Source of the DNA: Pseudomonas sp. MM223
GTDB lineage: Bacteria > Pseudomonadota > Gammaproteobacteria > Pseudomonadales > Pseudomonadaceae
NCBI GenBank assembly: GCA_947090765.1
Contig: OX352322.1
Location: forward strand, 949,501 to 1,013,500
Direction of reading: 5' to 3'
DNA: 64,000 nt
Shown here: one piece after another, positions 1-64,000 of the stretch
Layout of the letters: each line of letters opens with the position of its first letter
Numbering within the stretch: the first letter of the stretch is position 1
The notes under the pieces: model-generated
What the model was told of the DNA's origin: nothing
What the model saw: the letters and a program-made list of their open reading frames with translations, nothing else
Databases searched by the model: none
Translations under genes and position numbers: made by a program

Positions 1-112
1 GCCTTGCGCCGCGATAGGGCCGCAGGGCGGCCCCGGCAATTTTGTGGGGTGCGAAGCGCCTGGGGGCGCTTCGCACCCCTTTCGCGGCACAAGGCCGCTC
101 CTACAGGAATTG
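1..112. repeat. REP-type intergenic palindromes
   Basis: The stretch holds two nested inverted repeats: a GGGCCGC...GCGGCCCC stem near 17-35, and a longer one built on GGTGCGAAGCGCC...GGCGCTTCGCACC near 48-80, followed by AAGGCCGCTCCTACAG. The same word set recurs at 11,450, 16,250 and 25,800, which identifies it as a member of the dispersed Pseudomonas REP family. No coding signal is seen. Confidence 0.7.
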
Positions 113-138
113 CAAAACGTCTGGACGTTTTTTCAGGC

Positions 139-170
139 AAAAGAAAAAGGGCTTACCTTGCGGTAAGCCC
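139..170 (-). terminator. Rho-independent terminator of tRNA-Met
   Basis: On the minus strand GGGCTTACC-GCAA-GGTAAGCCC forms a near-perfect 9-bp stem (149-170) followed directly by a run of T residues (TTTTTCTTTT). It lies 11 bases past the CCA end of the tRNA, so it terminates that transcript. Confidence 0.9.
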
Positions 171-181
171 TTCGTCTTGTT

Positions 182-258
182 TGGTGGCTACACAGGGACT
201 TGAACCCCGGACCCCAGCATTATGAATGCTATGCTCTAACCAACTGAGCTATGTAGCC
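182..258 (-). tRNA. tRNA-Met (CAU), elongator
   Basis: The minus strand folds as a full 77-nt cloverleaf. The acceptor stem GGCTACA pairs with TGTAGCC, the D-arm has AGCTCAGTTGGTTAGAGC, the anticodon loop is TTCATAA with anticodon CAT, the T-arm holds GGTTCAAGT, and CCA is encoded at the 3' end. The sequence closely follows the elongator tRNA-Met of gammaproteobacteria (GGCUACxUAGCUCAGUUGG start) rather than initiator tRNA, which lacks this A1:U72-type acceptor pattern. Confidence 0.97.
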
Positions 259-352
259 GATGGCGCGCATTATTCTCTTGAACGGACCCTCTGTCAACAC
301 TCATTTCAAAAAAATTTGCACGCTTTCAAAAACTTAGCCGCCAGCCGTGGTT

Positions 353-1285
353 TCAGTGCACCACAAGCCAGTGCCCTAGCACGCCCTGAAGCTGCAGATG
401 CTGGGCCGCCGCCAGCGATTGCAGGCTTTCACCAGGGCGGTCGAGGTTGAAATCGCCGCTCACGCGCCGATGGGCCATTTGTTCATCCATCATCCACAAA
501 CGCTGCCCTTGGTAGCCGGCCAGGCGCTCCAGCACTTGCCCCAGTGGCATGTCGGTGGCGTTCAGGCGGCCATTGCGCCAACTGTCGGCGGTTTTCAGAT
601 CAGCCTTCTGCACCGGGTCGATGCGTGTGTCGTCGAAGGTGACCCGCTCACCCGCCGAGACCATGCGCTGTTCACCCCCCTGGGTGACCATGGCCTTGCC
701 GCTGATCACGACAAGTTCATCATGACTTGCATGGCGGGCTACCTGCAGGCGGGTGCCGAACACCTGGATGCGCGCGTTGCCCACGTCCACTTCCATGGCC
801 CGCCCGTCGAGTACGACTTCGAGGTACACCTGGCCCTGCACCAGATGCAACTGGCGGGTGCGGCCGCGCAGGTCGACGTTCATTGCGCTGGCGCTGTCCA
901 GGTTCAGGGTTGTGCCATCCGCCAGGCGCGTGCTGCGCCTCTCGCCAACGTCGGTGTGCAGTTCGCTGGCCAGGCGCTGCATCAGCGGCCAGTACAGGTA
1001 GGCAATGGCGCCCAAGCCGAGCAGAAACACCAGCGCCAACCATTTGCCCAGGTGGCTGCGGCGTACCGTTACGTGCCGTGGCCGAGGGCGGGCGGGTGGT
1101 GGTTGCAGCTGTTGCCAGAATGTTTCCAGCTCGGCGTAGGCGTGGGCGTTCTCTGGCACCTGGCACCAGGCTGCAAATGCCTGGCGCTGGGTTTCGTCAC
1201 AACCGGGCTGGCGCAACAGCGAAAACCACTCCAGCGCTTCCTGCTGTGGGTCGGGCTGTAGTTGCTTGGCGGGCATCGGGCTCAT
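353..1285 (-). CDS. FecR-family anti-sigma regulator without adjacent sigma factor
   Basis: The 310-aa protein has the FecR layout: a cytoplasmic N-terminal DUF4880-type helix region (about 15-60, with ALEWFSLLRQPGCDE and the conserved W40), one transmembrane segment (about 81-101, WLALVFLLGLGAIAYLYW), and a periplasmic FecR domain starting at VGERRSTRLADGTTLNLD. Proteins of this type bind a FecI-like sigma factor inside the membrane and a TonB receptor signal outside. Here no fecI precedes it: the next gene upstream is a divergent MFS transporter, with a Fur-like box between. The second in-frame Met (MPAKQ) is an equally possible start. The family call is sure; the partner sigma and receptor are unknown. 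Confidence 0.9.
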   Translation of the reverse strand: MSPMPAKQLQPDPQQEALEWFSLLRQPGCDETQRQAFAAWCQVPENAHAYAELETFWQQLQPPPARPRPRHVTVRRSHLGKWLALVFLLGLGAIAYLYWPLMQRLASELHTDVGERRSTRLADGTTLNLDSASAMNVDLRGRTRQLHLVQGQVYLEVVLDGRAMEVDVGNARIQVFGTRLQVARHASHDELVVISGKAMVTQGGEQRMVSAGERVTFDDTRIDPVQKADLKTADSWRNGRLNATDMPLGQVLERLAGYQGQRLWMMDEQMAHRRVSGDFNLDRPGESLQSLAAAQHLQLQGVLGHWLVVH

Positions 1286-1359
1286 GGGGTCGGTCTGCTC
1301 ACGATAGGGGCCGTTTCGCCCAACGATGACAGGGGTATGGGCTAAGGATGCTAATTATA

Positions 1360-1376
1360 TTGAGAACCATTTTCAA
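1360..1376. promoter_or_regulatory. Fur-like box
   Basis: TTGAGAA-CCA-TTTTCAA is an inverted repeat matching the Pseudomonas Fur operator pattern. It sits between fecR (start 1285, minus) and the MFS gene (start 1468, plus) and could serve either. The 13-mer ATTGAGAACCATT inside it recurs exactly in the fecI promoter at 5759-5775. Confidence 0.6.
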
Positions 1377-1467
1377 GTACGTCGCGACGGAGGGATAAAA
1401 AAGGTAGCTATGTATCTATTTGTTTCCTGATAATCGGATCCCAAACTGCGGACGGAGATTCAGGCAC

Positions 1468-2682
1468 ATGGCCACCAGTAGCGCCTCCACGGCGTCCACC
1501 AGCGCAGCGGCGAGCCAAGCGACGCCGCTGGTAATGCGCATTATCGGTTTCTGCGCCCTGGCGCACCTGATCAACGACCTGATCCAGTCGGTGCTGCCGG
1601 CGATCTACCCGATGCTCAAGGCCAATTACGACCTCAGCTTCGCCCAGATCGGCCTGATCACCCTGACGTTCCAGATCACCGCTTCGCTGTTGCAACCCTG
1701 GGTCGGCTTTTTTACTGACCGCCGGCCAACGCCGAACCTGTTACCGCTGGGCACCTTGTGCACGCTGGTGGGCATCGTGATGCTGGCCTTCGTCGGCAGC
1801 TTCCCGATGATTCTGCTGGCCTCGGCGCTGGTGGGCATCGGCTCGTCGACGTTCCACCCGGAAACCTCGCGGATTGCGCGCCTGGCCTCTGGCGGGCGCT
1901 TCGGCCTGGCCCAATCGACCTTCCAGGTGGGCGGCAACACCGGTTCTGCACTGGGCCCGCTGCTGGCGGCGGCCATCGTCATACCGTTCGGCCAGACCCA
2001 CGTGGCCTGGTTCGGCCTGGCCGCGTTGTTCTTCCTCGGTGTAACCCTGATGCTGCGCGGCTGGTACAAGGAACACCTGAACCAGGCCAAGGCGCGCAAG
2101 GCGGTGCAGGCCACCCATGGCATTTCGCGCAATCGGGTGATCGCGGCGCTGATCGTGCTGGGCCTGCTGGTGTTCTCCAAGTACTTCTACATGGCCAGCT
2201 TCACCAGTTACTTCACCTTCTACCTGATCGAGAAGTTCGATGTGTCGGTGGCCAGCTCGCAGTTGCACTTGTTCCTGTTCCTGGGGGCGGTGGCGGCGGG
2301 TACGTTCTTTGGCGGCCCGATCGGTGACCGCATCGGGCGCAAGGCAGTGATCTGGTTCTCGATCCTGGGCGTGACGCCGTTCACTTTGGCGCTGCCGTAT
2401 GCCGACCTGTTCTGGACCACCGTGCTGAGCGTGGTGATCGGCTTTATCCTGGCTTCGGCGTTTTCCGCGATCGTGGTGTATGCGCAGGGGCTGGTGCCGG
2501 GTAGCGTGGGCATGATTGCCGGGATTTTCTTCGGGCTGATGTTTGGCTTTGGCGGCATTGGCGCGGCGCTGCTGGGGTATGTGGCAGACCTGCGCGGTAT
2601 CGAGTATGTGTATGGGGTGTGCTCGTTCTTGCCGTTGTTCGGGCTGTTGGCGGTGTTCTTGCCGAGTACCGGCAAGCGCTAA
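1468..2682 (+). CDS. MFS transporter, fosmidomycin-resistance (Fsr) type
   Basis: The 404-aa protein has about twelve hydrophobic segments. Its N-terminal half resembles Fsr: a conserved CALAHLINDLIQSVLPAIYP helix, then LTLTFQITASLLQPWVGFFTDRRP, and the GSSTFHPETSRIARLASGG loop. Fsr-type carriers export small drugs such as fosmidomycin by proton antiport in the inner membrane. The start at 1468 is chosen because GGAG at 1454 lies ahead of it and the 16 codons before it do not look membrane-like. Upstream lies a Fur-like box, so iron control is possible. The substrate cannot be read from sequence. Confidence 0.88.
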   Translation: MATSSASTASTSAAASQATPLVMRIIGFCALAHLINDLIQSVLPAIYPMLKANYDLSFAQIGLITLTFQITASLLQPWVGFFTDRRPTPNLLPLGTLCTLVGIVMLAFVGSFPMILLASALVGIGSSTFHPETSRIARLASGGRFGLAQSTFQVGGNTGSALGPLLAAAIVIPFGQTHVAWFGLAALFFLGVTLMLRGWYKEHLNQAKARKAVQATHGISRNRVIAALIVLGLLVFSKYFYMASFTSYFTFYLIEKFDVSVASSQLHLFLFLGAVAAGTFFGGPIGDRIGRKAVIWFSILGVTPFTLALPYADLFWTTVLSVVIGFILASAFSAIVVYAQGLVPGSVGMIAGIFFGLMFGFGGIGAALLGYVADLRGIEYVYGVCSFLPLFGLLAVFLPSTGKR

Positions 2683-2689
2683 CATTGCC

Positions 2690-2806
2690 GGGGCTGCTTT
2701 GCAGCCCATCGCCGGCAAGCCGGCTCCCACCCCGACTGCACAGACCTTGAGCCATGTGCAAAACCTGTGGGGCTGGCTTGCCGGCGATGGGGCGCGCAGC
2801 GGCCCT
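2690..2806. repeat. Inverted pair of REP elements
   Basis: Two copies of the CATCGCCGGCAAGCC palindrome stand in opposite orientation (about 2703-2730 and 2766-2806) with about 35 bases between them, the usual Pseudomonas REP-doublet layout. From here to 3100 there is no convincing gene: a 45-codon ORF opens at 2880 but lacks a ribosome site and family resemblance. Confidence 0.8.
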
Positions 2807-3100
2807 GACGATTGACGATCTGGCACCCTTGGCCTAGAGTGCCGCCTCTTTTCAAACCACCTGCGTAGTAGCCAAAGCAATGCGCCGTACCCAGTCCCTC
2901 CCACATGCCCGCCAGCCTGCCCTTCAGGCCCTGCGTCGTGCGTGGCCGAGCGATACGGTGCTCAAGCGTCGCCGCAGCGTGCTGTTTGCTTTCACCTTCT
3001 CGCCACACCTCGCCTGAACTGATCTGCGCTTTTGCGTCGCTCGCCACCCTGGCGTGCGCGCCTGTGTCTGCACGTCTTTTCGGTTTGCAAGGAGTGGTAC

Positions 3101-4258
3101 ATGAACATGCGTTTGCTGGCGGGCCTGTTGTTCGCCGTTTCAGTCGTGGGCTTCAGCCTGGGGGCCAGCCTGCCGCTGGTGTCTTTGCGCCTGCATGAAG
3201 CCGGGGCCAGTACCCTGGAAATCGGCATCATCTCGGCCATCCCCGCTGCGGGCATGATGCTCTCGGCGTTTCTGGTCGACGCCTGCTGCCGCCACCTCAC
3301 CCGGCGCACCATTTACCTGCTGTGCTTCAGCCTGTGCACGCTCAGCATTGCCTTGCTCGAGTCGGCGTTCGGCTCGCTGTGGCTGCTGGCGCTGCTGCGC
3401 CTGGGCCTTGGGCTTGGCATGGGCATCGCCATCATCCTCGGCGAGTCGTGGGTCAACGAGCTGTGCCCTGAGCACAATCGCGGCAAGATCATGGCCCTTT
3501 ATGCCACCAGTTTTACGGGTTTTCAGGTGCTTGGCCCGGCCATGCTCGCCGTGCTGGGTGCCAACAGCCCGTGGATCACCGGTGTGGTCACCGTCTGCTA
3601 TGGCCTGGCATTGCTGTGTATTGTGCTGACCGTCCCCAATGACCATGTCGAACATGAAGAGGGCGACAAGAGCTTTGGCCTGGCCGGGTTCTTCCGCGTG
3701 GCACCGGCGCTGTGCGTGGCGGTGTTGTTCTTCTCGTTCTTCGATGCTGTGGTGCTGTCGTTGTTGCCGGTGTACGCCACCAGTCATGGCTTTGCCGTGG
3801 GCGTGGCGGCGCTGATGGTGACGGTGGTGTTTGCTGGCGACATGCTGTTCCAGCTGCCGTTGGGTTGGCTGGCCGACCGGGTGGAACGCACCGGGTTGCA
3901 CCTGGCATGCGGGTTGGTGGCGATGTCGATTGGCATCGGCCTGCCGTGGCTGCTGAACATGACCTGGCTGTTGTGGCCGCTGCTGGTGGTGCTGGGCGCG
4001 GTTGCGGGGGGTATTTATACCCTGGCGCTAGTGCTGATCGGGCAACGTTTCAAGGGCCAGGACCTGGTCACTGCCAATGCCAGCGTGGGTTTGCTGTGGG
4101 GGGTAGGTAGCCTGATCGGGCCGCTGGTCAGTGGCGCGGCGATGGATATGGCCCCCCATGGCCTGCCCATGGCGCTGGCGCTGATGGCGGGGTTGTTCGT
4201 GTGCTTTGCGCGGCAGTCGTACCGACGCACAGGGCGGATGCGAGCCGTGGCGGAGTGA
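3101..4258 (+). CDS. MFS transporter (YcaD-like)
   Basis: The 385-aa protein has twelve predicted membrane helices and the MFS loop signature in the first half (AFLVDACCRHLTRRTIY) and again after helix 8 (GWLADRVERTG). The cluster GLGMGIAIILGESWVNELCPEHNRGKIMALY is typical of the YcaD/YfkF-type sugar-transporter-like MFS group. The start at 3101 follows AAGGAG at 3089-3094. It lies between REP elements upstream and a convergent fecR downstream, so it is probably monocistronic. The substrate is unknown. Confidence 0.87.
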   Translation: MNMRLLAGLLFAVSVVGFSLGASLPLVSLRLHEAGASTLEIGIISAIPAAGMMLSAFLVDACCRHLTRRTIYLLCFSLCTLSIALLESAFGSLWLLALLRLGLGLGMGIAIILGESWVNELCPEHNRGKIMALYATSFTGFQVLGPAMLAVLGANSPWITGVVTVCYGLALLCIVLTVPNDHVEHEEGDKSFGLAGFFRVAPALCVAVLFFSFFDAVVLSLLPVYATSHGFAVGVAALMVTVVFAGDMLFQLPLGWLADRVERTGLHLACGLVAMSIGIGLPWLLNMTWLLWPLLVVLGAVAGGIYTLALVLIGQRFKGQDLVTANASVGLLWGVGSLIGPLVSGAAMDMAPHGLPMALALMAGLFVCFARQSYRRTGRMRAVAE

Positions 4259-4266
4259 TGTGCTTT

Positions 4267-5223
4267 TCAGGCGGCGCCGATGCTTACCCAATAGCGCGTT
4301 TTGTAGTCGACACGCACCGGCAGGCTGCGGGTGAGCAACTGCAGAATCTGACCGGTATCGGCCAACTGATAGGTGCCTGACACTTTTAAATTGGCCACCT
4401 CGGGGGCACAGCGCAGCAGGCCAGGGCGGTAGCGGGCGAGCTCTGCGACAAACTCGGCCAGTGGCATCTGCTGCACGCTGAGCACGCCGTCGGTCCAGGC
4501 CCAGGGGTCGCTGTGCAGCGTCACCGGCTGGACACTGCCATTGGCCTCGACCTGCAAGGTTTCGCCCGGCTGCACCTGCCGCGGTGAGGCCGAAGTGGGG
4601 AACAGTGTCACTTCACCACGGCGCACCGCCAGCAGCAGGCCCTGGTTGTTTTCGCGCAGCAGCAGTTGGCCATTGAGAGTGGTAAGCGGGCCGACGCGGG
4701 TGGCGATGTGGAATGGGCGGGTATCGTTGGGGTTGCTGTCCAGGCTGACCTCGCCACGTATCAGTTCCAACTGGCGTTGCTCAGCGCTGTAATGCAGGTC
4801 GATGGCGCTGGCCGTGTTGAGCTGTATATGGCTGCCATCGCTGACTTGCCACTGGCGCCGCTCACCGGTGGCGGTGCTGCTGTCAGCCAGCAGTTGCGGC
4901 AGGCCCAGAGGTTCGCGCGAGGCCCAGCCCAGGCTGCCGCCTACGGCCAGCAGCGCCAGGAGCTTGAGGTGGTCACGGCGGCTGTTGCGCTGGCGCTGGC
5001 TGCCATCCAGGGTATGCCGGCTCAGGTCCTTGGGCAGCCCGGCCAGTTCGTCGCCGAGGTGGCTGACCCGCTGCCAGGCCAGCGGATTGTGGGGGTGGCT
5101 GGCCAGCCAGTGCTGGAACTGCTGCTCGGTACGCGGGCTCGGGCGGTCGAAGCGCAGCTTCACCAGCCAGTCGATGGCCTGGTCGACCTGCGCCTGCGCC
5201 GGCGCGCTATCATGCATCGGCAT
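4267..5223 (-). CDS. FecR-family anti-sigma regulator
   Basis: The 318-aa protein has an N-terminal DUF4880-like part (QAIDWLVKLRFDRPSPRTEQQFQHWLAS), a membrane helix at about 86-100, and a periplasmic FecR domain (GERRQWQVSDGSHIQLNTASAIDLHY) ending in a secretin/TonB-short-N-like tail (MPLAEFVAELARYRPGLL). It should hold or activate the ECF sigma factor encoded just upstream. Its start overlaps the sigma stop codon by 14 bp (or 8 bp if the Met two codons on is used), so the two are translationally coupled. No TonB receptor gene is next to the pair, which is the usual third partner. Confidence 0.92.
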   Translation of the reverse strand: MPMHDSAPAQAQVDQAIDWLVKLRFDRPSPRTEQQFQHWLASHPHNPLAWQRVSHLGDELAGLPKDLSRHTLDGSQRQRNSRRDHLKLLALLAVGGSLGWASREPLGLPQLLADSSTATGERRQWQVSDGSHIQLNTASAIDLHYSAEQRQLELIRGEVSLDSNPNDTRPFHIATRVGPLTTLNGQLLLRENNQGLLLAVRRGEVTLFPTSASPRQVQPGETLQVEANGSVQPVTLHSDPWAWTDGVLSVQQMPLAEFVAELARYRPGLLRCAPEVANLKVSGTYQLADTGQILQLLTRSLPVRVDYKTRYWVSIGAA

Positions 5224-5725
5224 AACGTAACCGGTAGCAGACGCCCAAGGCTTTGGCCAGGTCGCGCTCGACGGTGGCCCGGGACACGTCCAGCTGCTGG
5301 GCGATCTGCACGATGCTCAGGCCGTCCAGTTGAGCCAGCAGGAACGCCTGGCGAACACGCGGTTTAAGCTGGCACAAAGCATGGTCGAGGCGGTCCAGGG
5401 CATCGAGAATGACCAGCCGGTGCTCTTCGCTGGGTACCTCGGCTTCGGGCAGTTGGGCCAGGCTTTGCTGGTAGGCGAGTTCCAGTGCGCGACGGCGGAA
5501 CTGGTCGATCATCAGCCCACGGGCGATGCTGCTGAGGTAGGCGCGGGGCTCTTTCAGCGGCGAAACCTGGCGAGCTCGCAACAGCCGTACGAAGGTATCC
5601 TGAGCCAGGTCGGCGGCATGCTCGCTGCAACCTACCCGGTTGCGCAACCAGCTGCGAAGCCAGCTATGGTGGGCCTGGTAGAGCAGAGCGACCTCGGTCG
5701 GTTTGAGCGTGTCGTTGATCTGCAT
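5210..5725 (-). CDS. ECF RNA polymerase sigma factor, FecI type
   Basis: The 171-aa protein has sigma region 2 (DLAQDTFVRLLRAR and AYLSSIARGLMIDQFRRR) and region 4 with a helix-turn-helix (LDGLSIVQIAQQLDVSRATVERDLAKAL). Iron-starvation sigma factors of this class direct polymerase to siderophore-receptor promoters and are released by their FecR partner, here the overlapping downstream gene. The start at 5725 (MQINDTLK) was chosen because the codons before it lie in the promoter region. A Fur-like box 34-50 bp ahead fits iron repression. Confidence 0.93.
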   Translation of the reverse strand: MQINDTLKPTEVALLYQAHHSWLRSWLRNRVGCSEHAADLAQDTFVRLLRARQVSPLKEPRAYLSSIARGLMIDQFRRRALELAYQQSLAQLPEAEVPSEEHRLVILDALDRLDHALCQLKPRVRQAFLLAQLDGLSIVQIAQQLDVSRATVERDLAKALGVCYRLRYADA

Positions 5726-5758
5726 CGTAGCGAAGGCCCGGTCCGGTGAACTGTGCGA

Positions 5759-5775
5759 TTGTGAATGGTTCTCAA
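5759..5775. promoter_or_regulatory. Fur-like box ahead of fecI
   Basis: TTGTGAATGGTTCTCAA is an imperfect inverted repeat. Read on the minus strand it contains the same 13-mer ATTGAGAACCATT that occurs at 1359-1371. It lies 34-50 bp upstream of the sigma-factor start, a fitting position for Fur repression. Confidence 0.6.
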
Positions 5776-5896
5776 TTCTATGCGGGGATAACAGCACAGG
5801 GCAATGGTATGCCAGGAATTCGCCGCGCAAGAACCGGCGTTTACCCGATGAACGGCTGGGCTAAGCTGGGCCTGCATTCAACCTGTTGGAGGCGCC

Positions 5897-6523
5897 ATGA
5901 TCCTGGCAGACCTTTCGCCCAAGGCCTACTGCGAGGCCACTGAATACCTGGCAGCACTCGACCCGGACTGGTCGCGGCATATCGCGGCGACGGGGCCTTG
6001 CCTGCACCAGGCTACGCCGGGGCGCGAGCCCTACGAGGCGTTGGTGCGGGCCATTGCCTACCAGCAGCTGCATGCCCGTGCTGCCGAAGCGATCCTTGGC
6101 CGGTTGCTTGTGTTATTCCCGGAGGTTGCGTTCCCGACGCCGCAGCAGTTATTGGCGGTCAGCCCGGAAACCCTGCGCGCCTGTGGCTTTTCGGCGAGCA
6201 AGCTGGCGACGATCCAGGGCATTGCCCAAGCCAGCCTGGAAGGCCTGGTGCCGACGCGGGAGCAGGCACTGGCCATGGCTGACGAAGCGTTGATCGAGCG
6301 ACTGGTGGCGCTGCGTGGGGTAGGGCGATGGACGGTGGAGATGCTGTTGATCTATAGCCTGGAGCGTTCCGACATTTTGCCGGTGGACGATTTTGGCGTA
6401 CGCGAGGGGTATCGGCGGCTCAAGGGGCTGGAGAAGGCGCCGACACCGGCGCAAATGCGCTCGCTGGGCGGCGGTTGGCGGCCGTTTCGAACAGTGGCGG
6501 CCTGGTACCTGTGGCGGGCCTGA
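5897..6523 (+). CDS. alkA: DNA-3-methyladenine glycosylase II (AlkA/Mag family)
   Basis: The 208-aa protein has the HhH-GPD fold: YEALVRAIAYQQLHARAAEAIL in the first helices, the hairpin LVALRGVGRWTVEMLL at about 137-151, and the catalytic aspartate in VDDFGVREGY (about D165). It cleaves alkylated purines from DNA, opening base-excision repair. It is the short form, without the N-terminal domain of E. coli AlkA. The start follows GGAGGCGCC. The gene directly precedes ada, separated by a hairpin, so the two form an alkylation-repair neighbourhood and alkA may respond to Ada. Confidence 0.93.
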   Translation: MILADLSPKAYCEATEYLAALDPDWSRHIAATGPCLHQATPGREPYEALVRAIAYQQLHARAAEAILGRLLVLFPEVAFPTPQQLLAVSPETLRACGFSASKLATIQGIAQASLEGLVPTREQALAMADEALIERLVALRGVGRWTVEMLLIYSLERSDILPVDDFGVREGYRRLKGLEKAPTPAQMRSLGGGWRPFRTVAAWYLWRA

Positions 6524-6533
6524 GGCTCTGGCA

Positions 6534-6567
6534 TTGCCTGTACCGGCCTCTTCGCGGGTACAGGCAA
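6534..6567. terminator. Hairpin between alkA and ada
   Basis: TTGCCTGTACC (6534-6544) pairs with GGTACAGGCAA (6557-6567). There is no T-run, so it is either a weak terminator or a REP-derived stem. It occupies most of the 66-bp gap. Confidence 0.55.
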
Positions 6568-6589
6568 CAACTTATCTGGATGCTAACCC

Positions 6590-7642
6590 ATGAATCTCTA
6601 CACCACCCCTGACCAGCGCTGGCAAGCCGTGGAGTCGCGCGACGCCACCGCCACCGGCCACTTCGTCTACGCCGTACGCACCACGGGCGTCTACTGCCAC
6701 CCCGGCTGCAAATCACGCATGGCCAAGCGCACCAATGTCGAGTTCTACGACACCCCCGCTGCCGCCGAAGCCGCAGGCTACCGTGCCTGCAAGCGTTGTA
6801 TCAGCAAGGCCAGCGCCACCCGCCACAACCAACTGGTCACCCGCGCCTGCCGCCTGATCGAAACCAGTGACCCCGCGCCCAGCCTCGACCAGCTCAGTGC
6901 ACAGCTGGCTGTCAGCCCCTTTCACCTGCACCGGCTGTTCAAGGCCGAAACCGGCGTTACCCCCAAGGCCTACGCCACCGCCTTCCGTGCCCGGCGCCTG
7001 CGTGAGCATCTGGAAGACGGCCAGCGTTCAGTCACCGATGCCATCTACGATGCCGGCTACAACTCCAACAGCCGCTTTTACGAAAGCGCCGACCAGCGCC
7101 TGGGCATGCGCCCCCGGCAGTACCGTGCAGGCGGGGCAGGGGCCACAATCCACTTCGCCCTCGGCCAGTGTTCGCTGGGCGCAATCCTGGTGGCCCAGAG
7201 CGAAAAGGGCATTTGCGCGATTTTGCTGGGCGACGACCCAGAGCGCCTGTTGCACGACTTGCAGGACCAGTTCCCCAAGGCCCGACTGATCGGTGGCGAC
7301 AGTGCGTACGAGCAGTTGGTTGCCGAAGTGGTGGGCTTTGTCGAGGCCCCGGCGCTGGGCCTGGCGTTGCCGCTGGATGTGCAAGGTACGGCGTTTCAGG
7401 AGCGGGTGTGGCAGGCGCTGCGCGATGTGCCAGCCGGCAGCCGGGTCAGCTACACCGACATTGCCGAGCGTATTGGTGCGCCTAAAGCGGTGCGCGCGGT
7501 GGCAATGGCCTGTGCAGCCAACCACATCGCAGTGGCCATCCCCTGTCATCGGGTGGTGCGCCGGGACGGTGATATCAGTGGCTACCGTTGGGGTGTCGAG
7601 CGCAAACAGCAGTTGCTCAAGCGAGAGACGGCACTCTCCTGA
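6590..7642 (+). CDS. ada: Ada: methylphosphotriester sensor, AraC-type regulator and O6-methylguanine methyltransferase
   Basis: The 350-aa protein is full length. The N-terminal zinc module carries four cysteines (C36, C40, C67, C70); the first of these normally accepts methyl groups from DNA phosphotriesters. An AraC helix-turn-helix region follows (about 83-180, DQLSAQLAVSPFHLHRLFKAETGVTPKAY). The C-terminal methyltransferase domain has the active-site PCHR with C319. After self-methylation Ada turns on the adaptive response to alkylation damage. The adjacent alkA on the same strand is the expected regulon member. All key residues are present. Confidence 0.97.
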   Translation: MNLYTTPDQRWQAVESRDATATGHFVYAVRTTGVYCHPGCKSRMAKRTNVEFYDTPAAAEAAGYRACKRCISKASATRHNQLVTRACRLIETSDPAPSLDQLSAQLAVSPFHLHRLFKAETGVTPKAYATAFRARRLREHLEDGQRSVTDAIYDAGYNSNSRFYESADQRLGMRPRQYRAGGAGATIHFALGQCSLGAILVAQSEKGICAILLGDDPERLLHDLQDQFPKARLIGGDSAYEQLVAEVVGFVEAPALGLALPLDVQGTAFQERVWQALRDVPAGSRVSYTDIAERIGAPKAVRAVAMACAANHIAVAIPCHRVVRRDGDISGYRWGVERKQQLLKRETALS

Positions 7643-7698
7643 TTGCCTGAAGCCGCGTAGAATCCACCGCCAAATCGAGTTGTAAAGAGGAAACTTCG

Positions 7699-10110
7699 AT
7701 GAGGCGTGTCAGCCTTGCCCGTTATTGCCCAGGCCTGATGGCCCTGCTGGCGCTGATGCTGGTTATTGCCAGCCCGGCCTGGTCGGCCCCGGCCACGCCA
7801 TTGTCCAACCTGGCAGCTGCCGAGGCGCCAGCGCTGGATGAAAACGCCAGCATCGACCAGTTGAGCGACCGGCTGGACCAGATCCGCCAGGGCGTTACCA
7901 GCGAGGCCAACGACGACCTGCTGTCGCAACTGCGCCTGGCCGCGATGCAGGTTCAGCGCCAAGCTGATGCATTGAGTGCACAGCGCACCGCCGACGTAGG
8001 CAAGCTCGACGACAAATTGAAGGTCATTGGCCCGGTCCAGCCGGACGAGGCCGTCACCCTGACCCAGCAGCGCAAAGCGCTGGAGGCCGAAAAGAAGGCA
8101 CTGGTCGCCCAGCAGGATCAGGCCACCAAGCTGACCCAGTCGGCCCGCGACCTGTCCACGCAAATCGTCAACCTGCGCCGCAGCCAGTTCAACTCGCAGA
8201 TCACCAGTCGCGCGGCCTCGCCACTGAGCCCGGCGTTCTGGCAGAGCATCATCCGCCCTACCCAGGACGACGTGGCGCGCCTGCGTGACCTGCGCGGCGA
8301 GGCGGCCGATGCCATTGGCAGTGCTTTTAGCGCCGAAAACCGCTGGCTGTTCATTACCAGCCTGGTGGCGGCGATTCTGGTCTGGACCTTGGTGCGGCGG
8401 GTGCTCGAGCGTTTGCTGGCCAGTGCCATGGTCGGCTGGTTGCCCGAGGGGCGCTTGCGCCGCAGCGCCTTGGCCCTGGGCGTCAGCCTGGCAACCCTGG
8501 GTACCATTGCCGGTTCTGTATCGTTGCTGCGCTGGGGGCTGGAGAGCAGTGCCGAGCTGGGTTCGGATATCGCCAGCCTCACCAACCACATTCTCGCCCT
8601 GGTGGTATTCAGCGCCTTCATCACCGGCCTGGGCCGCGCCATGCTGATGCTGCAGCGCCCGTCCTGGCGGCTGCCGCCGATCCATGACGAAGTCGCCAGT
8701 GCGCTGGGCTGGTTCCCGAAGGTGCTGGCATTGGCACTGATGGTCATGATGACCATGGAGCGCATGAACAGTGTGATCGGCGCTAGCCTGGCGCTGACCG
8801 TGGCCGTCAACGGCCTGACCGCGCTGGTCGTGGCGTTCACCTTTGCCGGCGCGCTGCTGCGTTATCGCCGCACCCTGCGCAAGCATGACCTGGAGCGCCC
8901 TACGGGCCTGGCCGGGCTGATCCCGTTCGTGATGGTCATCTGGTTGGCGTTGATCCTGCTGGCGCTGCTCACCGGTTACCTGACACTCGCCTATTTCCTG
9001 ACTGCCAAACTGCTGTGGGTCAGCCTGGTGGTCACCTGTGCCTACTTGCTGACCACCTTCTTCGGCGACCTGTGCGAAACCTTGCTGTCGCCACGTCAGC
9101 CAGGCGGCTTGGCGCTGGCTTCGACCCTGGGCCTGGCGCCACGCCACCAGGCCCAGGCCAGCACGATCCTGGCCGGCATCGGCCGCACCATAGTGCTGTT
9201 CCTGGCGCTGCTGCTGGTGTTGATGCCGTCGGGCACCAGCCCAAGTGAACTGCTGCTGAGCCTGGGCGACTGGGACGGGACTGGTGGCAAGCTGCTCGGT
9301 AACCTGAACATCGTGCCGCAGGACATTCTGCTGGCGATGGGGATCTTCTTCGGTGGCCTGTTCGCCATTCGCGTGGTCAAGCGCTGGCTGAGTGATCGCC
9401 TGCTGCCGGAAACCGACATGGACGCCGGCATGCGGGCCTCGCTGGTGACCCTGGTGGGTTACCTGGGCTTCCTGTTCCTGGCCATGCTGGTGATGTCGAC
9501 CTTGCGCATCAACCTCACCAGCCTGACCTGGGTGGTCAGTGCCCTGTCGGTGGGTATCGGTTTTGGCTTGCAGCAGATCGTGCAGAACTTCATCTCCGGC
9601 CTGATCCTGCTGACCGAGCGCCCGGTGAAGGTGGGCGACTGGGTCAGCCTGGCGGGCGTCGAGGGTGATATCCGCCGCATCAATGTGCGCGCCACCGAGA
9701 TCCAGATGTCCGACCGCTCGACGGTGATCGTGCCCAATTCGCAGTTCATTTCGCAGAACGTGCGCAACGTGACCATGGGCAATGCACTGGGCGTGGTGGG
9801 CATTACCCTGACCCTGCCACTGGAGACCGATGCCAACCGGGTACGCGAGCTGTTGCTGGCGGCGTACCAAGAGCATGAGGCGATTCTGGATGCGCCAGCC
9901 ACTTCGGTGTCGTTCAAGGACCTGACGGCCAGTGGCATGGTGATTGGCGTCAGCGGTTACGTGGCCGGGCCGCGGCAGGTCTCTGGCACGCGCAGCGATT
10001 TGCTGTTCACCATTCTTGGGCGCCTGCGTGACGAGGGCATACCGTTGTCTTCACCGCAGAGCATGGTGCTGGTGCAAGAGGGCGCGCGCCCCGCTGACGA
10101 GTCGGTGTAA
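7699..10110 (+). CDS. Large mechanosensitive channel of the MscS family (DUF3772 N-terminus)
   Basis: The 803-aa protein starts with a cleavable signal (LMALLALMLVIASPAWSA). A periplasmic coiled-coil DUF3772-type domain follows (about 40-190), then some ten membrane helices, and the C-terminal MscS core: the pore helix VVSALSVGIGFGLQQIVQNFISGLILL, then the beta domain ERPVKVGDWVSLAGVEGDIRRINVRATEIQM. Such channels release solutes on hypo-osmotic shock from the inner membrane. The start follows AGAGG. A 764-codon open frame on the opposite strand is a shadow. Confidence 0.93.
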   Translation: MRRVSLARYCPGLMALLALMLVIASPAWSAPATPLSNLAAAEAPALDENASIDQLSDRLDQIRQGVTSEANDDLLSQLRLAAMQVQRQADALSAQRTADVGKLDDKLKVIGPVQPDEAVTLTQQRKALEAEKKALVAQQDQATKLTQSARDLSTQIVNLRRSQFNSQITSRAASPLSPAFWQSIIRPTQDDVARLRDLRGEAADAIGSAFSAENRWLFITSLVAAILVWTLVRRVLERLLASAMVGWLPEGRLRRSALALGVSLATLGTIAGSVSLLRWGLESSAELGSDIASLTNHILALVVFSAFITGLGRAMLMLQRPSWRLPPIHDEVASALGWFPKVLALALMVMMTMERMNSVIGASLALTVAVNGLTALVVAFTFAGALLRYRRTLRKHDLERPTGLAGLIPFVMVIWLALILLALLTGYLTLAYFLTAKLLWVSLVVTCAYLLTTFFGDLCETLLSPRQPGGLALASTLGLAPRHQAQASTILAGIGRTIVLFLALLLVLMPSGTSPSELLLSLGDWDGTGGKLLGNLNIVPQDILLAMGIFFGGLFAIRVVKRWLSDRLLPETDMDAGMRASLVTLVGYLGFLFLAMLVMSTLRINLTSLTWVVSALSVGIGFGLQQIVQNFISGLILLTERPVKVGDWVSLAGVEGDIRRINVRATEIQMSDRSTVIVPNSQFISQNVRNVTMGNALGVVGITLTLPLETDANRVRELLLAAYQEHEAILDAPATSVSFKDLTASGMVIGVSGYVAGPRQVSGTRSDLLFTILGRLRDEGIPLSSPQSMVLVQEGARPADESV

Positions 10111-10115
10111 AGAGC

Positions 10116-10134
10116 GGGGGCGCAACGCGCCCCC
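10116..10134. terminator. Shared terminator-like hairpin between convergent genes
   Basis: GGGGGCG-CAACG-CGCCCCC is a 7-bp GC stem, 5 bases after the mscS-like stop codon and 5 bases before the converging DUF3422 stop codon. It has no T-run on either side, so its strength is uncertain. Confidence 0.55.
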
Positions 10135-10138
10135 AGCC

Positions 10139-11356
10139 TCAATGCTGCTTGGCCTGCTTGATCCGCAGCAGAATCACCAACAGCACAAACAGTACGGGCG
10201 GCGCCATGGCCAGCAATCCATCCCGCGCCGTCAGCCCCAACCCCAGCACATTCAGCCCGCCATACAGCAGCTTGAACAAGTTCAACAGGTAGTAGGTGAT
10301 GGCAATGATCGACAGCCCCTCCACCGCCCGCTGGATTTTCACCTGGGCATCGGCACGGGCATTGAGGCTGCGCAGGATCTCGGCGTTCTGTTCTTCCATC
10401 TCTACCTGCACCCGCGCCTGCAACAGGTCGCCCAGATTCGCCACGTTCTTCGCCAATTGCTCCAGCCGCTGCTCGGTAGCCGCGCAATAACGCACGGTCG
10501 GCTTGAACCGACGCTCGATGAACACCCCCAGGCGCTGACAGTCGCCCACGTGGCTTTCCCGCAGCTCGCCCAGGCGTTCGAACACCAAGTGGGCATAGGC
10601 CTGGGTGGCGCCGAAGCGGTGGCGGGTCTTTACCGTGTGGCTGACCACCTGGCGTGACAAGTGGGCAATGGCGTCCAGCAGCCCTTTGGAATCATGGCCG
10701 TCCCCCCCGGCACTGCGCTCCGAGAGGCTGACCAACGTTTTGTCGAAGGCATCCAGTTCCTGGCTCAGGGCTTTGGCTGTGGTCAGGGTCAGCGAGGCCA
10801 TCATGCGGTACGTCTCGATTTCCAGCAGGCGGCGGATCATGCGGCCCTGGCGATAGGCATTGAGGCGGCGGTTGATGAACAGGAAGCGGTTGGTGCCATC
10901 TTCGGTCAGGCGGAAATCGCTCCACACCACCGCATCACCACCGCCAACGCACGAGCCGCATGGGTCCTTGAAACCGTAGTGGGCCAGGTCCAGGTGCTGT
11001 TCGTCACGTACCAGCACCTGCACGGCGTTGATCACCTGCGCCGCCTGCGGGGCAATCGCCTCGGCCAGCACCGGCGGCAGGGTTTGCCATTCGCTCTCGG
11101 TGGCGTTGCAGGGCACTACCAGGGTCAGTGTGAAAAACTCGGTGTGCCGCTCCCACTTGAAAGGGTGGCCGTCCAGGCGGGTGATGCCCTGGGCCGCCGC
11201 ACTGTCCAGAGCATCAGGGCAGCAGCGTTGCAGCAGTGCAGTGCATGCGGCATCACCGCCGAGCAGGGCCAGGTGGAAAACGTGTGCCGGGCCGTCGAAG
11301 TACAGCGACGGGCGGGCGTGCAGTTCGTTGTGCAAGGCGGTGCGTTGAGGGTGCAT
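10139..11356 (-). CDS. DUF3422 family protein
   Basis: The 405-aa protein begins with the DUF3422 hallmark HNELHARPSLYFDGPAHVFHLALL. It has a conserved middle part with two histidines in FKWERHTEFFTLTLVVP and an arginine-rich INRRLNAYRQGRMIRRLLEIETYRMMASLTL. A helical coiled-coil stretch follows (about 285-345), then two C-terminal membrane helices (YYLLNLFKLLYGGLNVLGL and MAPPVLFVLLVILL). The function is unknown. The architecture suggests a cytoplasmic domain tethered to the inner membrane. Confidence 0.85.
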   Translation of the reverse strand: MHPQRTALHNELHARPSLYFDGPAHVFHLALLGGDAACTALLQRCCPDALDSAAAQGITRLDGHPFKWERHTEFFTLTLVVPCNATESEWQTLPPVLAEAIAPQAAQVINAVQVLVRDEQHLDLAHYGFKDPCGSCVGGGDAVVWSDFRLTEDGTNRFLFINRRLNAYRQGRMIRRLLEIETYRMMASLTLTTAKALSQELDAFDKTLVSLSERSAGGDGHDSKGLLDAIAHLSRQVVSHTVKTRHRFGATQAYAHLVFERLGELRESHVGDCQRLGVFIERRFKPTVRYCAATEQRLEQLAKNVANLGDLLQARVQVEMEEQNAEILRSLNARADAQVKIQRAVEGLSIIAITYYLLNLFKLLYGGLNVLGLGLTARDGLLAMAPPVLFVLLVILLRIKQAKQH

Positions 11357-11449
11357 GGGTGGTCCGGCCTGGTGTTGTGATTATGGGGGTACCAGGAAGT
11401 GGGACTTTGCGGGGGGAGGGGAAAGTCACGCGGGACGGCGTTTTGTTCT

Positions 11450-11568
11450 GCCTGTGCCGGCCTCTTCGCGGGCACGCTCGCTCCCACAGGGGAGCACATG
11501 GTTTGAGGTCTATGCGGTCGGGGTGGGGCTGGCTTGCCTGCGAAAGGGCCGCAAAGCGGCCCCTGATA
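11450..11568. repeat. REP-type palindromes
   Basis: GCCGGCCTCTTCGCGGGCA...CGCTCCCACAGG is followed by an oppositely oriented GGCTTGCCTGCGAAAGGGCCGCAAAGCGGCCCC, words shared with the repeats at 1, 16,250 and 25,800. The gap between the DUF3422 start and the aldehyde dehydrogenase stop contains nothing else. Confidence 0.7.
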
Positions 11569-11570
11569 AT

Positions 11571-13001
11571 TTAGCCGAGGCACCGCGTCACATGCTTGAC
11601 CGATTGGTAGGCCGACAACCCCCAAGGCCCCAGTTCACGACCAATCCCGCTGCCCTTGGTACCGCCCCACGAGGTTTCGACGAACACCGCCTGCACCGAG
11701 TTGATCCAAACATGGCCAACCTCCAGCGCGTCGGCCACGCGCTCGGCACGGTCCAGGTCGGCGGAGCACACTGTTGCCACCAGCCCGAAGCGGCTGTCGT
11801 TGGCCTCGGCAATCGCCTGTTCCTCAGTGGCAAACCGGCGTGCGCACAGCACGGGGCCAAAGATTTCCTCGGTCCACAGGCGGCTGTGTTTCGGCACATC
11901 GGTGTACAGCGTCGGGCTGACGAACCAGCCGTCGCGGTCCAACGCCTTGCCACCGGCCAGGCACTGCAAGCCTTCTTCCCGCGCTGTGGCAAAGTAGCTG
12001 GCCACCTTCAGCCACTGGGCCTGGCTAGTCAGGGGGCCCATATCGACTTCTTCGGTCAGCGGATTGCCAACCCGCAGGGTTTCCAGTGCCGCCTGCAAGC
12101 GTGGCAGCAGTGCGTCGGCAATACCGTCCTGCACCAGCAGCCGCGAAGTGGCCGAACACATCTGCCCGGCGTTCCAGCTAATGCCGGCGACAATCCACTC
12201 CACCGCCTGGCCGACATCGCAATCGTCAAACACCACGATGGCCGATTTGCCGCCCAGTTCCAGCGTTACCGGCCGGCACTGTGCCGACGCGCTGCGCATC
12301 ACCTGGCTGCCGACGCTGTTGCTGCCGGTGAACGACAGTTTGTCCAGGCCATTGTGGTTGCTCAACGCGGCGCCGGTCTCGGCCTTGCCGTTGACGATGT
12401 TCAGCACCCCGGCCGGCAGGCCCAGGGCGTCGGCGATCTGGCCGTAGGCCTGTTCGATCAGCGGGGTGACCTCCGACGGCTTGAGCACCACGGTGCAGCC
12501 GGCAGCCAGGGCCGGCGCAAGCTTCCAGGCGCTGGTCACCAGCGGGAAGTTCCACGGCACGATCAGGCCGACCACGCCCACCGGCTCCAGCCGGGTGCGC
12601 GCAGTGAAGCCTGGGGCGGCCAGTGGAACGTCGCGATTCTTTGCAGGCAACTGATCGGCCAACTCGGCGTAGTAGCCGAAGGTGGCGATGGCGTCGTCCA
12701 GGTCGATCTCGGCCTCGTGGCGTGGTTTGCCGTTGTTGCGCATTTGTAAAGTGATCAGCGCTTCACGGCGATGCCCGAGCTGTTCGGCAAAGCCGCGCAG
12801 GTAGGTAGCGCGTTCGCTGGCGCTGGTGGTTTTCCAGGCGGGCAGGGCGCTGCGCGCCGCGGCCACGGCCTGGTCGACCTGGGCCACACTGGCAGCCATG
12901 AATTCGGCGAACGGTTGCCCCAGCGCGGGGTCGTTGACGCTGATGCAGTCGCTGCCTTGGCCTTCGACCCAGCGGCCGGCAATGTAGTGGGAAGTGGTCA
13001 T
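11571..13001 (-). CDS. Aldehyde dehydrogenase (betaine-aldehyde dehydrogenase-like)
   Basis: The 476-aa protein carries the full NAD(P)-dependent ALDH set: IVPWNFPL (149-154) for cofactor binding, SFTGSNSVGSQV, the general base in LELGGKS (E248), the catalytic cysteine in GQMCSATSRLL (C282), and EEIFGPVL. The length is normal. It lies 13 bp downstream of an NCS1 nucleobase permease on the same strand, so the two are probably co-transcribed and the aldehyde may derive from breakdown of the imported compound. The exact substrate is not readable. Confidence 0.92.
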   Translation of the reverse strand: MTTSHYIAGRWVEGQGSDCISVNDPALGQPFAEFMAASVAQVDQAVAAARSALPAWKTTSASERATYLRGFAEQLGHRREALITLQMRNNGKPRHEAEIDLDDAIATFGYYAELADQLPAKNRDVPLAAPGFTARTRLEPVGVVGLIVPWNFPLVTSAWKLAPALAAGCTVVLKPSEVTPLIEQAYGQIADALGLPAGVLNIVNGKAETGAALSNHNGLDKLSFTGSNSVGSQVMRSASAQCRPVTLELGGKSAIVVFDDCDVGQAVEWIVAGISWNAGQMCSATSRLLVQDGIADALLPRLQAALETLRVGNPLTEEVDMGPLTSQAQWLKVASYFATAREEGLQCLAGGKALDRDGWFVSPTLYTDVPKHSRLWTEEIFGPVLCARRFATEEQAIAEANDSRFGLVATVCSADLDRAERVADALEVGHVWINSVQAVFVETSWGGTKGSGIGRELGPWGLSAYQSVKHVTRCLG

Positions 13002-13014
13002 GGTCGGTTTCCAG

Positions 13015-14514
13015 TCAGGCCATTTCGGCAGTGGTCACAGGCGTGTGCGCGGCGCTTTTGCAACGCACCCAACGCGGGCCCTGGGGGCCATACACGCCAG
13101 CAGGTTCAGGGAACAGGTTGAGCAGCAGCAGGTACAGCACGCCAGCCAGCCCCAGGGTGACGGGCAGGCTCAGGTCGATGCCGCCTGCCAGGTCGCCCAG
13201 CGGGCCGACGAACTGCCCGGGCAGGTTGACGAAGCACAGGCCAACCGCTGCGCTGGGGATCCACGCCCCCATGCCGCGCCAGTTCCAGCCATGCAGGAAC
13301 CAGTAGTGGCCACCACGCTGGCCGCGGGTGAATACCTGCAGGTCATCGGCGTGGTAGAAGCCGCGGCGGGTGATCAGGCCGAGGATCATGATCACCATCC
13401 ACGGGCTGGTGCAGGTGATGATGAGTACTGCAAAGGTCGACACGCTCTGCACCAGGTTGAAGGTGAAACGGCCGACGAAGATGAAACCGATCGCCAGCAC
13501 ACCGATCAGCAGCGTGGCGCCGGCGCGGCTGAGCAGCCGCGGGAACACGCTGGACATGTCCAGGCCGGTGCCATACAGCGCAGTGGTGCCGGTGGACATG
13601 CCGCCGATCACCGCAATCAGGCATACCGGCAGGAAGAACCAGCTTGGCGCCACCGCCAGCAGGCCACCCACATAGTTGTTGGCGGCGATGTAGTCCGGTG
13701 CCTGGGTCGCTACCAAGGTGGCGGTGCAAAGGCCGAACAGGAACGGAATCAGCGTTGCGCCCTGGGCGGCAATTACCGCCAGCATGATGCGCGCCTTGGG
13801 TGTTGCACGCGGGATATAGCGCGACCAGTCGCCCAGGAAGGCGCCGAACGACACCGGGTTGCTCATGGCCAGGATCGCTGCGCCGACAAACGCCGCCCAG
13901 AAGCCTGCCTGGCCATGGTTGACGCTACCCGCGTAGCCGGCGTCGAACGGCCCGGCAAAGGCGACGATGCCCAGCAGGAACAGCAGGCTCGAAGCCCACA
14001 CGGCAATCTTGTTGACCCACAGCATGAAGCGGAAGCCGAAGATACACACCACCAGTACCAGCACCGCGAACAGGCCGTAGGCCAGGCCCAGGGTGAGGTC
14101 GGTTTCCGGCAGGCCGGCCAGCCGCTTGGCGCCGCCGACCAGGGCATCCCCCGAACTCCACACCGACAGCGAGAAGAACGCCACCGCTGTGAGCAGCGAC
14201 AGGAACGAGCCGACGATACGCCCGTGCACGCCAAAGTGTGCGCCCGACGACACGGCATTGTTGGTGCCGTTAAGCGCACCAAACAACCCCATCGGCGCAA
14301 GAATCAGCGCGCCCACGCCAACGCCGAGCAAAATTGCCCACACGCCCGCCTGGAACGACAGCCCGAACAGCACGGGGAAGCTGCCCAGCACAGCGGTGGC
14401 AAAGGTATTGGCGCCGCCGAAGATCAGGCGAAACAGGTCCAGCGGGGAGGCGTCGCGTTGATCGTCGGGGATCTGTTCGACGCCGTTGGTCTCGATACCG
14501 GTCGAGTGGCTCAT
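13015..14514 (-). CDS. NCS1-family nucleobase/allantoin:cation symporter
   Basis: The 499-aa protein (start MSHSTGIE, after GGAG) has twelve membrane helices. The NCS1 cytosine/purine permease signatures are GANTFATAVLGSFPVLFGLSF near the N-terminus and LGDWSRYIP in the middle. It imports a nucleobase or hydantoin-like compound across the inner membrane. The upstream extension of the reading frame to 14,652 is rejected as non-coding leader. It forms a probable unit with the aldehyde dehydrogenase downstream and the NTF2-like gene upstream. Confidence 0.9.
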   Translation of the reverse strand: MSHSTGIETNGVEQIPDDQRDASPLDLFRLIFGGANTFATAVLGSFPVLFGLSFQAGVWAILLGVGVGALILAPMGLFGALNGTNNAVSSGAHFGVHGRIVGSFLSLLTAVAFFSLSVWSSGDALVGGAKRLAGLPETDLTLGLAYGLFAVLVLVVCIFGFRFMLWVNKIAVWASSLLFLLGIVAFAGPFDAGYAGSVNHGQAGFWAAFVGAAILAMSNPVSFGAFLGDWSRYIPRATPKARIMLAVIAAQGATLIPFLFGLCTATLVATQAPDYIAANNYVGGLLAVAPSWFFLPVCLIAVIGGMSTGTTALYGTGLDMSSVFPRLLSRAGATLLIGVLAIGFIFVGRFTFNLVQSVSTFAVLIITCTSPWMVIMILGLITRRGFYHADDLQVFTRGQRGGHYWFLHGWNWRGMGAWIPSAAVGLCFVNLPGQFVGPLGDLAGGIDLSLPVTLGLAGVLYLLLLNLFPEPAGVYGPQGPRWVRCKSAAHTPVTTAEMA

Positions 14515-14606
14515 GGTGATGCTCCAGCGCGGTTGTTGTAGCCGGCGCAGTGCGCGGGCCTTCTTGTGGGTGCGATGGCAGTGCGGCAGGGCCGCGTAAA
14601 AGGTGA

Positions 14607-14996
14607 TCAGGCCGGCGAGACGACCGACAGGTGCTCGTGGCAGGCCAGCCACTGGTCACCCTGGCGGCGGAAGACGATCGTCTCGCGCTCGCTCAACGGG
14701 TGTTCTTCACCGGCGATGCGGATACGCGTGGCCACATCGTGCATGAAGATCGCCACGTCACCTTGCAGGCTCACATGGGCATTGCCCGACTCGCAGGCAA
14801 GCACGGCAAACCCTTCGGCCTGCCACTGGGCCCAGAGGTCTTCGTAGGCACGGCGTGACAGCAGCGGTTGCGGCAAGGTGTGGAAAAGGAACGTGGCGTC
14901 TTCGCTGAAGCAGGCGAAATAGCGGGCGGTGTCGTTGCTGGCGAACGCGGCAACAAGGTTGGCGGCGGCTTGGCGCACCTGAAGTGTCTGGTCCAC
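14607..14996 (-). CDS. SnoaL/NTF2-like protein
   Basis: The 129-aa protein is predicted from a GTG start (VDQTLQVRQAA) preceded by GTGAGG; an ATG 22 codons further upstream is possible but gives a low-complexity extension. It has the cone-shaped NTF2 pattern of DUF4440/SnoaL-like proteins: an N-terminal helix AAANLVAAFASNDTARYFACF, SEDATFLFHT, and beta strands ending in ETIVFRRQGDQWLACHEHLS. Members act as small isomerases or binding proteins. It sits directly upstream of the permease and dehydrogenase on the same strand. Confidence 0.8.
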   Translation of the reverse strand: MDQTLQVRQAAANLVAAFASNDTARYFACFSEDATFLFHTLPQPLLSRRAYEDLWAQWQAEGFAVLACESGNAHVSLQGDVAIFMHDVATRIRIAGEEHPLSERETIVFRRQGDQWLACHEHLSVVSPA

Positions 14997-15208
14997 GGGA
15001 GTGGCCTCACGGTTTTTGTGATTATGGTGAAGCGATTCTGGTGGTGGTTGGCGAGGCGACAAATCGCTGAAGGCAAATAATCAGTTCAGGAATTTGTGAA
15101 GTGATGAAAGCGACCAAGTAATCTTGATGGCAACGGTTGCTGTCATCTGGCTGCAACGAATATTCAGCAACATTTCTGCCATCTCCCCGTGCCTCATTGC
15201 GAGTTCGA

Positions 15209-16228
15209 ATGGGCCATCCCGCGCTGCACCTGCCACAGGACCACGACCTGTTCGGCTTGCTCTACGCCTTCGCCTTTCGCCCCGGCCAGCCTGGGCGTGA
15301 AATCGATTCTGCGCAGTTGTTGCACAAGCTCGGCCAGCCGCTGGAGCCGGGCGAGTTTCTTTGGGTGCACCTGAACCTGGCCCACGCTGCTTGCGAACGC
15401 TGGTTGCGTACCCACCTGCAGTTGCCTGAAGCCTATTTTGAAACCCTGCGCGAAGGTTCGCGCTCGACCCGCATCGAGCACGCCGACTCGGCGCTGTTGG
15501 CAGTGGTCAACGACGTGGTGTTCAATTTCGGCCTGGTGTCTTCGGACATTTCCACGCTGTGGGCCTGTGCCAGCAGCCAGATGCTGGTAAGCGCGCGATT
15601 GCAGCCGTTGCATTCGGTGGACAAGCTGCGCTCGTCGGTCAAGCATGGCGAGCGCTTCCATTCGTCCATCGAGCTGCTGGTGCACCTGCTGCGCGACCAA
15701 GGCGATGTGCTGACCCAGATCGTGCGTGAAACCACCACCAGCGTCGACCGTATCGAAGACCAGTTGTTGTCCCAGCGCCTGAGCGACAACCGCGCCGAGC
15801 TGGGCAGCATGCGCCGGGTACTGGTGCGCTTGCAGCGCCTGCTGGCACTGGAACCCGGGGCATTGCTGCGGCTGCTCAACCGGCCGCCCGAGTGGTTGCA
15901 GGAACAGGACATACGCCAGCTGCGCGCGGCCACCGAAGAGTTCACCCTGGTCATCAGCGACCTCACCGCCCTGGGCGAGCGGATCAAGCTGCTGCAGGAA
16001 GAAATTGCTGCCAAGGTCAACGAACAGACCAACCGCACCTTGTTCACCCTGACCGTGGTAACGGTGCTGGCGTTGCCGATCAACATCATCGCCGGCTTCT
16101 TCGGCATGAACGTCGGCGGCGTGCCCCTGGCGGAAAACCCACATGGCTTCTGGGTACTGGTGGCGCTGGTGGCGACCTTCACCGTACTGGTGGGGCGTTG
16201 GGCGTTTCGCAAACGGCGGGAATACTGA
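15209..16228 (+). CDS. zntB: ZntB/CorA-type metal transporter
   Basis: The 339-aa protein (start MGHPALH) has a long cytoplasmic domain rich in helices, then two C-terminal membrane helices. The CorA-superfamily signature GMN is in FFGMNVGGVPLAENPHGFW, close to ZntB (GMNxGGxP). ZntB moves zinc across the inner membrane. The ORF is open from 15,137, but codons before 15,209 look non-coding. The ribosome site is weak (GAG five bases before ATG). It is monocistronic, with REP elements downstream. Confidence 0.85.
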   Translation: MGHPALHLPQDHDLFGLLYAFAFRPGQPGREIDSAQLLHKLGQPLEPGEFLWVHLNLAHAACERWLRTHLQLPEAYFETLREGSRSTRIEHADSALLAVVNDVVFNFGLVSSDISTLWACASSQMLVSARLQPLHSVDKLRSSVKHGERFHSSIELLVHLLRDQGDVLTQIVRETTTSVDRIEDQLLSQRLSDNRAELGSMRRVLVRLQRLLALEPGALLRLLNRPPEWLQEQDIRQLRAATEEFTLVISDLTALGERIKLLQEEIAAKVNEQTNRTLFTLTVVTVLALPINIIAGFFGMNVGGVPLAENPHGFWVLVALVATFTVLVGRWAFRKRREY

Positions 16229-16249
16229 CTCTTTAGCGCAGGCCTGTTT

Positions 16250-16375
16250 GTTTGTGGGAGCGGCCTTGTGTCGCGAAAGGGCCGCAAAGCGGCCCCGGCG
16301 ATCTCGGCGTGATGCAAAAATCCTGGGGCCGCTCCGCGCCCCTTTCGCGACACAAGGCTGCTCCTACAACGGACC
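16250..16375. repeat. Inverted REP pair
   Basis: TGTGGGAGCGGCCTTGTGTCGCGAAAGG at the left is mirrored by CCTTTCGCGACACAAGGCTGCTCCTACA at the right, so the arms are long and near-perfect, with GGGCCGCAAAGCGGCCCC inside. This is the clearest REP doublet in the window. Confidence 0.85.
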
Positions 16376-16482
16376 GCGTTCGCTCAGGCATTGTGCGAAA
16401 CCTGACCCGACCGACGGCCCTCCCACGCCACTATCCTTGCCTACGCTGATACTCCCAACCCGCTGAAGCAAGGAGATCCACC

Positions 16483-17103
16483 GTGACCTTCCAATACAAG
16501 CGTCTGGACAAGAACAACGCCGCCGTACTGCTGGTTGACCACCAGGCCGGCCTGCTCTCGCTGGTAAGGGACATCGACCCCGACCGCTTCAAGAACAACG
16601 TGCTGGCCTTGGCCGACCTGGCCAAGTACTTCAAGCTGCCGACCATCCTCACCACCAGCTTCGAGACCGGCCCCAACGGCCCGCTGGTGCCGGAGCTGAA
16701 AGAGCAGTTCCCTGACGCGCCCTACATTGCACGCCCCGGCAACATCAACGCCTGGGACAACGAAGACTTTGTAAAAGCCGTAAAAGCCACCGGCAAGAAG
16801 CAGCTGCTGATCGCCGGCGTGGTCACTGAGGTGTGCGTAGCCTTCCCGGCCTTGTCGGCGCTGGAGGAGGGCTTCGAGGTTTTTGTCGTCACCGACGCCT
16901 CCGGCACCTTCAACGAACTGACCCGTGATTCGGCCTGGCGGCGTATGGAGGCTGCCGGGGCGCAACTGATGACCTGGTTCGGCGTGGCCTGCGAGCTGCA
17001 CCGCGACTGGCGCAATGACATTGAAGGGCTGGGAACTTTGTTCTCCAACCATATCCCGGACTACCGCAATCTGATGACCAGTTACAACAAGCTGGCCAAA
17101 TAG
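16483..17103 (+). CDS. Isochorismatase-like hydrolase (YcaC type)
   Basis: The 206-aa protein has the cysteine-hydrolase triad pattern: D19 in LLVDHQAGLL, a lysine about residue 84-106, and C118 in GVVTEVCVAFPALSAL, preceded by the non-proline cis-peptide GVV. The C-terminal extension (HRDWRNDIEGLGTLFSNHIPDYRNL) matches the YcaC subgroup of uncertain substrate. It begins at GTG after AAGGAG. It stands alone between a REP pair and a hairpin. Confidence 0.87.
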   Translation: MTFQYKRLDKNNAAVLLVDHQAGLLSLVRDIDPDRFKNNVLALADLAKYFKLPTILTTSFETGPNGPLVPELKEQFPDAPYIARPGNINAWDNEDFVKAVKATGKKQLLIAGVVTEVCVAFPALSALEEGFEVFVVTDASGTFNELTRDSAWRRMEAAGAQLMTWFGVACELHRDWRNDIEGLGTLFSNHIPDYRNLMTSYNKLAK

Positions 17104-17112
17104 CGCCTCGTG

Positions 17113-17131
17113 GGGGCTGCAAGGCAGCCCC
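17113..17131. terminator. Hairpin after hydrolase
   Basis: GGGGCTGC-AAG-GCAGCCCC forms an 8-bp GC stem ten bases after the stop codon. It has no T-run. Confidence 0.55.
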
Positions 17132-17208
17132 TCATCAATCTGCAAGCGAAGCGGCAATCCGTCATGAATCGACCATACTGACTCTTCATTCGCCTTCAGG
17201 AGAGTGTC

Positions 17209-18027
17209 ATGTCGAAGCCGTCCAGGAAGAAACCCACCCAGGAACAGCCAGAAAAGCTGGGCGGCAAGGCCTACGAAAAAGCGCTCAAGCACCTGCATGT
17301 AGAGCTGGTAAAGCTGCAGGAGTGGGTAGTGGCCAAGGGCCTGAAGGTTTGCATTGTCTTCGAAGGCCGTGATGGCGCCGGCAAGGGCGGCACCATCAAG
17401 GCCATTACCGAGCGGGTCAGCCCGCGGGTGTTTCGCGTGGTGGCGCTGCCGGCGCCAACCGAGCGGGAAAAAACCCAGATGTACCTGCAGCGCTACCTGG
17501 GGCATTTGCCCGCAGCGGGCGAGGTGGTGATCTTTGATCGCAGCTGGTACAACCGTGCGGGCGTCGAGCGGGTAATGGGCTTTTGCTCCAACGAACTCGT
17601 CGACAAGTTCCTTACTGGCGTGCCCGTGTTCGAAAAGGTCATGGTCGAGTCGGGCATCATCCTCATCAAGTACTGGCTTGAGGTCAGCGCCGAAGAGCAG
17701 ACCCTCCGCCTGCAGGATCGCATCAATGATGGCCGCAAGCTGTGGAAGCTTTCGCCCATGGACCTCAAGTCGTATACCCGCTGGGATGACTACACCCAGG
17801 CGCGTGACGACATGTTCGCCGCGTCGGATACCGCCTGGGCGCCGTGGTTCATGGCCCATTCCAACGATAAACGCCGTGCCCGGCTGAACATCATCAGCCA
17901 TCTGCTCAGCCGTATTCCGTACAAGGACATCACCCGTGACCAGGTGGTGAAGCTGCCCAAGCGCGGCAAGATCGGCAAGTACAAGGCCGTGGCCTACCCG
18001 TTCAAGGTCGTCGAAGAACGCTTCTGA
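17209..18027 (+). CDS. ppk2: Polyphosphate kinase 2
   Basis: The 272-aa protein has the PPK2 P-loop kinase core: Walker A EGRDGAGKGG (about 52-61), the lid-facing arginines in VALPAPTEREKTQMYLQRYLGHLP, Walker B with VIFDRSWYNRAGVERVMGF, and the closing segment PWFMAHSNDKRRARLNIISHLL. The enzyme transfers phosphate between polyphosphate and nucleotides. The length fits single-domain PPK2 class I. The lysine-rich N-terminus (MSKPSRKKPT) is variable. The start follows AGGAGAG. The antiporter gene follows by 36 bp and may be co-transcribed. Confidence 0.94.
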   Translation: MSKPSRKKPTQEQPEKLGGKAYEKALKHLHVELVKLQEWVVAKGLKVCIVFEGRDGAGKGGTIKAITERVSPRVFRVVALPAPTEREKTQMYLQRYLGHLPAAGEVVIFDRSWYNRAGVERVMGFCSNELVDKFLTGVPVFEKVMVESGIILIKYWLEVSAEEQTLRLQDRINDGRKLWKLSPMDLKSYTRWDDYTQARDDMFAASDTAWAPWFMAHSNDKRRARLNIISHLLSRIPYKDITRDQVVKLPKRGKIGKYKAVAYPFKVVEERF

Positions 18028-18063
18028 ACCCCTCCCTGCGGGGAGCTGCGAGGGTAAGAGCTC

Positions 18064-19260
18064 ATGCCACATGACGGTAGCCTGTTGCAGGCGACGGTGG
18101 TGTTCCTGTTGGCCGTGGTGCTTCTGGTACCGCTGGCGCAGCGCCTGAAAATGGGGGCGGTGCCGGGTTACCTGTTGGCGGGTATCCTGATTGGTCCGTC
18201 GGTGCTTGGCCTGCTCGGCAACCCGGAGAACGTGGCGCGGCTGTCGGAAATGGGCGTGGTCATGTTGCTGTTCGTGATTGGCCTGGAGCTATCGCCACGG
18301 CGTCTGTGGACCATGCGCCGGGCGCTGTTCGGTATTGGCAGCTTGCAGGTGGGGCTGACTGCCGTGCTGCTTGGGCTACTGGCGTACTGGCTGTTCGACC
18401 AATCGAGGTCCGCTGCCATCGTGCTGGGCCTGGGCCTGGCGCTGTCATCCACTGCCTTTGGCTTGCAGGTACTGGCCGAGCGCAAGGACCTGGGCAAGCC
18501 TCACGGCCGCCTGGCCGTGGCCATCTTGCTGTTTCAGGACATCGCTGCCATTCCCTTGATTGCCGTGGTGCCGCTGCTCGGTGGCGATGTCAGCACCGCC
18601 GACGAAGGTGCCTGGCCGTTGCTGGCTGTGGCTGTCGGCATTGGTGTGCTGATCATCTTTGGCCGTTATCTGTTGACCCCGGTGTTCAAGTGGACGGTGG
18701 GTTCGGGCCTGCCCGAGCTGTCGACCGCCACCGCCTTGCTGGTGGTGCTGGGCACCGCCTGGTTGATGGAGCACGTGGGCGTGTCGATGGCGCTAGGGGC
18801 ATTCCTGGCCGGCGTACTGATGGCCGAGTCGCCTTTCCGACATGAACTGGAAACCCAGATCGAGCCGATCAAAGGCTTGCTGCTGGGGTTGTTCTTCGTG
18901 GGCGTGGGGATGAGCGCCGACTTGCACTTGCTGTTCGGTATGCCCCTGGCGGTACTGGGGCTGACGCTACTGTTGGTGAGTATCAAGCTGCCGTTGTTGT
19001 ATGGCCTTGGGCGCATGGCCGGTGGCCTCAACCAGTCCCAGGCGCTGTGCCTGGGCGTGGTGCTGGCCTCTGGGGGCGAGTTTGCCTTTGTGGTGTTCAA
19101 GCTGGCGCGGGACCATCAGGTGTTGTTGCCACAGGTGCATGACTTGCTGGTATTGGCCATCACCCTGTCGATGGCCGTGGTGCCGTTGGTGATGATGGCC
19201 TTGGCGCGGCGGCTGCGTGACGTACCGCCTGCGCAGCCAACCCCGGAAACGGACCACTGA
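18064..19260 (+). CDS. CPA2-family cation:proton antiporter (Kef-like, without TrkA-N domain)
   Basis: The 398-aa membrane protein has the CPA2 motifs PGYLLAGILIGPSVLGL, MGVVMLLFVIGLELSP, LSSTAFGLQVLAE and LLFQDIAAIPLIAVVPLL (helix 5 with the ion-binding QD). It ends after the twelve-helix core, so the C-terminal TrkA-N nucleotide domain of KefB/KefC is missing. That is normal for a subset of the family. It exchanges K+ or Na+ for protons in the inner membrane. Confidence 0.88.
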   Translation: MPHDGSLLQATVVFLLAVVLLVPLAQRLKMGAVPGYLLAGILIGPSVLGLLGNPENVARLSEMGVVMLLFVIGLELSPRRLWTMRRALFGIGSLQVGLTAVLLGLLAYWLFDQSRSAAIVLGLGLALSSTAFGLQVLAERKDLGKPHGRLAVAILLFQDIAAIPLIAVVPLLGGDVSTADEGAWPLLAVAVGIGVLIIFGRYLLTPVFKWTVGSGLPELSTATALLVVLGTAWLMEHVGVSMALGAFLAGVLMAESPFRHELETQIEPIKGLLLGLFFVGVGMSADLHLLFGMPLAVLGLTLLLVSIKLPLLYGLGRMAGGLNQSQALCLGVVLASGGEFAFVVFKLARDHQVLLPQVHDLLVLAITLSMAVVPLVMMALARRLRDVPPAQPTPETDH

Positions 19261-19299
19261 ATCGAGACACACGGCGAACTGAATGTTCGGAGGTGCAGC

Positions 19300-20409
19300 A
19301 TGCAACCGGGTATCAAGCTGGACAGTGCGCTGTCGCGGGGCCTGCTCGATGTGTTGATCAAGGCCGGCCTGGTGGCTGCCTTGGTGATATTTGCCTTCCA
19401 GGTGTTCCAGCCGTTTCTTGAGCTGATGCTGTGGGCGGTGATCCTGGCGGTCACCTTGTACCCCTTGCATTGCCGCCTACAGCGCCGCACCGGGTTCAAG
19501 CACGGCTACGCGGCCACGCTGGTGGTGCTGCTGGTACTGCTCGTGCTGCTGGTGCCGATCTACCTGGTGGTGATGTCGATTGGCGAATCGGTGGACAGCC
19601 TGGTCACCCTGCTCAAGAGCGGCGCCTGGAGTGTGCCGGTGCCACCTGAGTCTGTGCAGGGGTGGCCGCTGATCGGGCCGAAGGTGTATGCGCTGTGGCT
19701 GGCCGCGTCCGAGAACCTGGCCAGTGTGCTGAACCAGTGGATGCCCCAGCTCAAGGGCGCCGGGCTTACGGTGCTGGGCGCAGCAGCCAGCGCGGGTGCG
19801 GCGTTCTTCTTGTTCATTGGCGCGATCATCATCTCTGGGGTAATCATGGCTTTCGGTGACCGTGGTGAAATCGCCGCGCAGCGTATCGCCATGCGCGTAT
19901 CGGGTGAGGAGCGTGGCAAACCGCTGGCCAAGCTGTGCACCGCGACCATTCGCGCAGTGGCGCAGGGGGTGATCGGCATCGCCTTTATCCAGATGCTGCT
20001 GATCGGTGTCGGCTTCGTGGTCAAAGGAGTACCAGGTGCCGGCATGCTGGCCATCGTCATCCTCATGCTGGGGATTGCCCAGGCTCCCGCCACCCTTGTC
20101 ACGGTGCCGGTGATCATCTACGTGTTCAACGTCGAAGGCTTCACCGTGGCGGCTATCCTCTTTGCCGTCTACACCTTTGTCGCCGGGCTGGCCGATAACG
20201 TGCTCAAGCCGCTACTGCTGGGGCGTGGGGTGGATGTACCGATGCCGGTGGTACTGATCGGGGCACTGGGCGGTATGGTGGTCAAAGGTATCATCGGCCT
20301 GTTCATCGGCCCGGTGATCCTCGGCGTTACCTACGTGTTGTTCTGGCAATGGGTTGCGCTGCAGGTGCCGGAGCAGGTGCCGGAGCAACCGTCACCGCCT
20401 GCTGCCTGA
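19300..20409 (+). CDS. AI-2E family transporter (YdiK/PerM-like)
   Basis: The 369-aa protein has eight hydrophobic segments. The family pattern is FQPFLELMLWAVILAVTLYPL near the N-terminus, GVIGIAFIQMLLIGVGF in the middle, and the final PVVLIGALGGMVVKGIIGLFIGPVILGVTYVLF. It is an inner-membrane permease; members include the autoinducer-2 exporter TqsA and Na+/H+ antiporters, so substrate is uncertain. The start follows GGAGGTG. It ends 3 bp before the NodT-like gene, opening a four-gene unit. Confidence 0.88.
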   Translation: MQPGIKLDSALSRGLLDVLIKAGLVAALVIFAFQVFQPFLELMLWAVILAVTLYPLHCRLQRRTGFKHGYAATLVVLLVLLVLLVPIYLVVMSIGESVDSLVTLLKSGAWSVPVPPESVQGWPLIGPKVYALWLAASENLASVLNQWMPQLKGAGLTVLGAAASAGAAFFLFIGAIIISGVIMAFGDRGEIAAQRIAMRVSGEERGKPLAKLCTATIRAVAQGVIGIAFIQMLLIGVGFVVKGVPGAGMLAIVILMLGIAQAPATLVTVPVIIYVFNVEGFTVAAILFAVYTFVAGLADNVLKPLLLGRGVDVPMPVVLIGALGGMVVKGIIGLFIGPVILGVTYVLFWQWVALQVPEQVPEQPSPPAA

Positions 20410-20412
20410 GCC

Positions 20413-21927
20413 ATGCCCAACCGCTGCTATGGCCTGGGATTGCTGATGATGCTGGCCGGCTGCACCCAGGTCGGCCCGGATTTCGAAAAGCCCCAGCAGC
20501 CGTGGCTGGATGGTTGGAGCACGCCATTGCTGGAGCAAGCAGGGCGTAGTGCCGCCACCCCCGACCTGCGCCAGTGGTGGTCGATGTTTGCCGACCCGAA
20601 ACTGGACGCATTGATTGCCGAGGCCGACGCCAACAACACCAACCTGCGCGTGGCTGGCCTGCGCATCGCTGAGGCCCGCGCCCAGTTGGCCATCGTGCAG
20701 ACCGGGCGTTATCCACAGCTGCAGCAGCTGAATGCGCAGAGCCTGTACCTGAAGCAGAATCAGTCCGGCACGGCGACTGCGCGTGACTCGGTGTTCTGGC
20801 AATCCAGTGTCGGTTTCGATATCGGCTGGGAAATCGACTTCTGGGGCCGCTTCAGTCGCGCCATCGAAAGCGCCGATGCCGTGTACTTCGCTTCTCAGGC
20901 CAACTATGCCGACGCCATGCTGCTACTACGTGCACAAGTGGCCGACACCTACTTTGCCCTGCGTACTGCCGAGGCACGGCTGGATATCGCGCAGGAGAAC
21001 GGCAAGCGCCAGGCGCGCAGCCTGGAGATCACCGAACGGCTGTTTCGCCATGGCGAAAATGACGAGCTCGACTGGCAGCAAGCGCGTACTCAATACCTGG
21101 CGACCTTGGCCACCATCCCCGAATTCGAGAACCAGCTCAACGCCCTGCGTAACGTGCTGTGCTCATTGCTGGGCCGCCCCCCCGGGCCATTGCCGCAGTT
21201 GGAGGCCGGCCATGGCCAGCTGCCATTGCCAGACCGTGCAGTGCTGCAGGGCGTACCTGCCAGCCTGCTGCAGCGTCGCCCGGATATCCGCGCTGCCGAG
21301 CAGGCGGTGGCGGCGCAGTCGGCGTTGGTCGGCGTGGCCGAGGCGGATCTTTATCCACAGCTGAGCCTGCTGGGCAGTATCGGCTGGAGCTTCGCCTCGG
21401 CCAGCCACCTGCCCAATACCTTCGACATCGCCGCCGGGCCCAGCCTGATCTGGAACCCGTTCGACTATGGCCGACGCAAAAACGCCGTACGCGTAGAGGA
21501 CGCCCGCTTGCAACAACTGATCGAGCTGTACCAACAGGGTGTGCGCGAAGCCGCCCGTGAGGCCGACGATGCCGCCAGTGGGCTGGTGCGCTCGCTGCAG
21601 AGTGCAACCATTCGCGACCAGGCCTCCCAGGCCGCGCAACGCTCGCTGAACCTGGCCAGCTCGCAGTACCGCGAAGGCTTCGCCGACTTCCAGCGCGTGC
21701 TCGATGCCCAGCAACTGCTGCTGCAACAACAAGACGGTTACCTGGTTAGCCGCGGCAATGCCGTAAGCAGCCTGGTGAGCTTGTACAAGGCCCTGGGCGG
21801 TGGCTGGGACACCAGCCGCGCACCTGTCGACCCGGCCACGCGTCAGCAGATGCAACAACGTACCGACTGGGGCGACCTGCTCGACGCGCCAGCGCCCACC
21901 GCACAAGCACAAGGTGAAAGCCAATGA
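20413..21927 (+). CDS. Outer-membrane efflux lipoprotein, NodT/RND type
   Basis: The 504-aa TolC-like protein has a lipoprotein signal with lipobox LAGC (cysteine about 17). Two outer-membrane-efflux repeats follow, with the typical WWSMFADPKLDALIAEADANN and ERRPDI-type segment LLQRRPDIRAAEQAVAAQSALVGVAEADLYPQLSL. It forms the outer-membrane channel of a tripartite pump. Its stop overlaps the next start by 4 bp (ATGA), so it is tightly coupled with the adaptor gene. The proline- and glutamine-rich C-terminus is variable. Confidence 0.92.
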   Translation: MPNRCYGLGLLMMLAGCTQVGPDFEKPQQPWLDGWSTPLLEQAGRSAATPDLRQWWSMFADPKLDALIAEADANNTNLRVAGLRIAEARAQLAIVQTGRYPQLQQLNAQSLYLKQNQSGTATARDSVFWQSSVGFDIGWEIDFWGRFSRAIESADAVYFASQANYADAMLLLRAQVADTYFALRTAEARLDIAQENGKRQARSLEITERLFRHGENDELDWQQARTQYLATLATIPEFENQLNALRNVLCSLLGRPPGPLPQLEAGHGQLPLPDRAVLQGVPASLLQRRPDIRAAEQAVAAQSALVGVAEADLYPQLSLLGSIGWSFASASHLPNTFDIAAGPSLIWNPFDYGRRKNAVRVEDARLQQLIELYQQGVREAAREADDAASGLVRSLQSATIRDQASQAAQRSLNLASSQYREGFADFQRVLDAQQLLLQQQDGYLVSRGNAVSSLVSLYKALGGGWDTSRAPVDPATRQQMQQRTDWGDLLDAPAPTAQAQGESQ

Positions 21928-23012
21928 GCGACGCCCCGCCCCCGCCAGCCCCTGATCGCGGCATGCGCTGGGTGCTGCTGCTGATCGCCGTGAGCCTGCT
22001 CTGGTACCTGCTGGCCGACCGCTTCACGCCTTACACCCAGCAGGCCCGCCTGCAGGCCTACGTGGTACCTGTGAGCGCCGAGGTGGCCGGGCAGGTCAAG
22101 CGCGTGGCGGTGGGCAACAACCAGGAAGTGCGCCAGGGCGATGTGCTGTTCGAGCTGGACCAGGAGCAGTACCGCATTGCCCTGGCCCGTGCCGAAGCCG
22201 ACTTGGACACTGTACGCCGGCAAATCGGTGCCCACACCGCCGGCATCGACTCGGCCCAGGCGGCGCTGGTGGCAGCCCAGGCCAACGAGCGCAAGGCGCG
22301 GCAGGATGCCGAGCGGCTCAAGCGCCTGATCGATGAAGACCCAGGCACGGTATCGGTACGCCGCCTGGAAGGCGCCCAGGCCACCCGCGACCAAGCCATC
22401 AGCCAGGTGGCGGCAGCCCGTGCGGAGGTGGAGCGGGCGCGTGAGCAGCAAGGCGGGGCGCAGGACGACAACGCCCAGCTGCGCAGTGCTGCGGCCAATG
22501 TCGAGAAGGCTCGCCTGGACCTTGCCCGTACTGTGGTGCGCGCCGACGCGAACGGGCTGATCACCGACCTGCGCACCGACGTTGGCCATTATGTCGGGGC
22601 TGGCAGCCCGATGATGACCCTGATCAGTATCCATGACGTGTGGATAAGTGCCGACATGACCGAGAACAACCTCGGTCGCCTGCACCCGAATACCCCGGTA
22701 CTGGTAGTGCTTGATGCGCTGCCCGGCACCGTGTTGAAGGGGCGTATTCGCAGCATCGGCTATGGCGTGAGCGTGGGCCAGAGCACCCCGCCTGGCACAC
22801 TGCCGACGGTGCAGAACAGCCGCGAGTGGTTGCGTTCGGCCCAGCGCTTTCCGGTAATTGTCGAGCTGGAGCGTGATCAACTGCCAGACAAGAGCGGGCT
22901 GCGCGTAGGCGGGCAGGCCGAAGTCATGGCGCTGCCCAGCGAAGGCAACCCGCTGAACCTGCCGGGCCGTCTGTTCATGTGGCTGATGAGCTGGTTGTCC
23001 TATGCCTATTGA
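21924..23012 (+). CDS. HlyD/EmrA-family periplasmic adaptor
   Basis: The 362-aa membrane-fusion protein has one N-terminal membrane helix (WVLLLIAVSLLWYLLADRF). A lipoyl half-domain follows (VSAEVAGQVKRVAVGNNQEVRQGDVLFELD), then a long coiled coil (about 95-190), the second half-domain, and a beta-barrel ending in GGQAEVMAL. It links the inner-membrane partner to the outer-membrane channel. It overlaps both neighbours (4 and 11 bp). Confidence 0.92.
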   Translation: MSDAPPPPAPDRGMRWVLLLIAVSLLWYLLADRFTPYTQQARLQAYVVPVSAEVAGQVKRVAVGNNQEVRQGDVLFELDQEQYRIALARAEADLDTVRRQIGAHTAGIDSAQAALVAAQANERKARQDAERLKRLIDEDPGTVSVRRLEGAQATRDQAISQVAAARAEVERAREQQGGAQDDNAQLRSAAANVEKARLDLARTVVRADANGLITDLRTDVGHYVGAGSPMMTLISIHDVWISADMTENNLGRLHPNTPVLVVLDALPGTVLKGRIRSIGYGVSVGQSTPPGTLPTVQNSREWLRSAQRFPVIVELERDQLPDKSGLRVGGQAEVMALPSEGNPLNLPGRLFMWLMSWLSYAY

Positions 23013-24012
23013 GTTACGCCGCATGCGCGCCCTGCGCCTGGCCTGGGGTGTGGCGCTGTGCCTGGCGGCGAGTTTTGGCATCGGCTTGCCGGTGCCGATC
23101 CTGGCACCGGTGTTCGCCGTGCTGTTGCTGGCCATGCGCAGCCAGCCACTGCCCTTGCGGGCAGCACCGGCTCTGGCGGTGCTGGTACTGCTCGCCTGTG
23201 GCAGCGGGCTATTGCTGATACCGCTGTTGCGCCATGCTCCGTTGAGCGGGGTGTTGCTGGTGGGGGTGGGTGTATTTCTCACCTTGCGCTACGCGCTGAA
23301 GGGCGGCAACGGTTTGCTGGCCAACTTGTTGGTGGTCGGCCTGACCATGATCGCCGCCGCAGGCACCAGCGACTTCACCCTGGCGTTGTCGGTGGTCGAA
23401 GCGTTGGCCAAAGGCATGCTGCTGGCAGTGCTGGGCACGGCGCTGGCGCATGTGCTGTTTCCCGAACCTGCTGGGGCACAGGCGCAACCGGTGCCACCGC
23501 TACTGGGCAGCGAGCATGTCAGCTGGGTGGCATTGCGCGCCACACTGATCGTGATGCCGGCGTTCTTGCTGGCGTTGATTGCCCCGGACCAGTACATGCC
23601 GCTGATCATGAAAGCGGTAAGCCTGGGGCAGCAGGCCGGGGAAACCCGTGCGCGGCATGCCAGCCGGGAACTGATCGGCTCGACCTTGCTTGCCGGTTTG
23701 CTGGCGATACTGATGTGGGGCGCGTTGAGCCTGTTCGTGCACCTGTGGATGTTCTTCCTCTGGGTGCTGTTGTTTGTCCTTTGGCAGGCGCGGCGGCTGT
23801 ATCAGGCCGTGCCGAATCGGCAGAGCGCGGCTTACTGGGTCAGTTGCCTGACGACCCTGCTGATCTTGCTCGGGCAGTCGGTGCAGGACAGTGCGGGTGG
23901 GCAGGATGTGTACCGCGCCTTTGCCGTGCGCATGGTGCTGTTTCTGGCGGTGTCGGTGTATGCCAGTGCCATGCTGATCTGGATTGATCGGCGCCGGGTT
24001 CGGGCTGCCTAG
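23002..24012 (+). CDS. DUF2955 inner-membrane protein of the efflux set
   Basis: The 336-aa protein has about ten hydrophobic segments in two similar halves. The first reads RALRLAWGVALCLAASFGIGLPVPILAPVFAVLLLAM and the second WVALRATLIVMPAFLLALIAPDQYMPLIMK, a pattern like the FUSC/aromatic-acid exporter (AaeB-like) group. In other proteobacteria DUF2955 proteins are encoded beside HlyD adaptors, so this is probably the inner-membrane component of the pump. The substrate is unknown. The start overlaps the adaptor stop by 11 bp. Confidence 0.82.
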   Translation: MPIELRRMRALRLAWGVALCLAASFGIGLPVPILAPVFAVLLLAMRSQPLPLRAAPALAVLVLLACGSGLLLIPLLRHAPLSGVLLVGVGVFLTLRYALKGGNGLLANLLVVGLTMIAAAGTSDFTLALSVVEALAKGMLLAVLGTALAHVLFPEPAGAQAQPVPPLLGSEHVSWVALRATLIVMPAFLLALIAPDQYMPLIMKAVSLGQQAGETRARHASRELIGSTLLAGLLAILMWGALSLFVHLWMFFLWVLLFVLWQARRLYQAVPNRQSAAYWVSCLTTLLILLGQSVQDSAGGQDVYRAFAVRMVLFLAVSVYASAMLIWIDRRRVRAA

Positions 24013-24029
24013 GGGCCGGTACAGGACAT

Positions 24030-25742
24030 TCAGGGCTGCCAATCAACCCCACTTTCTTCCAGATAGGCATCCACAGCGGCGCCCACCGTAGGGTGAAAGG
24101 CCTTCTCCCCCATATGCTGAAACAACCCGAACCGCCGCATCTTGTCCTTCACCGGGTCCTTCATCTCGGCAAACTGCAATTCCACCCCTCGCGCCTCCAG
24201 CGCCCGGTCCAGCTCGGCCAGCATGTCCGCCGAGGTGATGTCGATACTGGTCACCGGCTCTGCCGCTATTATCAGCCGCTGCACCGGCGTCGGCGACTCG
24301 TCTACAGCCGCCATCACTGTGCTCTGGAACTGCTCGGCATTGGCAAAGAACAGCGGCGCGTCCCAGCGCAGCAACACCAGCCCCGGAATGCGTCGGGCCT
24401 GTGGATAACGCTGCACATCGTGGTACCCCCGGGTGCCATCCACCCGGCCCAGCACCGCATGGTGTGGCCGCCAGCCGTCCCACAGAAACTCGATCACCGC
24501 TATTGCCACGGCAATGCAGATACCGGGGATGGCGCCAAACACCGCCACGCCGACGAAGCAGGTGAACGATAGCCAGAACTCCCACTGCTGCATGCGGAAT
24601 ATGCGTTTGAGGTCGGCAAACTCGAACAGGCCCAGTGCCGCAGCAATCACCACCGCCGCCAGGGCGCTGTTGGGCAGGTGCTGCATCAGGTTGGGCGCCA
24701 CCAGCAACAACAGGGTAACCGCCAATGCACCGACAATGCCCGTAAGCTGGGTTTGCGAGCCGGCGGCTTCGGCCACCGGCGTGCGCGACGAGCTGCTGCT
24801 GATGGGGATGCCCTGGAACAGCCCTGATGCCAGGTTGGCTACGCCCAGGCCAAACATTTCCTGGTTCGGGTTAACCGGCATTTTCAGGCGTGCGGCATAG
24901 GAACGTGACAGCACACTGGTATCGGCGAACGACACCAGCGCCACTGCGATGCCGCCGAGCAGCACCTCCACCAGGTCGATATCGCTGACCCAGGGCAACG
25001 CAAAACCGGGCAGCCCTTGCGGCAACTTGCCGAGCACTTTCACACCTTGCTGGTCGAGCCCCAGCAGGCTCACCGCCAGGGTCGCCAGCACCACCGCAAT
25101 GAGGATGCCTGGCACGCGCTTGAATGGCTTGAGCAACAGGATCAGCGCCAGGCTGGCGCCACCGACCATGAAGCTTGGCCAATGACCCTGGCCGGCGAGC
25201 AAGGCCTGCATCAGGTTCCAGATATCCCGCAGTGGGCCTTGGCTGTCCACGGACAGGCCGAACAGTTTGGGCAGCTGGCTGATCAACACCGTCAGGGCGA
25301 TGCCGTTCATGTAGCCATAACGGATCGGCTTGGACAGCAACTCGGTGATGAAGCCCAGGCGCAGCAGCCCGGCAATCACACAGAACGCCCCAGCCACCAG
25401 CGCCATCAGGCTGGCGATGGCAATTGCCCGCTGTGGGTCGCTGGCGGCGTACTGCACCACCACCGCCAGGATCGGCGCGGCCAATGCCGAGTCCGGGCCC
25501 AGCACGAGGATGCGGCTGGGGCCGAACAGGGCGTAGGCCAGCAGTGGAATGATGGTGGCGTACAGGCCGTAGATGCCGGGTACGCCGGATGCTTCGGCGT
25601 AGGCAATGCCCACGGGTACCAGCATGGTTGTCAGCACCAGGCCGGCAGCGATGTCCTTGGCTAGCCAGGCGCGCTGGTAGTGGAGCAGCGTGACCAGGCC
25701 GGGCAGCCAGCGTTGCCAGTCGAAGCGAGAAGGTTCGGGCAT
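24030..25742 (-). CDS. SulP-family anion transporter with STAS domain
   Basis: The 570-aa protein starts its membrane part with WLAKDIAAGLVLTTMLVPVGIAYAEASGVPGIYGLYATIIPLLAYALFGPSRILVLGPDSALA, the SulP signature. About 12 helices follow, then a cytoplasmic STAS domain (about 440-550) with RLIIAAEPVTSIDITSADMLAELDRAL. It carries sulfate, bicarbonate or C4-dicarboxylates across the inner membrane. It converges on the efflux operon, and is the last clearly backbone gene before the island. Confidence 0.92.
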   Translation of the reverse strand: MPEPSRFDWQRWLPGLVTLLHYQRAWLAKDIAAGLVLTTMLVPVGIAYAEASGVPGIYGLYATIIPLLAYALFGPSRILVLGPDSALAAPILAVVVQYAASDPQRAIAIASLMALVAGAFCVIAGLLRLGFITELLSKPIRYGYMNGIALTVLISQLPKLFGLSVDSQGPLRDIWNLMQALLAGQGHWPSFMVGGASLALILLLKPFKRVPGILIAVVLATLAVSLLGLDQQGVKVLGKLPQGLPGFALPWVSDIDLVEVLLGGIAVALVSFADTSVLSRSYAARLKMPVNPNQEMFGLGVANLASGLFQGIPISSSSSRTPVAEAAGSQTQLTGIVGALAVTLLLLVAPNLMQHLPNSALAAVVIAAALGLFEFADLKRIFRMQQWEFWLSFTCFVGVAVFGAIPGICIAVAIAVIEFLWDGWRPHHAVLGRVDGTRGYHDVQRYPQARRIPGLVLLRWDAPLFFANAEQFQSTVMAAVDESPTPVQRLIIAAEPVTSIDITSADMLAELDRALEARGVELQFAEMKDPVKDKMRRFGLFQHMGEKAFHPTVGAAVDAYLEESGVDWQP

Positions 25743-25794
25743 GGTGCGGGCTCTGGGGAGGAGGGTGGTTGATCACAGCTTAGATGCAGACATC

Positions 25795-25965
25795 GGGGGC
25801 CGCGTTGCGGCCCATCGCGACACAAGGCCGCTCCCACAAGTACAGCGCCGGTTTCGGGCGCATGCTGTAGTTGTGGGTGCAACTCCCTTACACAAAACCT
25901 GAAAGCTGGCGCAACCACTGTGGGAGCGGGCTTACCCGCGAATACGGGCGAAGCCCGTGCATCGC
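25795..25965. repeat. Cluster of REP-type palindromes
   Basis: GGGGCCGCGTTGCGGCCCATCGCGACACAAGGCCGCTCCCACA at the left and TGTGGGAGCGGGCTTACCCGCGAATACGGGCGAAGCCCG at the right are REP words of the same family as at 16,250. No gene is present. Confidence 0.75.
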
Positions 25966-25975
25966 CCAGAAAACA

Positions 25976-26007
25976 AAACCCCCTGAGGCGCGAGCCTCAA
26001 GGGGTTT
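25976..26007. terminator. Strong bidirectional terminator
   Basis: AAACCCC-C-TGAGGC, a GCGA loop, and GCCTCA-A-GGGGTTT give a 13-bp stem with a single mismatch. A-rich sequence on the left and T-rich on the right let it work in both directions. It marks the last element before the foreign DNA starts. Confidence 0.8.
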
Positions 26008-26159
26008 GTGGTTACAGCAGGCTACCGCTTAGACGTTATCCGCTAAGTCAGGCCTGAGGCAGCCGCCAGACCTGAGGGGGTGCCAACTTCTTAAAATTAT
26101 GTACCCGGTTCTGTACCCGGTTTTGTGCTTCGTGCCTGCTTCAGTGTGAGGTGAGATGA
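26008..26159. other. Probable left boundary of the accessory island
   Basis: There is no gene here. A 12-bp tandem duplication, TGTACCCGGTT(C/T) twice (26,100-26,123), stands just before the first island gene, and base composition falls to the right of it. It could be part of an attachment site, but no second copy is seen in the window and no tRNA gene borders it, so this is only a suggestion. Confidence 0.35.
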
Positions 26160-26838
26160 TTAGCGCTCGTCATGCCCTCGGTCAGTTGTCACTGCGTCTC
26201 TGAAGGCAATGTAGGCTAGCTTGTCCTTTAGGTCTTTCATTTTGGACTCCACAAGCTTCGACACATCTTCATCGCTTGCGGTGGGTGGCGTTTCGTCAGG
26301 CCACATTAGCTCCCAGCGAGCTAAAAGCGTTAGGTAGCGCTCGGTGTATTTCAGGGTTTCATCTAGTTGAGCCTCGAACAAGGCTGATTGCTGGTTGGCA
26401 ATCGCGAGCTTTCGCGCTACTGACTCTTTGAGCTCGCCTTTTATAGTCCCTTTCTGCGTTGAGAGCTTTCCCTTCCTCCTCAATTAGCGAAGTGATCGTG
26501 GCTGTTTCGTCCTTTTTTTGCTTCTGGGCGATGGCGTGTAGGCGGTCAATCGTTTCGTTCGTCAGCGTAAAGGTGATGGGCTGCCTGCCATTGCTGTCCG
26601 AGCGATAGCGGCGCTGACGGATTGCTCCCTGGAGCCTGATCACCAGGACTGGCATGTCTTGCTGAATCTGCCTGATAGCAGAGGCGACGTGCTCATAACT
26701 CGCAAACCTAGTAAACGCGTCACCCTTAAGTTTGCTCATGTAGTCGGCGCTGAGGCGATGCTTCAGGTACTCGGCGGCCCATTTCCATTCGTCATCCTGC
26801 TTTCGTAGCCACTTCAGCGGTTTCTCGTTTTCTGACAT
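26160..26838 (-). pseudogene. Ribbon-helix-helix-like protein, reading frame broken once
   Basis: Two overlapping frames read on from one another. The first (26,838 down to about 26,440) starts after GGAGG and contains ITFTLTNETIDRLHAIAQKQ...ITSLIEEEGKAL, a ribbon-helix-helix-like DNA-binding pattern. The second (about 26,440 down to 26,160) gives ESVARKLAIANQQSALFEAQLDETLKYTERYLTLL, a coiled-coil tail. Dropping one G in CGAGCTC near 26,437 joins them as KRQLKESVARKLA, about 225 aa in all. It diverges from the winged-helix gene at 27,044 across a phased repeat array it could bind. No named family was recognised. Confidence 0.6.
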
Positions 26839-26902
26839 CTCATCCTCCAGGCGGGCCGTTTTGGCTATGAGCCAAAGCCAAGCCTTCGGGAGAGATTTAT
26901 AC

Positions 26903-26992
26903 CGTTACTGTTTCGTTACGCAACCGTTATCAGCTTTGCCACTGATATGTTAGTAAAACGTTACGTGTTGTTATGTGAGTCGTTACTGTAAC
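26903..26992. promoter_or_regulatory. Helically phased CGTTAC repeat array
   Basis: The hexamer YGTTAY/YGTTAG starts at 26,903, 26,914, 26,925, 26,948, 26,959, 26,969 and 26,981, that is at steps of about 11 bp or two steps. The last copy forms the dyad GTTAC-T-GTAAC (26,982-26,992). It fills the divergent promoter region of the RHH-like gene and the gene at 27,044, which argues for a multi-site operator. Confidence 0.7.
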
Positions 26993-27043
26993 TAAGGTAT
27001 AGTAGATATAGGGTATATTTGCGAGTTAAAAATTGGAGGTTCT

Positions 27044-28405
27044 ATGCTTGCTAGGCTTCTTGATGCGAAGCTAAGGGCGGGTGATCCAGATGCTAAATTT
27101 TTGCTCATTGCATTCTGGAAGCACTATGGCTCGGTGACGCCTAAGCCTCGTTCGCAGAAGCAATTGGCTGAAGACCTGCGGCTTCCGGTGCAAGCAGTTT
27201 CAAAAGCGGTTGCCCAACTGGTTGATGTGGGGGTACTGCGAGTCGTTACTCAGCCTGAAGGGAAGGGGCGGCCAAGGTGTACCTACGAGATGAGCAAAGC
27301 TATCCAGTCGGCTCTGCGGGATGTCGAGGAAAGGACGCTGAACCACCCCGGTTTGGTCAAGCATGTCTTGGGTGGCGAGCGCATCAGGGCCATCTGGTCT
27401 GGCTGGAAGGACGATGCGCCGACTGCGAAGGAGCTCAACACACGCTCGCGAGACGAGAAGCGAGTTGCTCCAGTGCGGCAGGGGAAGCTCAGCTTGGCGA
27501 ATCGTTTGCTGCTCATGATCTTGCTAAGCCATGCAGATCCGTTTGGGGTTGCCAGGGGGCTGAGTAGCAAGGAGCTCTGCTTGCTGACGGGAATGGATGC
27601 GGCCTCTCTCAAGCAGCGCTTGCGCAGGCTTACGGAGCTGGGATTCATTCGTAGACACATACCTGGGTTGGCGAGTCCGATTTTCGCTGAGAAGCTCAGG
27701 AGCGTTTATTGGCTTAATCTGAACCACCTTCAGCTTTCACCTGCTGACGACGTTGTTTCCGTCGTGGTGCATAAGAAGGCCGCCGATCAAGACATCGACT
27801 ACAAGTTTTTGGCTGGCGTCAGACTTGATCGCAACTCCTTCCTAAGGCGAGGGGAATACTTGGCACCTCGCAGCGTGGTTCGTCTCTTCAGGCGAGCGCC
27901 AGATCATGCGTTTGATCAGCTTGAGCTTTTTATTTGTGACTGCGTATTGGGCTTTCTGTCGCGCCACTGGGTTCAGGCTGATTCCGCCGGATGGGGAAAG
28001 GTGCGCGGTGTGGACTCGACGGTGAAGGAGCAAGTGGCGGCATTCTTTCGACTGCCGATGCTTGATCCCAAGGACAAAGCGATTCTGGACCACGAGGAGA
28101 TTTTCGACTTCTTCCACCACCAAGTCCTTGAGCTGGCCAGAGAGGTGGTCCAACGTTTTTCGCAGGTATCCAGCATTGATCTGGCCAGGGTTAGCTACAT
28201 CTTGGTTCCGGCGCATGTGTCGACTGGCCACCGTTGCATCGCTCTGTTGACTGAAAGAGCCTCGGACGAGGGTCTGGCCAAGCATTGGATGGTCACCAAG
28301 GGGTGGGATGATCCTGTGGTGAAAAGCGTGTTAAGGGAGGTGGATATTCCGCTGGAGCTGCGCGAAAAGTCAGGGTTGCTCACGCCAGCACGAGCTGCTG
28401 GGTAA
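27044..28405 (+). CDS. Double helix-turn-helix protein, function unknown
   Basis: The 453-aa protein was not recognised as a named family. An N-terminal winged-helix is readable (about 35-85: KPRSQKQLAEDLRLPVQAVSKAVAQLVDVGVLRVV, followed by a wing GKGRPRCTYE). A second HTH follows at about 170-205 (LSSKELCLLTGMDAASLKQRLRRLTELGFIRR). The C-terminal half is mixed helix/strand with no motif I can name. It begins after TTGGAGG and is preceded by the phased repeats. It may be the island's main regulator or a replication-initiation type protein; I cannot separate the two. Confidence 0.75.
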   Translation: MLARLLDAKLRAGDPDAKFLLIAFWKHYGSVTPKPRSQKQLAEDLRLPVQAVSKAVAQLVDVGVLRVVTQPEGKGRPRCTYEMSKAIQSALRDVEERTLNHPGLVKHVLGGERIRAIWSGWKDDAPTAKELNTRSRDEKRVAPVRQGKLSLANRLLLMILLSHADPFGVARGLSSKELCLLTGMDAASLKQRLRRLTELGFIRRHIPGLASPIFAEKLRSVYWLNLNHLQLSPADDVVSVVVHKKAADQDIDYKFLAGVRLDRNSFLRRGEYLAPRSVVRLFRRAPDHAFDQLELFICDCVLGFLSRHWVQADSAGWGKVRGVDSTVKEQVAAFFRLPMLDPKDKAILDHEEIFDFFHHQVLELAREVVQRFSQVSSIDLARVSYILVPAHVSTGHRCIALLTERASDEGLAKHWMVTKGWDDPVVKSVLREVDIPLELREKSGLLTPARAAG

Positions 28406-28465
28406 CAGGCAGTTTTTTTATACGGCCCTCGCAGATCCTCTGGGACATACAGAGGAGCCCTGCTG

Positions 28466-28696
28466 ATGCGAATTTTCCGCTTACAAGACGTGATCACTGC
28501 TACTGGCCTGTCTAGGTCGACCCTGTACAAGTACATCTCGGAAGGCACCTTCCCGAAACCGGTATCGTTGGGCGACCGCTGCGTCGGCTGGGTCGATAGC
28601 GAGGTGCACGACTGGATCCTGGCCAGGATTGAGGAGCGTGACCAGGCTGAGGGTGCTGCTACGCGCCCGATTGGCCATCTGAGTATGGCCGGCTAG
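28466..28696 (+). CDS. alpA: AlpA-family regulator/excisionase-like protein
   Basis: The 76-aa protein is a typical AlpA/MerR-like small DNA-binding protein: MRIFRLQDVITATGLSRSTLYKYISEGTFPKPVSLGDRCVGWVDSEVHDWI, with a helix-turn-helix (DVITATGLSRSTLYKYI) and a wing. AlpA proteins turn on integrase or replication genes of satellite prophages and integrative elements. The start follows GGAG with a 7-base gap. It stands between the double HTH gene and the Gp2-like replication gene. Confidence 0.9.
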   Translation: MRIFRLQDVITATGLSRSTLYKYISEGTFPKPVSLGDRCVGWVDSEVHDWILARIEERDQAEGAATRPIGHLSMAG

Positions 28697-29105
28697 AACC
28701 GCTCCTGCGCCATGATCGGCTTCGGCTGGTCATGGCGCTTCTGCCGCCGTTCAGTCACTGGCTGTGCGGCCTCTTCGGCTTGATTTATTTCCGAAATCCG
28801 AACTCGGCAAAAATTGCCGCCATGGCGGGAAGATTGAGGTGGCTTTGCCCGAGCTGGTCGGAGAAGGAAATTGCGGTGCGGGTATTATGCTTTTACTAGC
28901 TATTACCACCCGAAGGGTTCACGCCTAACCGAGTAGCAACCTTCACTGACCTACACAGGGAGTCGGACACTGATCCACCACCTGAGAGGCCATCACTACA
29001 GCGTATCCAGAGAGACCAACCAACGGATCAGGCGAGGACAGGTAACGGTTAAAAAGTACACAGCAGGCACTGGTTATGAAACTCAACCAACGAGAGGTCA
29101 TAACC
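28697..29105. other. Intergenic region without gene
   Basis: I see no credible coding sequence. A GC palindrome GCCGCCATGGCGG lies near 28,816. An AT-rich patch GGTATTATGCTTTTACTAGCTATTACC near 28,880-28,905 could hold a promoter for the Gp2-like gene. Confidence 0.4.
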
Positions 29106-29831
29106 ATGCTCAACGATACCGAACCCACCCAGCGCTACCCACTCCGTCATCCTGATAATCCCAACCTCCATCTGCACTACGGGGATACCTTCGAGGGCTT
29201 TCCCATACAGATCGAAGTAGGCCCCTTTATTCGGGAATACCTGTCTGATCTCAAGCGCACCGTCGACCTGGCATTGGCTGAGTATCCGAGGGTCTTGGCC
29301 TACAGGGTGGATCTGCGTTTGCCTCAGGGTGTCGAGCTACCCGACTTCGCCTATACGAATCAGGTCATCAGCCGGTTCTTCGAATCGTTTACGAAGAAGA
29401 TCCAGTACCACCAGGAGCGGGTGGCTGAGCGTGGCTACTCGCGTGGGTGCAAAGTACGGTACGTCTGGTCGAGAGAGATCGGTCAGGGAGGTCGGCAGCA
29501 TTATCACCTGCTGATCCTGTTGAATCGCGATGCCTACTACACCATCGGGCGTCTGGGCTCAGAGAGGGTCAACATGATCAGCCGCATAGAAGAGTCATGG
29601 GCCAGTGCGCTGGGGTTGTTGATGTCTGAAGTCGATGGGCTGGTACATATCCCCGAAAATCCAACGTATCGGATAGATCGGCATCCCCGTATGCGGAAGG
29701 TTGCATGGTCAGAACACAAGGTTCTTGTTGATGAGCTACCGGATCTGTTCTACCGGGCCAGCTACCTGTGTAAGAAAGCGACCAAGTCCTACGGGGATCG
29801 TCAGCGGGGATTCGGCACTAGCCGAGGGTAG
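29106..29831 (+). CDS. Inovirus Gp2-like / YagK-YfjJ replication-type protein
   Basis: The 241-aa protein (start MLNDTEPTQ after GAGAGG) matches the inovirus Gp2 family: an early strand VLAYRVDLRLP, the HUH-like core RQHYHLLILLNRDAYY, and the C-terminal YRASYLCKKATKSYG with the candidate nicking tyrosine. Such proteins are thought to start rolling-circle replication of satellite elements. The downstream 42-nt hairpin could be its target. The ORF extends ten codons upstream to another ATG without ribosome site. Confidence 0.85.
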   Translation: MLNDTEPTQRYPLRHPDNPNLHLHYGDTFEGFPIQIEVGPFIREYLSDLKRTVDLALAEYPRVLAYRVDLRLPQGVELPDFAYTNQVISRFFESFTKKIQYHQERVAERGYSRGCKVRYVWSREIGQGGRQHYHLLILLNRDAYYTIGRLGSERVNMISRIEESWASALGLLMSEVDGLVHIPENPTYRIDRHPRMRKVAWSEHKVLVDELPDLFYRASYLCKKATKSYGDRQRGFGTSRG

Positions 29832-29871
29832 TGGCTAGTTCGCCTTTGCGACCATTAACTCAGATCAGCGA

Positions 29872-29913
29872 GTGGTGTATGCGGGAGAGAGCAATTCTCT
29901 TTGCATACACCAC
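29872..29913. repeat. Perfect 11-bp inverted repeat with inner stem
   Basis: GTGGTGTATGC (29,872-29,882) pairs with GCATACACCAC (29,903-29,913). Inside, AGAGA pairs with TCTCT around the loop GCAAT. No T-run follows, so it is not a typical terminator. It starts 40 bp after the Gp2-like stop codon and would suit a rolling-circle origin or recombination site. Confidence 0.65.
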
Positions 29914-30010
29914 CCAGCTGGCTTGGCGATGCGCCCAGGCCTCAGCGCTCCAGGTCCCCGATGGTAGTTGATAGCGTCCACCTCGTTGTCCGTATTTATA
30001 ATCCGAGCAA

Positions 30011-30310
30011 TTAGGCGTCAGGTTGGCCAGCCATTCGCGAGGCGATCACGTCGAGCTCTCCCTGTTCAAGGCGCGCTGTGGACCAGCCGTTAGCGAAGCT
30101 CACGCTTTCAGATCGTGGGAGTTTGTTTTCGGGAAGGCTGCGAACTCGCACTTTTGCCGGAAGGGCTGCGCCTTCGCCAACGAACAGGGCCTCCTGTTGG
30201 GCCAAGGTTGACAGTGCCTTGGTCATCCCAGAAAGCCCATCTGGCAGGAACCGTGCTACGTGGGTTTGGTCGGTGGCGTTAGTTAAACGCAAAATCAGCC
30301 ATGTGCCGCA
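30011..30310 (-). pseudogene. 3' remnant of a HerA-like ATPase (DUF87)
   Basis: Only the C-terminal end of the family remains: ILRLTNATDQTHVARFLPDGLSG, then LSTLAQQEALFVGEGAALPAKVRVRSLP, and the closing PRSESVSFANGWS. In HerA/YjgR-type ATPases this follows the Walker B region. The Walker motifs and everything before them are gone, and codons upstream of about 30,310 read as low-complexity noise. HerA-type ATPases often serve in defence systems. Confidence 0.65.
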
Positions 30311-30356
30311 TTGAGATTGAGATTGGCTAGGCTGTGAGGGCTTCCGGCAACCTGAC

Positions 30357-30572
30357 GTGCTTGGCGCTACTGGAGCGGGGGACGCCATCCGAGCATTGGT
30401 TTGGCTTGGCGAGGCAAGCGCGGGGGATGCAGTTTCCAAACTTCATGAGCTGCTACCCGAGAGCGAATGGGGTGCTCTTGTGTCAGCTCACCGCTCGTTA
30501 CCTATCTGGATGGCGAATGCAATCTGCGCTCAGTCGAGTTGCACCTGCACCCACCCTGTCAAGTTGGGCTAG
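30357..30572 (+). pseudogene. Possible 3' remnant of a DUF6088/AbiEi-like regulator
   Basis: The frame contains ALVWLGEASAGDAVSKLHELLPESEWGALVSAHRSLPIWMANAI, resembling the C-terminal end of DUF6088-type antitoxin/regulator proteins. No start region or helix-turn-helix remains. This is weak evidence: a short fragment recognised by pattern only. Confidence 0.3.
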
Positions 30573-30607
30573 CGGTTAGCTGTAGCCTACTTACCGCCAG
30601 ACCGGCA

Positions 30608-31984
30608 TTATCTGGGATGGGGCAATTCGATGTGAAAGCCCGTGAGGCTAGCCGCTGAGGTGCACCAGATGCGGCCTTTGTGAGCCTCAATGATGGATCG
30701 GGTGATTGCAAGCCCGAGCCCGGCGTTGCTCGGGCTGCCCTCCCGCCGAGCGGGGTCAACCCGGTAAAAACGGTCGAAGAGCTTCTCTAGATGCTCTGGC
30801 TCGATTGTGTCCCCTGGGTTCTCGATACTGAAGGTAGTGGAGTCCTCTGTCTCGCGGATCAGAACCGAAATTGTCTGTCCCGCCGGCGTGTAGCGCAGCG
30901 CATTGGACAGCAAGTTGGATAGCGCGCGATCAAGCATCAGCCGATCTCCCAGCACTTGGCCTTTGCCTGTGAGCGATAGCTCAATGCCGCGCTCTTCGGC
31001 CAGAAGGTGGTAGTAGTCAAACAGCTTGAAGACTACGTCAGCCAGTTCGATCCTGGCCTGCTCGGGGATGATCAGGCCATTATCAGCCTTGGCCAAGAAC
31101 AGCATGTCATCAATCATCCGAGACATGCGCTTCAAGTCCTCCAGGTTGGAGTACAGATTCTCCTCATAGGCATTGATATCGCGTTTTTTACTCAGCACGA
31201 CCTCGGTGTGGGTCATCAGATTGCTGACTGGAGTTCGTAGCTCGTGGGCAATGTCGGCCGAAAAATTGGAGAGCCTAACGAAGGCATCCTCTAGCCGAGC
31301 CAACATCGCATTGAAGGAGAGAACCAGTTGCTGAAGTTCCCGCGGCACTGGTTCGAGAGGGATTCGCTCCTGTAACGAGCGAGCGGACATCCCGGAGGCC
31401 ACATGAGTGACTTGCCGCAGAGGCCTAAGGCCGCTGCGAGCAACCACCCAGCCGAGTGCGGCACTGAACAGGGCGCTGATGACCAATCCAATCCAAAACC
31501 ATCGTTGCAGCGTGTCGAAAAAGTGTGTGTGATTGGTGACGTCAAGAATCAGCAACGCAGTAAGCGGCTCAGCCTGATCGGCTACCGAGATTTGCTCCGT
31601 CATGCCACGGTACATGTGTTGGCCGTTCTGCCACTCCCACATGCTCTGCTCATTTGCACGTCTGAAACGCTCAGGTACTTCGACTGCTCTGGGGTCGGAA
31701 AACAGTACAGAACCGTCACTGGCCAGGATAGTGGCGGCCAGATCCTGATGGGCTCCCAGCAAAGCTCGCAACTGCGGTAATTCTTCCGAAAGGCTCGCTT
31801 CACCGCGAGCATTGTTGAGGATATGTTTGGCGGATTCGAGTTTCTCCACCAGGGCCTGCCGATCCAGCATCTTGAAGTGGTGCTGGCTGAGCATATTGAA
31901 ACTCAGCCCTGCTACCGTCAGGACTGCAATTACCGCGGACATGAACATCAGGCTCATGCGTGCGGTCAGCGAAAGGTGCTTCAT
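30608..31984 (-). CDS. copS: Heavy-metal sensor histidine kinase (CopS/CusS type)
   Basis: The 458-aa protein has an N-terminal membrane helix (SLMFMSAVIAVLTVAGLSF), a periplasmic sensor domain (about 35-160), a second helix (FWIGLVISALFSAALGWVVA), a HAMP linker, the H-box in FSADIAHELRTPVSNLMTHTEVVLSK, the N-box LSNLLSNALRYTPAG and G-boxes ending in GLGLAITRSIIEAHKG. It senses periplasmic copper and phosphorylates CopR. The start at 31,984 has GGAG at a good distance; a GTG two codons earlier overlaps the copR stop. Confidence 0.93.
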   Translation of the reverse strand: MKHLSLTARMSLMFMSAVIAVLTVAGLSFNMLSQHHFKMLDRQALVEKLESAKHILNNARGEASLSEELPQLRALLGAHQDLAATILASDGSVLFSDPRAVEVPERFRRANEQSMWEWQNGQHMYRGMTEQISVADQAEPLTALLILDVTNHTHFFDTLQRWFWIGLVISALFSAALGWVVARSGLRPLRQVTHVASGMSARSLQERIPLEPVPRELQQLVLSFNAMLARLEDAFVRLSNFSADIAHELRTPVSNLMTHTEVVLSKKRDINAYEENLYSNLEDLKRMSRMIDDMLFLAKADNGLIIPEQARIELADVVFKLFDYYHLLAEERGIELSLTGKGQVLGDRLMLDRALSNLLSNALRYTPAGQTISVLIRETEDSTTFSIENPGDTIEPEHLEKLFDRFYRVDPARREGSPSNAGLGLAITRSIIEAHKGRIWCTSAASLTGFHIELPHPR

Positions 31985-31986
31985 AT

Positions 31987-32663
31987 TCACTCCGGAGCAT
32001 CCATCATGTATCCCATGCCGCGGGCGGTATGAATCAGCTTGAGATCGAAATCGTCATCGATTTTTGCGCGTAGCCGGCGTACCGCAACCTCAATGACATT
32101 GGTGTCGCTGTCGAAATTCATGTCCCAAACCTGAGAGGCAATCAGCGACTTCGGGAGCACCTCGCCGCGCCGGCGCAGTAGCAGTTCCAGCAGTGAAAAC
32201 TCCTTCGCGGTCAGGTCAATTCTTTTCCCGCCACGGATCGCACGCCGCTTCATCAGATCGACTTCCAGATCGGCAATTTTCATGGTGGTCTGCGTCGGCG
32301 AACCATTACCTCTGCGCAACAGCGTTCTGACCCTGGCCAGAAGCTCTGAGAAAGCAAATGGCTTGATCAGGTAGTCGTCCGCACCCAGCCCAACCCTTTT
32401 ACGCGGTCTTCCACACCATCGCGTGCCGTCAAGAACAGTACGGGGACGTCTTTTCCTGCTGCGCGCAACATGCGCAGCACTTCCCAACCGTCCAGCCCAG
32501 GCATCATTACATCCAGAATTAGCAGGTCATAGGCTTCGCTAAGTGCATGCTGAAGGGCATCTGTACCGGTCATAACCCGGTCGACATTGAACCCAGCCTC
32601 GGTGAGACCTTGCTGGAGGTACGTACCGGTTTTGGGTTCGTCTTCAGCTACCAGTAGTTTCAT
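31987..32663 (-). pseudogene. copR: Response regulator CopR/CusR with one-base frame break
   Basis: The receiver half starts at 32,663 ([19 protein letters not shown]) with the phosphate acceptor in [10 protein letters not shown]. The effector half ends at 31,987 with the OmpR-type winged helix ([39 protein letters not shown]). They lie in different frames. The conserved GLELGADDYL is recovered if one A is restored near 32,388-32,390 (minus strand GGGTTGG-GCTGGG, expected GAGCTG). With it the protein would be a normal 225 aa. As written the regulator lacks its DNA-binding domain. Sequencing error is a real alternative. Confidence 0.85.
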
Positions 32664-32727
32664 GTGTGCAGACTCCAAAAGTCGGGTGGCCTGAGTTTGC
32701 AGGCAAACCGCGGCCCCAACCAGAAGC

Positions 32728-32742
32728 TTACGAAAATGTAAT
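32728..32742. promoter_or_regulatory. cop box
   Basis: TTACGAAAATGTAAT is an inverted repeat TTAC-N6-GTAA matching the CopR/CusR operator pattern. It stands 65 bp upstream of copR and 129 bp upstream of the divergent PtrA-like gene. Confidence 0.7.
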
Positions 32743-32870
32743 TCTGACTTCAGGCTCACTGACAGGGTGGCTTGTCTAGGGTGCAAGCATGAGTACTAGG
32801 TTGTGCTCTCGGCCCTCGACAGACCAAAAGCAGAGGTGCCGGCCATAGTTTGCACTGATGGAGACTGCCC

Positions 32871-33230
32871 ATGAAATCGCTGAAACCTTTGCTTCTGGTT
32901 GGTTCGCTACTGCTGTCTTCCATGGCTTGGGCCGAAGGGGGCAGCGACCGTGTATTCGAGCGCATCCAGCAGATGCGCGACAAAGCAGAAGCCGTGCTGA
33001 TCCAGGCGGAGAAGGCCCCGGTCGGCGAGCGGCATGTGCACATGAAGGAGCATATGAACATGCTCGAAGACATCATGAGCCAGCTGCACAACGAACATCC
33101 CGCGCCAAACATGTCTGCCGAAGAGCATCTGGCCTGGATGGAAAAGCATGACAAGCTGGTAGACGACGTGCTGGCTCAAATGATCCGCGAGCACAAGCTA
33201 ATGATGGCCGACAAAGAGTGCCATCGATAA
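32871..33230 (+). CDS. PtrA-type small secreted protein, long form
   Basis: The 119-aa protein has a signal peptide (MKSLKPLLLVGSLLLSSMAWA), then the PtrA N-terminal module AEGGSDRVFERIQQMRD. Its own C-terminal part is histidine- and methionine-rich (HVHMKEHMNMLEDIMSQLHNEHPAPNMSAEEHLAWMEKHD), suited to binding copper. PtrA proteins are copper-induced in Pseudomonas. It is transcribed divergently from copR with a cop box between. The ribosome site GGAGACTG precedes the ATG. Confidence 0.82.
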   Translation: MKSLKPLLLVGSLLLSSMAWAEGGSDRVFERIQQMRDKAEAVLIQAEKAPVGERHVHMKEHMNMLEDIMSQLHNEHPAPNMSAEEHLAWMEKHDKLVDDVLAQMIREHKLMMADKECHR

Positions 33231-33310
33231 GGATTTTCCCATCTTCCAGGCCTTCCGTGATTGCTCCTTTGGCCTAGCGGCGCCTTTATGGCGCCGTGCT
33301 TTTTCCCAGC

Positions 33311-33325
33311 TGACGCAATTGTAGT
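33311..33325 (+). promoter_or_regulatory. cop box, degenerate
   Basis: TGACGCAATTGTAGT fits the cop-box pattern T(T/G)AC-N6-GTA(A/G)T and lies 72 bp upstream of the cupredoxin gene at 33,397, followed by TTTGGGGTCAG. Confidence 0.5.
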
Positions 33326-33396
33326 TTTGGGGTCAGCGGCCTGGCAGCAAGCGGGGAATAGCATGAGATTTCCAGCACCCATCTCGAGGTCTCACC

Positions 33397-33954
33397 ATGA
33401 AACGCTTACCCCTTAAACTGCTGATCAGCACTCTGTTCATCAGCACCACCTTTCCGGCATTTGCCGAGGTCGGCGGCAGTAGCAATGGCATTGGGCAGCA
33501 GGCCCAGGCGACGCCAGCGACTCGTACCATCTTGGTAAAGATGGACGACATCAACTACAGCCAGAAAACGATCGATGTGAAGCCAGGTGAAACCGTGCGC
33601 TTCGTTCTGAAGAACGAGGGCGCGTTGATGCACGAGTTCAACATCGGGCAGGCAGCGTCCCAGCTGGAGCACCAGCGCAAGATGGCGTCCTTGTTCAAGG
33701 ACGGCACACTGACCCCGACCGGCATGGCCGAGCGCATTGTCTGGCATGAGCGTTATGGCATGGGAGACTCCAACCCTCCAGGCTATCCGGAAGTCATCAA
33801 AGCCAAGCATGACGACCCGAACGCGGTTCTCGTCGAGCCCGGCACAACCAAAGAGTTCGTGTGGACCTTCCCTAAGGCGGGCAGTTTGAGCTTCGCCTGT
33901 ACATTGCCTGGGCATTACCAGGCGGGGATGGTCGGTGAGTTTGCTCTGCGTTAG
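33397..33954 (+). CDS. copI: Periplasmic cupredoxin (CopI-like)
   Basis: The 185-aa protein has a signal peptide ending near AFA (residue 23) and one plastocyanin/azurin-like domain. The copper ligands are readable: H in EGALMHEFNIG and the C-terminal C-x4-H-x4-M loop SFACTLPGHYQAGM. A long insertion in the middle (about 85-135) is typical of CopI. It binds copper in the periplasm as part of tolerance. A cop box lies upstream and a strong hairpin downstream, so it is a single-gene unit beside a paralogue. Confidence 0.85.
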   Translation: MKRLPLKLLISTLFISTTFPAFAEVGGSSNGIGQQAQATPATRTILVKMDDINYSQKTIDVKPGETVRFVLKNEGALMHEFNIGQAASQLEHQRKMASLFKDGTLTPTGMAERIVWHERYGMGDSNPPGYPEVIKAKHDDPNAVLVEPGTTKEFVWTFPKAGSLSFACTLPGHYQAGMVGEFALR

Positions 33955-33960
33955 TCCGGC

Positions 33961-34000
33961 ATCGGTGCTACCCGTTGGCCGCGAGCTGGGTAGCACCGAT
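33961..34000. terminator. Long perfect hairpin after cupredoxin gene
   Basis: ATCGGTGCTACCC (33,961-33,973) and GGGTAGCACCGAT (33,988-34,000) make a perfect 13-bp stem, 6 bases past the stop codon. No T-run follows. Confidence 0.7.
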
Positions 34001-34010
34001 CTGACGAACC

Positions 34011-34025
34011 TTACTGCGATGTAGT
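34011..34025 (+). promoter_or_regulatory. cop box
   Basis: TTACTGCGATGTAGT, 77 bp upstream of the second cupredoxin, followed by TTTCACGTCAGCG. Both this box and the one at 33,311 are followed by TTTnnnGTCAGCG, so the whole promoter block is duplicated with the gene. Confidence 0.6.
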
Positions 34026-34101
34026 TTTCACGTCAGCGTACCGCCAGCTGCACCTCATTAGCATCGGGACTCATCCCTCCTCAACACCTCAGAGGCACAC
34101 C

Positions 34102-34635
34102 ATGAAACTCAGACCCGCTTTCATAATCACCACCCTTGGCTTGCTGCTCAGTGCTGCCAATGCGCTGGCCAGCCCGGGCCACAAGAAAGACAGTATTGGG
34201 CAACCGGGAGACGGTCAGGCAGTAGATCGCACCATCGAAGTCCGGATGGGGGACATCTTCTTCGAACCCAAAGCAATGGAGATCAAAGCAGGCGAGACAG
34301 TTCGCTTCGTCCTGAAAAATGACGGTGCACTGCTACACGAATTCAATCTTGGCAAAGCGGCATCCCATGCCGCGCACCAGAAAGAGATGGCCGCGATGTT
34401 TCAGAACGGCACGCTGTCCCCTACAGGTGCACATGACATGAGCAATATGGGCCATGCCATGGGCGGCATGAAGATGGTCGGTATGGAACACGATGACCCC
34501 AACAGTGTTCTTGTCGAACCTGGAGCACGCGAAGAGTTGATCTGGACCTTCTCCGCCGCCACCGAACTGGAGTTCGCCTGCAATATTCCAGGACATTATC
34601 AGTCGGGAATGGTCGGTAAGGTGACCGTACGCTGA
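34102..34635 (+). CDS. copI: Periplasmic cupredoxin (CopI-like), methionine-rich insert
   Basis: The 177-aa paralogue of the previous gene has a signal peptide (LLLSAANALA), the histidine ligand in GALLHEFNLG, and the C-x4-H-x4-M loop FACNIPGHYQSGM. In place of its neighbour's insert it carries MSNMGHAMGGMKMVGMEHDD, extra methionine/histidine copper sites. It likely binds periplasmic copper. It has its own cop box. The next gene downstream, a DUF2933 membrane protein, is truncated. Confidence 0.85.
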   Translation: MKLRPAFIITTLGLLLSAANALASPGHKKDSIGQPGDGQAVDRTIEVRMGDIFFEPKAMEIKAGETVRFVLKNDGALLHEFNLGKAASHAAHQKEMAAMFQNGTLSPTGAHDMSNMGHAMGGMKMVGMEHDDPNSVLVEPGAREELIWTFSAATELEFACNIPGHYQSGMVGKVTVR

Positions 34636-34714
34636 CGTTTATTGATACTCGCCAGCTCCGTCCAGTCTGAGACACCTATAGTGATCCGGCCGCCATTGAA
34701 ACGAGGCTATTGTC

Positions 34715-34807
34715 GTGGACCATACCCATCACACCAGTACCACTGAGCCGCCTTTTTGGAAGAGCAAGATTGGCATTGCGCTGATCATGCTGGCCGTAAT
34801 CGTGTGA
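34715..34807 (+). pseudogene. 5' remnant of a DUF2933 small membrane protein
   Basis: From GTG the frame reads VDHTHHTSTTEPPFWKSKIG then IALIMLAVIV and stops. This is the front half of a DUF2933 protein, which normally goes on with the rest of the helix and a short tail. The break falls at about 34,803, where helicase-like coding sequence in another frame starts abruptly. DUF2933 genes commonly accompany copper-resistance genes. Confidence 0.6.
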
Positions 34808-35142
34808 TCGATACGCTCGCTGAGCAGCACGGGGCACGTGTATACCGACCGGAGGCTCTGTACTGCTGCCGGTCTGCAATGCAAGCGGTGGTGGGAGGTG
34901 CTGCCGACTTTCTGAGTGCAGCCATTCAAGCGCGAGAGCGCAATAGACACCTTGCCCGACCGATCGCAAGACGCTCTGTAGGCAGCACATTACTTCTCAA
35001 GGGGCTGGAGGCGGATGTCTCGGTTGTCCTGCATCCTGAGCTTATGACCCCCCAGAATCTATACGTCGCACTGACGAGGGGCGCAAGGCATGTCGTGGTG
35101 TGTTCACCAACCCCCATCCTTGCGCCCGTGGTAAACGGCTGA
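34808..35142 (+). pseudogene. 3' remnant of a UvrD/Rep-like helicase
   Basis: The frame ends with GSTLLLKGLEADVSVVLHPE and then LYVALTRGARHVVVCSPTP, the last two motifs (V and VI) of superfamily 1 helicases. ATP-binding motifs are missing. Its upstream limit coincides with the truncated DUF2933 gene, so the two fragments meet at a deletion or recombination junction near 34,805. Confidence 0.7.
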
Positions 35143-35242
35143 TCCTTTTGTAGCGCTTACGGGCTTGACCTTGCCCAGTGAGGCTTCGCGATCAACACAC
35201 CATGCATTCACAATGTCACTGCAAGGTCCGGCATGTCTCTGC

Positions 35243-35677
35243 TCAGTCCTTACGGCCTGAGCTAGCCCTATACAGCTGTTGTTTGCTCTCCTCGCTGATC
35301 CCCGTCAGGATGCCGCAGGCATTGATCTCCCGACCCTCGTTGCAACTCGCCCTCAGTGAAACGAGTTGTTGCTCAAGCGCTTGCAGAGCAGTTATCTGCG
35401 ACCGCACATGAGAGATGTGGTCATCGAGCATGGCGTTGACGGCGGTACAGGGCTGGCGAGGGTCGTCCTGATAGCTCTGTAGCTCGCGAATCTCTGTCAG
35501 TGACAGGTCCAGAATTCGGCAGCGGCGGATAAAGGCAAGCCACTCGCCATGCTTCTCGGTATAGACACGGTAACCATTCTCCTGCCGTTCTGGCGGCGGC
35601 AACAGGCCCTGCTGCTCATAGAAGCGGATCGTCTGCGTGTCGATACCCGCTATCTGGGCTAACTGACCAATGCGCAT
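35243..35677 (-). CDS. cadR: Cd(II)/Pb(II)-responsive MerR-family regulator
   Basis: The 144-aa protein has the MerR winged helix (MRIGQLAQIAGIDTQTIRFYEQQGLLPPPERQENGYRVY), a dimerisation helix, and the three cysteines of the CadR/PbrR group: C77 (RQPC), C112 (RASC) and C121 (INAC). It twists a long-spacer promoter when cadmium or lead binds. Its target is the divergent promoter at 35,710. The family call is secure; Cd versus Pb preference is not readable. Confidence 0.93.
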   Translation of the reverse strand: MRIGQLAQIAGIDTQTIRFYEQQGLLPPPERQENGYRVYTEKHGEWLAFIRRCRILDLSLTEIRELQSYQDDPRQPCTAVNAMLDDHISHVRSQITALQALEQQLVSLRASCNEGREINACGILTGISEESKQQLYRASSGRKD

Positions 35678-35709
35678 CAGGCTTACTCCTCAACGGATCA
35701 TCTGTCCCA

Positions 35710-35740
35710 TTGACCTTATAGTAGCTATATAGTTTTTAAT
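35710..35740 (+). promoter_or_regulatory. MerR-type promoter with overlong spacer
   Basis: The -35 TTGACC (35,710-35,715) and -10 TTTAAT (35,735-35,740) are 19 bp apart, longer than the normal 17. The dyad TATAGTAGCTATA lies in the spacer. This is the standard MerR-family operator, reading toward the CDF gene. Confidence 0.8.
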
Positions 35741-35775
35741 ACTAGCAATCTATGTTGGTTAACTGGAGCCGTATC

Positions 35776-36672
35776 GTGAGTAAAGCCTGTGGTGGCCCAT
35801 GTAGCTGCGATGCAACGCCTGCAGCGGATACCGATATGCCGGTCTCCTCCGAAGCGTCAGGGGAATGGGTCAGCGTGTATGCTGTGCCGAAGATGGATTG
35901 TCCCTCAGAAGAACGGATGATCCGCTTGGCGCTGAACGGCTTTGATGAGATTCGAACGCTGTCCTTCGACTTGTCGAACCGCCGATTGGAGGTCGTGCAT
36001 GACGGCGAGGCTGAGCCCATTACCGCGAAACTGGCGACCTTGGGGCTAGGCGCCTCTCTTCAGGAAACCGTCATTGCCGACCCAGAGACGATCAAGGCCG
36101 CTGAGAGCTCGGCAGTCTCTGCTACGCAGGAGTCAGGCACTCTGCGCGTGTTGCTCGGTATCAATGCGATCATGTTCGTGGTGGAAATGACTGCTGGCCT
36201 GATCGCCCAGTCTACCGGCCTGATCGCTGATTCCCTGGATATGTTTGCCGATGCAGCCGTCTATGGCCTGGCTCTCTATGCCGTAGGGCGCAGTGCGAAA
36301 ATGCAGGTACGTGCCGCGCATCTGGCAGGGGTACTGCAACTGATTTTGGCTATCGGCGTACTCGTCGAGGTGGTGCGACGCTTTGTTTTCGGTAGTGAGC
36401 CTGAATCGCTGATGATGATGGCGATCGCCTTCGTCGCGTTGATCGCCAATACCGGTTGCCTGCTGTTGATATCCAAGCACCGCGAAGGCGGCGCGCATAT
36501 GAAGGCAAGCTGGATATTCTCGGCCAATGATGTGGTGATCAACATGGGCGTCATCGCCGCCGGTGCCTTGGTCGCCTGGACGGGGTCCAGCTACCCTGAC
36601 CTGATTATCGGTACCATCGTGGGCCTGATCGTCCTCAACGGCGCTCGGCGCATCCTGGCGCTCAAGGGGTGA
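35776..36672 (+). CDS. Cation diffusion facilitator with N-terminal metal-binding segment
   Basis: The 298-aa protein (GTG start, SKACGGPCSCD, with GGAG ahead) has a cysteine-rich leader, an HMA-like segment VYAVPKMDCPSEERMIRLAL, and then a five- or six-helix CDF core with the metal site in LIADSLDMFADAAVYGLAL and WIFSANDVVINMG. It should export Cd2+, Zn2+ or Pb2+ from the cytoplasm by proton exchange. It is the first gene after the CadR promoter. An upstream ATG (35,752) overlaps the promoter tail and lacks a ribosome site. Confidence 0.88.
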   Translation: MSKACGGPCSCDATPAADTDMPVSSEASGEWVSVYAVPKMDCPSEERMIRLALNGFDEIRTLSFDLSNRRLEVVHDGEAEPITAKLATLGLGASLQETVIADPETIKAAESSAVSATQESGTLRVLLGINAIMFVVEMTAGLIAQSTGLIADSLDMFADAAVYGLALYAVGRSAKMQVRAAHLAGVLQLILAIGVLVEVVRRFVFGSEPESLMMMAIAFVALIANTGCLLLISKHREGGAHMKASWIFSANDVVINMGVIAAGALVAWTGSSYPDLIIGTIVGLIVLNGARRILALKG

Positions 36673-36814
36673 GGCTGCACGGTACGCAGCTATCGATGCC
36701 TGGGACACTTGATCGAAGTGGCTGTACAAGCGCGCTAGGCCTGAACGACAGCATATAGCGCGAAGGCTCGGAGCCAGCAAGGTAGCGTATCTAGGAATCA
36801 ACCAAGGAAGGAAG

Positions 36815-37576
36815 ATGATGGATAGTATCTGGCTGGTACTCGGCCTGGCGCTGTTGCCCGCCTTAGGCAATTTTAGTGGTGGGCTCGCTGCGGAGGCCTC
36901 CCGAACTACCGGGCGCCGTCTCAATTACGCCCTTCACGGCGCTGCCGGCCTCGTCATTGCGGTGGTGGCGGTTGAAATCATGCCGCGCGTGCTAGAGAAC
37001 CTCTCAGCCTGGGTAATCGCCCTCGCTTTCGCGCTGGGCGGCATTGCTTACGTAGGTATCGAGAAGCTCGTTGAGAGTCTCCAGAAGCGACAAGGCCAGC
37101 AGGGAGAAGGCGGTCAGACGAGTGTCTGGATGATCTATATCGCCGTATCCATCGACCTGTTCAGCGATGGCCTCCTGATCGGGGCGGGGTCGGCGGTCTC
37201 ACCGTCGGTCGCGATAATCCTGGCGGCGGGTCAGGTTCTCGCCGATGTTCCTGAGGGCTTTGCGACGATCGCCACCATGAAAGATAAAGGAATCCCTCGT
37301 AGCAAGCGGATACTGCTCTCTGCTTCCTTCGCGATTCCTGTGCTCTCGGCAGCCGTCTTTGCTTACTTCGTACTCAGGAACCAGCCGGAGGCATTTAAGC
37401 TAGCGGCACTGACGTTCACGGCAGGCCTTCTCACGGTCGCTGCCATCGAAGATATGGTCTCCGAGGCTCACGAGAGCGGTGACGATACGCACATCTCACC
37501 GCTGGCTTTCATAGGCGGCTTCGTCCTGTTCGTTCTGGTATCAGCGGGCTTGGAAGGGGTGGTATCGCAAAGCTAA
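36815..37576 (+). CDS. ZIP-family metal transporter
   Basis: The 253-aa protein has eight hydrophobic segments and the ZIP signature in helices 4 and 5: SIDLFSDGLLIGAGSAVSPSVAIILAAGQVLADVPEGFATIATM, with conserved D/E ligands. ZIP proteins move divalent metals toward the cytoplasm. In a resistance cluster it may export in reverse or supply zinc. Two adjacent ATGs (36,815 and 36,818) follow AAGGAAGG. It is 142 bp after the CDF gene on the same strand. Confidence 0.85.
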   Translation: MMDSIWLVLGLALLPALGNFSGGLAAEASRTTGRRLNYALHGAAGLVIAVVAVEIMPRVLENLSAWVIALAFALGGIAYVGIEKLVESLQKRQGQQGEGGQTSVWMIYIAVSIDLFSDGLLIGAGSAVSPSVAIILAAGQVLADVPEGFATIATMKDKGIPRSKRILLSASFAIPVLSAAVFAYFVLRNQPEAFKLAALTFTAGLLTVAAIEDMVSEAHESGDDTHISPLAFIGGFVLFVLVSAGLEGVVSQS

Positions 37577-37732
37577 CGTACTGCTCCCCAACACAGCCAC
37601 TGTCGTGCTGGCCGAATACGAAGCAGCTCCCAGCTTACGGCGCACCTAGTCGAGTCCAGAAACATTCACTTTGCCACCCTGGCCAGCCGGCCGAATGAAT
37701 TGACGCAGCTTGATTAAGCGGAGCAAGAAAGC

Positions 37733-39310
37733 ATGAGCCACAGGGTTGATCCTGGATTCGGAGGCGAGAGAGCATTGGGTGATAAGTGCGCGCTACCCTC
37801 TAGCCTATACACGGGCGTGCGCTATAAGCCGCTTCTGACAGGGGGGATGGCTCTACTTGCTGGAGGCGCCATGCCGCTTGCCTTTGCCCCTGTGGGCTGG
37901 GCATGGCTTGCGGTGATCGCTCTGGCAACATTTTTTGTCCTGACCGCGCAGTCTTCAAGGCGTCAGGCGCTGTGGTCGGCCTACCTCTTTGGCCTTGGCT
38001 ACTTCGGCGTGGGTGTCTCCTGGGTCTTTATCAGCATTAGCCAGTACGGCAATGGCCCCGTGGTGGCGGTGTTAGTCACGGCGGCCTTTGTCTCGCTGCT
38101 CGCCCTCTTTCCATGGGGCGTCGCGTACCTCGTGCGCTGCCTGCGCCCTGAGATGGATGCAATGGCACTCTGGCTAGGGCTACCTGCGGCATGGGTGCTG
38201 AGTGAATGGATGCGCACCTGGTTCTTGACCGGCTTTCCCTGGCTCTTCATTGGCTACAGCCAGACCGACACCACACTTGCCACTATCGCTCCCGTCTTTG
38301 GCGTGCTTGGCGTGAGTTTACTGGTGGCACTTCTCGCTGGCGGGCTTGCCTGGGTTGTCCAGGGGCCAAGCCTGCGCCGTGCTGCGGTAGTCGGTGCCGT
38401 GTTAGTCGCTACCCTCGCCGGCTTGCAACTGCTGGATCGTGAATGGACGCAGCCAGCCGCTGACCCGATCGATGTCGTCCTCTTGCAAGGAAACATCGCG
38501 CAAGACAAGAAATGGGACCCGAGATACCGGGACATCACACTTGAGCGCTATCAGGCGCTTACCGCGCAGCATCTCGGAGCCGATATCGTGATCTGGCCAG
38601 AAGCGGCAATCCCGATGCGGCATGACCAGGCCAAAGCATATCTTGCTGAGCTTGAGGCGTTAGCCGATCAGGCAGGCACATCGTTAATGATTGGCGTCCC
38701 GGTACGCGAGGCGGAGGGCCGTACCTACAACGCCGTGGTAAGCCTCTCCGATCCCTCAGGCTTCTACTACAAACGCCACCTGGTGCCCTTCGGTGAATAT
38801 GTTCCGTTTCGGGATCTTTTGGGGTCGGCCCTCGACGTGCTCGGGGCGCCCATGTCCGACTTCACACCGGGACGGGAAGCGCACGTCCTGAATGCAGCAG
38901 GGGTGCCCGTAGGGGCACTCATCTGCTACGAGGCGGTCTTTGGTGCCGAAGTCACTGAGCTTCTGCCCGAAGCGCAGTTACTGGTGAATGTCAGCAACGA
39001 TGCCTGGTTCGGCAGCTCGCTCGGCCCCCTCCAGCATTTCCAGATGGCACGCATGCGTGCCATCGAAACCGGACGTGACCTTCTTCGAGCCACGAACACC
39101 GGTATCACAGCAGCCATCAATCATGAGGGCAAAGTGCTCAAGCGTGCTCCGCAGTTCGAAGTGGCCACCCTCAGCGCCGAAGTGACACCGCGAACTGGCG
39201 CGCCCCCTTATGTGCGCTGGCGGGATTGGCCTGTCCTTGGCCTGACCGCACTCGGACTCGGCCTGCTCCTGCTCCGTCGAATTCGTCGGCATCATCGGTT
39301 GGGTACATGA
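37733..39310 (+). CDS. lnt: Apolipoprotein N-acyltransferase (accessory copy)
   Basis: The 525-aa protein has six N-terminal membrane helices and the nitrilase-like periplasmic domain with the catalytic triad: E in DIVIWPEAAIPM, K in FYYKRHLVPFGEYVPF, C in GALICYEAVF. It adds the third acyl chain to lipoproteins in the inner membrane. Being in a cad-type metal cluster next to lspA, it is an additional copy rather than the housekeeping one, which in Pseudomonas lies elsewhere. The length is normal. Confidence 0.92.
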   Translation: MSHRVDPGFGGERALGDKCALPSSLYTGVRYKPLLTGGMALLAGGAMPLAFAPVGWAWLAVIALATFFVLTAQSSRRQALWSAYLFGLGYFGVGVSWVFISISQYGNGPVVAVLVTAAFVSLLALFPWGVAYLVRCLRPEMDAMALWLGLPAAWVLSEWMRTWFLTGFPWLFIGYSQTDTTLATIAPVFGVLGVSLLVALLAGGLAWVVQGPSLRRAAVVGAVLVATLAGLQLLDREWTQPAADPIDVVLLQGNIAQDKKWDPRYRDITLERYQALTAQHLGADIVIWPEAAIPMRHDQAKAYLAELEALADQAGTSLMIGVPVREAEGRTYNAVVSLSDPSGFYYKRHLVPFGEYVPFRDLLGSALDVLGAPMSDFTPGREAHVLNAAGVPVGALICYEAVFGAEVTELLPEAQLLVNVSNDAWFGSSLGPLQHFQMARMRAIETGRDLLRATNTGITAAINHEGKVLKRAPQFEVATLSAEVTPRTGAPPYVRWRDWPVLGLTALGLGLLLLRRIRRHHRLGT

Positions 39311-39363
39311 CGCTTGTTATTTAGCAGCGAGCAAATTCTAGATTGGGTCAGGAGGAAGGGGAT

Positions 39364-39885
39364 ATGTCTACTTATGGCAGTCGGCTCGCAGAGAAAGCCC
39401 ACGAGCCGGGAAAGGCGATGCGCTGGCTGTGGCTCTCGCTCCTGTTACTGTTTGTCGATCAGGCGAGCAAGTACCTTGCCAGCACCATGCTAGCGCATGG
39501 TGAAAGCGTGCCTGCCGCACCCTTCTTCAATTGGGTCCACCGCCACAATACGGGGGCGGCCTTCAGCTTTCTCGCGGATGTCGGCGGTTGGCAGCAGCCG
39601 CTTTTCATCGGACTGGCCCTGGTTATCTCGATATTACTGGTGTACTGGCTTTGGCGTTCACCACGCGTACTGAGTTATCGGCTCGCCCTCAGTGCGATCC
39701 TCGGCGGCGCGTTGGGCAATGTCGCAGATCGCTTGCGGTTAGGCTACGTAGAGGATTTTCTCGATTTTCACTATGCCCAGTGGCACTGGCCATCGTTCAA
39801 CCTAGCGGACGTATGGATCTTCCTCGGTGTCGCCCTCTTTATTTGGGCGGAAATACGACATCAACCAGGCAGCCGCCGCCGCTGA
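39364..39885 (+). CDS. lspA: Signal peptidase II (accessory copy)
   Basis: The 173-aa protein has four membrane helices and both catalytic aspartate motifs of LspA: GGALGNVADRLRLGYVEDFLDFH and FNLADVWIFLGVALF. The conserved VDQASKYLAS is near the N-terminus. It cleaves lipoprotein signals. It starts after AGGAAGGGG and follows lnt by 53 bp. The C-terminus is short, and IS-derived sequence begins soon after, but the gene looks whole. Confidence 0.92.
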   Translation: MSTYGSRLAEKAHEPGKAMRWLWLSLLLLFVDQASKYLASTMLAHGESVPAAPFFNWVHRHNTGAAFSFLADVGGWQQPLFIGLALVISILLVYWLWRSPRVLSYRLALSAILGGALGNVADRLRLGYVEDFLDFHYAQWHWPSFNLADVWIFLGVALFIWAEIRHQPGSRRR

Positions 39886-39989
39886 ATCGCCTAGCGTCTT
39901 CGCTATCGCATGCTTGACTTCCGGAATAGGCGCGTCCTGGGCCTTGATAAGGCGGCACGCCTTCATGAGCCAGCTGTACGTTCCTGATG

Positions 39990-40823
39990 CACGACTGCTG
40001 CCAAGGGCTCTGCTGCATCCTAACCAATCTGGAAGAGCGCACCCTGCTGGACCTGCTACCCGGTCGTCAGCAAGAGAGGGTGACAAGACGCCTCATGAGC
40101 ATGGCCAACCGCCACCAGGTCGAGATCGTCAGCATGGACATGTGGAAGCCCTACCGCCGCGCCTTCCAGACGGTGCTGCCACAGGCCCGTATCGTGGTCG
40201 ATAAGTTCCACGTCGTGCGCATGGCCAACGAGGCCTTAGAGAAGATCCGCAAAGGCCTAAGGAAGGAGTTGAAGCCCAATCAGCGCCGGACCCTCAAAGG
40301 TGACCGGAAAATCCTGCTGAAGCGCGCTCACGACGTTTCAGACCGCGAACGGCTCATCATGGAGACCTGGACAGGAGCATTCCCCCCTGCTCTTGGCGGC
40401 TTACGAGCACAAGGAGCGCTTCTACCATATCTGGGACTGTACCAATCGGCGTGGTGCCGAACAGGCTCTCGCCACCTGGATTGACAACATCCCTCAGGGG
40501 CAGAAGGAGGTTTGGAAGGATCTCGTCAGCGCCGTCAGTGGCTGGCGTGAAGAGATGCTGACCTACTTTGAGACCGACATCCCGATCACCAACGCTTTCA
40601 CGTAGTCGATAAACCGCCTAGCCAAGGACAAAAACCGTGATGGCCGGGGCTATTCGTTCGAGGTAATGCGAGCCCGGATGCTCTATACCACCAAGCACAA
40701 GAAGAAGGCGCCACAAGTCAAGGAATCCCCGTTTCTGGGCAGAGCCACCATGACCTACAACATGGGACTCCCCGAGCCTGAGAAGAACTTCGGTGTCGAT
40801 CTATCAACCTTCTGGAAGGACTA
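39990..40823 (+). pseudogene. ISL3-family transposase remnant
   Basis: The catalytic part is visible: VEIVSMDMWKPYRRAFQTVLPQARIVVDKFHVVRMAN, then ETWTGAFP, LLAAYEHKERFYHIWD, and the C-terminal GYSFEVMRARMLYT...TFWKD. The N-terminal zinc and HTH region is missing. An extra C in the C6 run at 40,382-40,387 shifts the frame, and a TAG at about 40,604 interrupts FT*SINRLAKDKNRD. An IS5-family copy sits exactly at the end of its stop codon. The 100 bp before it (39,886-39,989) hold no recognisable gene. Confidence 0.8.
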
Positions 40824-40824
40824 A

Positions 40825-42016
40825 GGAAGGTCTGAAGTAGCCCTGTATTTCCGGTCGACTTCAGCCCTCGCTGCTTTTGAAAGCGGGCCGTCGATCAAAT
40901 TCGACCAGGTAACCCGCTCAGTTCTCCGTTTTTGGCCGCCGCGAGCACCTCGCAGCAGCCATTTTCCGCATTACAGGTGCACCTTTCCTGCGGTAGTCAG
41001 CAAATGTCGGCGCGCCATCCATAGGTTCGACAGCGCGAACAGCGTCACCAGCTGAGCGGTGTTCTTGGCCAGGCCACGGAAGCGCACCTTCACGTAACCG
41101 AACTGGCGCTTGATCACTCGAAACGGGTGCTCGACCTTCGCTCGCACTTGTGCCTTGGCCTTCTCGATCTTGCGCTTGGCTTTGTACAGGGCGCTGCGTT
41201 TATCGAGCTTCTTGTAGGTGCTGCGGCGTGCTGCGACCTGCCAGATCACTTCGCGGCCAGCATGTTCGGGGCGCTTTTCGACGCCGGTGTAGCCGGCATC
41301 GGCGCAGACGACGTTCTCGTCACCGTGCAGCAGTTTGTCGACCTGGGTGATATCCGCCACGTTGGCTGCCGTGCCTACCACGCTGTGTACCAGCCCCGAC
41401 TCATCATCCACGCCGATGTGCGCCTTCATGCCAAAGTAATACTGGTTCCCTTTCTTGCTCTGGTGCATTTCCGGGTCGCGCTTGCCGTCCTGGTTCTTGG
41501 TCGAGCTGGGCGCGTGGATCAGTGTGGCATCGACGATAGTGCCCTGGCGCAGCGACAGGCCGCGATCCCCCAGGTAGCCATTGATTACGCCGAGGATGCC
41601 GGCTGCCAGCTCATGTTTCTCCAGCAAGCGACGGAACTTGAGGATGGTGGTTTCGTCGGGAATACGCTCGAGGCTCAGCCCGGCGAACTGACGCAGGATG
41701 GTCGTCTCGTAGAGCGCTTCTTCCATGGCCGGGTCGCTGTAGCCGAACCAGTTCTGCATCAGATGGATACGTAACATGGCCATCAGCGGATAGGCTGGAC
41801 GACCACCTTCACCCTTTGGGTAGTGTGGCTCGATCAGGGCAATCAATCCCTTCCACGGCACCACCTGATCCATCTCGATCAGGAACAATTCCTTACGGGT
41901 CTGCTTGCGCTTGCCGGCGTACTCGGCGTCGGCGAAGGTCATCTGCTTCATGGAAAAACTCGGCTGGCGGGATCGGCGTATTTCACCAGATTCAGGAAGT
42001 CTTTTTCAGACCTTCC
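40825..42016 (-). mobile_element. IS5-family insertion sequence, copy 1 (1192 bp)
   Basis: Ends are GGAAGGTCTGAAGTA at the left and, inverted, GGAAGGTCTGAAAAA at the right. The 4-bp target duplication CTAA flanks it (40,821-40,824 and 42,017-42,020), matching the YTAR preference of the IS5 subgroup. It carries one transposase gene. It is inserted in the tail of the ISL3 remnant. An apparently identical copy in the same orientation lies at 47,297-48,488. Confidence 0.95.
40971..41951 (-). CDS. IS5-family transposase, copy 1
   Basis: The 326-aa DDE transposase has an N-terminal DUF772 domain (YPLMAMLRIHLMQNWFGYSDPAMEEALYE). The catalytic residues are D in GTIVDATLIHAPSS, D in VVCADAGYTGVEKR and E in VRAKVEHPFRVIKRQFGY. 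It cuts and joins the IS ends. It is intact and same in sequence as the second copy, so both may be active or one recently duplicated. Confidence 0.95.
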   Translation of the reverse strand: MKQMTFADAEYAGKRKQTRKELFLIEMDQVVPWKGLIALIEPHYPKGEGGRPAYPLMAMLRIHLMQNWFGYSDPAMEEALYETTILRQFAGLSLERIPDETTILKFRRLLEKHELAAGILGVINGYLGDRGLSLRQGTIVDATLIHAPSSTKNQDGKRDPEMHQSKKGNQYYFGMKAHIGVDDESGLVHSVVGTAANVADITQVDKLLHGDENVVCADAGYTGVEKRPEHAGREVIWQVAARRSTYKKLDKRSALYKAKRKIEKAKAQVRAKVEHPFRVIKRQFGYVKVRFRGLAKNTAQLVTLFALSNLWMARRHLLTTAGKVHL

Positions 42017-42084
42017 CTAAGGGTTGGATGGGGCTGGAAGGCCCATCAACCACTTAATCCGGATACCCGAAAGAAATAGCAACC

Positions 42085-42099
42085 TGACAGAACTGTAAT
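42085..42099 (+). promoter_or_regulatory. cop box inside an inverted repeat
   Basis: TGACAGAACTGTAAT lies 105 bp upstream of the small PtrA-like gene. It is embedded in a larger dyad: GCAACCTGA (42,079-42,087) and TCAGGTTGC (42,107-42,115). Confidence 0.65.
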
Positions 42100-42204
42100 G
42101 TTCGGCTCAGGTTGCTGACAGGCCCTCTTAGTTAACGTGACATCGAGCCTAAAGCTCGGCCTCTGCAGTTGCAGGGACCACTTAACTTACGAGGAATACC
42201 CAAA

Positions 42205-42411
42205 ATGAAATCGATCAAAGCTCTGCTTGTAGTTACTGCTCTGAGCATCTCCAGCTTGGCAATGGCTGAAGGTGGTGCTGACCGAACCTTCGCGCGCATG
42301 GAGCAGGCACGCCAGACGTCTCTGGAGGCCTACCGGGTGGCCCAGCAGCAGAAAGTTGAGGCTCCTGTAGCCAGCAGTCCAACCGAGCAAGCAGAGCACA
42401 CCAACTGCTGA
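42205..42411 (+). CDS. PtrA-type small secreted protein, short form
   Basis: The 68-aa protein consists of a signal peptide (MKSIKALLVVTALSISSLAMA), the PtrA module AEGGADRTFARMEQARQTSLEAYR, and a short tail QKVEAPVASSPTEQAEHTNC. It is near the length of P. aeruginosa PtrA, which is induced by copper and adds to tolerance. The start follows ACGAGGAATAC. It leads the copA gene block, with cop boxes before and after it. Confidence 0.82.
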   Translation: MKSIKALLVVTALSISSLAMAEGGADRTFARMEQARQTSLEAYRVAQQQKVEAPVASSPTEQAEHTNC

Positions 42412-42422
42412 AGTCATCTACC

Positions 42423-42437
42423 TTACAGAAATGTAAT
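42423..42437 (+). promoter_or_regulatory. cop box of copA
   Basis: TTACAGAAATGTAAT is the best match in the window to the P. syringae-type cop box. It begins 12 bp after the PtrA-like stop codon and lies 168 bp upstream of copA. Confidence 0.8.
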
Positions 42438-42604
42438 CACCCGGATGGTTGGGATATGGCAGTTTCATACTGCTCATCGTCGGTAAGGCTTGTGCAATGC
42501 ACCGACGTGGAAAGTTGAGGGGTAAATCCCCGACATTGAAGCAGCCATGAACCCGAGACCGGGCACACCATCACCGGCTCATTTGACGGATTGGACAAAA
42601 CGGC

Positions 42605-44428
42605 ATGCAAAGCAAAACCACAAGGCGCACCTTCGTCAAAGGCCTGGCAGCCACCGGTATTATCGGCGGACTTGGCCTGTGGCGCACGCCGGTCTGGGCG
42701 GTGAACAGCCCCGGCCAGCCCAACGTACTGACTGGTAACGAATTCGACCTATTCATCGGTGAAACCCCGGTGAACATCACCGGCGCAGCGCGTACCGCCA
42801 TGACGATCAATGGCTCGCTGCCCGGCCCGATCCTGCGCTGGCGGGAGGGCGAGACCGTGACGTTGCGCGTACGCAACCGCCTCAAGGAGGACACGTCCAT
42901 TCACTGGCACGGCATTATCCTGCCGGCGAACATGGATGGCGTTCCGGGCCTGAGCTTCCATGGAATCGCGCCTGATGGCATGTATGAGTACAAGTTCAAG
43001 GTCAATCAGAATGGTACCTACTGGTATCACAGCCACTCGGGGCTCCAGGAGCAAGTTGGGGTATACGGCGCGCTGGTCATCGATGCCAAAGAGCCCGAAC
43101 CCTTCAGTTACGACCGCGACTACGTCGTGCTGCTGAGCGACTGGACCGATGAAAACCCATCTCGGGTTCTGGCCAAGCTGAAGAAGCAATCGGACTACTA
43201 CAACCAGCACAAGCGAACCGTGGGCGACTTCATCGATGACGTGAGCGAGATGGGGTGGTCCGCTGCGGTAGCCGATCGCAAGATGTGGGCCGAGATGAAG
43301 ATGAGCCCGACGGATCTCGCTGACGTCAGTGGCTACACCTACACCTACCTGATGAATGGCCAGGCACCTGATGGCAACTGGACCGGCATATTCAAACCAG
43401 GCGAAAAGATCCGCCTGCGGTTCATTAATGCCTCGGCTATGACCTATTTCGATGTGCGCATCCCCGGACTGAAGATGACTGTGGTTGCGGCCGATGGTCT
43501 GCACGTCAAACCGGTCAGCGTCGACGAGTTCCGTATCGCCGTGGCCGAGACCTACGACGTGATCATCGAACCAGACAGCGAACAGGCCTATACCGTGTTT
43601 GCCCAATCCATGGACCGCACTGGCTATGCGCGCGGCACCCTTGCTGTACAGGAGGGGTTGAGTGCACCAGTACCCAGCCCCGACCCGCGTCCGCTGATTG
43701 CCATGGGCGACATGGGTATGGATCACGGCAGCATGGGCGGTATGGATCACGGGAACATGGCCGGAATGGACCACGGCAGTATGGCGGGCATGGATCATGG
43801 GAGCATGCAGGGTGGCATGGCCGGCATGGATCACAGCCAGATGGCTGGAATGGATCATTCGGGCATGGCAGGCATGGCAGGCATGGCAGGCATGGCAGGT
43901 GCCATGCAGGCACACCCAGCCTCAGAGACCAACAACCCGCTGGTCGATATGCAAACCATGACACCAACGCATAAGTTGGACGACCCAGGTATTGGTTTGC
44001 GAGACAACGGCCGACGCGTCCTCACGTACTCTGACCTGCGCAGCACCTTCCTCGACCCGGATGGTCGCGAACCAAGTCGCACCATCGAGCTGCACCTTAC
44101 CGGGCACATGGAGAAATTCTCCTGGTCCTTCGATGGCATCAAGTTCTCTGACGCCGAGCCTCTGCGCCTCAAGTACGGCGAGCGTGTTCGCATCACGCTG
44201 GTCAACGACACCATGATGACTCATCCGATCCATCTTCATGGCATGTGGAGCGACCTGGAGGATGCGAACGGCAATTTCCTGGTGCGTAAACACACCATCG
44301 ACATGCCGCCAGGTTCCAAGCGCAGCTATCGAGTGACTGCCGATGCGTTGGGTCGTTGGGCCTATCACTGCCACCTGTTGCTCCACATGGAAATGGGCAT
44401 GTTCCGTGAAGTTCGTGTGGATGAGTAA
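42605..44428 (+). CDS. copA: Periplasmic multicopper oxidase CopA
   Basis: The 607-aa protein has a twin-arginine signal ([22 protein letters not shown], cleavage near WA at 32) and three cupredoxin domains. The copper ligands are H100-W-H102 in SIHWHGI, WYHSH (140-144), HPIHLHG and the final [13 protein letters not shown] methionine-rich stretch (about 365-440) has repeated MDHGxMxG units. It oxidises Cu(I) and binds copper in the periplasm. It lies first in a block with a Met-rich protein, copB, cytochrome c and DUF411. A cop box precedes it. Confidence 0.97.
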
Positions 44429-44440
44429 AGGAGATTTCTG

Positions 44441-44755
44441 ATGAGCACTTTTATGAAGCGAAATGCCCTGGCTGGCAGCGCAGTCATGTTCAGCCTATTG
44501 GCTGCCCTGCACGCACCGGTTTCGTTGGCAGGTGAGGGGCACAGTGAGCACGAACAACATGCTGCCGAGTCGGCTGTGCCCAAGACCGCCAGTGGCAATC
44601 ACGCAGATCAGTCGAAGGATAAGGCGGCTGGCCAGCATATGGATCATGGCGCCATGGATCACGGAGACATGAAGCATGACGGCATGAATCACGAAAACAT
44701 GATGGATAAGCATGGCGGCACCGAAGCCGAAGCAGGTTCGAACCATGACCACTAG
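44441..44755 (+). CDS. Small periplasmic Met/His-rich copper-binding protein
   Basis: The 104-aa protein has a signal peptide (cleavage near LAG, residue 31), then low-complexity sequence full of copper-site words: HSEHEQHAAE, QHMDHGAMDHGDMKHDGMNHENMMDKHGG, ending in NHDH. No fold is expected. It probably buffers copper for CopA or CopB. The start follows AAAGGAG, 12 bp after copA, and it overlaps copB by 11 bp, so the three are translated as a coupled set. Confidence 0.82.
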   Translation: MSTFMKRNALAGSAVMFSLLAALHAPVSLAGEGHSEHEQHAAESAVPKTASGNHADQSKDKAAGQHMDHGAMDHGDMKHDGMNHENMMDKHGGTEAEAGSNHDH

Positions 44756-45945
44756 GTTTTCACGTCCATCTCTCTTGGCGCTGGCTGTGTCGCTGAGTGC
44801 GTTCAGCGGCGGCGTTACTTTGGCTGCGGAAGAAATGGATCATTCGGCAATGGGGCACGGCACCATGTCGATGGACCATAGCCAGATGAGCCACGGCGCT
44901 ACCAAAGCGCCGATGGAGGGCATGGATCACAGCAAGATGGACCATGGTGCCATGCAGGGTGCTTCGGGCAGCATGGATCATAGCCAGATGGGCCACAGCC
45001 AGAGCCAGAGCCAAGAAAAGGCTCCAGCCATGGACCACAGCAAGATGGATCACGGCGCCATGCAGGGTGCTTCGGGCAGCATGGATCATAGCCAGATGGG
45101 CCACGGCCAGAGCCAAGAGAAGGCCCAGGCTATGGATCACAGCAAGATGGGGCATGGCGCCATGCAAGGACAGATGGAGGGCATGGATCATTCAAAGATG
45201 AACCATGGCTCCGCTGAAGCCCCGAGAACCACCAGCCGTACGCCGATTCCCGTTCTGACGGATGCTGATCGCCAAGCGGCTTTCCCGCCATTACCTGGCC
45301 ACAAGGTTCACGACAGCGCCATCAACAGTTTTTTCCTGCTCGATCGAGCTCGAATACCAGGACGCAGATGAGGGCAGCACCCTGGCCTGGGATGCGTCGG
45401 GCTGGGTAGGCGGTGATATCAACCGGGTCTGGTTCCGCTCCGAAGGCGAGCGTACCAACGGCGTGACCGAGGATGCTGAATTACAGCTGCTGTACGGCCG
45501 CTCGATCGGCCCTTGGTGGGATGTCGTCGCGGGCGTTCGCCAGGACTTCAAACCGGAGTCGCCGCAGACTTGGGCCGCCTTCGGTATCCAGGGCATGGCG
45601 CTTTACGCCTTTGAGGCCGAAGCCACGGCCTTCGTCGGCGAGAATGGCCAAACTGCTGCCCGACTGGAGGGCGAGTACGACATTCTGCTGACCAACCGGC
45701 TGATTCTCCAGCCAACTGCCGAAATGAACTTCTACGGCAAGAACGATCCTGAGCGAGGTGTGGGGTCTGGGTTGGCAAATACCGAGCTCGGCTTGCGTCT
45801 GCGTTACGAGATTGTCAGGCAGTTTGCCCCCTATATCGGGGTTTCCTGGAGCCGCTCCTATGGCAACACGGCAGACATGGTGCGCGACGAGGGCGGTGAT
45901 GTAGACGAGGCGCGTTTTGTCGCCGGTATCCGGATGTGGTTTTGA
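44745..45945 (+). pseudogene. copB: Outer-membrane copper protein CopB with one-base frame break
   Basis: The first frame gives a signal peptide and a long MDHSxMxHG repeat domain up to [18 protein letters not shown]. The second resumes with [29 protein letters not shown] and ends with the beta-barrel closing strand FVAGIRMWF. Removing one G at about 45,346 (CTCGATC-G-AGCTCGAA) restores [13 protein letters not shown], the conserved CopB (PcoB) sequence, about 399 aa in all. As written the outer-membrane domain would not be made. A sequencing error at this site cannot be excluded. Confidence 0.85.
44949..45104 (+). repeat. 48-bp exact direct repeat within copB
   Basis: Positions 44,949-44,996 and 45,057-45,104 are identical 48-mers, 108 bp apart, coding for AMQGASGSMDHSQMGH. 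They lie in the methionine-rich domain and are long enough to support slippage or recombination in units of 36 codons. Confidence 0.9.
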
Positions 45946-45954
45946 GAACCTGAC

Positions 45955-46797
45955 ATGAAAAGAACAATTAAAACTTTGGTGGCGGCCGGCGTGGTCGGTA
46001 GCACAGCTGTCCTGGCCGGCGCCTACTTTGGCGTGGTCAACGTGGGGGCCGACGATCCCCATTTTCCTGCAGTGCATGCGTTTCTCACGATGGCCCGTGA
46101 CCGCTCTATCGAAGTCCGTTCGCGGGACATCGAGGTTCCCAACCTGGATGATCAAGCTCTTATTCGCGCCGGTGCGGGCAACTACAACTCCATGTGTATC
46201 GGCTGTCATTTGGCGCCAGGTGTGGCGGAGACCGAGCTAAGCCAATCGCTTTATCCTGCGCCCCCCAACCTCGCCAAGATCGGTGTCGATGGCAATCCGT
46301 CAGCAGCGTTCTGGGTGATCAAGCATGGCATCAAGGCAACGGGTATGCCTGCGTGGGGCAAGAGCATGGGAGACGAGTACATCTGGGGCATGGTTGCCTT
46401 CCTCAACCAACTGCCGACGATGGATGCCAAGCAATACCAAACACTCGTCGCATCCAGTGGCGGCCATCAGCACGGTGGTGGGGAAACGCAGATGCATAAC
46501 CATGAAGGACAGCACGGCGACAACAAGCCTGGCCATCATGACAATAGTGGCGGTGGCGATGACCATCATGGATCAGGTGATGCTGGAGAGCCTGGTCATC
46601 ACGATGCCGCGGCTACGGATAGCGAGGGTGGCTCCGCACCTAAGGCAGGTCACCATTCGGATATGAGTGGCGATGACCACCATGCTGGGGATGAGGCGTC
46701 GTCCAACGGAGGTGATCATCACGCCGAGCAGGCTCCGAACGCCTCGCCCAAGACCCACACCCACGCCGATGGCAAAGAGCACGTGCATGAAAGCTAA
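45955..46797 (+). CDS. Membrane-anchored cytochrome c with histidine-rich tail
   Basis: The 280-aa protein has an N-terminal signal/anchor (VAAGVVGSTAVLAGAYFGVVNV) and one class I heme site, C81-I-G-C84-H85, with the axial methionine in TGMPAWG (M130). After residue 170 comes a 110-residue tail with over thirty histidines (GHHDNSGGGDDHH, PGHHD, GGDHH). Tails like this bind metal. Similar c-type cytochromes accompany copAB in Pseudomonas. It follows copB by 9 bp and overlaps the DUF411 gene. Confidence 0.88.
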   Translation: MKRTIKTLVAAGVVGSTAVLAGAYFGVVNVGADDPHFPAVHAFLTMARDRSIEVRSRDIEVPNLDDQALIRAGAGNYNSMCIGCHLAPGVAETELSQSLYPAPPNLAKIGVDGNPSAAFWVIKHGIKATGMPAWGKSMGDEYIWGMVAFLNQLPTMDAKQYQTLVASSGGHQHGGGETQMHNHEGQHGDNKPGHHDNSGGGDDHHGSGDAGEPGHHDAAATDSEGGSAPKAGHHSDMSGDDHHAGDEASSNGGDHHAEQAPNASPKTHTHADGKEHVHES

Positions 46798-47230
46798 ATA
46801 TCTGGCCTTGCTGGCCGCTCTCTCCGTCACATCTGCAGTTCAAGCAGCTGATGCCCTGACGATTGATGTCCATCGTGATGCCAATTGCGGATGTTGCAAG
46901 AAGTGGATTTCACACCTCGAAGCGAATGGCTTCAAAGTCGTCGACCATGTTGAAAGCAACATGACAGCAGTGAAGCAAAGACTGGGCGTCGCGCCACGGT
47001 TAGCGTCTTGCCACACCGCGGTGATTGACGGCAAGTTCGTCGAAGGTCATGTGCCGGCGGCTCAGGTCATCGAACTCACCAAGCGCGATGATCTGCTGGG
47101 CATCGCTGTTCCCGGGATGCCGGCGGGCTCCCCCGGCATGGAAGTCGATGGCGTACAGCATGCCTACCAGGTCATTGGCTTGACCAAGACGGGTTCTGAT
47201 CAGGTCGTTGCAGAATATCCCGCCCAGTAG
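46787..47230 (+). CDS. DUF411 periplasmic metal-binding protein
   Basis: The 147-aa protein has a signal peptide (cleavage near VQA, residue 20) and the DUF411 signature CGCCKKW (C34, C36, C37), with a thioredoxin-like pattern after it: CHTAVIDGKFVEGHVPAAQVIELTK and GMPAGSPGME. DUF411 proteins (CopG group) serve in periplasmic copper handling. Its start overlaps the cytochrome stop by 11 bp, so it is the last gene of the copA block, just before the second IS5 copy. Confidence 0.88.
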   Translation: MKAKYLALLAALSVTSAVQAADALTIDVHRDANCGCCKKWISHLEANGFKVVDHVESNMTAVKQRLGVAPRLASCHTAVIDGKFVEGHVPAAQVIELTKRDDLLGIAVPGMPAGSPGMEVDGVQHAYQVIGLTKTGSDQVVAEYPAQ

Positions 47231-47296
47231 TACTGCCTGCCAGCACGGCCGCTTGTGTGTAGTGGCCGACTCATTTTCATACGTCCTTTAACCTAA

Positions 47297-48488
47297 GGAA
47301 GGTCTGAAGTAGCCCTGTATTTCCGGTCGACTTCAGCCCTCGCTGCTTTTGAAAGCGGGCCGTCGATCAAATTCGACCAGGTAACCCGCTCAGTTCTCCG
47401 TTTTTGGCCGCCGCGAGCACCTCGCAGCAGCCATTTTCCGCATTACAGGTGCACCTTTCCTGCGGTAGTCAGCAAATGTCGGCGCGCCATCCATAGGTTC
47501 GACAGCGCGAACAGCGTCACCAGCTGAGCGGTGTTCTTGGCCAGGCCACGGAAGCGCACCTTCACGTAACCGAACTGGCGCTTGATCACTCGAAACGGGT
47601 GCTCGACCTTCGCTCGCACTTGTGCCTTGGCCTTCTCGATCTTGCGCTTGGCTTTGTACAGGGCGCTGCGTTTATCGAGCTTCTTGTAGGTGCTGCGGCG
47701 TGCTGCGACCTGCCAGATCACTTCGCGGCCAGCATGTTCGGGGCGCTTTTCGACGCCGGTGTAGCCGGCATCGGCGCAGACGACGTTCTCGTCACCGTGC
47801 AGCAGTTTGTCGACCTGGGTGATATCCGCCACGTTGGCTGCCGTGCCTACCACGCTGTGTACCAGCCCCGACTCATCATCCACGCCGATGTGCGCCTTCA
47901 TGCCAAAGTAATACTGGTTCCCTTTCTTGCTCTGGTGCATTTCCGGGTCGCGCTTGCCGTCCTGGTTCTTGGTCGAGCTGGGCGCGTGGATCAGTGTGGC
48001 ATCGACGATAGTGCCCTGGCGCAGCGACAGGCCGCGATCCCCCAGGTAGCCATTGATTACGCCGAGGATGCCGGCTGCCAGCTCATGTTTCTCCAGCAAG
48101 CGACGGAACTTGAGGATGGTGGTTTCGTCGGGAATACGCTCGAGGCTCAGCCCGGCGAACTGACGCAGGATGGTCGTCTCGTAGAGCGCTTCTTCCATGG
48201 CCGGGTCGCTGTAGCCGAACCAGTTCTGCATCAGATGGATACGTAACATGGCCATCAGCGGATAGGCTGGACGACCACCTTCACCCTTTGGGTAGTGTGG
48301 CTCGATCAGGGCAATCAATCCCTTCCACGGCACCACCTGATCCATCTCGATCAGGAACAATTCCTTACGGGTCTGCTTGCGCTTGCCGGCGTACTCGGCG
48401 TCGGCGAAGGTCATCTGCTTCATGGAAAAACTCGGCTGGCGGGATCGGCGTATTTCACCAGATTCAGGAAGTCTTTTTCAGACCTTCC
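47297..48488 (-). mobile_element. IS5-family insertion sequence, copy 2 (1192 bp)
   Basis: It has the same length and ends as copy 1, the same orientation, and target duplication CTAA at 47,293-47,296 and 48,489-48,492. The two copies bracket the ptrA-like/copA/copB/cytochrome/DUF411 block, giving a possible composite transposon of about 7.7 kb. Each copy having its own CTAA pair argues that they inserted separately. Confidence 0.95.
47443..48423 (-). CDS. IS5-family transposase, copy 2
   Basis: The 326-aa DDE transposase is identical in translation to the one at 40,971, with the same catalytic D, D and E residues and no interruption. Confidence 0.95.
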   Translation of the reverse strand: MKQMTFADAEYAGKRKQTRKELFLIEMDQVVPWKGLIALIEPHYPKGEGGRPAYPLMAMLRIHLMQNWFGYSDPAMEEALYETTILRQFAGLSLERIPDETTILKFRRLLEKHELAAGILGVINGYLGDRGLSLRQGTIVDATLIHAPSSTKNQDGKRDPEMHQSKKGNQYYFGMKAHIGVDDESGLVHSVVGTAANVADITQVDKLLHGDENVVCADAGYTGVEKRPEHAGREVIWQVAARRSTYKKLDKRSALYKAKRKIEKAKAQVRAKVEHPFRVIKRQFGYVKVRFRGLAKNTAQLVTLFALSNLWMARRHLLTTAGKVHL

Positions 48489-48494
48489 CTAAGT

Positions 48495-48516
48495 AAAAAA
48501 GGCGCCCTAGGGCGCC
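48495..48516 (-). terminator. Rho-independent terminator of the porin gene
   Basis: On the minus strand the palindrome GGCGCCCTAGGGCGCC is followed by TTTTTTAC. A second stem, GCGAGCGGG...CCCGCTCGC near 48,570-48,595, lies between it and the porin stop codon. Confidence 0.8.
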
Positions 48517-48603
48517 AAGGGCTGTCTCCAAACCAAAGGAGCACTACGAGGGGACAGCAGGACCAAGGAGCGAGCGGGCAATCAACCCGCTCGCTTGCCA
48601 GGG

Positions 48604-49521
48604 TTAGAGAACTTCCAGCGGGTACTCGACAATCAGGCGGAACTCATCCAAATCCGACTCGAAGTCGGTGGCGCGAGTCGTGGCTTGTCGAATGCGAAAG
48701 GACATGTCCTTCAACGACCCAGACTGCACAACGTACTTGGCCTCGATGTCCCGCTCCCAGCGCTTCTGGTTGGTCAACGGATCGCCGTTGTCATCACGGC
48801 GCATATAGACTTCGTTGGCGTCGCTGTAGTCGGCATCCCAGCCCTGGGCATATCGAGTCATGAAGCTCAATCCAGGCACACCGAAAGGCTCCATATCCAG
48901 GTCATAGCGCACTTGCCATGACTTCTCCTTCGGCGAGTTGAAGTCGCTGTACTGGATGGAGTTGTCGAGGTAGATGGAGTCCGATTGGCGCAAGTAGTCG
49001 AAGTCATCATCGCCATTGTTGCGCTGGAGACCCACCAGCACTGTATGAGCGCCGAATTGGATGCCGACCTTGCCGCTCCAGATGTTGTTATCGAAGCTCC
49101 CGAGGAGGGCCAACCGAGTTTTCACCGCGCCACCCAGTTTGGAGTAGTTATCCTCAGCCTGCCCGAGGCTGTTGTAAGGCAGCACATCGACTGAGCCACC
49201 GGCTCCTGAACGGCCGTCGCCAGTGTCAAGTTTAAGTCCTAGCATGGCAAAGGCATCGACACCGAAGCCTATGGTGCCCTCGGTGAAGCCAGACTCGAAT
49301 CGGCCTATCACGCCATGCGCCCACTCTTCCGAATAGCCATTACCCGAGCTGCTGGACTGGCCTTTGCGGAAGTCACGGTTGAAGTAGAGATTTCGATTGA
49401 GGATGGTCAGGCTGCTGCCTTCGATAAATCCCTCGCCTTTCTCGTCGGCGGCCATTGCAGCTTGCCCGGTACTGACGCTCAGAGTGAGCAGAGAAAGTCC
49501 TAACAGGGTTCTGTTATTCAT
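48604..49521 (-). CDS. OprD-family porin with internal in-frame deletion
   Basis: The 305-aa protein has a signal peptide (cleavage near AMA) and the OprD start GFIEGSSLTILNRNLYFNRDF, EEWAHGVIGRFESGFTEGTIGFGVDAFAMLGLKLD. OprD proteins are about 400-440 aa. Here the sequence passes from LGGAVKTRLALL straight to FGAHTVLVGLQRNNGDDDFDYL, so some 110 residues of the middle barrel are absent without loss of frame. The C-terminus is intact (LIVEYPLEVL). A cop box lies 127 bp upstream, so copper control is likely. It may be a shortened barrel or a non-functional product. Confidence 0.8.
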   Translation of the reverse strand: MNNRTLLGLSLLTLSVSTGQAAMAADEKGEGFIEGSSLTILNRNLYFNRDFRKGQSSSSGNGYSEEWAHGVIGRFESGFTEGTIGFGVDAFAMLGLKLDTGDGRSGAGGSVDVLPYNSLGQAEDNYSKLGGAVKTRLALLGSFDNNIWSGKVGIQFGAHTVLVGLQRNNGDDDFDYLRQSDSIYLDNSIQYSDFNSPKEKSWQVRYDLDMEPFGVPGLSFMTRYAQGWDADYSDANEVYMRRDDNGDPLTNQKRWERDIEAKYVVQSGSLKDMSFRIRQATTRATDFESDLDEFRLIVEYPLEVL

Positions 49522-49647
49522 AAATGCTCCTGATGTTATTGGCAGTTGTCATTGTGTGGTCGCATATATGTGCCAAGCGCGCCGGGCATAGCCAGGCGCG
49601 CCTTGGTCATATTTCCACATGCCAAATAACGTCAGGGTGACTTGGAA

Positions 49648-49662
49648 ATTACATTTCAGTCA
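49648..49662 (-). promoter_or_regulatory. cop box of the porin gene
   Basis: On the minus strand TGACTGAAATGTAAT, 127 bp upstream of the porin start and just past the DUF2790 stop codon. Confidence 0.75.
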
Positions 49663-49678
49663 GCGCGATGTCATTTAT

Positions 49679-50011
49679 CTAGTTTTGATTACGGCAACCT
49701 GTCCCGGCTGCCCGGTATTCAAGAATATTCAGATCGCCATTGGAGTCCTCGTAGGTCATCTGGGCCGGCATCACACCGCAGCTAGAGTCCGTCGGGGTAG
49801 TGGCCACGACCCTGGCGATATCGAGTTTCATGCCGTAGCGGTAATGAATAACTTCAGGCGGATTCTTTCCGTTAGCGGCAGCATACTCTTGCATGGCCTG
49901 CTCATTGGCCTGAATCATCCGACCATAAACACGATCAGCGCCGCCTTCTGCCAGAGTGGCAGAGGAAACAACCATAGCGGCAAGGGCTGCAATAACTTTG
50001 AGGCTTTTCAT
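49679..50011 (-). CDS. DUF2790 protein with PtrA-type N-terminus
   Basis: The 110-aa protein has a signal peptide and mature start AEGGADRVYGRMIQANEQAM that match the two PtrA-type proteins at 32,871 and 42,205. The C-terminal half is a DUF2790 domain (YRYGMKLDIARVVATTPTDSSCGVMPAQMTYEDSNGDLNILEYRAAGTGC) with two cysteines. DUF2790 proteins of Pseudomonas are small, secreted and metal-induced, with unknown role. The start follows AAGGAGTG. A cop box lies about 70 bp upstream. Confidence 0.85.
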   Translation of the reverse strand: MKSLKVIAALAAMVVSSATLAEGGADRVYGRMIQANEQAMQEYAAANGKNPPEVIHYRYGMKLDIARVVATTPTDSSCGVMPAQMTYEDSNGDLNILEYRAAGTGCRNQN

Positions 50012-50079
50012 GTTTAATCACTCCTTCAAGGTGGTGATTAAAATATATCCGCTCAACCTGTCATAAAAATGAAGTCAAA

Positions 50080-50094
50080 GTTACATCGCCGTAA
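50080..50094 (-). promoter_or_regulatory. cop box of the DUF2790 gene
   Basis: On the minus strand TTACGGCGATGTAAC, 69 bp upstream of the DUF2790 gene start, followed by TTTGACTTCA. Confidence 0.65.
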
Positions 50095-50156
50095 TGCTTC
50101 CTGCCGCGTTACCCGGGCGAGTCAGCTTGGCGCGTGGCTTGCCCGGGTTTGTAAAG

Positions 50157-50636
50157 CTATAGCTCCTGCGGTGCGCGAACCTTCTGTGTACGCTGCCTTC
50201 GCATCAGCCAGTACGCGGCCGGCAAAACCAACATGGACATCAGCGGCGCGGTAATCATGCCGCCGACCATGGGCGCGGCGATGCGCTTCATCACCTCAGA
50301 TCCGGCACCTCCGCCCCAGAGGATTGGCAACAGGCCGGCGATGATCACGGCCACCGTCATCACCTTGGGCCGCACGCGCAGCACTGCGCCTTCACGAATT
50401 GCCTCCAGTAGTGCCGGGTCACCGCTGCGCCCGGCATCCATACGTGCATGCCAGGCATTCTTCAGGTACAGCAGCATGATCACCCCAAATTCCGCCGAGA
50501 CGCCGGCCAAGGCGATAAAGCCGACCCCAGTGGCAACCGACAGGTTGAAGCCGAACCAGTAGAGCAGCCAGATGCCGCCCGATAGGGCGAAGGGCAGGGT
50601 TGCCATGATCAGTAGGGCCTCACCGAAGCGGCTGAA
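50157..50636 (-). pseudogene. cusA: 3' remnant of a CusA/CzcA-type RND pump
   Basis: About 160 C-terminal residues of a pump of over 1000 are left: [60 protein letters not shown] and [40 protein letters not shown], the closing membrane helices of the CusA group. Homology stops at about 50,636, exactly where relE-like sequence begins on the other strand. The cusCB partners are absent, so copper efflux by this system has been lost here. Confidence 0.88.
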
Positions 50637-50880
50637 GGAATGGGAGAAGCTGGGTCATACGGTGCGTGAGCAGGCAAAGAAAAAACTGCGTGAGCGGCTG
50701 GAAGCACCAAAGGTACAGGCTGATGCCCTCAGGGATCTGCCTGGGCACTACAAGATCAAGCTCCGAACAGCAGGCTATCGATTGGTCTATCGGGTCGAAG
50801 ATGATCGGGTGGTTGTGATTGTGGTTGCAGTGGGCAAGCGTGAACGAAGTGCAGCTTACAAGGCAGCAGGTAAGCGTTAG
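50605..50880 (+). CDS. RelE/ParE-type toxin with replaced N-terminus, antitoxin missing
   Basis: From [24 protein letters not shown] to the end ([33 protein letters not shown]) this is a RelE-family mRNA interferase. The usual first strand (about eight residues) is missing; the ATG at 50,605 gives MISRASPK instead, made from sequence antisense to the cusA remnant. The 91-aa product might fold but lacks beta strand 1. No relB-like antitoxin precedes it. I would treat it as a probable remnant. Confidence 0.65.
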
Positions 50881-50949
50881 CTACCAGGGCAAAAGAAGAA
50901 GTGAGAGCCATTGCAGGCAGTCTTTCGACTACCCACGCTGGCTCACCGT

Positions 50950-51123
50950 TCAAGGGTTCATTCTTACTTTCTGCTTCCGGTAGATCCAGCACGCCAACAC
51001 CACGGCAATCAGCAATGGTAGAAAGCGCACCATCAGAATCACCAGCAGCAATATCGCCAGACAACCGGCCAAGATCCCGGCAAACATGAATGCCGAGGCA
51101 ACAGTCCGTAACAGCAGTTTCAT
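50950..51123 (-). CDS. Small membrane protein
   Basis: The 57-aa protein (start MKLLLRTVAS) has two hydrophobic stretches, AFMFAGILAGCLAILLLVILMVRFLPLLIAVVLACWIYR, and a basic tail KQKVRMNP. It is preceded by a strong ribosome site AAGGAGGTG, which supports it as real despite its size. It follows radC by ten bases in the same direction. Function unknown. Confidence 0.7.
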   Translation of the reverse strand: MKLLLRTVASAFMFAGILAGCLAILLLVILMVRFLPLLIAVVLACWIYRKQKVRMNP

Positions 51124-51133
51124 TGGCACCTCC

Positions 51134-51631
51134 TTACAGGTAGCCGCGCTCAGCCAACGACACACAATCCTCCTGGCCTACCACAACGTGATCGAGCGTT
51201 CTGACTCCGACCAGGTTGAGCGCGTCCTGCAGTTTCGTGGTGAGGTTTCGATCCGCCATGCTGGGTTCTGGGTCACCCGAAGGGTGGTTGTGCACCAGGA
51301 TCAGGGCGGCGGCGTTGTGCTCCAGGGCGAGCTTCACGACCTCCCTGGGATACACGCTGGCTCCATCAAGAGTCCCCCTGAACAGCTCCTCGAACGCAAT
51401 CACCCGGTGCCTGCTATCGAGCATGAGCAGGGCGAACACCTCGTGCTCATAGTCAGCCAGCAGCGCCTGTAGGTGACTGAACACCTCCTTAGGCGACGTC
51501 AGGGCACGTCCCTTGCGCAGACGCAGGCTGGCCAGTTGCCTGGCCATCAGCAGGATGTCGTTTTCCGTCACCGGGGACTCGACTAAGTAGGTGCCGGCCG
51601 TGTCACTGGCTTTCAGCTTGTGCAGGTGCAT
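51134..51631 (-). CDS. radC: RadC-family JAB-domain protein
   Basis: The 165-aa protein (start MHLHKLKASD) is the short, mobile-element type of RadC without the helix-hairpin-helix part. The JAMM metal site is LILVHNHPSGDPEPSMADRNLTTKL, with VFALLMLDSRHRVI ahead. RadC genes of this size are regular passengers of integrative elements and plasmids, role unknown. The frame is open upstream to 51,895, overlapping the previous gene, but the internal Met fits the family start. Confidence 0.9.
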   Translation of the reverse strand: MHLHKLKASDTAGTYLVESPVTENDILLMARQLASLRLRKGRALTSPKEVFSHLQALLADYEHEVFALLMLDSRHRVIAFEELFRGTLDGASVYPREVVKLALEHNAAALILVHNHPSGDPEPSMADRNLTTKLQDALNLVGVRTLDHVVVGQEDCVSLAERGYL

Positions 51632-52553
51632 GGCGGCCTCCTTGGTCTTGGTCTGTGGGTGGGGTGTGACGAGTAGCCTGTGCATCGAGCTTTTCAGCCA
51701 GGCTGGGTTTGGTGGGGTTGAGTTGGGAAATTGTTGCTGCAGCAGGAGCTTCACCCTCGGGGTAGAACTCTTCCACGATGGCGCTGGCATCCTCCTCGCT
51801 GTCCTCGAAGGCTCCGTTGCCGAAGCCGCGTCGTGCAGCCTCATCCAACGCTGCTTGATTGAAGCCGGCAGCTTGCCGCCGCGAATCGAGTTCACTGGCG
51901 GTCACCAGAGCTTCAGCCATGTCCATGCCGCCGCGTACCGTCAGATCGGCGTAGAAGATCGGCGTGCCATGGCTCTGGCGAGTCGACTTACCACGTAGAC
52001 GTAGTTCCAGTGGCAGGCAGGCCAGGCGGTTGCCCGAGATGGCCTGGAAGTAATGCAGGCGAGCGGCGAGGGTGCGGATGCTGTTGAAGCCGGTGGTGCG
52101 AAACACAAAGCTGCCCAGCGGATCCTCATCGCCAATCACCACATTCAGTCGGCCGTAGGGCTTGCAGGCACCGCCTTTGGCCAGCGGACAGGCATCCGGT
52201 GAAGGGCAGGGCAGCGACTGCATGCCGTCCTGGGTAACCCGCTTACAAGTCTCGCCATTGCCCACGCAGACGGGGCGTCCGGATTGCCGGTCGAACAGCG
52301 TGTAGTCGGCTCGGAAATTCAGCTCCGGCTCGTTGAACAGCAGTCGTACCGGAATGCTGCGCAGCTTGTCGTCCTTGCCCTGACGCAGCTCGTCATTGAG
52401 CGGGTGCAGCAGCCAGCCGTCCTTACCCTGCACCTGGGACGTGATGGTGAATTGGTCATCCTTCTCCGGCAGGCGCTTGCCGTTTTTCTCGATGACCTTA
52501 CCGATGGAAATCCGCCCGAGTACCGGTGGAGTGATAGCCAGACCTTTGAGCAT
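51603..52553 (-). CDS. RDF-like/'hydrolase or metal-binding' element protein
   Basis: The 316-aa protein (start MLKGLAITPPVLGRISIGK) has a cysteine cluster QSLPCPSPDACPLAKGGACKP followed by YGRLNVVIGDEDPLGSFVFRTTGFNSIRTLAARLHYF, which resembles the recombination-directionality-factor-like family. The C-terminal third is acidic and low in complexity. Genes like this regularly stand between yqaJ, DUF932 and radC in Pseudomonas elements. It may modulate a recombinase, but that is inference. It overlaps radC by 29 bp. Confidence 0.7.
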   Translation of the reverse strand: MLKGLAITPPVLGRISIGKVIEKNGKRLPEKDDQFTITSQVQGKDGWLLHPLNDELRQGKDDKLRSIPVRLLFNEPELNFRADYTLFDRQSGRPVCVGNGETCKRVTQDGMQSLPCPSPDACPLAKGGACKPYGRLNVVIGDEDPLGSFVFRTTGFNSIRTLAARLHYFQAISGNRLACLPLELRLRGKSTRQSHGTPIFYADLTVRGGMDMAEALVTASELDSRRQAAGFNQAALDEAARRGFGNGAFEDSEEDASAIVEEFYPEGEAPAAATISQLNPTKPSLAEKLDAQATRHTPPTDQDQGGRHAPAQAESQ

Positions 52554-52644
52554 GGTGAGTCTCCTGGAAATGAAAAAAGGCCAGCCACGCAGCGCGAACT
52601 GCATGGGCTGGCCAAGGGGAGGGAAGGGATGTAGTAGTTGGGTT

Positions 52645-53649
52645 TCAGCCGACCAGGAAGCGCCGTGCACCCGTTTTCAGCAGTGGGTACTTGGCCTGCA
52701 GGTAGGGCTTGTCCTTAAGCAGTTGAGCTACATCGAGACCGATGCTGTCCTTGGCCTTGCGCCAGCTGACATAGCCGCTGGAGAACTCCGCCCGACTGGC
52801 ATCGCCCATGGCCTGCTGCAGCACCTGCTTGAGCTCGGCCTCGCGCTTTTCCTTGTCGGCAATCGACTGACGCACGGCTTTCAGCTCGATGTAAGCCGCT
52901 GAAAGACCAGCATGCTGGCTGAAGTCGACGACCTGGCCGTTGTCCTCCGGGTAGAGGCTGCGCAGTGCCGACTCAGCTGAGGTTGTGCCATCTGCTGGCG
53001 GTGGGGTATCGGTTTCCACGTAGTGCCAGAACTGGCGCTCCAGCTCGATCAGGCGAGCAATCATCTGCTCGTCCCGCTCGATACGGTGGATCTCCAACGT
53101 CTGGCCACCCAGTAGCACCGCCACATCCGCCGCTTGCTTGCCGGTGACGGCGAGCTGGTGCATCACTTGCAGCTGCACATACTCCGGCACGCCATCTTTC
53201 CAGAGGCGTGCCCCGTTTATGCCGGCTGTCTTGCATTCAAGGATCTGCACATCGTCGGCCCCGATAATCTCACGGTCGATGTTGGCCAGCATCCAGGACA
53301 GCTCAGGATCCGGGTGCTGCAGTACGGCGTTGATGCGCCGCACCTTGTTCTTCGTGCGCTTGCTGTAGTGCCAAGCAACGACTGGCTCCAGTACGTTGCC
53401 CCAGTACATCGGGCTTTCCTCATCCTGAGGATCAGCCTTGGGCATGCCGGCATCGCGCCCGGTCTTCTCCAGCCACAGCTCCAACTGCGACTTGTAGGGG
53501 TTGAGGCCTACGGCAGCCGCAGCGTCTGAGCTGCCGATGCCTTGCTTGCGGATCTGCAGCCAGTCCTCGCGTGGCAGTTCCTTGGTGCTGACCAGGCGTA
53601 GTGCAGGGCGGGCTTTGCTGGTGCTGCGATTCAATGAAGTGGCTTTCAT
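52645..53649 (-). CDS. YqaJ-type viral recombinase (exonuclease-like)
   Basis: The 334-aa protein (start MKATSLNRS) has the YqaJ/lambda-exonuclease core: WLQIRKQGIGSSDAAAAVGLNPYKS, the metal-site MYWGNVLEPVVAWHY, and IDREIIGADDVQILECKTA with the D...ExK triad. After it comes a coiled-coil extension (KAVRQSIADKEKREAELKQVLQQAM). Such nucleases make single strands for annealing recombination. It is upstream of the RDF-like gene in a run of element-maintenance genes. Confidence 0.9.
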   Translation of the reverse strand: MKATSLNRSTSKARPALRLVSTKELPREDWLQIRKQGIGSSDAAAAVGLNPYKSQLELWLEKTGRDAGMPKADPQDEESPMYWGNVLEPVVAWHYSKRTKNKVRRINAVLQHPDPELSWMLANIDREIIGADDVQILECKTAGINGARLWKDGVPEYVQLQVMHQLAVTGKQAADVAVLLGGQTLEIHRIERDEQMIARLIELERQFWHYVETDTPPPADGTTSAESALRSLYPEDNGQVVDFSQHAGLSAAYIELKAVRQSIADKEKREAELKQVLQQAMGDASRAEFSSGYVSWRKAKDSIGLDVAQLLKDKPYLQAKYPLLKTGARRFLVG

Positions 53650-53721
53650 AACGTTCACCTTGCAGAAATAGAAACGCCCGACCTGCAACGAAGCGGGTCG
53701 GGCGTTATGGGGGGTAAAAGG

Positions 53722-54690
53722 TCAGGCGACCAATTGCAGGGCTGTATCCAATGCGCGTTGCTTGATCTGGGCACCCTGGCCGAACCAGGCGGAGTCGAGG
53801 CGGTACTCCGTGCTGCGTGCCCGGCGCTCGTGATCGACGTACTCGGTTACGGCATTGAGCAAGCCCCAGGCGGTTCCGCGTGCGGAGTCCAGTTGGCTGC
53901 CACGGCCACGACCTTCGTACAGCTCCTGCACTTTGCGCAGAGCGCGCTCGTTGGGCAGTTGCTCCGGCAGGGCGCCGGTCGGGCTGGTCTCGCACATCAC
54001 GTTCATGAAGAAGCCCAGTGCCTCATGCCACTGCACCTTGCGTTCAGCCAGGTGGCGCATGCGGTACATGAAGTCGTCCCATTGCGAGACGGCTATACCG
54101 AGCTGCTTCTTGACCAGATCGCCGTCGAAGCGGGTGCTGTGCGGCACCTTGATCGCACGGCTGGTGCCGTCCAGGGCGATGGTCAGCGTGTTGTTGCAGA
54201 CTACGCGGATGGTGGTGGGCGTTGCGGTGGTGGCCAGGGTGCCGTCGCAGGAAGTGGCCAGCAGCAAATAGCCATTTACCTGGTCGTTACCTTTGATCGC
54301 TGCACCCTGGCCGGTCCGTGCTAGCGCCCAGAACTTGCGACCGCCTTTAAGCACGCCAGCGGTTTCCAGCTCATAGCCGGAGACCTCGGTCAGGTCCCGG
54401 TAGAACTCCAGCACATCCTTGGGCTGAACTGTGTGGTAGCGCTGCGAGACCACCGACAGCGGTGCCTTGGTGTCCGAGCGGTAGAGCACTTTCTGCTCCG
54501 GGAACGAATGGATCGCGCCCAGGTGGCCGATGGCATCCGACTTGAAATGCACGGGGCTTTCCAGTATCTGCCAGTCCATGCCGGCTTCGCGTTGCCAGAC
54601 TTCGATGGGCTGTTTCTGCGGCAGGTTGTTGCCCAGGCCGTGCCACGGAGTAGCACCAACGTAGGCCATTTGTTCGATTTGATGAGCCAT
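53722..54690 (-). CDS. DUF932 (phage/plasmid-like) protein
   Basis: The 322-aa protein (start MAHQIEQMAYVGATPWHGLG after AAAGGA) has the DUF932 signature from the first line, with WHGLGNNLP, SVVSQRYHTVQPKDVLEFYRDL and VVCNNTLTIAL. These proteins occur beside yqaJ and radC in plasmids and integrative elements. Function unknown. The upstream extension to 54,750 lacks a ribosome site. Confidence 0.9.
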   Translation of the reverse strand: MAHQIEQMAYVGATPWHGLGNNLPQKQPIEVWQREAGMDWQILESPVHFKSDAIGHLGAIHSFPEQKVLYRSDTKAPLSVVSQRYHTVQPKDVLEFYRDLTEVSGYELETAGVLKGGRKFWALARTGQGAAIKGNDQVNGYLLLATSCDGTLATTATPTTIRVVCNNTLTIALDGTSRAIKVPHSTRFDGDLVKKQLGIAVSQWDDFMYRMRHLAERKVQWHEALGFFMNVMCETSPTGALPEQLPNERALRKVQELYEGRGRGSQLDSARGTAWGLLNAVTEYVDHERRARSTEYRLDSAWFGQGAQIKQRALDTALQLVA

Positions 54691-54787
54691 GACGAATTTC
54701 CTTTGGGTGCAAGCCGGCATAAAGCGCCGCGCAGAGCGCAGCACCGGCAATCATTGATGGGTAAGGAAGAGGAGAGCGGTGGCCGGA

Positions 54788-55117
54788 TCAGGCCGGTAGG
54801 TTGAAGCGATGACCGCAGAGCAGGCAGAGGTTGTGGGCCAGGACGTGACGGTCGAGTGACTCGCCGAGCTGAGCGCCAATCGCGCAGCCACCGACGCCTC
54901 CGGCAAGGCCGCCGAGAATGGCGCCGGATACCGAGCCGAGGGTTATGCCGACAGGGCCGGCGAATACGCCGAGTGCTGCACCGGCCTTGCCGCCTGCCAG
55001 AGCAGCACTGATGCCACGTGCGAGGCCACCGACCGCGCCGATAGCAGCGCCGGTTTTCATGGCGTGATGGAAAGAAGCGACTTTTGGGGAGTGACAGCGG
55101 GGGCACTGCAATGACAT
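54788..55117 (-). CDS. Zinc-ribbon/glycine-zipper protein
   Basis: The 109-aa protein starts with a zinc-ribbon half (CPRCHSPKVASF) and ends with the other half (NLCLLCGHRFNLPA). Between them lies a long glycine/alanine zipper (about 20-85, GAAIGAVGGLARGISAALAGG, LGSVSGAILGGLAGGVGG) that could enter a membrane. Family not named. The start follows AAGGAGG. It heads the minus-strand element block. Confidence 0.75.
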   Translation of the reverse strand: MSLQCPRCHSPKVASFHHAMKTGAAIGAVGGLARGISAALAGGKAGAALGVFAGPVGITLGSVSGAILGGLAGGVGGCAIGAQLGESLDRHVLAHNLCLLCGHRFNLPA

Positions 55118-55460
55118 GGGACGAACCTCCTTGGTGCTGATGTCATTGCGGTAATGTGTGGTCGAGATTTTTTTGAATCGAATGGCTGCTTTTCAGCAGC
55201 GCTAACTGAGTGCGAACTGGCTGGAGTCGGCCACTAGCGGCCTGTCGTAAGCGGCATAATCTGTAGACGAGCCACCGATACTGCGCACAAGCGAAACGCT
55301 CCAGCTGCTCGATTGAGGCCATCTGGGTAAGGCGTTTACGTCGGGACTAGTCATGCTTCCGCAGTCAGCGGCGAGGTAGTCCCTGAGCTCACTGGAGCCC
55401 AGGGTTTCGAAGCAGGCCGTCTTCAACGTCTTCCTCGATGAATTGACTCTCAAGCCAGCC
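55118..55460. other. Intergenic region without gene
   Basis: I see no coding sequence that looks natural. A T-rich run (GATTTTTTTGAATCG near 55,170) may hold the promoter of the element block. This gap separates the element block from the detoxification cluster. Confidence 0.4.
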
Positions 55461-55763
55461 TTAGCCGCGCTGAGATAAGATCGTCTCGAGCAAACTAGGA
55501 AATCGATTGTTCAAATCATCCCTGCGCAACGAGTTCATATGGGTCGTGCCGATGGTTTGGGTTTGGACCAACCCGGCATCTCGCAGCACCCTGAAGTGAT
55601 GGGACATGGTGGACTTTGGTCGGCCACCGTCCAATTCGCCACAGCTGGCTTCGCCCAGTTCGGCAAGGCGTCGGACGATCTCCAGGCGCACAGGATCGCT
55701 CAAGGCGTATAGCAGACGCTCGAGGACGAATTCAGTGACGGGAGGGTGTTTGTAGGGGCGCAT
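55461..55763 (-). CDS. ArsR-type winged-helix regulator
   Basis: The 100-aa protein (start MRPYKHPPVTE) has the ArsR fold: LERLLYALSDPVRLEIVRRLAELGEASCGEL, then the recognition part PKSTMSHHFRVLRDAGLVQTQTIGTTHMNSLRRDDL. No metal-site CVC is present; two histidines and one cysteine remain, so it probably senses an organic or redox signal. It is divergent from the ene-reductase gene with an operator-like dyad between. It likely represses the cluster. Confidence 0.88.
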   Translation of the reverse strand: MRPYKHPPVTEFVLERLLYALSDPVRLEIVRRLAELGEASCGELDGGRPKSTMSHHFRVLRDAGLVQTQTIGTTHMNSLRRDDLNNRFPSLLETILSQRG

Positions 55764-55795
55764 GAACGAAGCATACACGGGTTTGCTCTATCTCC

Positions 55796-55817
55796 ATAGT
55801 TCGAATACTATCGAATT
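55796..55817. promoter_or_regulatory. Operator-like repeat between arsR-type gene and xenA
   Basis: ATAGT-TCGAAT-ACTAT is a dyad, and TTCGAAT/ATCGAATT is repeated across it. It lies 30-50 bp from both starts, where an ArsR-type repressor would bind. Confidence 0.6.
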
Positions 55818-55846
55818 GACGTAATAGACAACCCTCGGAGAAACCA

Positions 55847-56938
55847 ATGTCTGCGCTGTTCCAACCCTTCACGCTTAAAGACGTCACGCTTCGCAACCGT
55901 ATTGCGATTCCCCCTATGTGCATGTACTCGTCAAACGATGGCCTGATCAACGAGTGGCACAGTGTTCACTACGCCTCCCTTGCGCGTGGCGGGGCGGGGT
56001 TGGTGATTGTCGAAGCAACCGCTGTAGCGCCAGAAGGGCGGATCACTCCTGGCTGTGCGGGTATTTGGAACGATGAGCTGGCCCAGGCCTTCGTACCGGT
56101 GGTGCAGTCGATCAAGGCAGCCGGCTCGGTCCCCGGCCTGCAGATCGCCCACGCCGGTCGCAAGGCAAGCGCAAACCGTCCATGGGAAGGCGATGACCAC
56201 ATCGCTGAAGATGACGCCCGTGGCTGGCAGACCATCGCTCCATCGGCCATAGCTTTTGGCGGTCACCTGGCCAAGCAGCCGCAAGCCATGACGCTGGAAG
56301 ACATTGCCCGTGTGCGTGAGGATTTCGTCGCAGCCGCTCGCCGTGCGCGTGACGCTGGCTTCGAGTGGCTGGAGCTGCATTTCGCCCATGGTTATCTGGC
56401 CCAGTCGTTCCTTTCCGAACACTCCAACCATCGCGATGACGCCTACGGCGGCAGTTTCGACAACCGTAGCCGCTTCCTGCTTGAAACGCTGGCGGCTGTT
56501 CGTGAGGTTTGGCCGGAGCACCTGCCGCTAACCGCTCGTCTAGGGGTTATCGAATACGACGGCCGGGACGAACAGACGCTGACCGAGGCTATCGAACTGA
56601 CACGTCGCTTCAAAGATGGTGGCCTGGATCTGCTGAGCGTCAGCATTGGTTTCACCATCGCTGAAACCAACATTCCCTGGGCGCCTGGCTTCATGGGCGA
56701 AGTTGCCCAGCGCGTGAAGCGTGAGGCGGGGATACCAGTGGCTTCGGCATGGGGCTTCGGCGCGCCAAGCGTTGCCGAAGAAGCGGTCAAGAGCGGTCAG
56801 CTGGACTTGGCGATGATTGGGCGAGCACATCTGGCCAATCCAAATTGGTCCTATCTTGCCGCCCAAGAGCTGGGCGTAGAGCGTGCGTCCTGGACCTTGC
56901 CGGCTCCCTATGCCCACTGGCTTGAACGCTACAAGTGA
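55847..56938 (+). CDS. xenA: XenA-like ene-reductase (old yellow enzyme)
   Basis: The 363-aa flavoprotein matches P. putida XenA closely over its length: LKDVTLRNRIAIPPMC with C25, which tunes the flavin; GLQIAHAGRKASANRPWEGDDHIA; the substrate histidines in LELHFAHGYLAQSFLSEHSN; and the ending ASWTLPAPYAHWLERYK. It reduces activated C=C bonds and nitro compounds with NAD(P)H. It is first of four genes on this strand behind the ArsR-type regulator. Confidence 0.93.
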   Translation: MSALFQPFTLKDVTLRNRIAIPPMCMYSSNDGLINEWHSVHYASLARGGAGLVIVEATAVAPEGRITPGCAGIWNDELAQAFVPVVQSIKAAGSVPGLQIAHAGRKASANRPWEGDDHIAEDDARGWQTIAPSAIAFGGHLAKQPQAMTLEDIARVREDFVAAARRARDAGFEWLELHFAHGYLAQSFLSEHSNHRDDAYGGSFDNRSRFLLETLAAVREVWPEHLPLTARLGVIEYDGRDEQTLTEAIELTRRFKDGGLDLLSVSIGFTIAETNIPWAPGFMGEVAQRVKREAGIPVASAWGFGAPSVAEEAVKSGQLDLAMIGRAHLANPNWSYLAAQELGVERASWTLPAPYAHWLERYK

Positions 56939-57064
56939 TCCGTCGGGGCGAAGACGGCCGTCATGGCCTAATCGCCCGCTGCCTCAGCGCCGATGTGCGC
57001 TGGTGGCTACCTGGCTGGGCCGCTCATGGCTCGGCCCTTCCGATAGATAGCTGAGGATTACGCT

Positions 57065-58054
57065 ATGTCTCGCGTCATACGCTTTCATCGCACCGGTGGA
57101 CCGGAGGTTCTCCAGATCGACGAGATCGACGTGCCGGCTCCCGGCGCGAACGAGGTTCAAATCAACGTCAGGGCGCTCGGCATCAACCGGGCTGAAGTGA
57201 TGTACCGCACAGGCCAGTACGTCATCGAACCGACGTTTCCCGCCATGCTGGGCTATGAAGCGGCTGGGACCGTATCTGCAGTGGGTCCCGGTGTGGTCGG
57301 CTTCGCTGTTGGCGATGCGGTCAGCGTAGTGCCCGCGTTCTCCTTTGACGAATACGGCTTGTACGGTGAATTGGTCAACGCGCCGGCTCACGCGGTGGTC
57401 AAACACCCGGAAGCGCTTTCTTTCACGGAAGCAGCGGCGACCTGGATGAAGTTTGTCACTGCCTATGGCGCACTGATCGAGCTTGGTGGGCTGCAGGCCG
57501 GCGAGACGGTGCTAATCCGTGCGGCGTCCAGCAGCGTGGGGCTTGCCGCTATCCAGATTGCGAACATGGTGGGCGCCGTTCCTGTCGCGCTGACCCGCAC
57601 CAGCGACAAGCGCGAGGCCTTACTTCAGGCCGGGGCGGCGGCAGTCATTGCGACGCAGGAGCAGGACATGGTGGCCGAGGTCATGACGATGACTCATGGC
57701 AAAGGCGCTCGCATGGCCTTCGATCCCGTTGGCGGGCCCGAAGTGGCCTTGGTGCTCAAGGCACTGGCGAACCACGGCATCTTCTTCCAGTACGGCGCTT
57801 TGGACACTCGGGATATCCCTGTGTCGGTCATGGACCTGCTCGGCAAGCATCTGACGCTGCGTGGTTATCAGCTGTTCGAGATCACCCAGGATCGAGAAAA
57901 ACTCGAACGGGCCAAGCACTTCATCAACGAAGGGCTCGCCTCTGGGCAGCTGCAGCCGGTAATCGACCGTACATTCAGCCTCGACGAGATGGCCGAGGCT
58001 CACCGGTACATGGAATCGAATGCCCAGGTGGGCAAGATTGTTGTAACGCTTTAA
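57065..58054 (+). CDS. Quinone oxidoreductase/medium-chain dehydrogenase
   Basis: The 329-aa protein has the MDR fold: GroES-like N-terminus with GYEAAGTVSAVGPGVVGFAVGD, then a Rossmann part with VLIRAASSSVGLAAIQIANMVGA and DPVGGPEV. The zinc ligands of alcohol dehydrogenases are lacking, as in NADPH:quinone reductases. It follows xenA by 126 bp. It probably reduces quinones or enones in the same response. Confidence 0.9.
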   Translation: MSRVIRFHRTGGPEVLQIDEIDVPAPGANEVQINVRALGINRAEVMYRTGQYVIEPTFPAMLGYEAAGTVSAVGPGVVGFAVGDAVSVVPAFSFDEYGLYGELVNAPAHAVVKHPEALSFTEAAATWMKFVTAYGALIELGGLQAGETVLIRAASSSVGLAAIQIANMVGAVPVALTRTSDKREALLQAGAAAVIATQEQDMVAEVMTMTHGKGARMAFDPVGGPEVALVLKALANHGIFFQYGALDTRDIPVSVMDLLGKHLTLRGYQLFEITQDREKLERAKHFINEGLASGQLQPVIDRTFSLDEMAEAHRYMESNAQVGKIVVTL

Positions 58055-58152
58055 ACCACGTGCAGGTCTTCGCGGCATGGCCGGTAGGGTCACTGTCGAT
58101 AAGCCCATGCCAGCTCGATGCGTCTCTCACACATGCACAGACAGGAGGTTCG

Positions 58153-58446
58153 ATGACCACCCCACTCACACTGGTTGCCACATTGGTCGCCAAGGCCGGC
58201 TCCGAAGATGAGCTCCAGCAGACGCTGCAGGATCTGCAAGGCGCAAGTCGCGCCGAAGCAGACTGCATCCAATACGACTTTCATAAAGATGCAGAACAGC
58301 CTCGCACCTTCCATATGGTTGAGCAGTGGCGAGACGAAGCGGCGCTGACTGCGCACGAGGCCACCCCGCATTTCCAGGCAGCGCTGCCCGTCATCGAACG
58401 CGCCGCCGAAAAATTCTCCGTCATGAAAATGTACCGCGTCTCCTGA
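58153..58446 (+). CDS. Antibiotic-biosynthesis-monooxygenase (ABM) domain protein
   Basis: The 97-aa protein is a one-domain dimeric ferredoxin-like ABM protein: LTLVATLVAKAGSEDELQQTLQDL, then CIQYDFHKDAEQPRTFHMVEQWRDEAALTAHEATPHFQ. Members such as YgiN oxidise quinols without cofactor. The start at 58,153 follows AGGAGG; the longer frame from 58,060 is rejected. Together with its quinone-reductase neighbours it suggests a quinone cycle. The next gene starts 11 bp on. Confidence 0.88.
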   Translation: MTTPLTLVATLVAKAGSEDELQQTLQDLQGASRAEADCIQYDFHKDAEQPRTFHMVEQWRDEAALTAHEATPHFQAALPVIERAAEKFSVMKMYRVS

Positions 58447-58456
58447 GGAGCTCCGA

Positions 58457-59475
58457 ATGAAAGCCATTGCACACTTCAAATGTCTGCCTGTTGAGAACCC
58501 TGACGCCCTCGTGGAGATCGATCTACCCGAGCCAGTGCCGGGGCCGCGCGACCTGCTGGTAGAAGTCAAGGCCGTATCGGTCAACCCGGTCGATACCAAA
58601 GTCCGCCAGGGCTACGTGCCGCATACAGACGAAACACAGCCGCGCATCCTCGGTTGGGACGCTGCCGGCGTGGTCAAGTCGGTCGGTTCCGACGTAACGC
58701 TGTTCAAGCCCGGTGACAAGGTGTGGTACGCCGGGTCGCTGATCCGCCCGGGCAGCAACAGTGAGTTGCAGCTGGTAGACGAGCGCATTGTCGGATCGAT
58801 GCCACAGTCGCTGGAGTTCGCCCAGGCCGCGGCGCTTCCCCTGACGTCTCTGACCGCTTGGGAATTGCTATTTGATCGCCTCGGCGTAGCGCGCGACACC
58901 ACCGACCGTGGCGAAACGCTGCTGATCATTGGCGCTGCAGGCGGGGTGGGTTCAATCATGACTCAGCTGGCGCGTCAGTTGACCGGCCTGACCGTCATTG
59001 GTACGGCTTCGCGCCCTGAAACCCAGGCCTGGGTCACCGAACTCGGCGCCCATTACGTGATCGATCACACCAAGCCACTGAGCGAAGAGCTCAAGCGCAT
59101 CGGCCTTCCGCAGGTCAGCTACGTCGCAAGCCTGACGCAGACCGATCGGCATTACGAGCAGATCATCGAGTCACTGAAGCCACAGGGCAGGTTGGGCCTG
59201 ATCGATGACCCGGCCACGCTGGACGTCGTACCGCTCAAACGCAAGAGCCTGTCGCTGCACTGGGAGCGATGTACACGCGCTCGCTGTACGAGACCGAGGA
59301 CATGCAGGAGCAGCACAACATCCTCAATGAAGTGGCCCGCCAGATCGATGCGGGTGTGTTGCGCACCACCGTTGGCGAAAACTACGGGCGTATCAGCGCC
59401 GAAAACCTACGTCGCGCCCATGCCTTGCTGGAGAGCAGCAAGGCAAAGGGCAAGATCGTTCTGGAGGGCTTCTGA
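58457..59475 (+). pseudogene. Zinc-type quinone oxidoreductase with one-base frame break
   Basis: The main frame reads as a zinc-type alcohol dehydrogenase-like/QOR2 protein: AVSVNPVDTKVRQGY, LGWDAAGVVKSVGSDVTLFKPGDKVWYAG, LLIIGAAGGVGSIMTQLARQ, ending LSLHWE. The true C-terminus continues in another frame from MYTRSLYETEDMQEQHNILNEVARQIDAG to GKIVLEGF. Restoring one T in GAGC-GATG near 59,269 gives HWELMYTRS, the family sequence, and a 339-aa protein. As written, translation would run on into an unrelated tail. Either recent mutation or sequence error. Confidence 0.85.
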
Positions 59476-59705
59476 CGGTATCTGGCTACCGGCTCATGCG
59501 GTAGGTAGCCAATGCTGGATTCAAGAGTAGCGCCCATGAGCGATTCAGTGAGCGCCTTGAAATGCCTCCTATTGAGATCGTCTCGCAAGACCATCACCCA
59601 GCCGTCAACGACTTCATCCGAAACGTCCAACTAATAGGAATTGGTAGCGACTCCGGAGGAGGGCGTATCGGATGAGTCAAAAGCCTGATGTAGCGTAATT
59701 GTCAT

Positions 59706-59891
59706 GTGTTCAAACGCAACTACAGCTATGACACGATTGTCCGGGTGGTCCGCGACGAGACTGGGGTAAGCATGACCCCAACCAAGCTTCGCCACTACGT
59801 TGAGGTAAACGAGCTTGCCTCAAAACAGATGCTGTTGAGCAGCAAGGCGATGCAATCTCTGGAGGTGCAAGGCGATCCTCAGATATCTTGA
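59706..59891 (+). CDS. Small hypothetical protein
   Basis: The 61-aa frame contains YSYDTIVRVVRDETGVSMTPTKLRHYVEVNELASKQML, which has the look of a short helix-turn-helix carried by mobilisable elements. No ribosome site is evident and no family was recognised. The surrounding 59,476-60,422 stretch otherwise holds only remnants. Confidence 0.35.
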   Translation: MFKRNYSYDTIVRVVRDETGVSMTPTKLRHYVEVNELASKQMLLSSKAMQSLEVQGDPQIS

Positions 59892-60177
59892 GAGGAGTGC
59901 CCCTAGGGCGGTGTTCGCTAGAGAGTACCTTGGGTCTTTGGAGGGGCGATATCCCGGTCGCACGTCATGGGCTGTCAAAGCCGTTGACGTTGGTCGCACC
60001 GGGAACCGCTACAGCAAAGGCCGCACACTAGCGATGTGCAGGACCTACTTCGGTCTCTTTCGCCCGTCCCCAGCCCCAGTCCCCGAATACAAGAACTTCG
60101 ACCCGCAATGCCCGCTTCTGGCCGATTCTGTGTATCCGTCCGGCCAACACACCTTCCTGGCCTCGACGCCAAAGGCG

Positions 60178-60208
60178 ATGGTGTCCACCTGATTTAAGTG
60201 GACACCAT
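60178..60208. repeat. Perfect inverted repeat, possibly IS ends
   Basis: ATGGTGTCCAC (60,178-60,188) and GTGGACACCAT (60,198-60,208) are perfect 11-bp arms around a 9-base loop. TGG(T/A)GTCCAC-type words form terminal repeats of several insertion sequences, so this may be a scar. The stretch up to 60,405 shows no gene. Confidence 0.55.
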
Positions 60209-60405
60209 TTCTAGCCTTTTATGCCGCTGGGCAAACCTATTTTCCCGAGGGCGTGGCGCGGCCGGGTTGGTATCAGCCAACGGACAGAGGTGTTGAGCGC
60301 AGGCCGGGAGAAAGACTCGCTTGGCTGCGCTCGCTCGATGATGAGACGCCGCCAGAGGCGGACGCCTGATCGGTCCATCCGAAACCGGCCCATCGTGATC
60401 TCACA

Positions 60406-60451
60406 AACTACAGGATAAGCACATGCCAGCCTCTTCTTTCGGTGAGTCCTC
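60406..60451 (+). repeat. Translation-start leader, copy 1
   Basis: This 46-bp stretch (ribosome site ACAGGATAAG, start codon and the first nine codons of nhaA) matches 62,297-62,342 ahead of the uvrA-like gene at about 39 of 46 positions. Outside it the two regions are unrelated. Confidence 0.85.
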
Positions 60452-62288
60452 GGCGCATATCAGACGCAGACGCGTTGCCCACTATCTACGCACGGAGTCT
60501 GGCGCTGCGGTGCTGCTGGTGATCGTCACGGTTGTGGCGCTCGTGTGGGCGAACTCGCCGCTATCTAACGCCTATTTCGAGTTGTGGCACCTAGACGTCG
60601 GGTTCAACTTCGGGCCACTGCGCCTACACATGGATCTGCATCACTGGGTCAACGACGGCCTGATGGTCGTCTTCTTCTTCCTGATCGGACTGGAGGTGCG
60701 TCAGGAGTTCGCCCACGGATCGCTCCGTGACCGCAGCCGTGCCCGCCTCGCCCTGATCGCGGGGGTCACGGGAGTCGTGCTTCCCGCGCTGGTGTATGTC
60801 CTGATCGTGAAACTAGCCGGAAGTGAGGGCCTGCACGGGTGGGGTGCGGTGGTCGGCACCGATACGGCGTTCATGCTGGGCACCTTGGCGATCGTCGGCC
60901 CGCGGCTATCGGGTCAGTTGCGCGTGTTCCTGCTCACCCTGACCGTGGTCGATGACTTCCTCGCAGTGTCCATCATCGGCATCGTCTATAGCGAGGAGAT
61001 CCGGATCGTCCCGTTGCTTATCGCCCTCGCCAGCCTCGTTGGATTGTGGTTGTTGGGGCGCACCCGCCAGTGGCGGGCGACGCCGTATGTGTTGATCGTG
61101 ATCGTGCTGTGGTTCGCGACCGTGTACTCCGGCATCCATGCCTCCCTGGCCGGGATGGCTGCGGGGCTCCTGATCCCCGCCTACGCGACGCAGCGTCACA
61201 AAGTCGTCGCGGCAAGACAACTGTTCCGTGACTTCTGGCAGTCTCCGAGTGCCGCATCGGCCCACGCGGTGGACCGCGGACTATCCCGCGGTATCTCTGT
61301 GAACGAGCGGCTGCACGAGTTCCTGCGGCTGCCGGCGGCACTGCTGATCGTGCCGGTGTTCGCCTTGGCGAACGCCGGGGTGGATCTGCGTGGCGGGTTG
61401 CTCGCTGAGGCCTTCGGCTCGCCCGTGACCTGGGGCGTCATCTCGGGACTCGTGCTCGGTAAGCTTCTAGGCATCGGGCTCATCACTCTAGCCGCAGTCC
61501 GCCTCGGACTGGGGCGCCTGCCGGTGGGCGTCGGGATGGGGAGCGTGTTCGGTGGTGCGGCGCTGTCCGGGATCGGTTTCACCGTGTCGCTGCTCATCAT
61601 CGGGCTCGCGTTCGGTACGACCTCTGACCTGGGCCGCCAGGCGACGGTCGGGGTGCTCGTGTCGATGTTACTCGCCACGTTGCTGGGGTGGCTCATATTC
61701 AAGGTCGCCGCTCTCAAGTGGGGGGAGGAGACTGCCGATTTGCCGATGGTACTTGAGCCACCAGTCGATCCGGAGGTCGATCACATCCGCGGTCCGGAGG
61801 ACGCCCAGCTCACGCTCGTGGAGTACGTTGACTTCGAGTGCGCGTACTGTGCACACGCCACCGGTTCGTGGGGCGATCTGCGCGCCCACTTCGGGGACGA
61901 CCTGCGGTATGTGGTGCGCCAGTTGCCGCACCACCCCCACGGGCCGATCGCCGCGCGGGCGTCCGAGGCGGCATCGAACCAGGGGATGTTCTGGCCGTGG
62001 CTGGACTTCGTGTTCACCCGTCAGCATGCGCTGGAGCGAGAGGACTTGATCGGCTACGCCGCCGAGCTGGGTCTTGACATCGATCGGTTCATCGCGGATC
62101 TCGACAGCCCCGCAGTGATAGAGCGTGTCGAGCGTGACCTCGTCAGCGCGGTCGCCAGCGGTGCGCACGTCACTCCTACGTTCTTCATCGAGGGTCGTCG
62201 TCTGCTCGGCAGTTACGACGCCCGCACTCTCACCGCAGTGCTCGAAGCCAGTCGCCGCGGCCCTCGCACTCAGGAAGTCCCGTCCTGA
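60423..62288 (+). CDS. nhaA: NhaA Na+/H+ antiporter fused to a thioredoxin/DsbA-like domain
   Basis: The 621-aa protein has an NhaA core (about 20-430) with HHWVNDGLMVVFFFLIGLEV and the ion-binding aspartates D177-D178 in LTVVDDFLAVSIIGIVY. A DsbA-like thioredoxin domain follows (about 455-610) with active site C473-A-Y-C476 and the cis-proline in GAHVTPTFFIEGRRL. The fused form is known mainly from Actinobacteria, and its CTC/GTC-rich codons differ from the neighbours, so transfer from such a donor is likely. The first ten residues (MPASSFGESS) are shared with the next gene rather than with NhaA. Confidence 0.93.
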   Translation: MPASSFGESSAHIRRRRVAHYLRTESGAAVLLVIVTVVALVWANSPLSNAYFELWHLDVGFNFGPLRLHMDLHHWVNDGLMVVFFFLIGLEVRQEFAHGSLRDRSRARLALIAGVTGVVLPALVYVLIVKLAGSEGLHGWGAVVGTDTAFMLGTLAIVGPRLSGQLRVFLLTLTVVDDFLAVSIIGIVYSEEIRIVPLLIALASLVGLWLLGRTRQWRATPYVLIVIVLWFATVYSGIHASLAGMAAGLLIPAYATQRHKVVAARQLFRDFWQSPSAASAHAVDRGLSRGISVNERLHEFLRLPAALLIVPVFALANAGVDLRGGLLAEAFGSPVTWGVISGLVLGKLLGIGLITLAAVRLGLGRLPVGVGMGSVFGGAALSGIGFTVSLLIIGLAFGTTSDLGRQATVGVLVSMLLATLLGWLIFKVAALKWGEETADLPMVLEPPVDPEVDHIRGPEDAQLTLVEYVDFECAYCAHATGSWGDLRAHFGDDLRYVVRQLPHHPHGPIAARASEAASNQGMFWPWLDFVFTRQHALEREDLIGYAAELGLDIDRFIADLDSPAVIERVERDLVSAVASGAHVTPTFFIEGRRLLGSYDARTLTAVLEASRRGPRTQEVPS

Positions 62289-62296
62289 GTGGGGCG

Positions 62297-62342
62297 AACT
62301 ACAGGATAAGAACATGCCAAGCAATTCTTTCGGTGAATCCTC
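62297..62342 (+). repeat. Translation-start leader, copy 2
   Basis: The second copy of the 46-bp leader, covering the ribosome site and first nine codons of the uvrA-like gene (MPSNSFGES). It differs from copy 1 at the base before ACATG, in five or fewer positions after CCA, and at one third-codon position. Confidence 0.85.
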
Positions 62343-64000
62343 TTGTACCGCTGCGGCCAGCGGCCTCGTGCAGGTGCGTGGCGCGCGTGAGAACAACCTC
62401 AAAGAGGTGGACGTCTCTATCCCGCGGAATGCGCTGGTGGTGTTCTCGGGTGTCTCCGGCTCCGGGAAGTCCTCGCTGGCCTTCGGCACCATCTATGCCG
62501 AGGCGCAGCGACGCTACTTTGAGTCGGTGGCCCCCTATGCACGGCGCCTGATCGACCAGGCGGGCGTGCCGGACGTAGATGCGATCGACGGCCTGCCACC
62601 AGCGGTGGCGCTGCAGCAGCAGCGGGGGGCCAGCAATGCGCGTTCCTCCGTGGGCAGTGTGACCACCCTGTCCAGCCTGGTGCGGATGATGTATTCGCGC
62701 GCCGGCGCCTATCCCGCCAACCAGCCGATGCTGTACGCCGAGGATTTTTCGCCGAACACGCCGCAGGGGGCGTGCTCGACCTGCCACGGCTTGGGTCATG
62801 TGTACGAAGTGACCGAGGCGATCATGGTGCCCGACCCCTCCCTGAGCATCCGTGAGCGGGCGATTGCTTCCTGGCCACCCGCCTGGCAGGGCCAGAACCT
62901 GCGCGACATCCTGGTCAGCATGGGCTACGACGTTGACCGGCCGTGGAAGGACCTGCCGAAAAAGGATCGCGACTGGATTCTGTTCACCGAGGAAACACCA
63001 ACGGTGCCGGTGTACGCCGGTTTCACGCCTGCCGAAACCCGCACCGCGCTCAAACGCAAGATGGAGCCGAGCTACATGGGCACCTTCACCGGCGCCCGGC
63101 GGTATGTGTTGCACACCTTCGCCAATACCCAGAGCGCGCTGATGAGAAAGCGCGTATCCCGGTTCATGGAGGGCAAGCCGTGCCCCACCTGCCACGGCAA
63201 GAGGCTCAAGCCCGAAGCGCTGTCGGTCACCTTCGCTGGGGTGGACATCGGCGCGTTTATGCAGATGCCGCTGGACCACTTGGCGGCATTGCTCGAACCC
63301 ATCGCACAGGGCGATTTCCGCGCCCATGCAGCGGGTGCGGCTACGGACAAGGAAGCGACCCGGCGCGAGCGTGCCGAACGCGCTGCCACCGGCCGTGCGG
63401 TCCATGCGGTATCGCCCGACGTGCGCCGTACCTCCGCGCTGTCGGAAGAAAAGCGCCTCGCCGCACAGCGCCTGGCTGGAGGCGTGATGGCGCGCCTGCG
63501 CCAACTGCGCGAGCTAGGCCTGGGCTACCTGACGCTGGACCGGGCCACGCCGACGCTTTCGGCCGGCGAGTTGCAACGCTTGCGGTTGGCCACGCAATTA
63601 AGTTCCCTGCTGTTCGGCGTCGTGTACGTACTTGACGAACCCTCGGCGGGCCTGCATCCCTCCGACAGCCAGGCCCTGTACGATGCACTCGACCGGCTGC
63701 GCGACGCGGGCAACTCGGTGTTTGTGGTGGAGCACGACCTGGACCTGATGCGCCGCGCGCAATGGCTCGTGGATGTCGGGCCGGATGCCGGCGAGCGTGG
63801 CGGCCGCGTGCTCTACAGCGGCGAGCCGGATGGCCTGCGCAAGATTGCCGAATCGCGTACTGCACGTTACCTGTTCGACGAAATTCCCGCACCCGGAAGC
63901 CGAGCACGCGAAGCGACCGGCTGGTTGGAGCTGCAGGGCATCCACCGCCATAACCTGCATGGCGTGGATGCGCGCATTCCGCTGGGCGTGCTGACAGCCG
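62314..64000 (+). CDS. UvrA-like ABC protein (UvrA2 type), runs off the window
   Basis: The visible 562 residues hold VRGARENNLKEVDVSIPRNALVVFSGVSGSGKSSLAFGTIYAE (Walker A), zinc cysteines CSTCHGLGH and CPTCHGKRL, the signature TLSAGELQRLRLATQL and Walker B VVYVLDEPSAGLHP, then the start of the second ATPase half (LELQGIHRHNLHGVDARIPLG). The insertion used for UvrB binding is missing, as in UvrA2/DrrC-type proteins linked to drug or DNA-damage resistance. The ATG at 62,314 follows ACAGGATAAG. The end is outside the window. Confidence 0.88.
   Translation, partial: MPSNSFGESSCTAAASGLVQVRGARENNLKEVDVSIPRNALVVFSGVSGSGKSSLAFGTIYAEAQRRYFESVAPYARRLIDQAGVPDVDAIDGLPPAVALQQQRGASNARSSVGSVTTLSSLVRMMYSRAGAYPANQPMLYAEDFSPNTPQGACSTCHGLGHVYEVTEAIMVPDPSLSIRERAIASWPPAWQGQNLRDILVSMGYDVDRPWKDLPKKDRDWILFTEETPTVPVYAGFTPAETRTALKRKMEPSYMGTFTGARRYVLHTFANTQSALMRKRVSRFMEGKPCPTCHGKRLKPEALSVTFAGVDIGAFMQMPLDHLAALLEPIAQGDFRAHAAGAATDKEATRRERAERAATGRAVHAVSPDVRRTSALSEEKRLAAQRLAGGVMARLRQLRELGLGYLTLDRATPTLSAGELQRLRLATQLSSLLFGVVYVLDEPSAGLHPSDSQALYDALDRLRDAGNSVFVVEHDLDLMRRAQWLVDVGPDAGERGGRVLYSGEPDGLRKIAESRTARYLFDEIPAPGSRAREATGWLELQGIHRHNLHGVDARIPLGVLTA

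What the first reader, a model, noticed from the sequence alone, without database searches (positions are those of the whole stretch)
26160..59475. Four frame breaks all repairable at one hexamer, CAGCTC/GAGCTG
Four island genes are broken by a single base, and each repaired sequence contains the same hexamer. In copR (near 32,389) GAGCTG lost its A. In the quinone reductase (near 59,269) GAGCTG lost its T. In copB (near 45,346) CAGCTC gained a G. In the RHH-like gene (near 26,437) CAGCTC gained a G, though that site is less firmly placed. For copR, copB and the reductase, family conservation fixes the repair (GLELGADDYL, LLDQLEYQDADEG, HWELMYTRS). Four lesions in one hexamer is unlikely by chance. 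Either a modified-base motif causes systematic read error, or a mutational process is tied to the site. Intact GAGCTG copies elsewhere (22,150; 16,988) show it is not absolute.
Basis: partly seen in the sequence, partly recalled or inferred. Interest (0 to 1): 0.75.

Follow-up and report, generated by a model that had tools for sequence, protein, structure and literature searches.

The report
Motif-tied assembly errors, not mutations
The broken genes in this bacterial genome sit at one six-letter DNA word that is damaged across the assembly, most likely because a chemical mark on that word misled the sequencing machine, so most of these genes are probably intact in the living cell.

Summary
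All four genes are broken in the window and open in relatives. For copR, copB and the reductase, relatives carry GAGCTG/CAGCTC at the break. For the RHH-like gene, four of four relatives lack the extra base and two of four carry the hexamer there. In window segments at least 97.5% identical to relatives (23,485 bp), all six single-base gaps fall at five of 19 hexamers, two of those sites being new. Across 658 kb of this chromosome against relative G230, 44 of 165 clean short indels lie on the hexamer, 1.75 expected (p 3e-45), first of 2,080 hexamers; counted from this genome's own hexamers there is 1, 1.5 expected. The lesions largely ignore reading frames: 36 of 44 are coding, against 535 of 591 intact hexamers and 46 of 121 other indels. 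polA, fusA, gshA and surA are each split into two high-identity halves. Best explanation: systematic consensus error at a modified asymmetric site, about 450 sites if scaled to the genome. That phenomenon is known; I found no report of this motif. Platform, modification and responsible methyltransferase could not be established.

The parts
26160..26838 (-). RHH-like gene in two overlapping frames (159 and 107 aa); break at 26434-26437
   Evidence: open 232-aa frame in two relatives; no Pfam family for either piece
30608..31990 (-). copS-like sensor kinase, frame open; hexamer of 12 of 15 relatives replaced at 30798-30803 by a same-length change (two cancelling single-base gaps)
31987..32663 (-). 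copR response regulator, split into receiver and DNA-binding halves; break at hexamer 32386-32391
32751..32756 (.). new hexamer site in the copR-ptrA intergenic region, one-base difference from 15 of 15 relative loci
44712..45945 (+). copB, split frame; break at hexamer 45345-45350
58457..59475 (+). zinc-binding alcohol dehydrogenase family (quinone reductase-like) gene; break at hexamer 59264-59269
11527..11528 (.). intergenic one-base gap against G230 and G336; G230 has the hexamer here, G336 does not (weaker case)
40387..40392 (.). hexamer of a 99.95% identical relative carries a substitution in the window; possible mismatch-type lesion

Best explanation
The frame breaks are systematic errors of the assembled consensus at the asymmetric hexamer GAGCTG/CAGCTC. 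Shown here: lesions concentrate on exactly this hexamer, only when it is read in relatives, they fall in genes nearly in proportion to where the hexamers lie, and no relative compared in the window shares them. Inferred: the hexamer is a recognition site of a DNA methyltransferase of this strain; the modified base distorts a long-read (probably nanopore) signal, and in about 8% of sites the consensus settled on a length one base too short or too long. The copper, reductase and RHH genes are then probably intact in the cell. The modifying enzyme is not identified. One candidate is a 1,304-aa protein with two fused N6/N4 methyltransferase domains (C1:5937892-5941806), an architecture that would suit an asymmetric site needing one activity per strand; an Eco57I-type protein (C1:350893-354792) and three loci with cytosine methylase matches are also present.
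For: 44 of 165 clean 1-2 nt indels at the hexamer, 1.75 expected, p 3e-45, rank 1 of 2,080; coding only 36 of 82, 0.87 expected; none of the 18 one-letter variants exceeds 5 events; counted on own hexamers 1, 1.5 expected. Unfiltered: 55 of 930 hexamers, 8.1 expected; own hexamers 5 of 801, 6.9 expected. Near-identical window segments: 6 of 6 single-base gaps at 5 of 19 hexamers; the one other gap is 18 nt. Coding share 36 of 44 against 46 of 121 for other indels, Fisher p 5e-7. 27 of 35 hit genes align to G230 in two frames, among them polA, fusA, gshA, surA, speA, pqqB. Two outcomes account for 29 of 46 lesions: loss of the A (18) and an extra C (11). Fused methyltransferase found in 0 of 397 other genus genomes at E 1e-100. 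Precedent: Dcm motifs gave about 70% of nanopore consensus errors (PMC6591954, passages); Listeria genomes with errors at GCAGC or GCTGG (PMC10687267, abstract, part of Results, Discussion).
Against: Sequencing platform, reads and modification data were not available. Published modification errors in PMC10687267 were mainly mismatches; here they are indels, and substitutions at the hexamer are barely raised (279 of 930, 30.0%, against 27.7% overall). Most conserved hexamers are called normally (593 against 54 lesions). The coding share of lesions is somewhat below that of intact hexamers (82% against 90.5%, p 0.07). fusA has a second intact homologue, so its break is not proof of lethality. 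Three of 31 lesions were scored as broken in G230 rather than here by a crude frame test.
Confidence: 0.85

Rival explanations
1. Real mutations: a site-specific process (for example self-cleavage or nicking by the strain's own restriction enzyme followed by error-prone repair) makes short indels at the hexamer in the living cell.
For: Lesions are specific to an enzyme-like asymmetric site, and the genome encodes restriction-modification-like loci, one with a PD-(D/E)XK nuclease and an MTaX1 protein beside the fused methyltransferase.
Against: About 67 clean lesions per aligned Mb fall in genes nearly in proportion to the hexamers, splitting polA, gshA, surA and fusA, with both halves otherwise conserved. 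Selection should have removed such mutations, as it did with other coding indels (46 of 121).
Confidence: 0.05
2. Sequence-only error: the basecaller or polisher misreads GAGCTG whether or not it is modified.
For: Long-read consensus has sequence-dependent errors; homopolymer events in genes also lean to this genome (11 broken here, 5 in G230).
Against: A six-base requirement with CAGCTG (0, 1.1 expected) and all but one of the one-letter variants near background (GAACTG 5, 1.3 expected) is unlike an ordinary sequence-context error. The relatives do not show the lesion, but their platforms are unknown, so this rival is only weakened.
Confidence: 0.08
3. Ordinary gene decay of a redundant island, the hexamer being coincidence.
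For: The island is mosaic, with segments 98-99.95% identical to different plasmids and genomes.
Against: The same hexamer is hit across the chromosome outside the island; island relatives are open at these points; 6 of 6 single-base gaps in near-identical segments are at hexamers.
Confidence: 0.02

Closest known systems
Dcm-motif (CCWGG) consensus errors in nanopore assemblies (PMC6591954, passages seen)
   Same: Consensus errors concentrate in a fixed methylation motif, in many sites but not all.
   Different: Different motif; here asymmetric; no raw reads available; the passages seen do not say whether Dcm errors were indels.
Modification-mediated errors at GCAGC or GCTGG in Listeria (PMC10687267; abstract, Results part 1 of 2 and Discussion seen)
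   Same: Lineage-specific motif whose errors betray an untrained modification; related genomes show the error.
   Different: Those errors were mainly mismatches; these are one-base indels, so they break frames. Motif differs. No demodified control here.
Long-read homopolymer indel errors
   Same: Short indels that break genes; also present in this genome.
   Different: 52 of 165 clean indels are at homopolymers of four or more, 69 at neither; the 44 hexamer events are a separate class.

Membership tests
Motif-tied systematic long-read consensus error | Errors concentrate in one short fixed motif of the true sequence | tested here: met
   44 of 165 events, 1.75 expected; rank 1 of 2,080
Motif-tied systematic long-read consensus error | Motif lost in this assembly, not gained: no excess at this assembly's own copies | tested here: met
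   1 event, 1.5 expected; 5 of 801, 6.9 expected
Motif-tied systematic long-read consensus error | Errors blind to gene function and reading frame | tested here: met
   36 of 44 coding against 535 of 591 intact hexamers (p 0.07) and 46 of 121 other indels (p 5e-7)
Motif-tied systematic long-read consensus error | Assembly made from native-DNA long reads without full short-read correction | not testable with these tools
Motif-tied systematic long-read consensus error | Error disappears in independent or demodified reads | not testable with these tools
   no reads
Modification at GAGCTG/CAGCTC | The hexamer carries a modified base in this strain | not testable with these tools
   no signal or kinetic data
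Modification at GAGCTG/CAGCTC | A methyltransferase present here and absent from relatives without the lesions | tested here: inconclusive
   fused N6/N4 protein here, not in G230, G336, G278 nor in 397 other genus genomes; but Eco57I and PF00145 candidates also present, specificity unknown
Listeria-type modification error (PMC10687267) | Mainly mismatches | tested here: not met
   substitutions 30.0% against 27.7% background; indels 55 against 8.1 expected

The most novel reading that the evidence does not exclude
The indels are real: the strain's own modification-restriction machinery damages its asymmetric site GAGCTG/CAGCTC and error-prone repair leaves one-base scars, in a clone so young that selection has not yet removed hundreds of broken genes.
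Probability: 0.04. Interest if true: 0.85.

Novelty: new member of a known kind. Interest (0 to 1): 0.42.

Why it matters
If right, this genome carries roughly 450 false indels (44 clean events per 658 kb, scaled to 6.73 Mb), most inside genes. That would distort pseudogene counts, pangenome and typing work, and would make working copper-tolerance genes look dead. It also shows that an unmeasured modification motif can be read from a finished assembly with no raw data, by asking which hexamer of a relative is hit by indels in one direction only; the same test could screen other complete genomes for such errors and propose motifs for orphan methyltransferases.

Tried and rejected
Rejected: (1) Chance: 4 of 4 sites, and then the genome-wide test. 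(2) Island decay: lesions lie across the chromosome outside the island. (3) Restriction-site avoidance: 63 copies in the window, 59 expected. (4) A second motif, CACAAG, seemed enriched when counting own hexamers (32, 2.8 expected); the 12 alignments printed of it were intergenic repeat variants with several gaps, and only 1 clean event remained in the first 487 kb. The same repeats contain GGGAGC-type strings and inflate the unfiltered hexamer count, so the filtered set is the one to trust. (5) A longer motif: sites preceded by G were hit more (16 of 115 intact-or-lesioned, against 12 of 242 after C), a context effect rather than a requirement. (6) Paired lesions 22-27 bp apart (ispH; one intergenic pair): 3 double-lesioned among 54 close pairs without substitutions, not clearly above chance.

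Led nowhere: the search for related loci with the RHH piece confirmed no relative; plasmid search with it found none; my first gene caller picked wrong frames, so 6 of 10 proteins had no family, and it was replaced. Motif searches in papers: GAGCTG; 44 papers, 20 listed; CAGCTC; 517 papers with at least 3 of 4 terms, 20 listed, 2 of them holding the string; in the two papers whose passages I saw the string was in a primer. No other list entries were opened for it.

Dropped before counts: alignments under 85% identity or 500 bp; indels over 2 nt, within 30 columns of an alignment end, with another gap within 20 columns or fewer than 34 of 40 flanking matches; four short matches.

Full report
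What was checked. The window is C1:949501-1013500 of an unnamed 6.73-Mb genome of two contigs, probably Pseudomonas (inferred from named plasmid hits).

The four sites. In copR 15 of 15 aligned loci (12 distinct sources) differ by one base and 11 carry the hexamer within 12 columns; in copB 4 of 4 differ and 4 carry it; in the reductase 2 of 2 differ and 2 carry it. In the RHH-like gene 4 of 4 relatives lack one base; in 2 of them the hexamer spans or touches the gap; the gene is a 232-aa open frame in G406 and G009. Pfam supports the identities of copR's two halves, copB and the reductase; the RHH pieces match no Pfam family.

More sites in the window. Taking only segments of at least 97.5% identity and 500 bp (23,485 bp counted once), there are six single-base gaps and one 18-nt gap. 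All six single-base gaps lie at five hexamers of the relatives, out of 19: 13 hexamers are intact, 5 have gaps, 1 has a substitution. The two new sites are in the copR-ptrA intergenic region (32751-32756) and in copS (30798-30803), where two gaps cancel.

Genome-wide test. I fetched 944 kb of this chromosome and 1.2 Mb of G230 and aligned 658,483 columns at 93.6% identity. Of 930 hexamers read in G230, 55 contain or adjoin a gap here (8.1 expected, p 6e-28, first of 2,080 hexamers). Of 801 hexamers read here, 5 do against G230 (6.9 expected). Because intergenic repeats inflate raw counts, I repeated this with isolated 1-2 nt indels in clean flanks: 44 of 165 lie on the hexamer, 1.75 expected, p 3e-45; coding only 36 of 82, 0.87 expected; counted on own hexamers 1, 1.5 expected. 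The nearest related palindrome, CAGCTG, has 0 (1.1 expected); of 18 one-letter variants the highest is GAACTG with 5 (1.3 expected), which would fit a hexamer that diverged in G230 (inference). So all six letters matter, as for an enzyme recognition site.

Error or mutation. If the indels were real, those in genes should be depleted. Other short indels are: 46 of 121 are coding. Hexamer lesions are not: 36 of 44 coding (Fisher p 5e-7), close to the 535 of 591 of intact hexamers (p 0.07). Of 35 hit genes 27 align to G230 in two frames. Examples: DNA polymerase I (residues 1-572 at 97.6%, 574-935 at 99.2%), elongation factor G (1-471 at 100%, 472-714 at 99.2%), glutamate-cysteine ligase (1-126 at 100%, 128-530 at 98.8%), SurA (1-195 at 97.9%, 163-441 at 88.2%), SpeA, PqqB, a BioH-like protein (below its curated cut-off). 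IspH has two opposite lesions 22 bp apart that restore the frame. EF-G has a second intact 705-aa homologue, so its loss need not be lethal, and I do not claim that any single break proves error. The argument rests on the whole set.

Lesion form. Pooled over 46 lesions, 18 lost the A of GAGCTG and 11 gained a C; the remainder are scattered. About 8% of hexamers that are either conserved or lesioned carry an indel (54 of 647). In the island the share is 5 of 18 (p 0.016), but the window was chosen because of such breaks. Substitutions at the hexamer are barely raised (30.0% against 27.7%), and at this divergence a small excess could not be seen.

Cause. The strongest reading is a modified base that the basecaller had not learned. 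Passages of PMC6591954 report that about 70% of nanopore consensus errors of one Klebsiella genome lay in Dcm motifs; PMC10687267 (abstract, Results part 1, Discussion) reports Listeria lineages with errors at GCAGC or GCTGG. Those Listeria errors were mainly mismatches, a difference from this case. The platform of the present genome is unknown to me.

Candidate enzymes. A 1,304-aa protein at C1:5937892-5941806 has an HTH and two N6_N4_Mtase regions, next to a DUF2357/PD-(D/E)XK protein and an MTaX1 protein. It had no match at E 1e-100 in 397 other genus genomes. A 1,299-aa Eco57I-type protein at C1:350893-354792 lies beside a 1,109-aa SNF2/PLD helicase; Eco57I matches were absent from G230 and G336 but G278 has two. 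PF00145 matches lie at three loci here, one each in G336 and G278, none in G230. Two fused domains would suit an asymmetric site, but no specificity was shown.

Verdict. It is a known kind of artefact with a motif that my searches did not find in print.

Noticed in passing
G000:C1:5937892-5945249: Fused double N6/N4 methyltransferase (1,304 aa, PADLOC model PDLC03312, 2,864 bits) with a divergent MTaX1 protein and a DUF2357/PD-(D/E)XK nuclease; no match in 397 other genus genomes at E 1e-100.
   Followed up: partly
G000:C1:350893-358111: Eco57I-type methyltransferase (1,299 aa) beside a SNF2/PLD helicase (1,109 aa), resembling Type IIG and DISARM parts in PADLOC.
   Followed up: partly
35176-40826 and 55228-59484: Mosaic island: the cadR/lnt/lspA segment is 99.95% identical to a Stutzerimonas megaplasmid, the oxidoreductase cluster 99.8% to a P. 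aeruginosa plasmid.
   Followed up: partly
40971-41951 and 47443-48423: Two 326-aa minus-strand frames of equal length on either side of the pco/cop genes, probably copies of one IS5-type element (identity not checked).
   Followed up: no
G000:C1:309501-1053500: Homopolymer indels in genes also lean to this genome: 11 scored broken here, 5 in G230, as expected of an incompletely polished long-read assembly.
   Followed up: partly
G000, intergenic: REP-like repeats differ in sequence class between this genome (GGCACAAGGC type) and G230 (GGGCTTGCCC or GCCAGCTCCC type).
   Followed up: no
26001-29831: Element at the island edge with an AlpA regulator and a YagK/YfjJ C-terminal (REP-like) protein beside the RHH-like gene; about 90% identical to G009 contig 4.
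   Followed up: no
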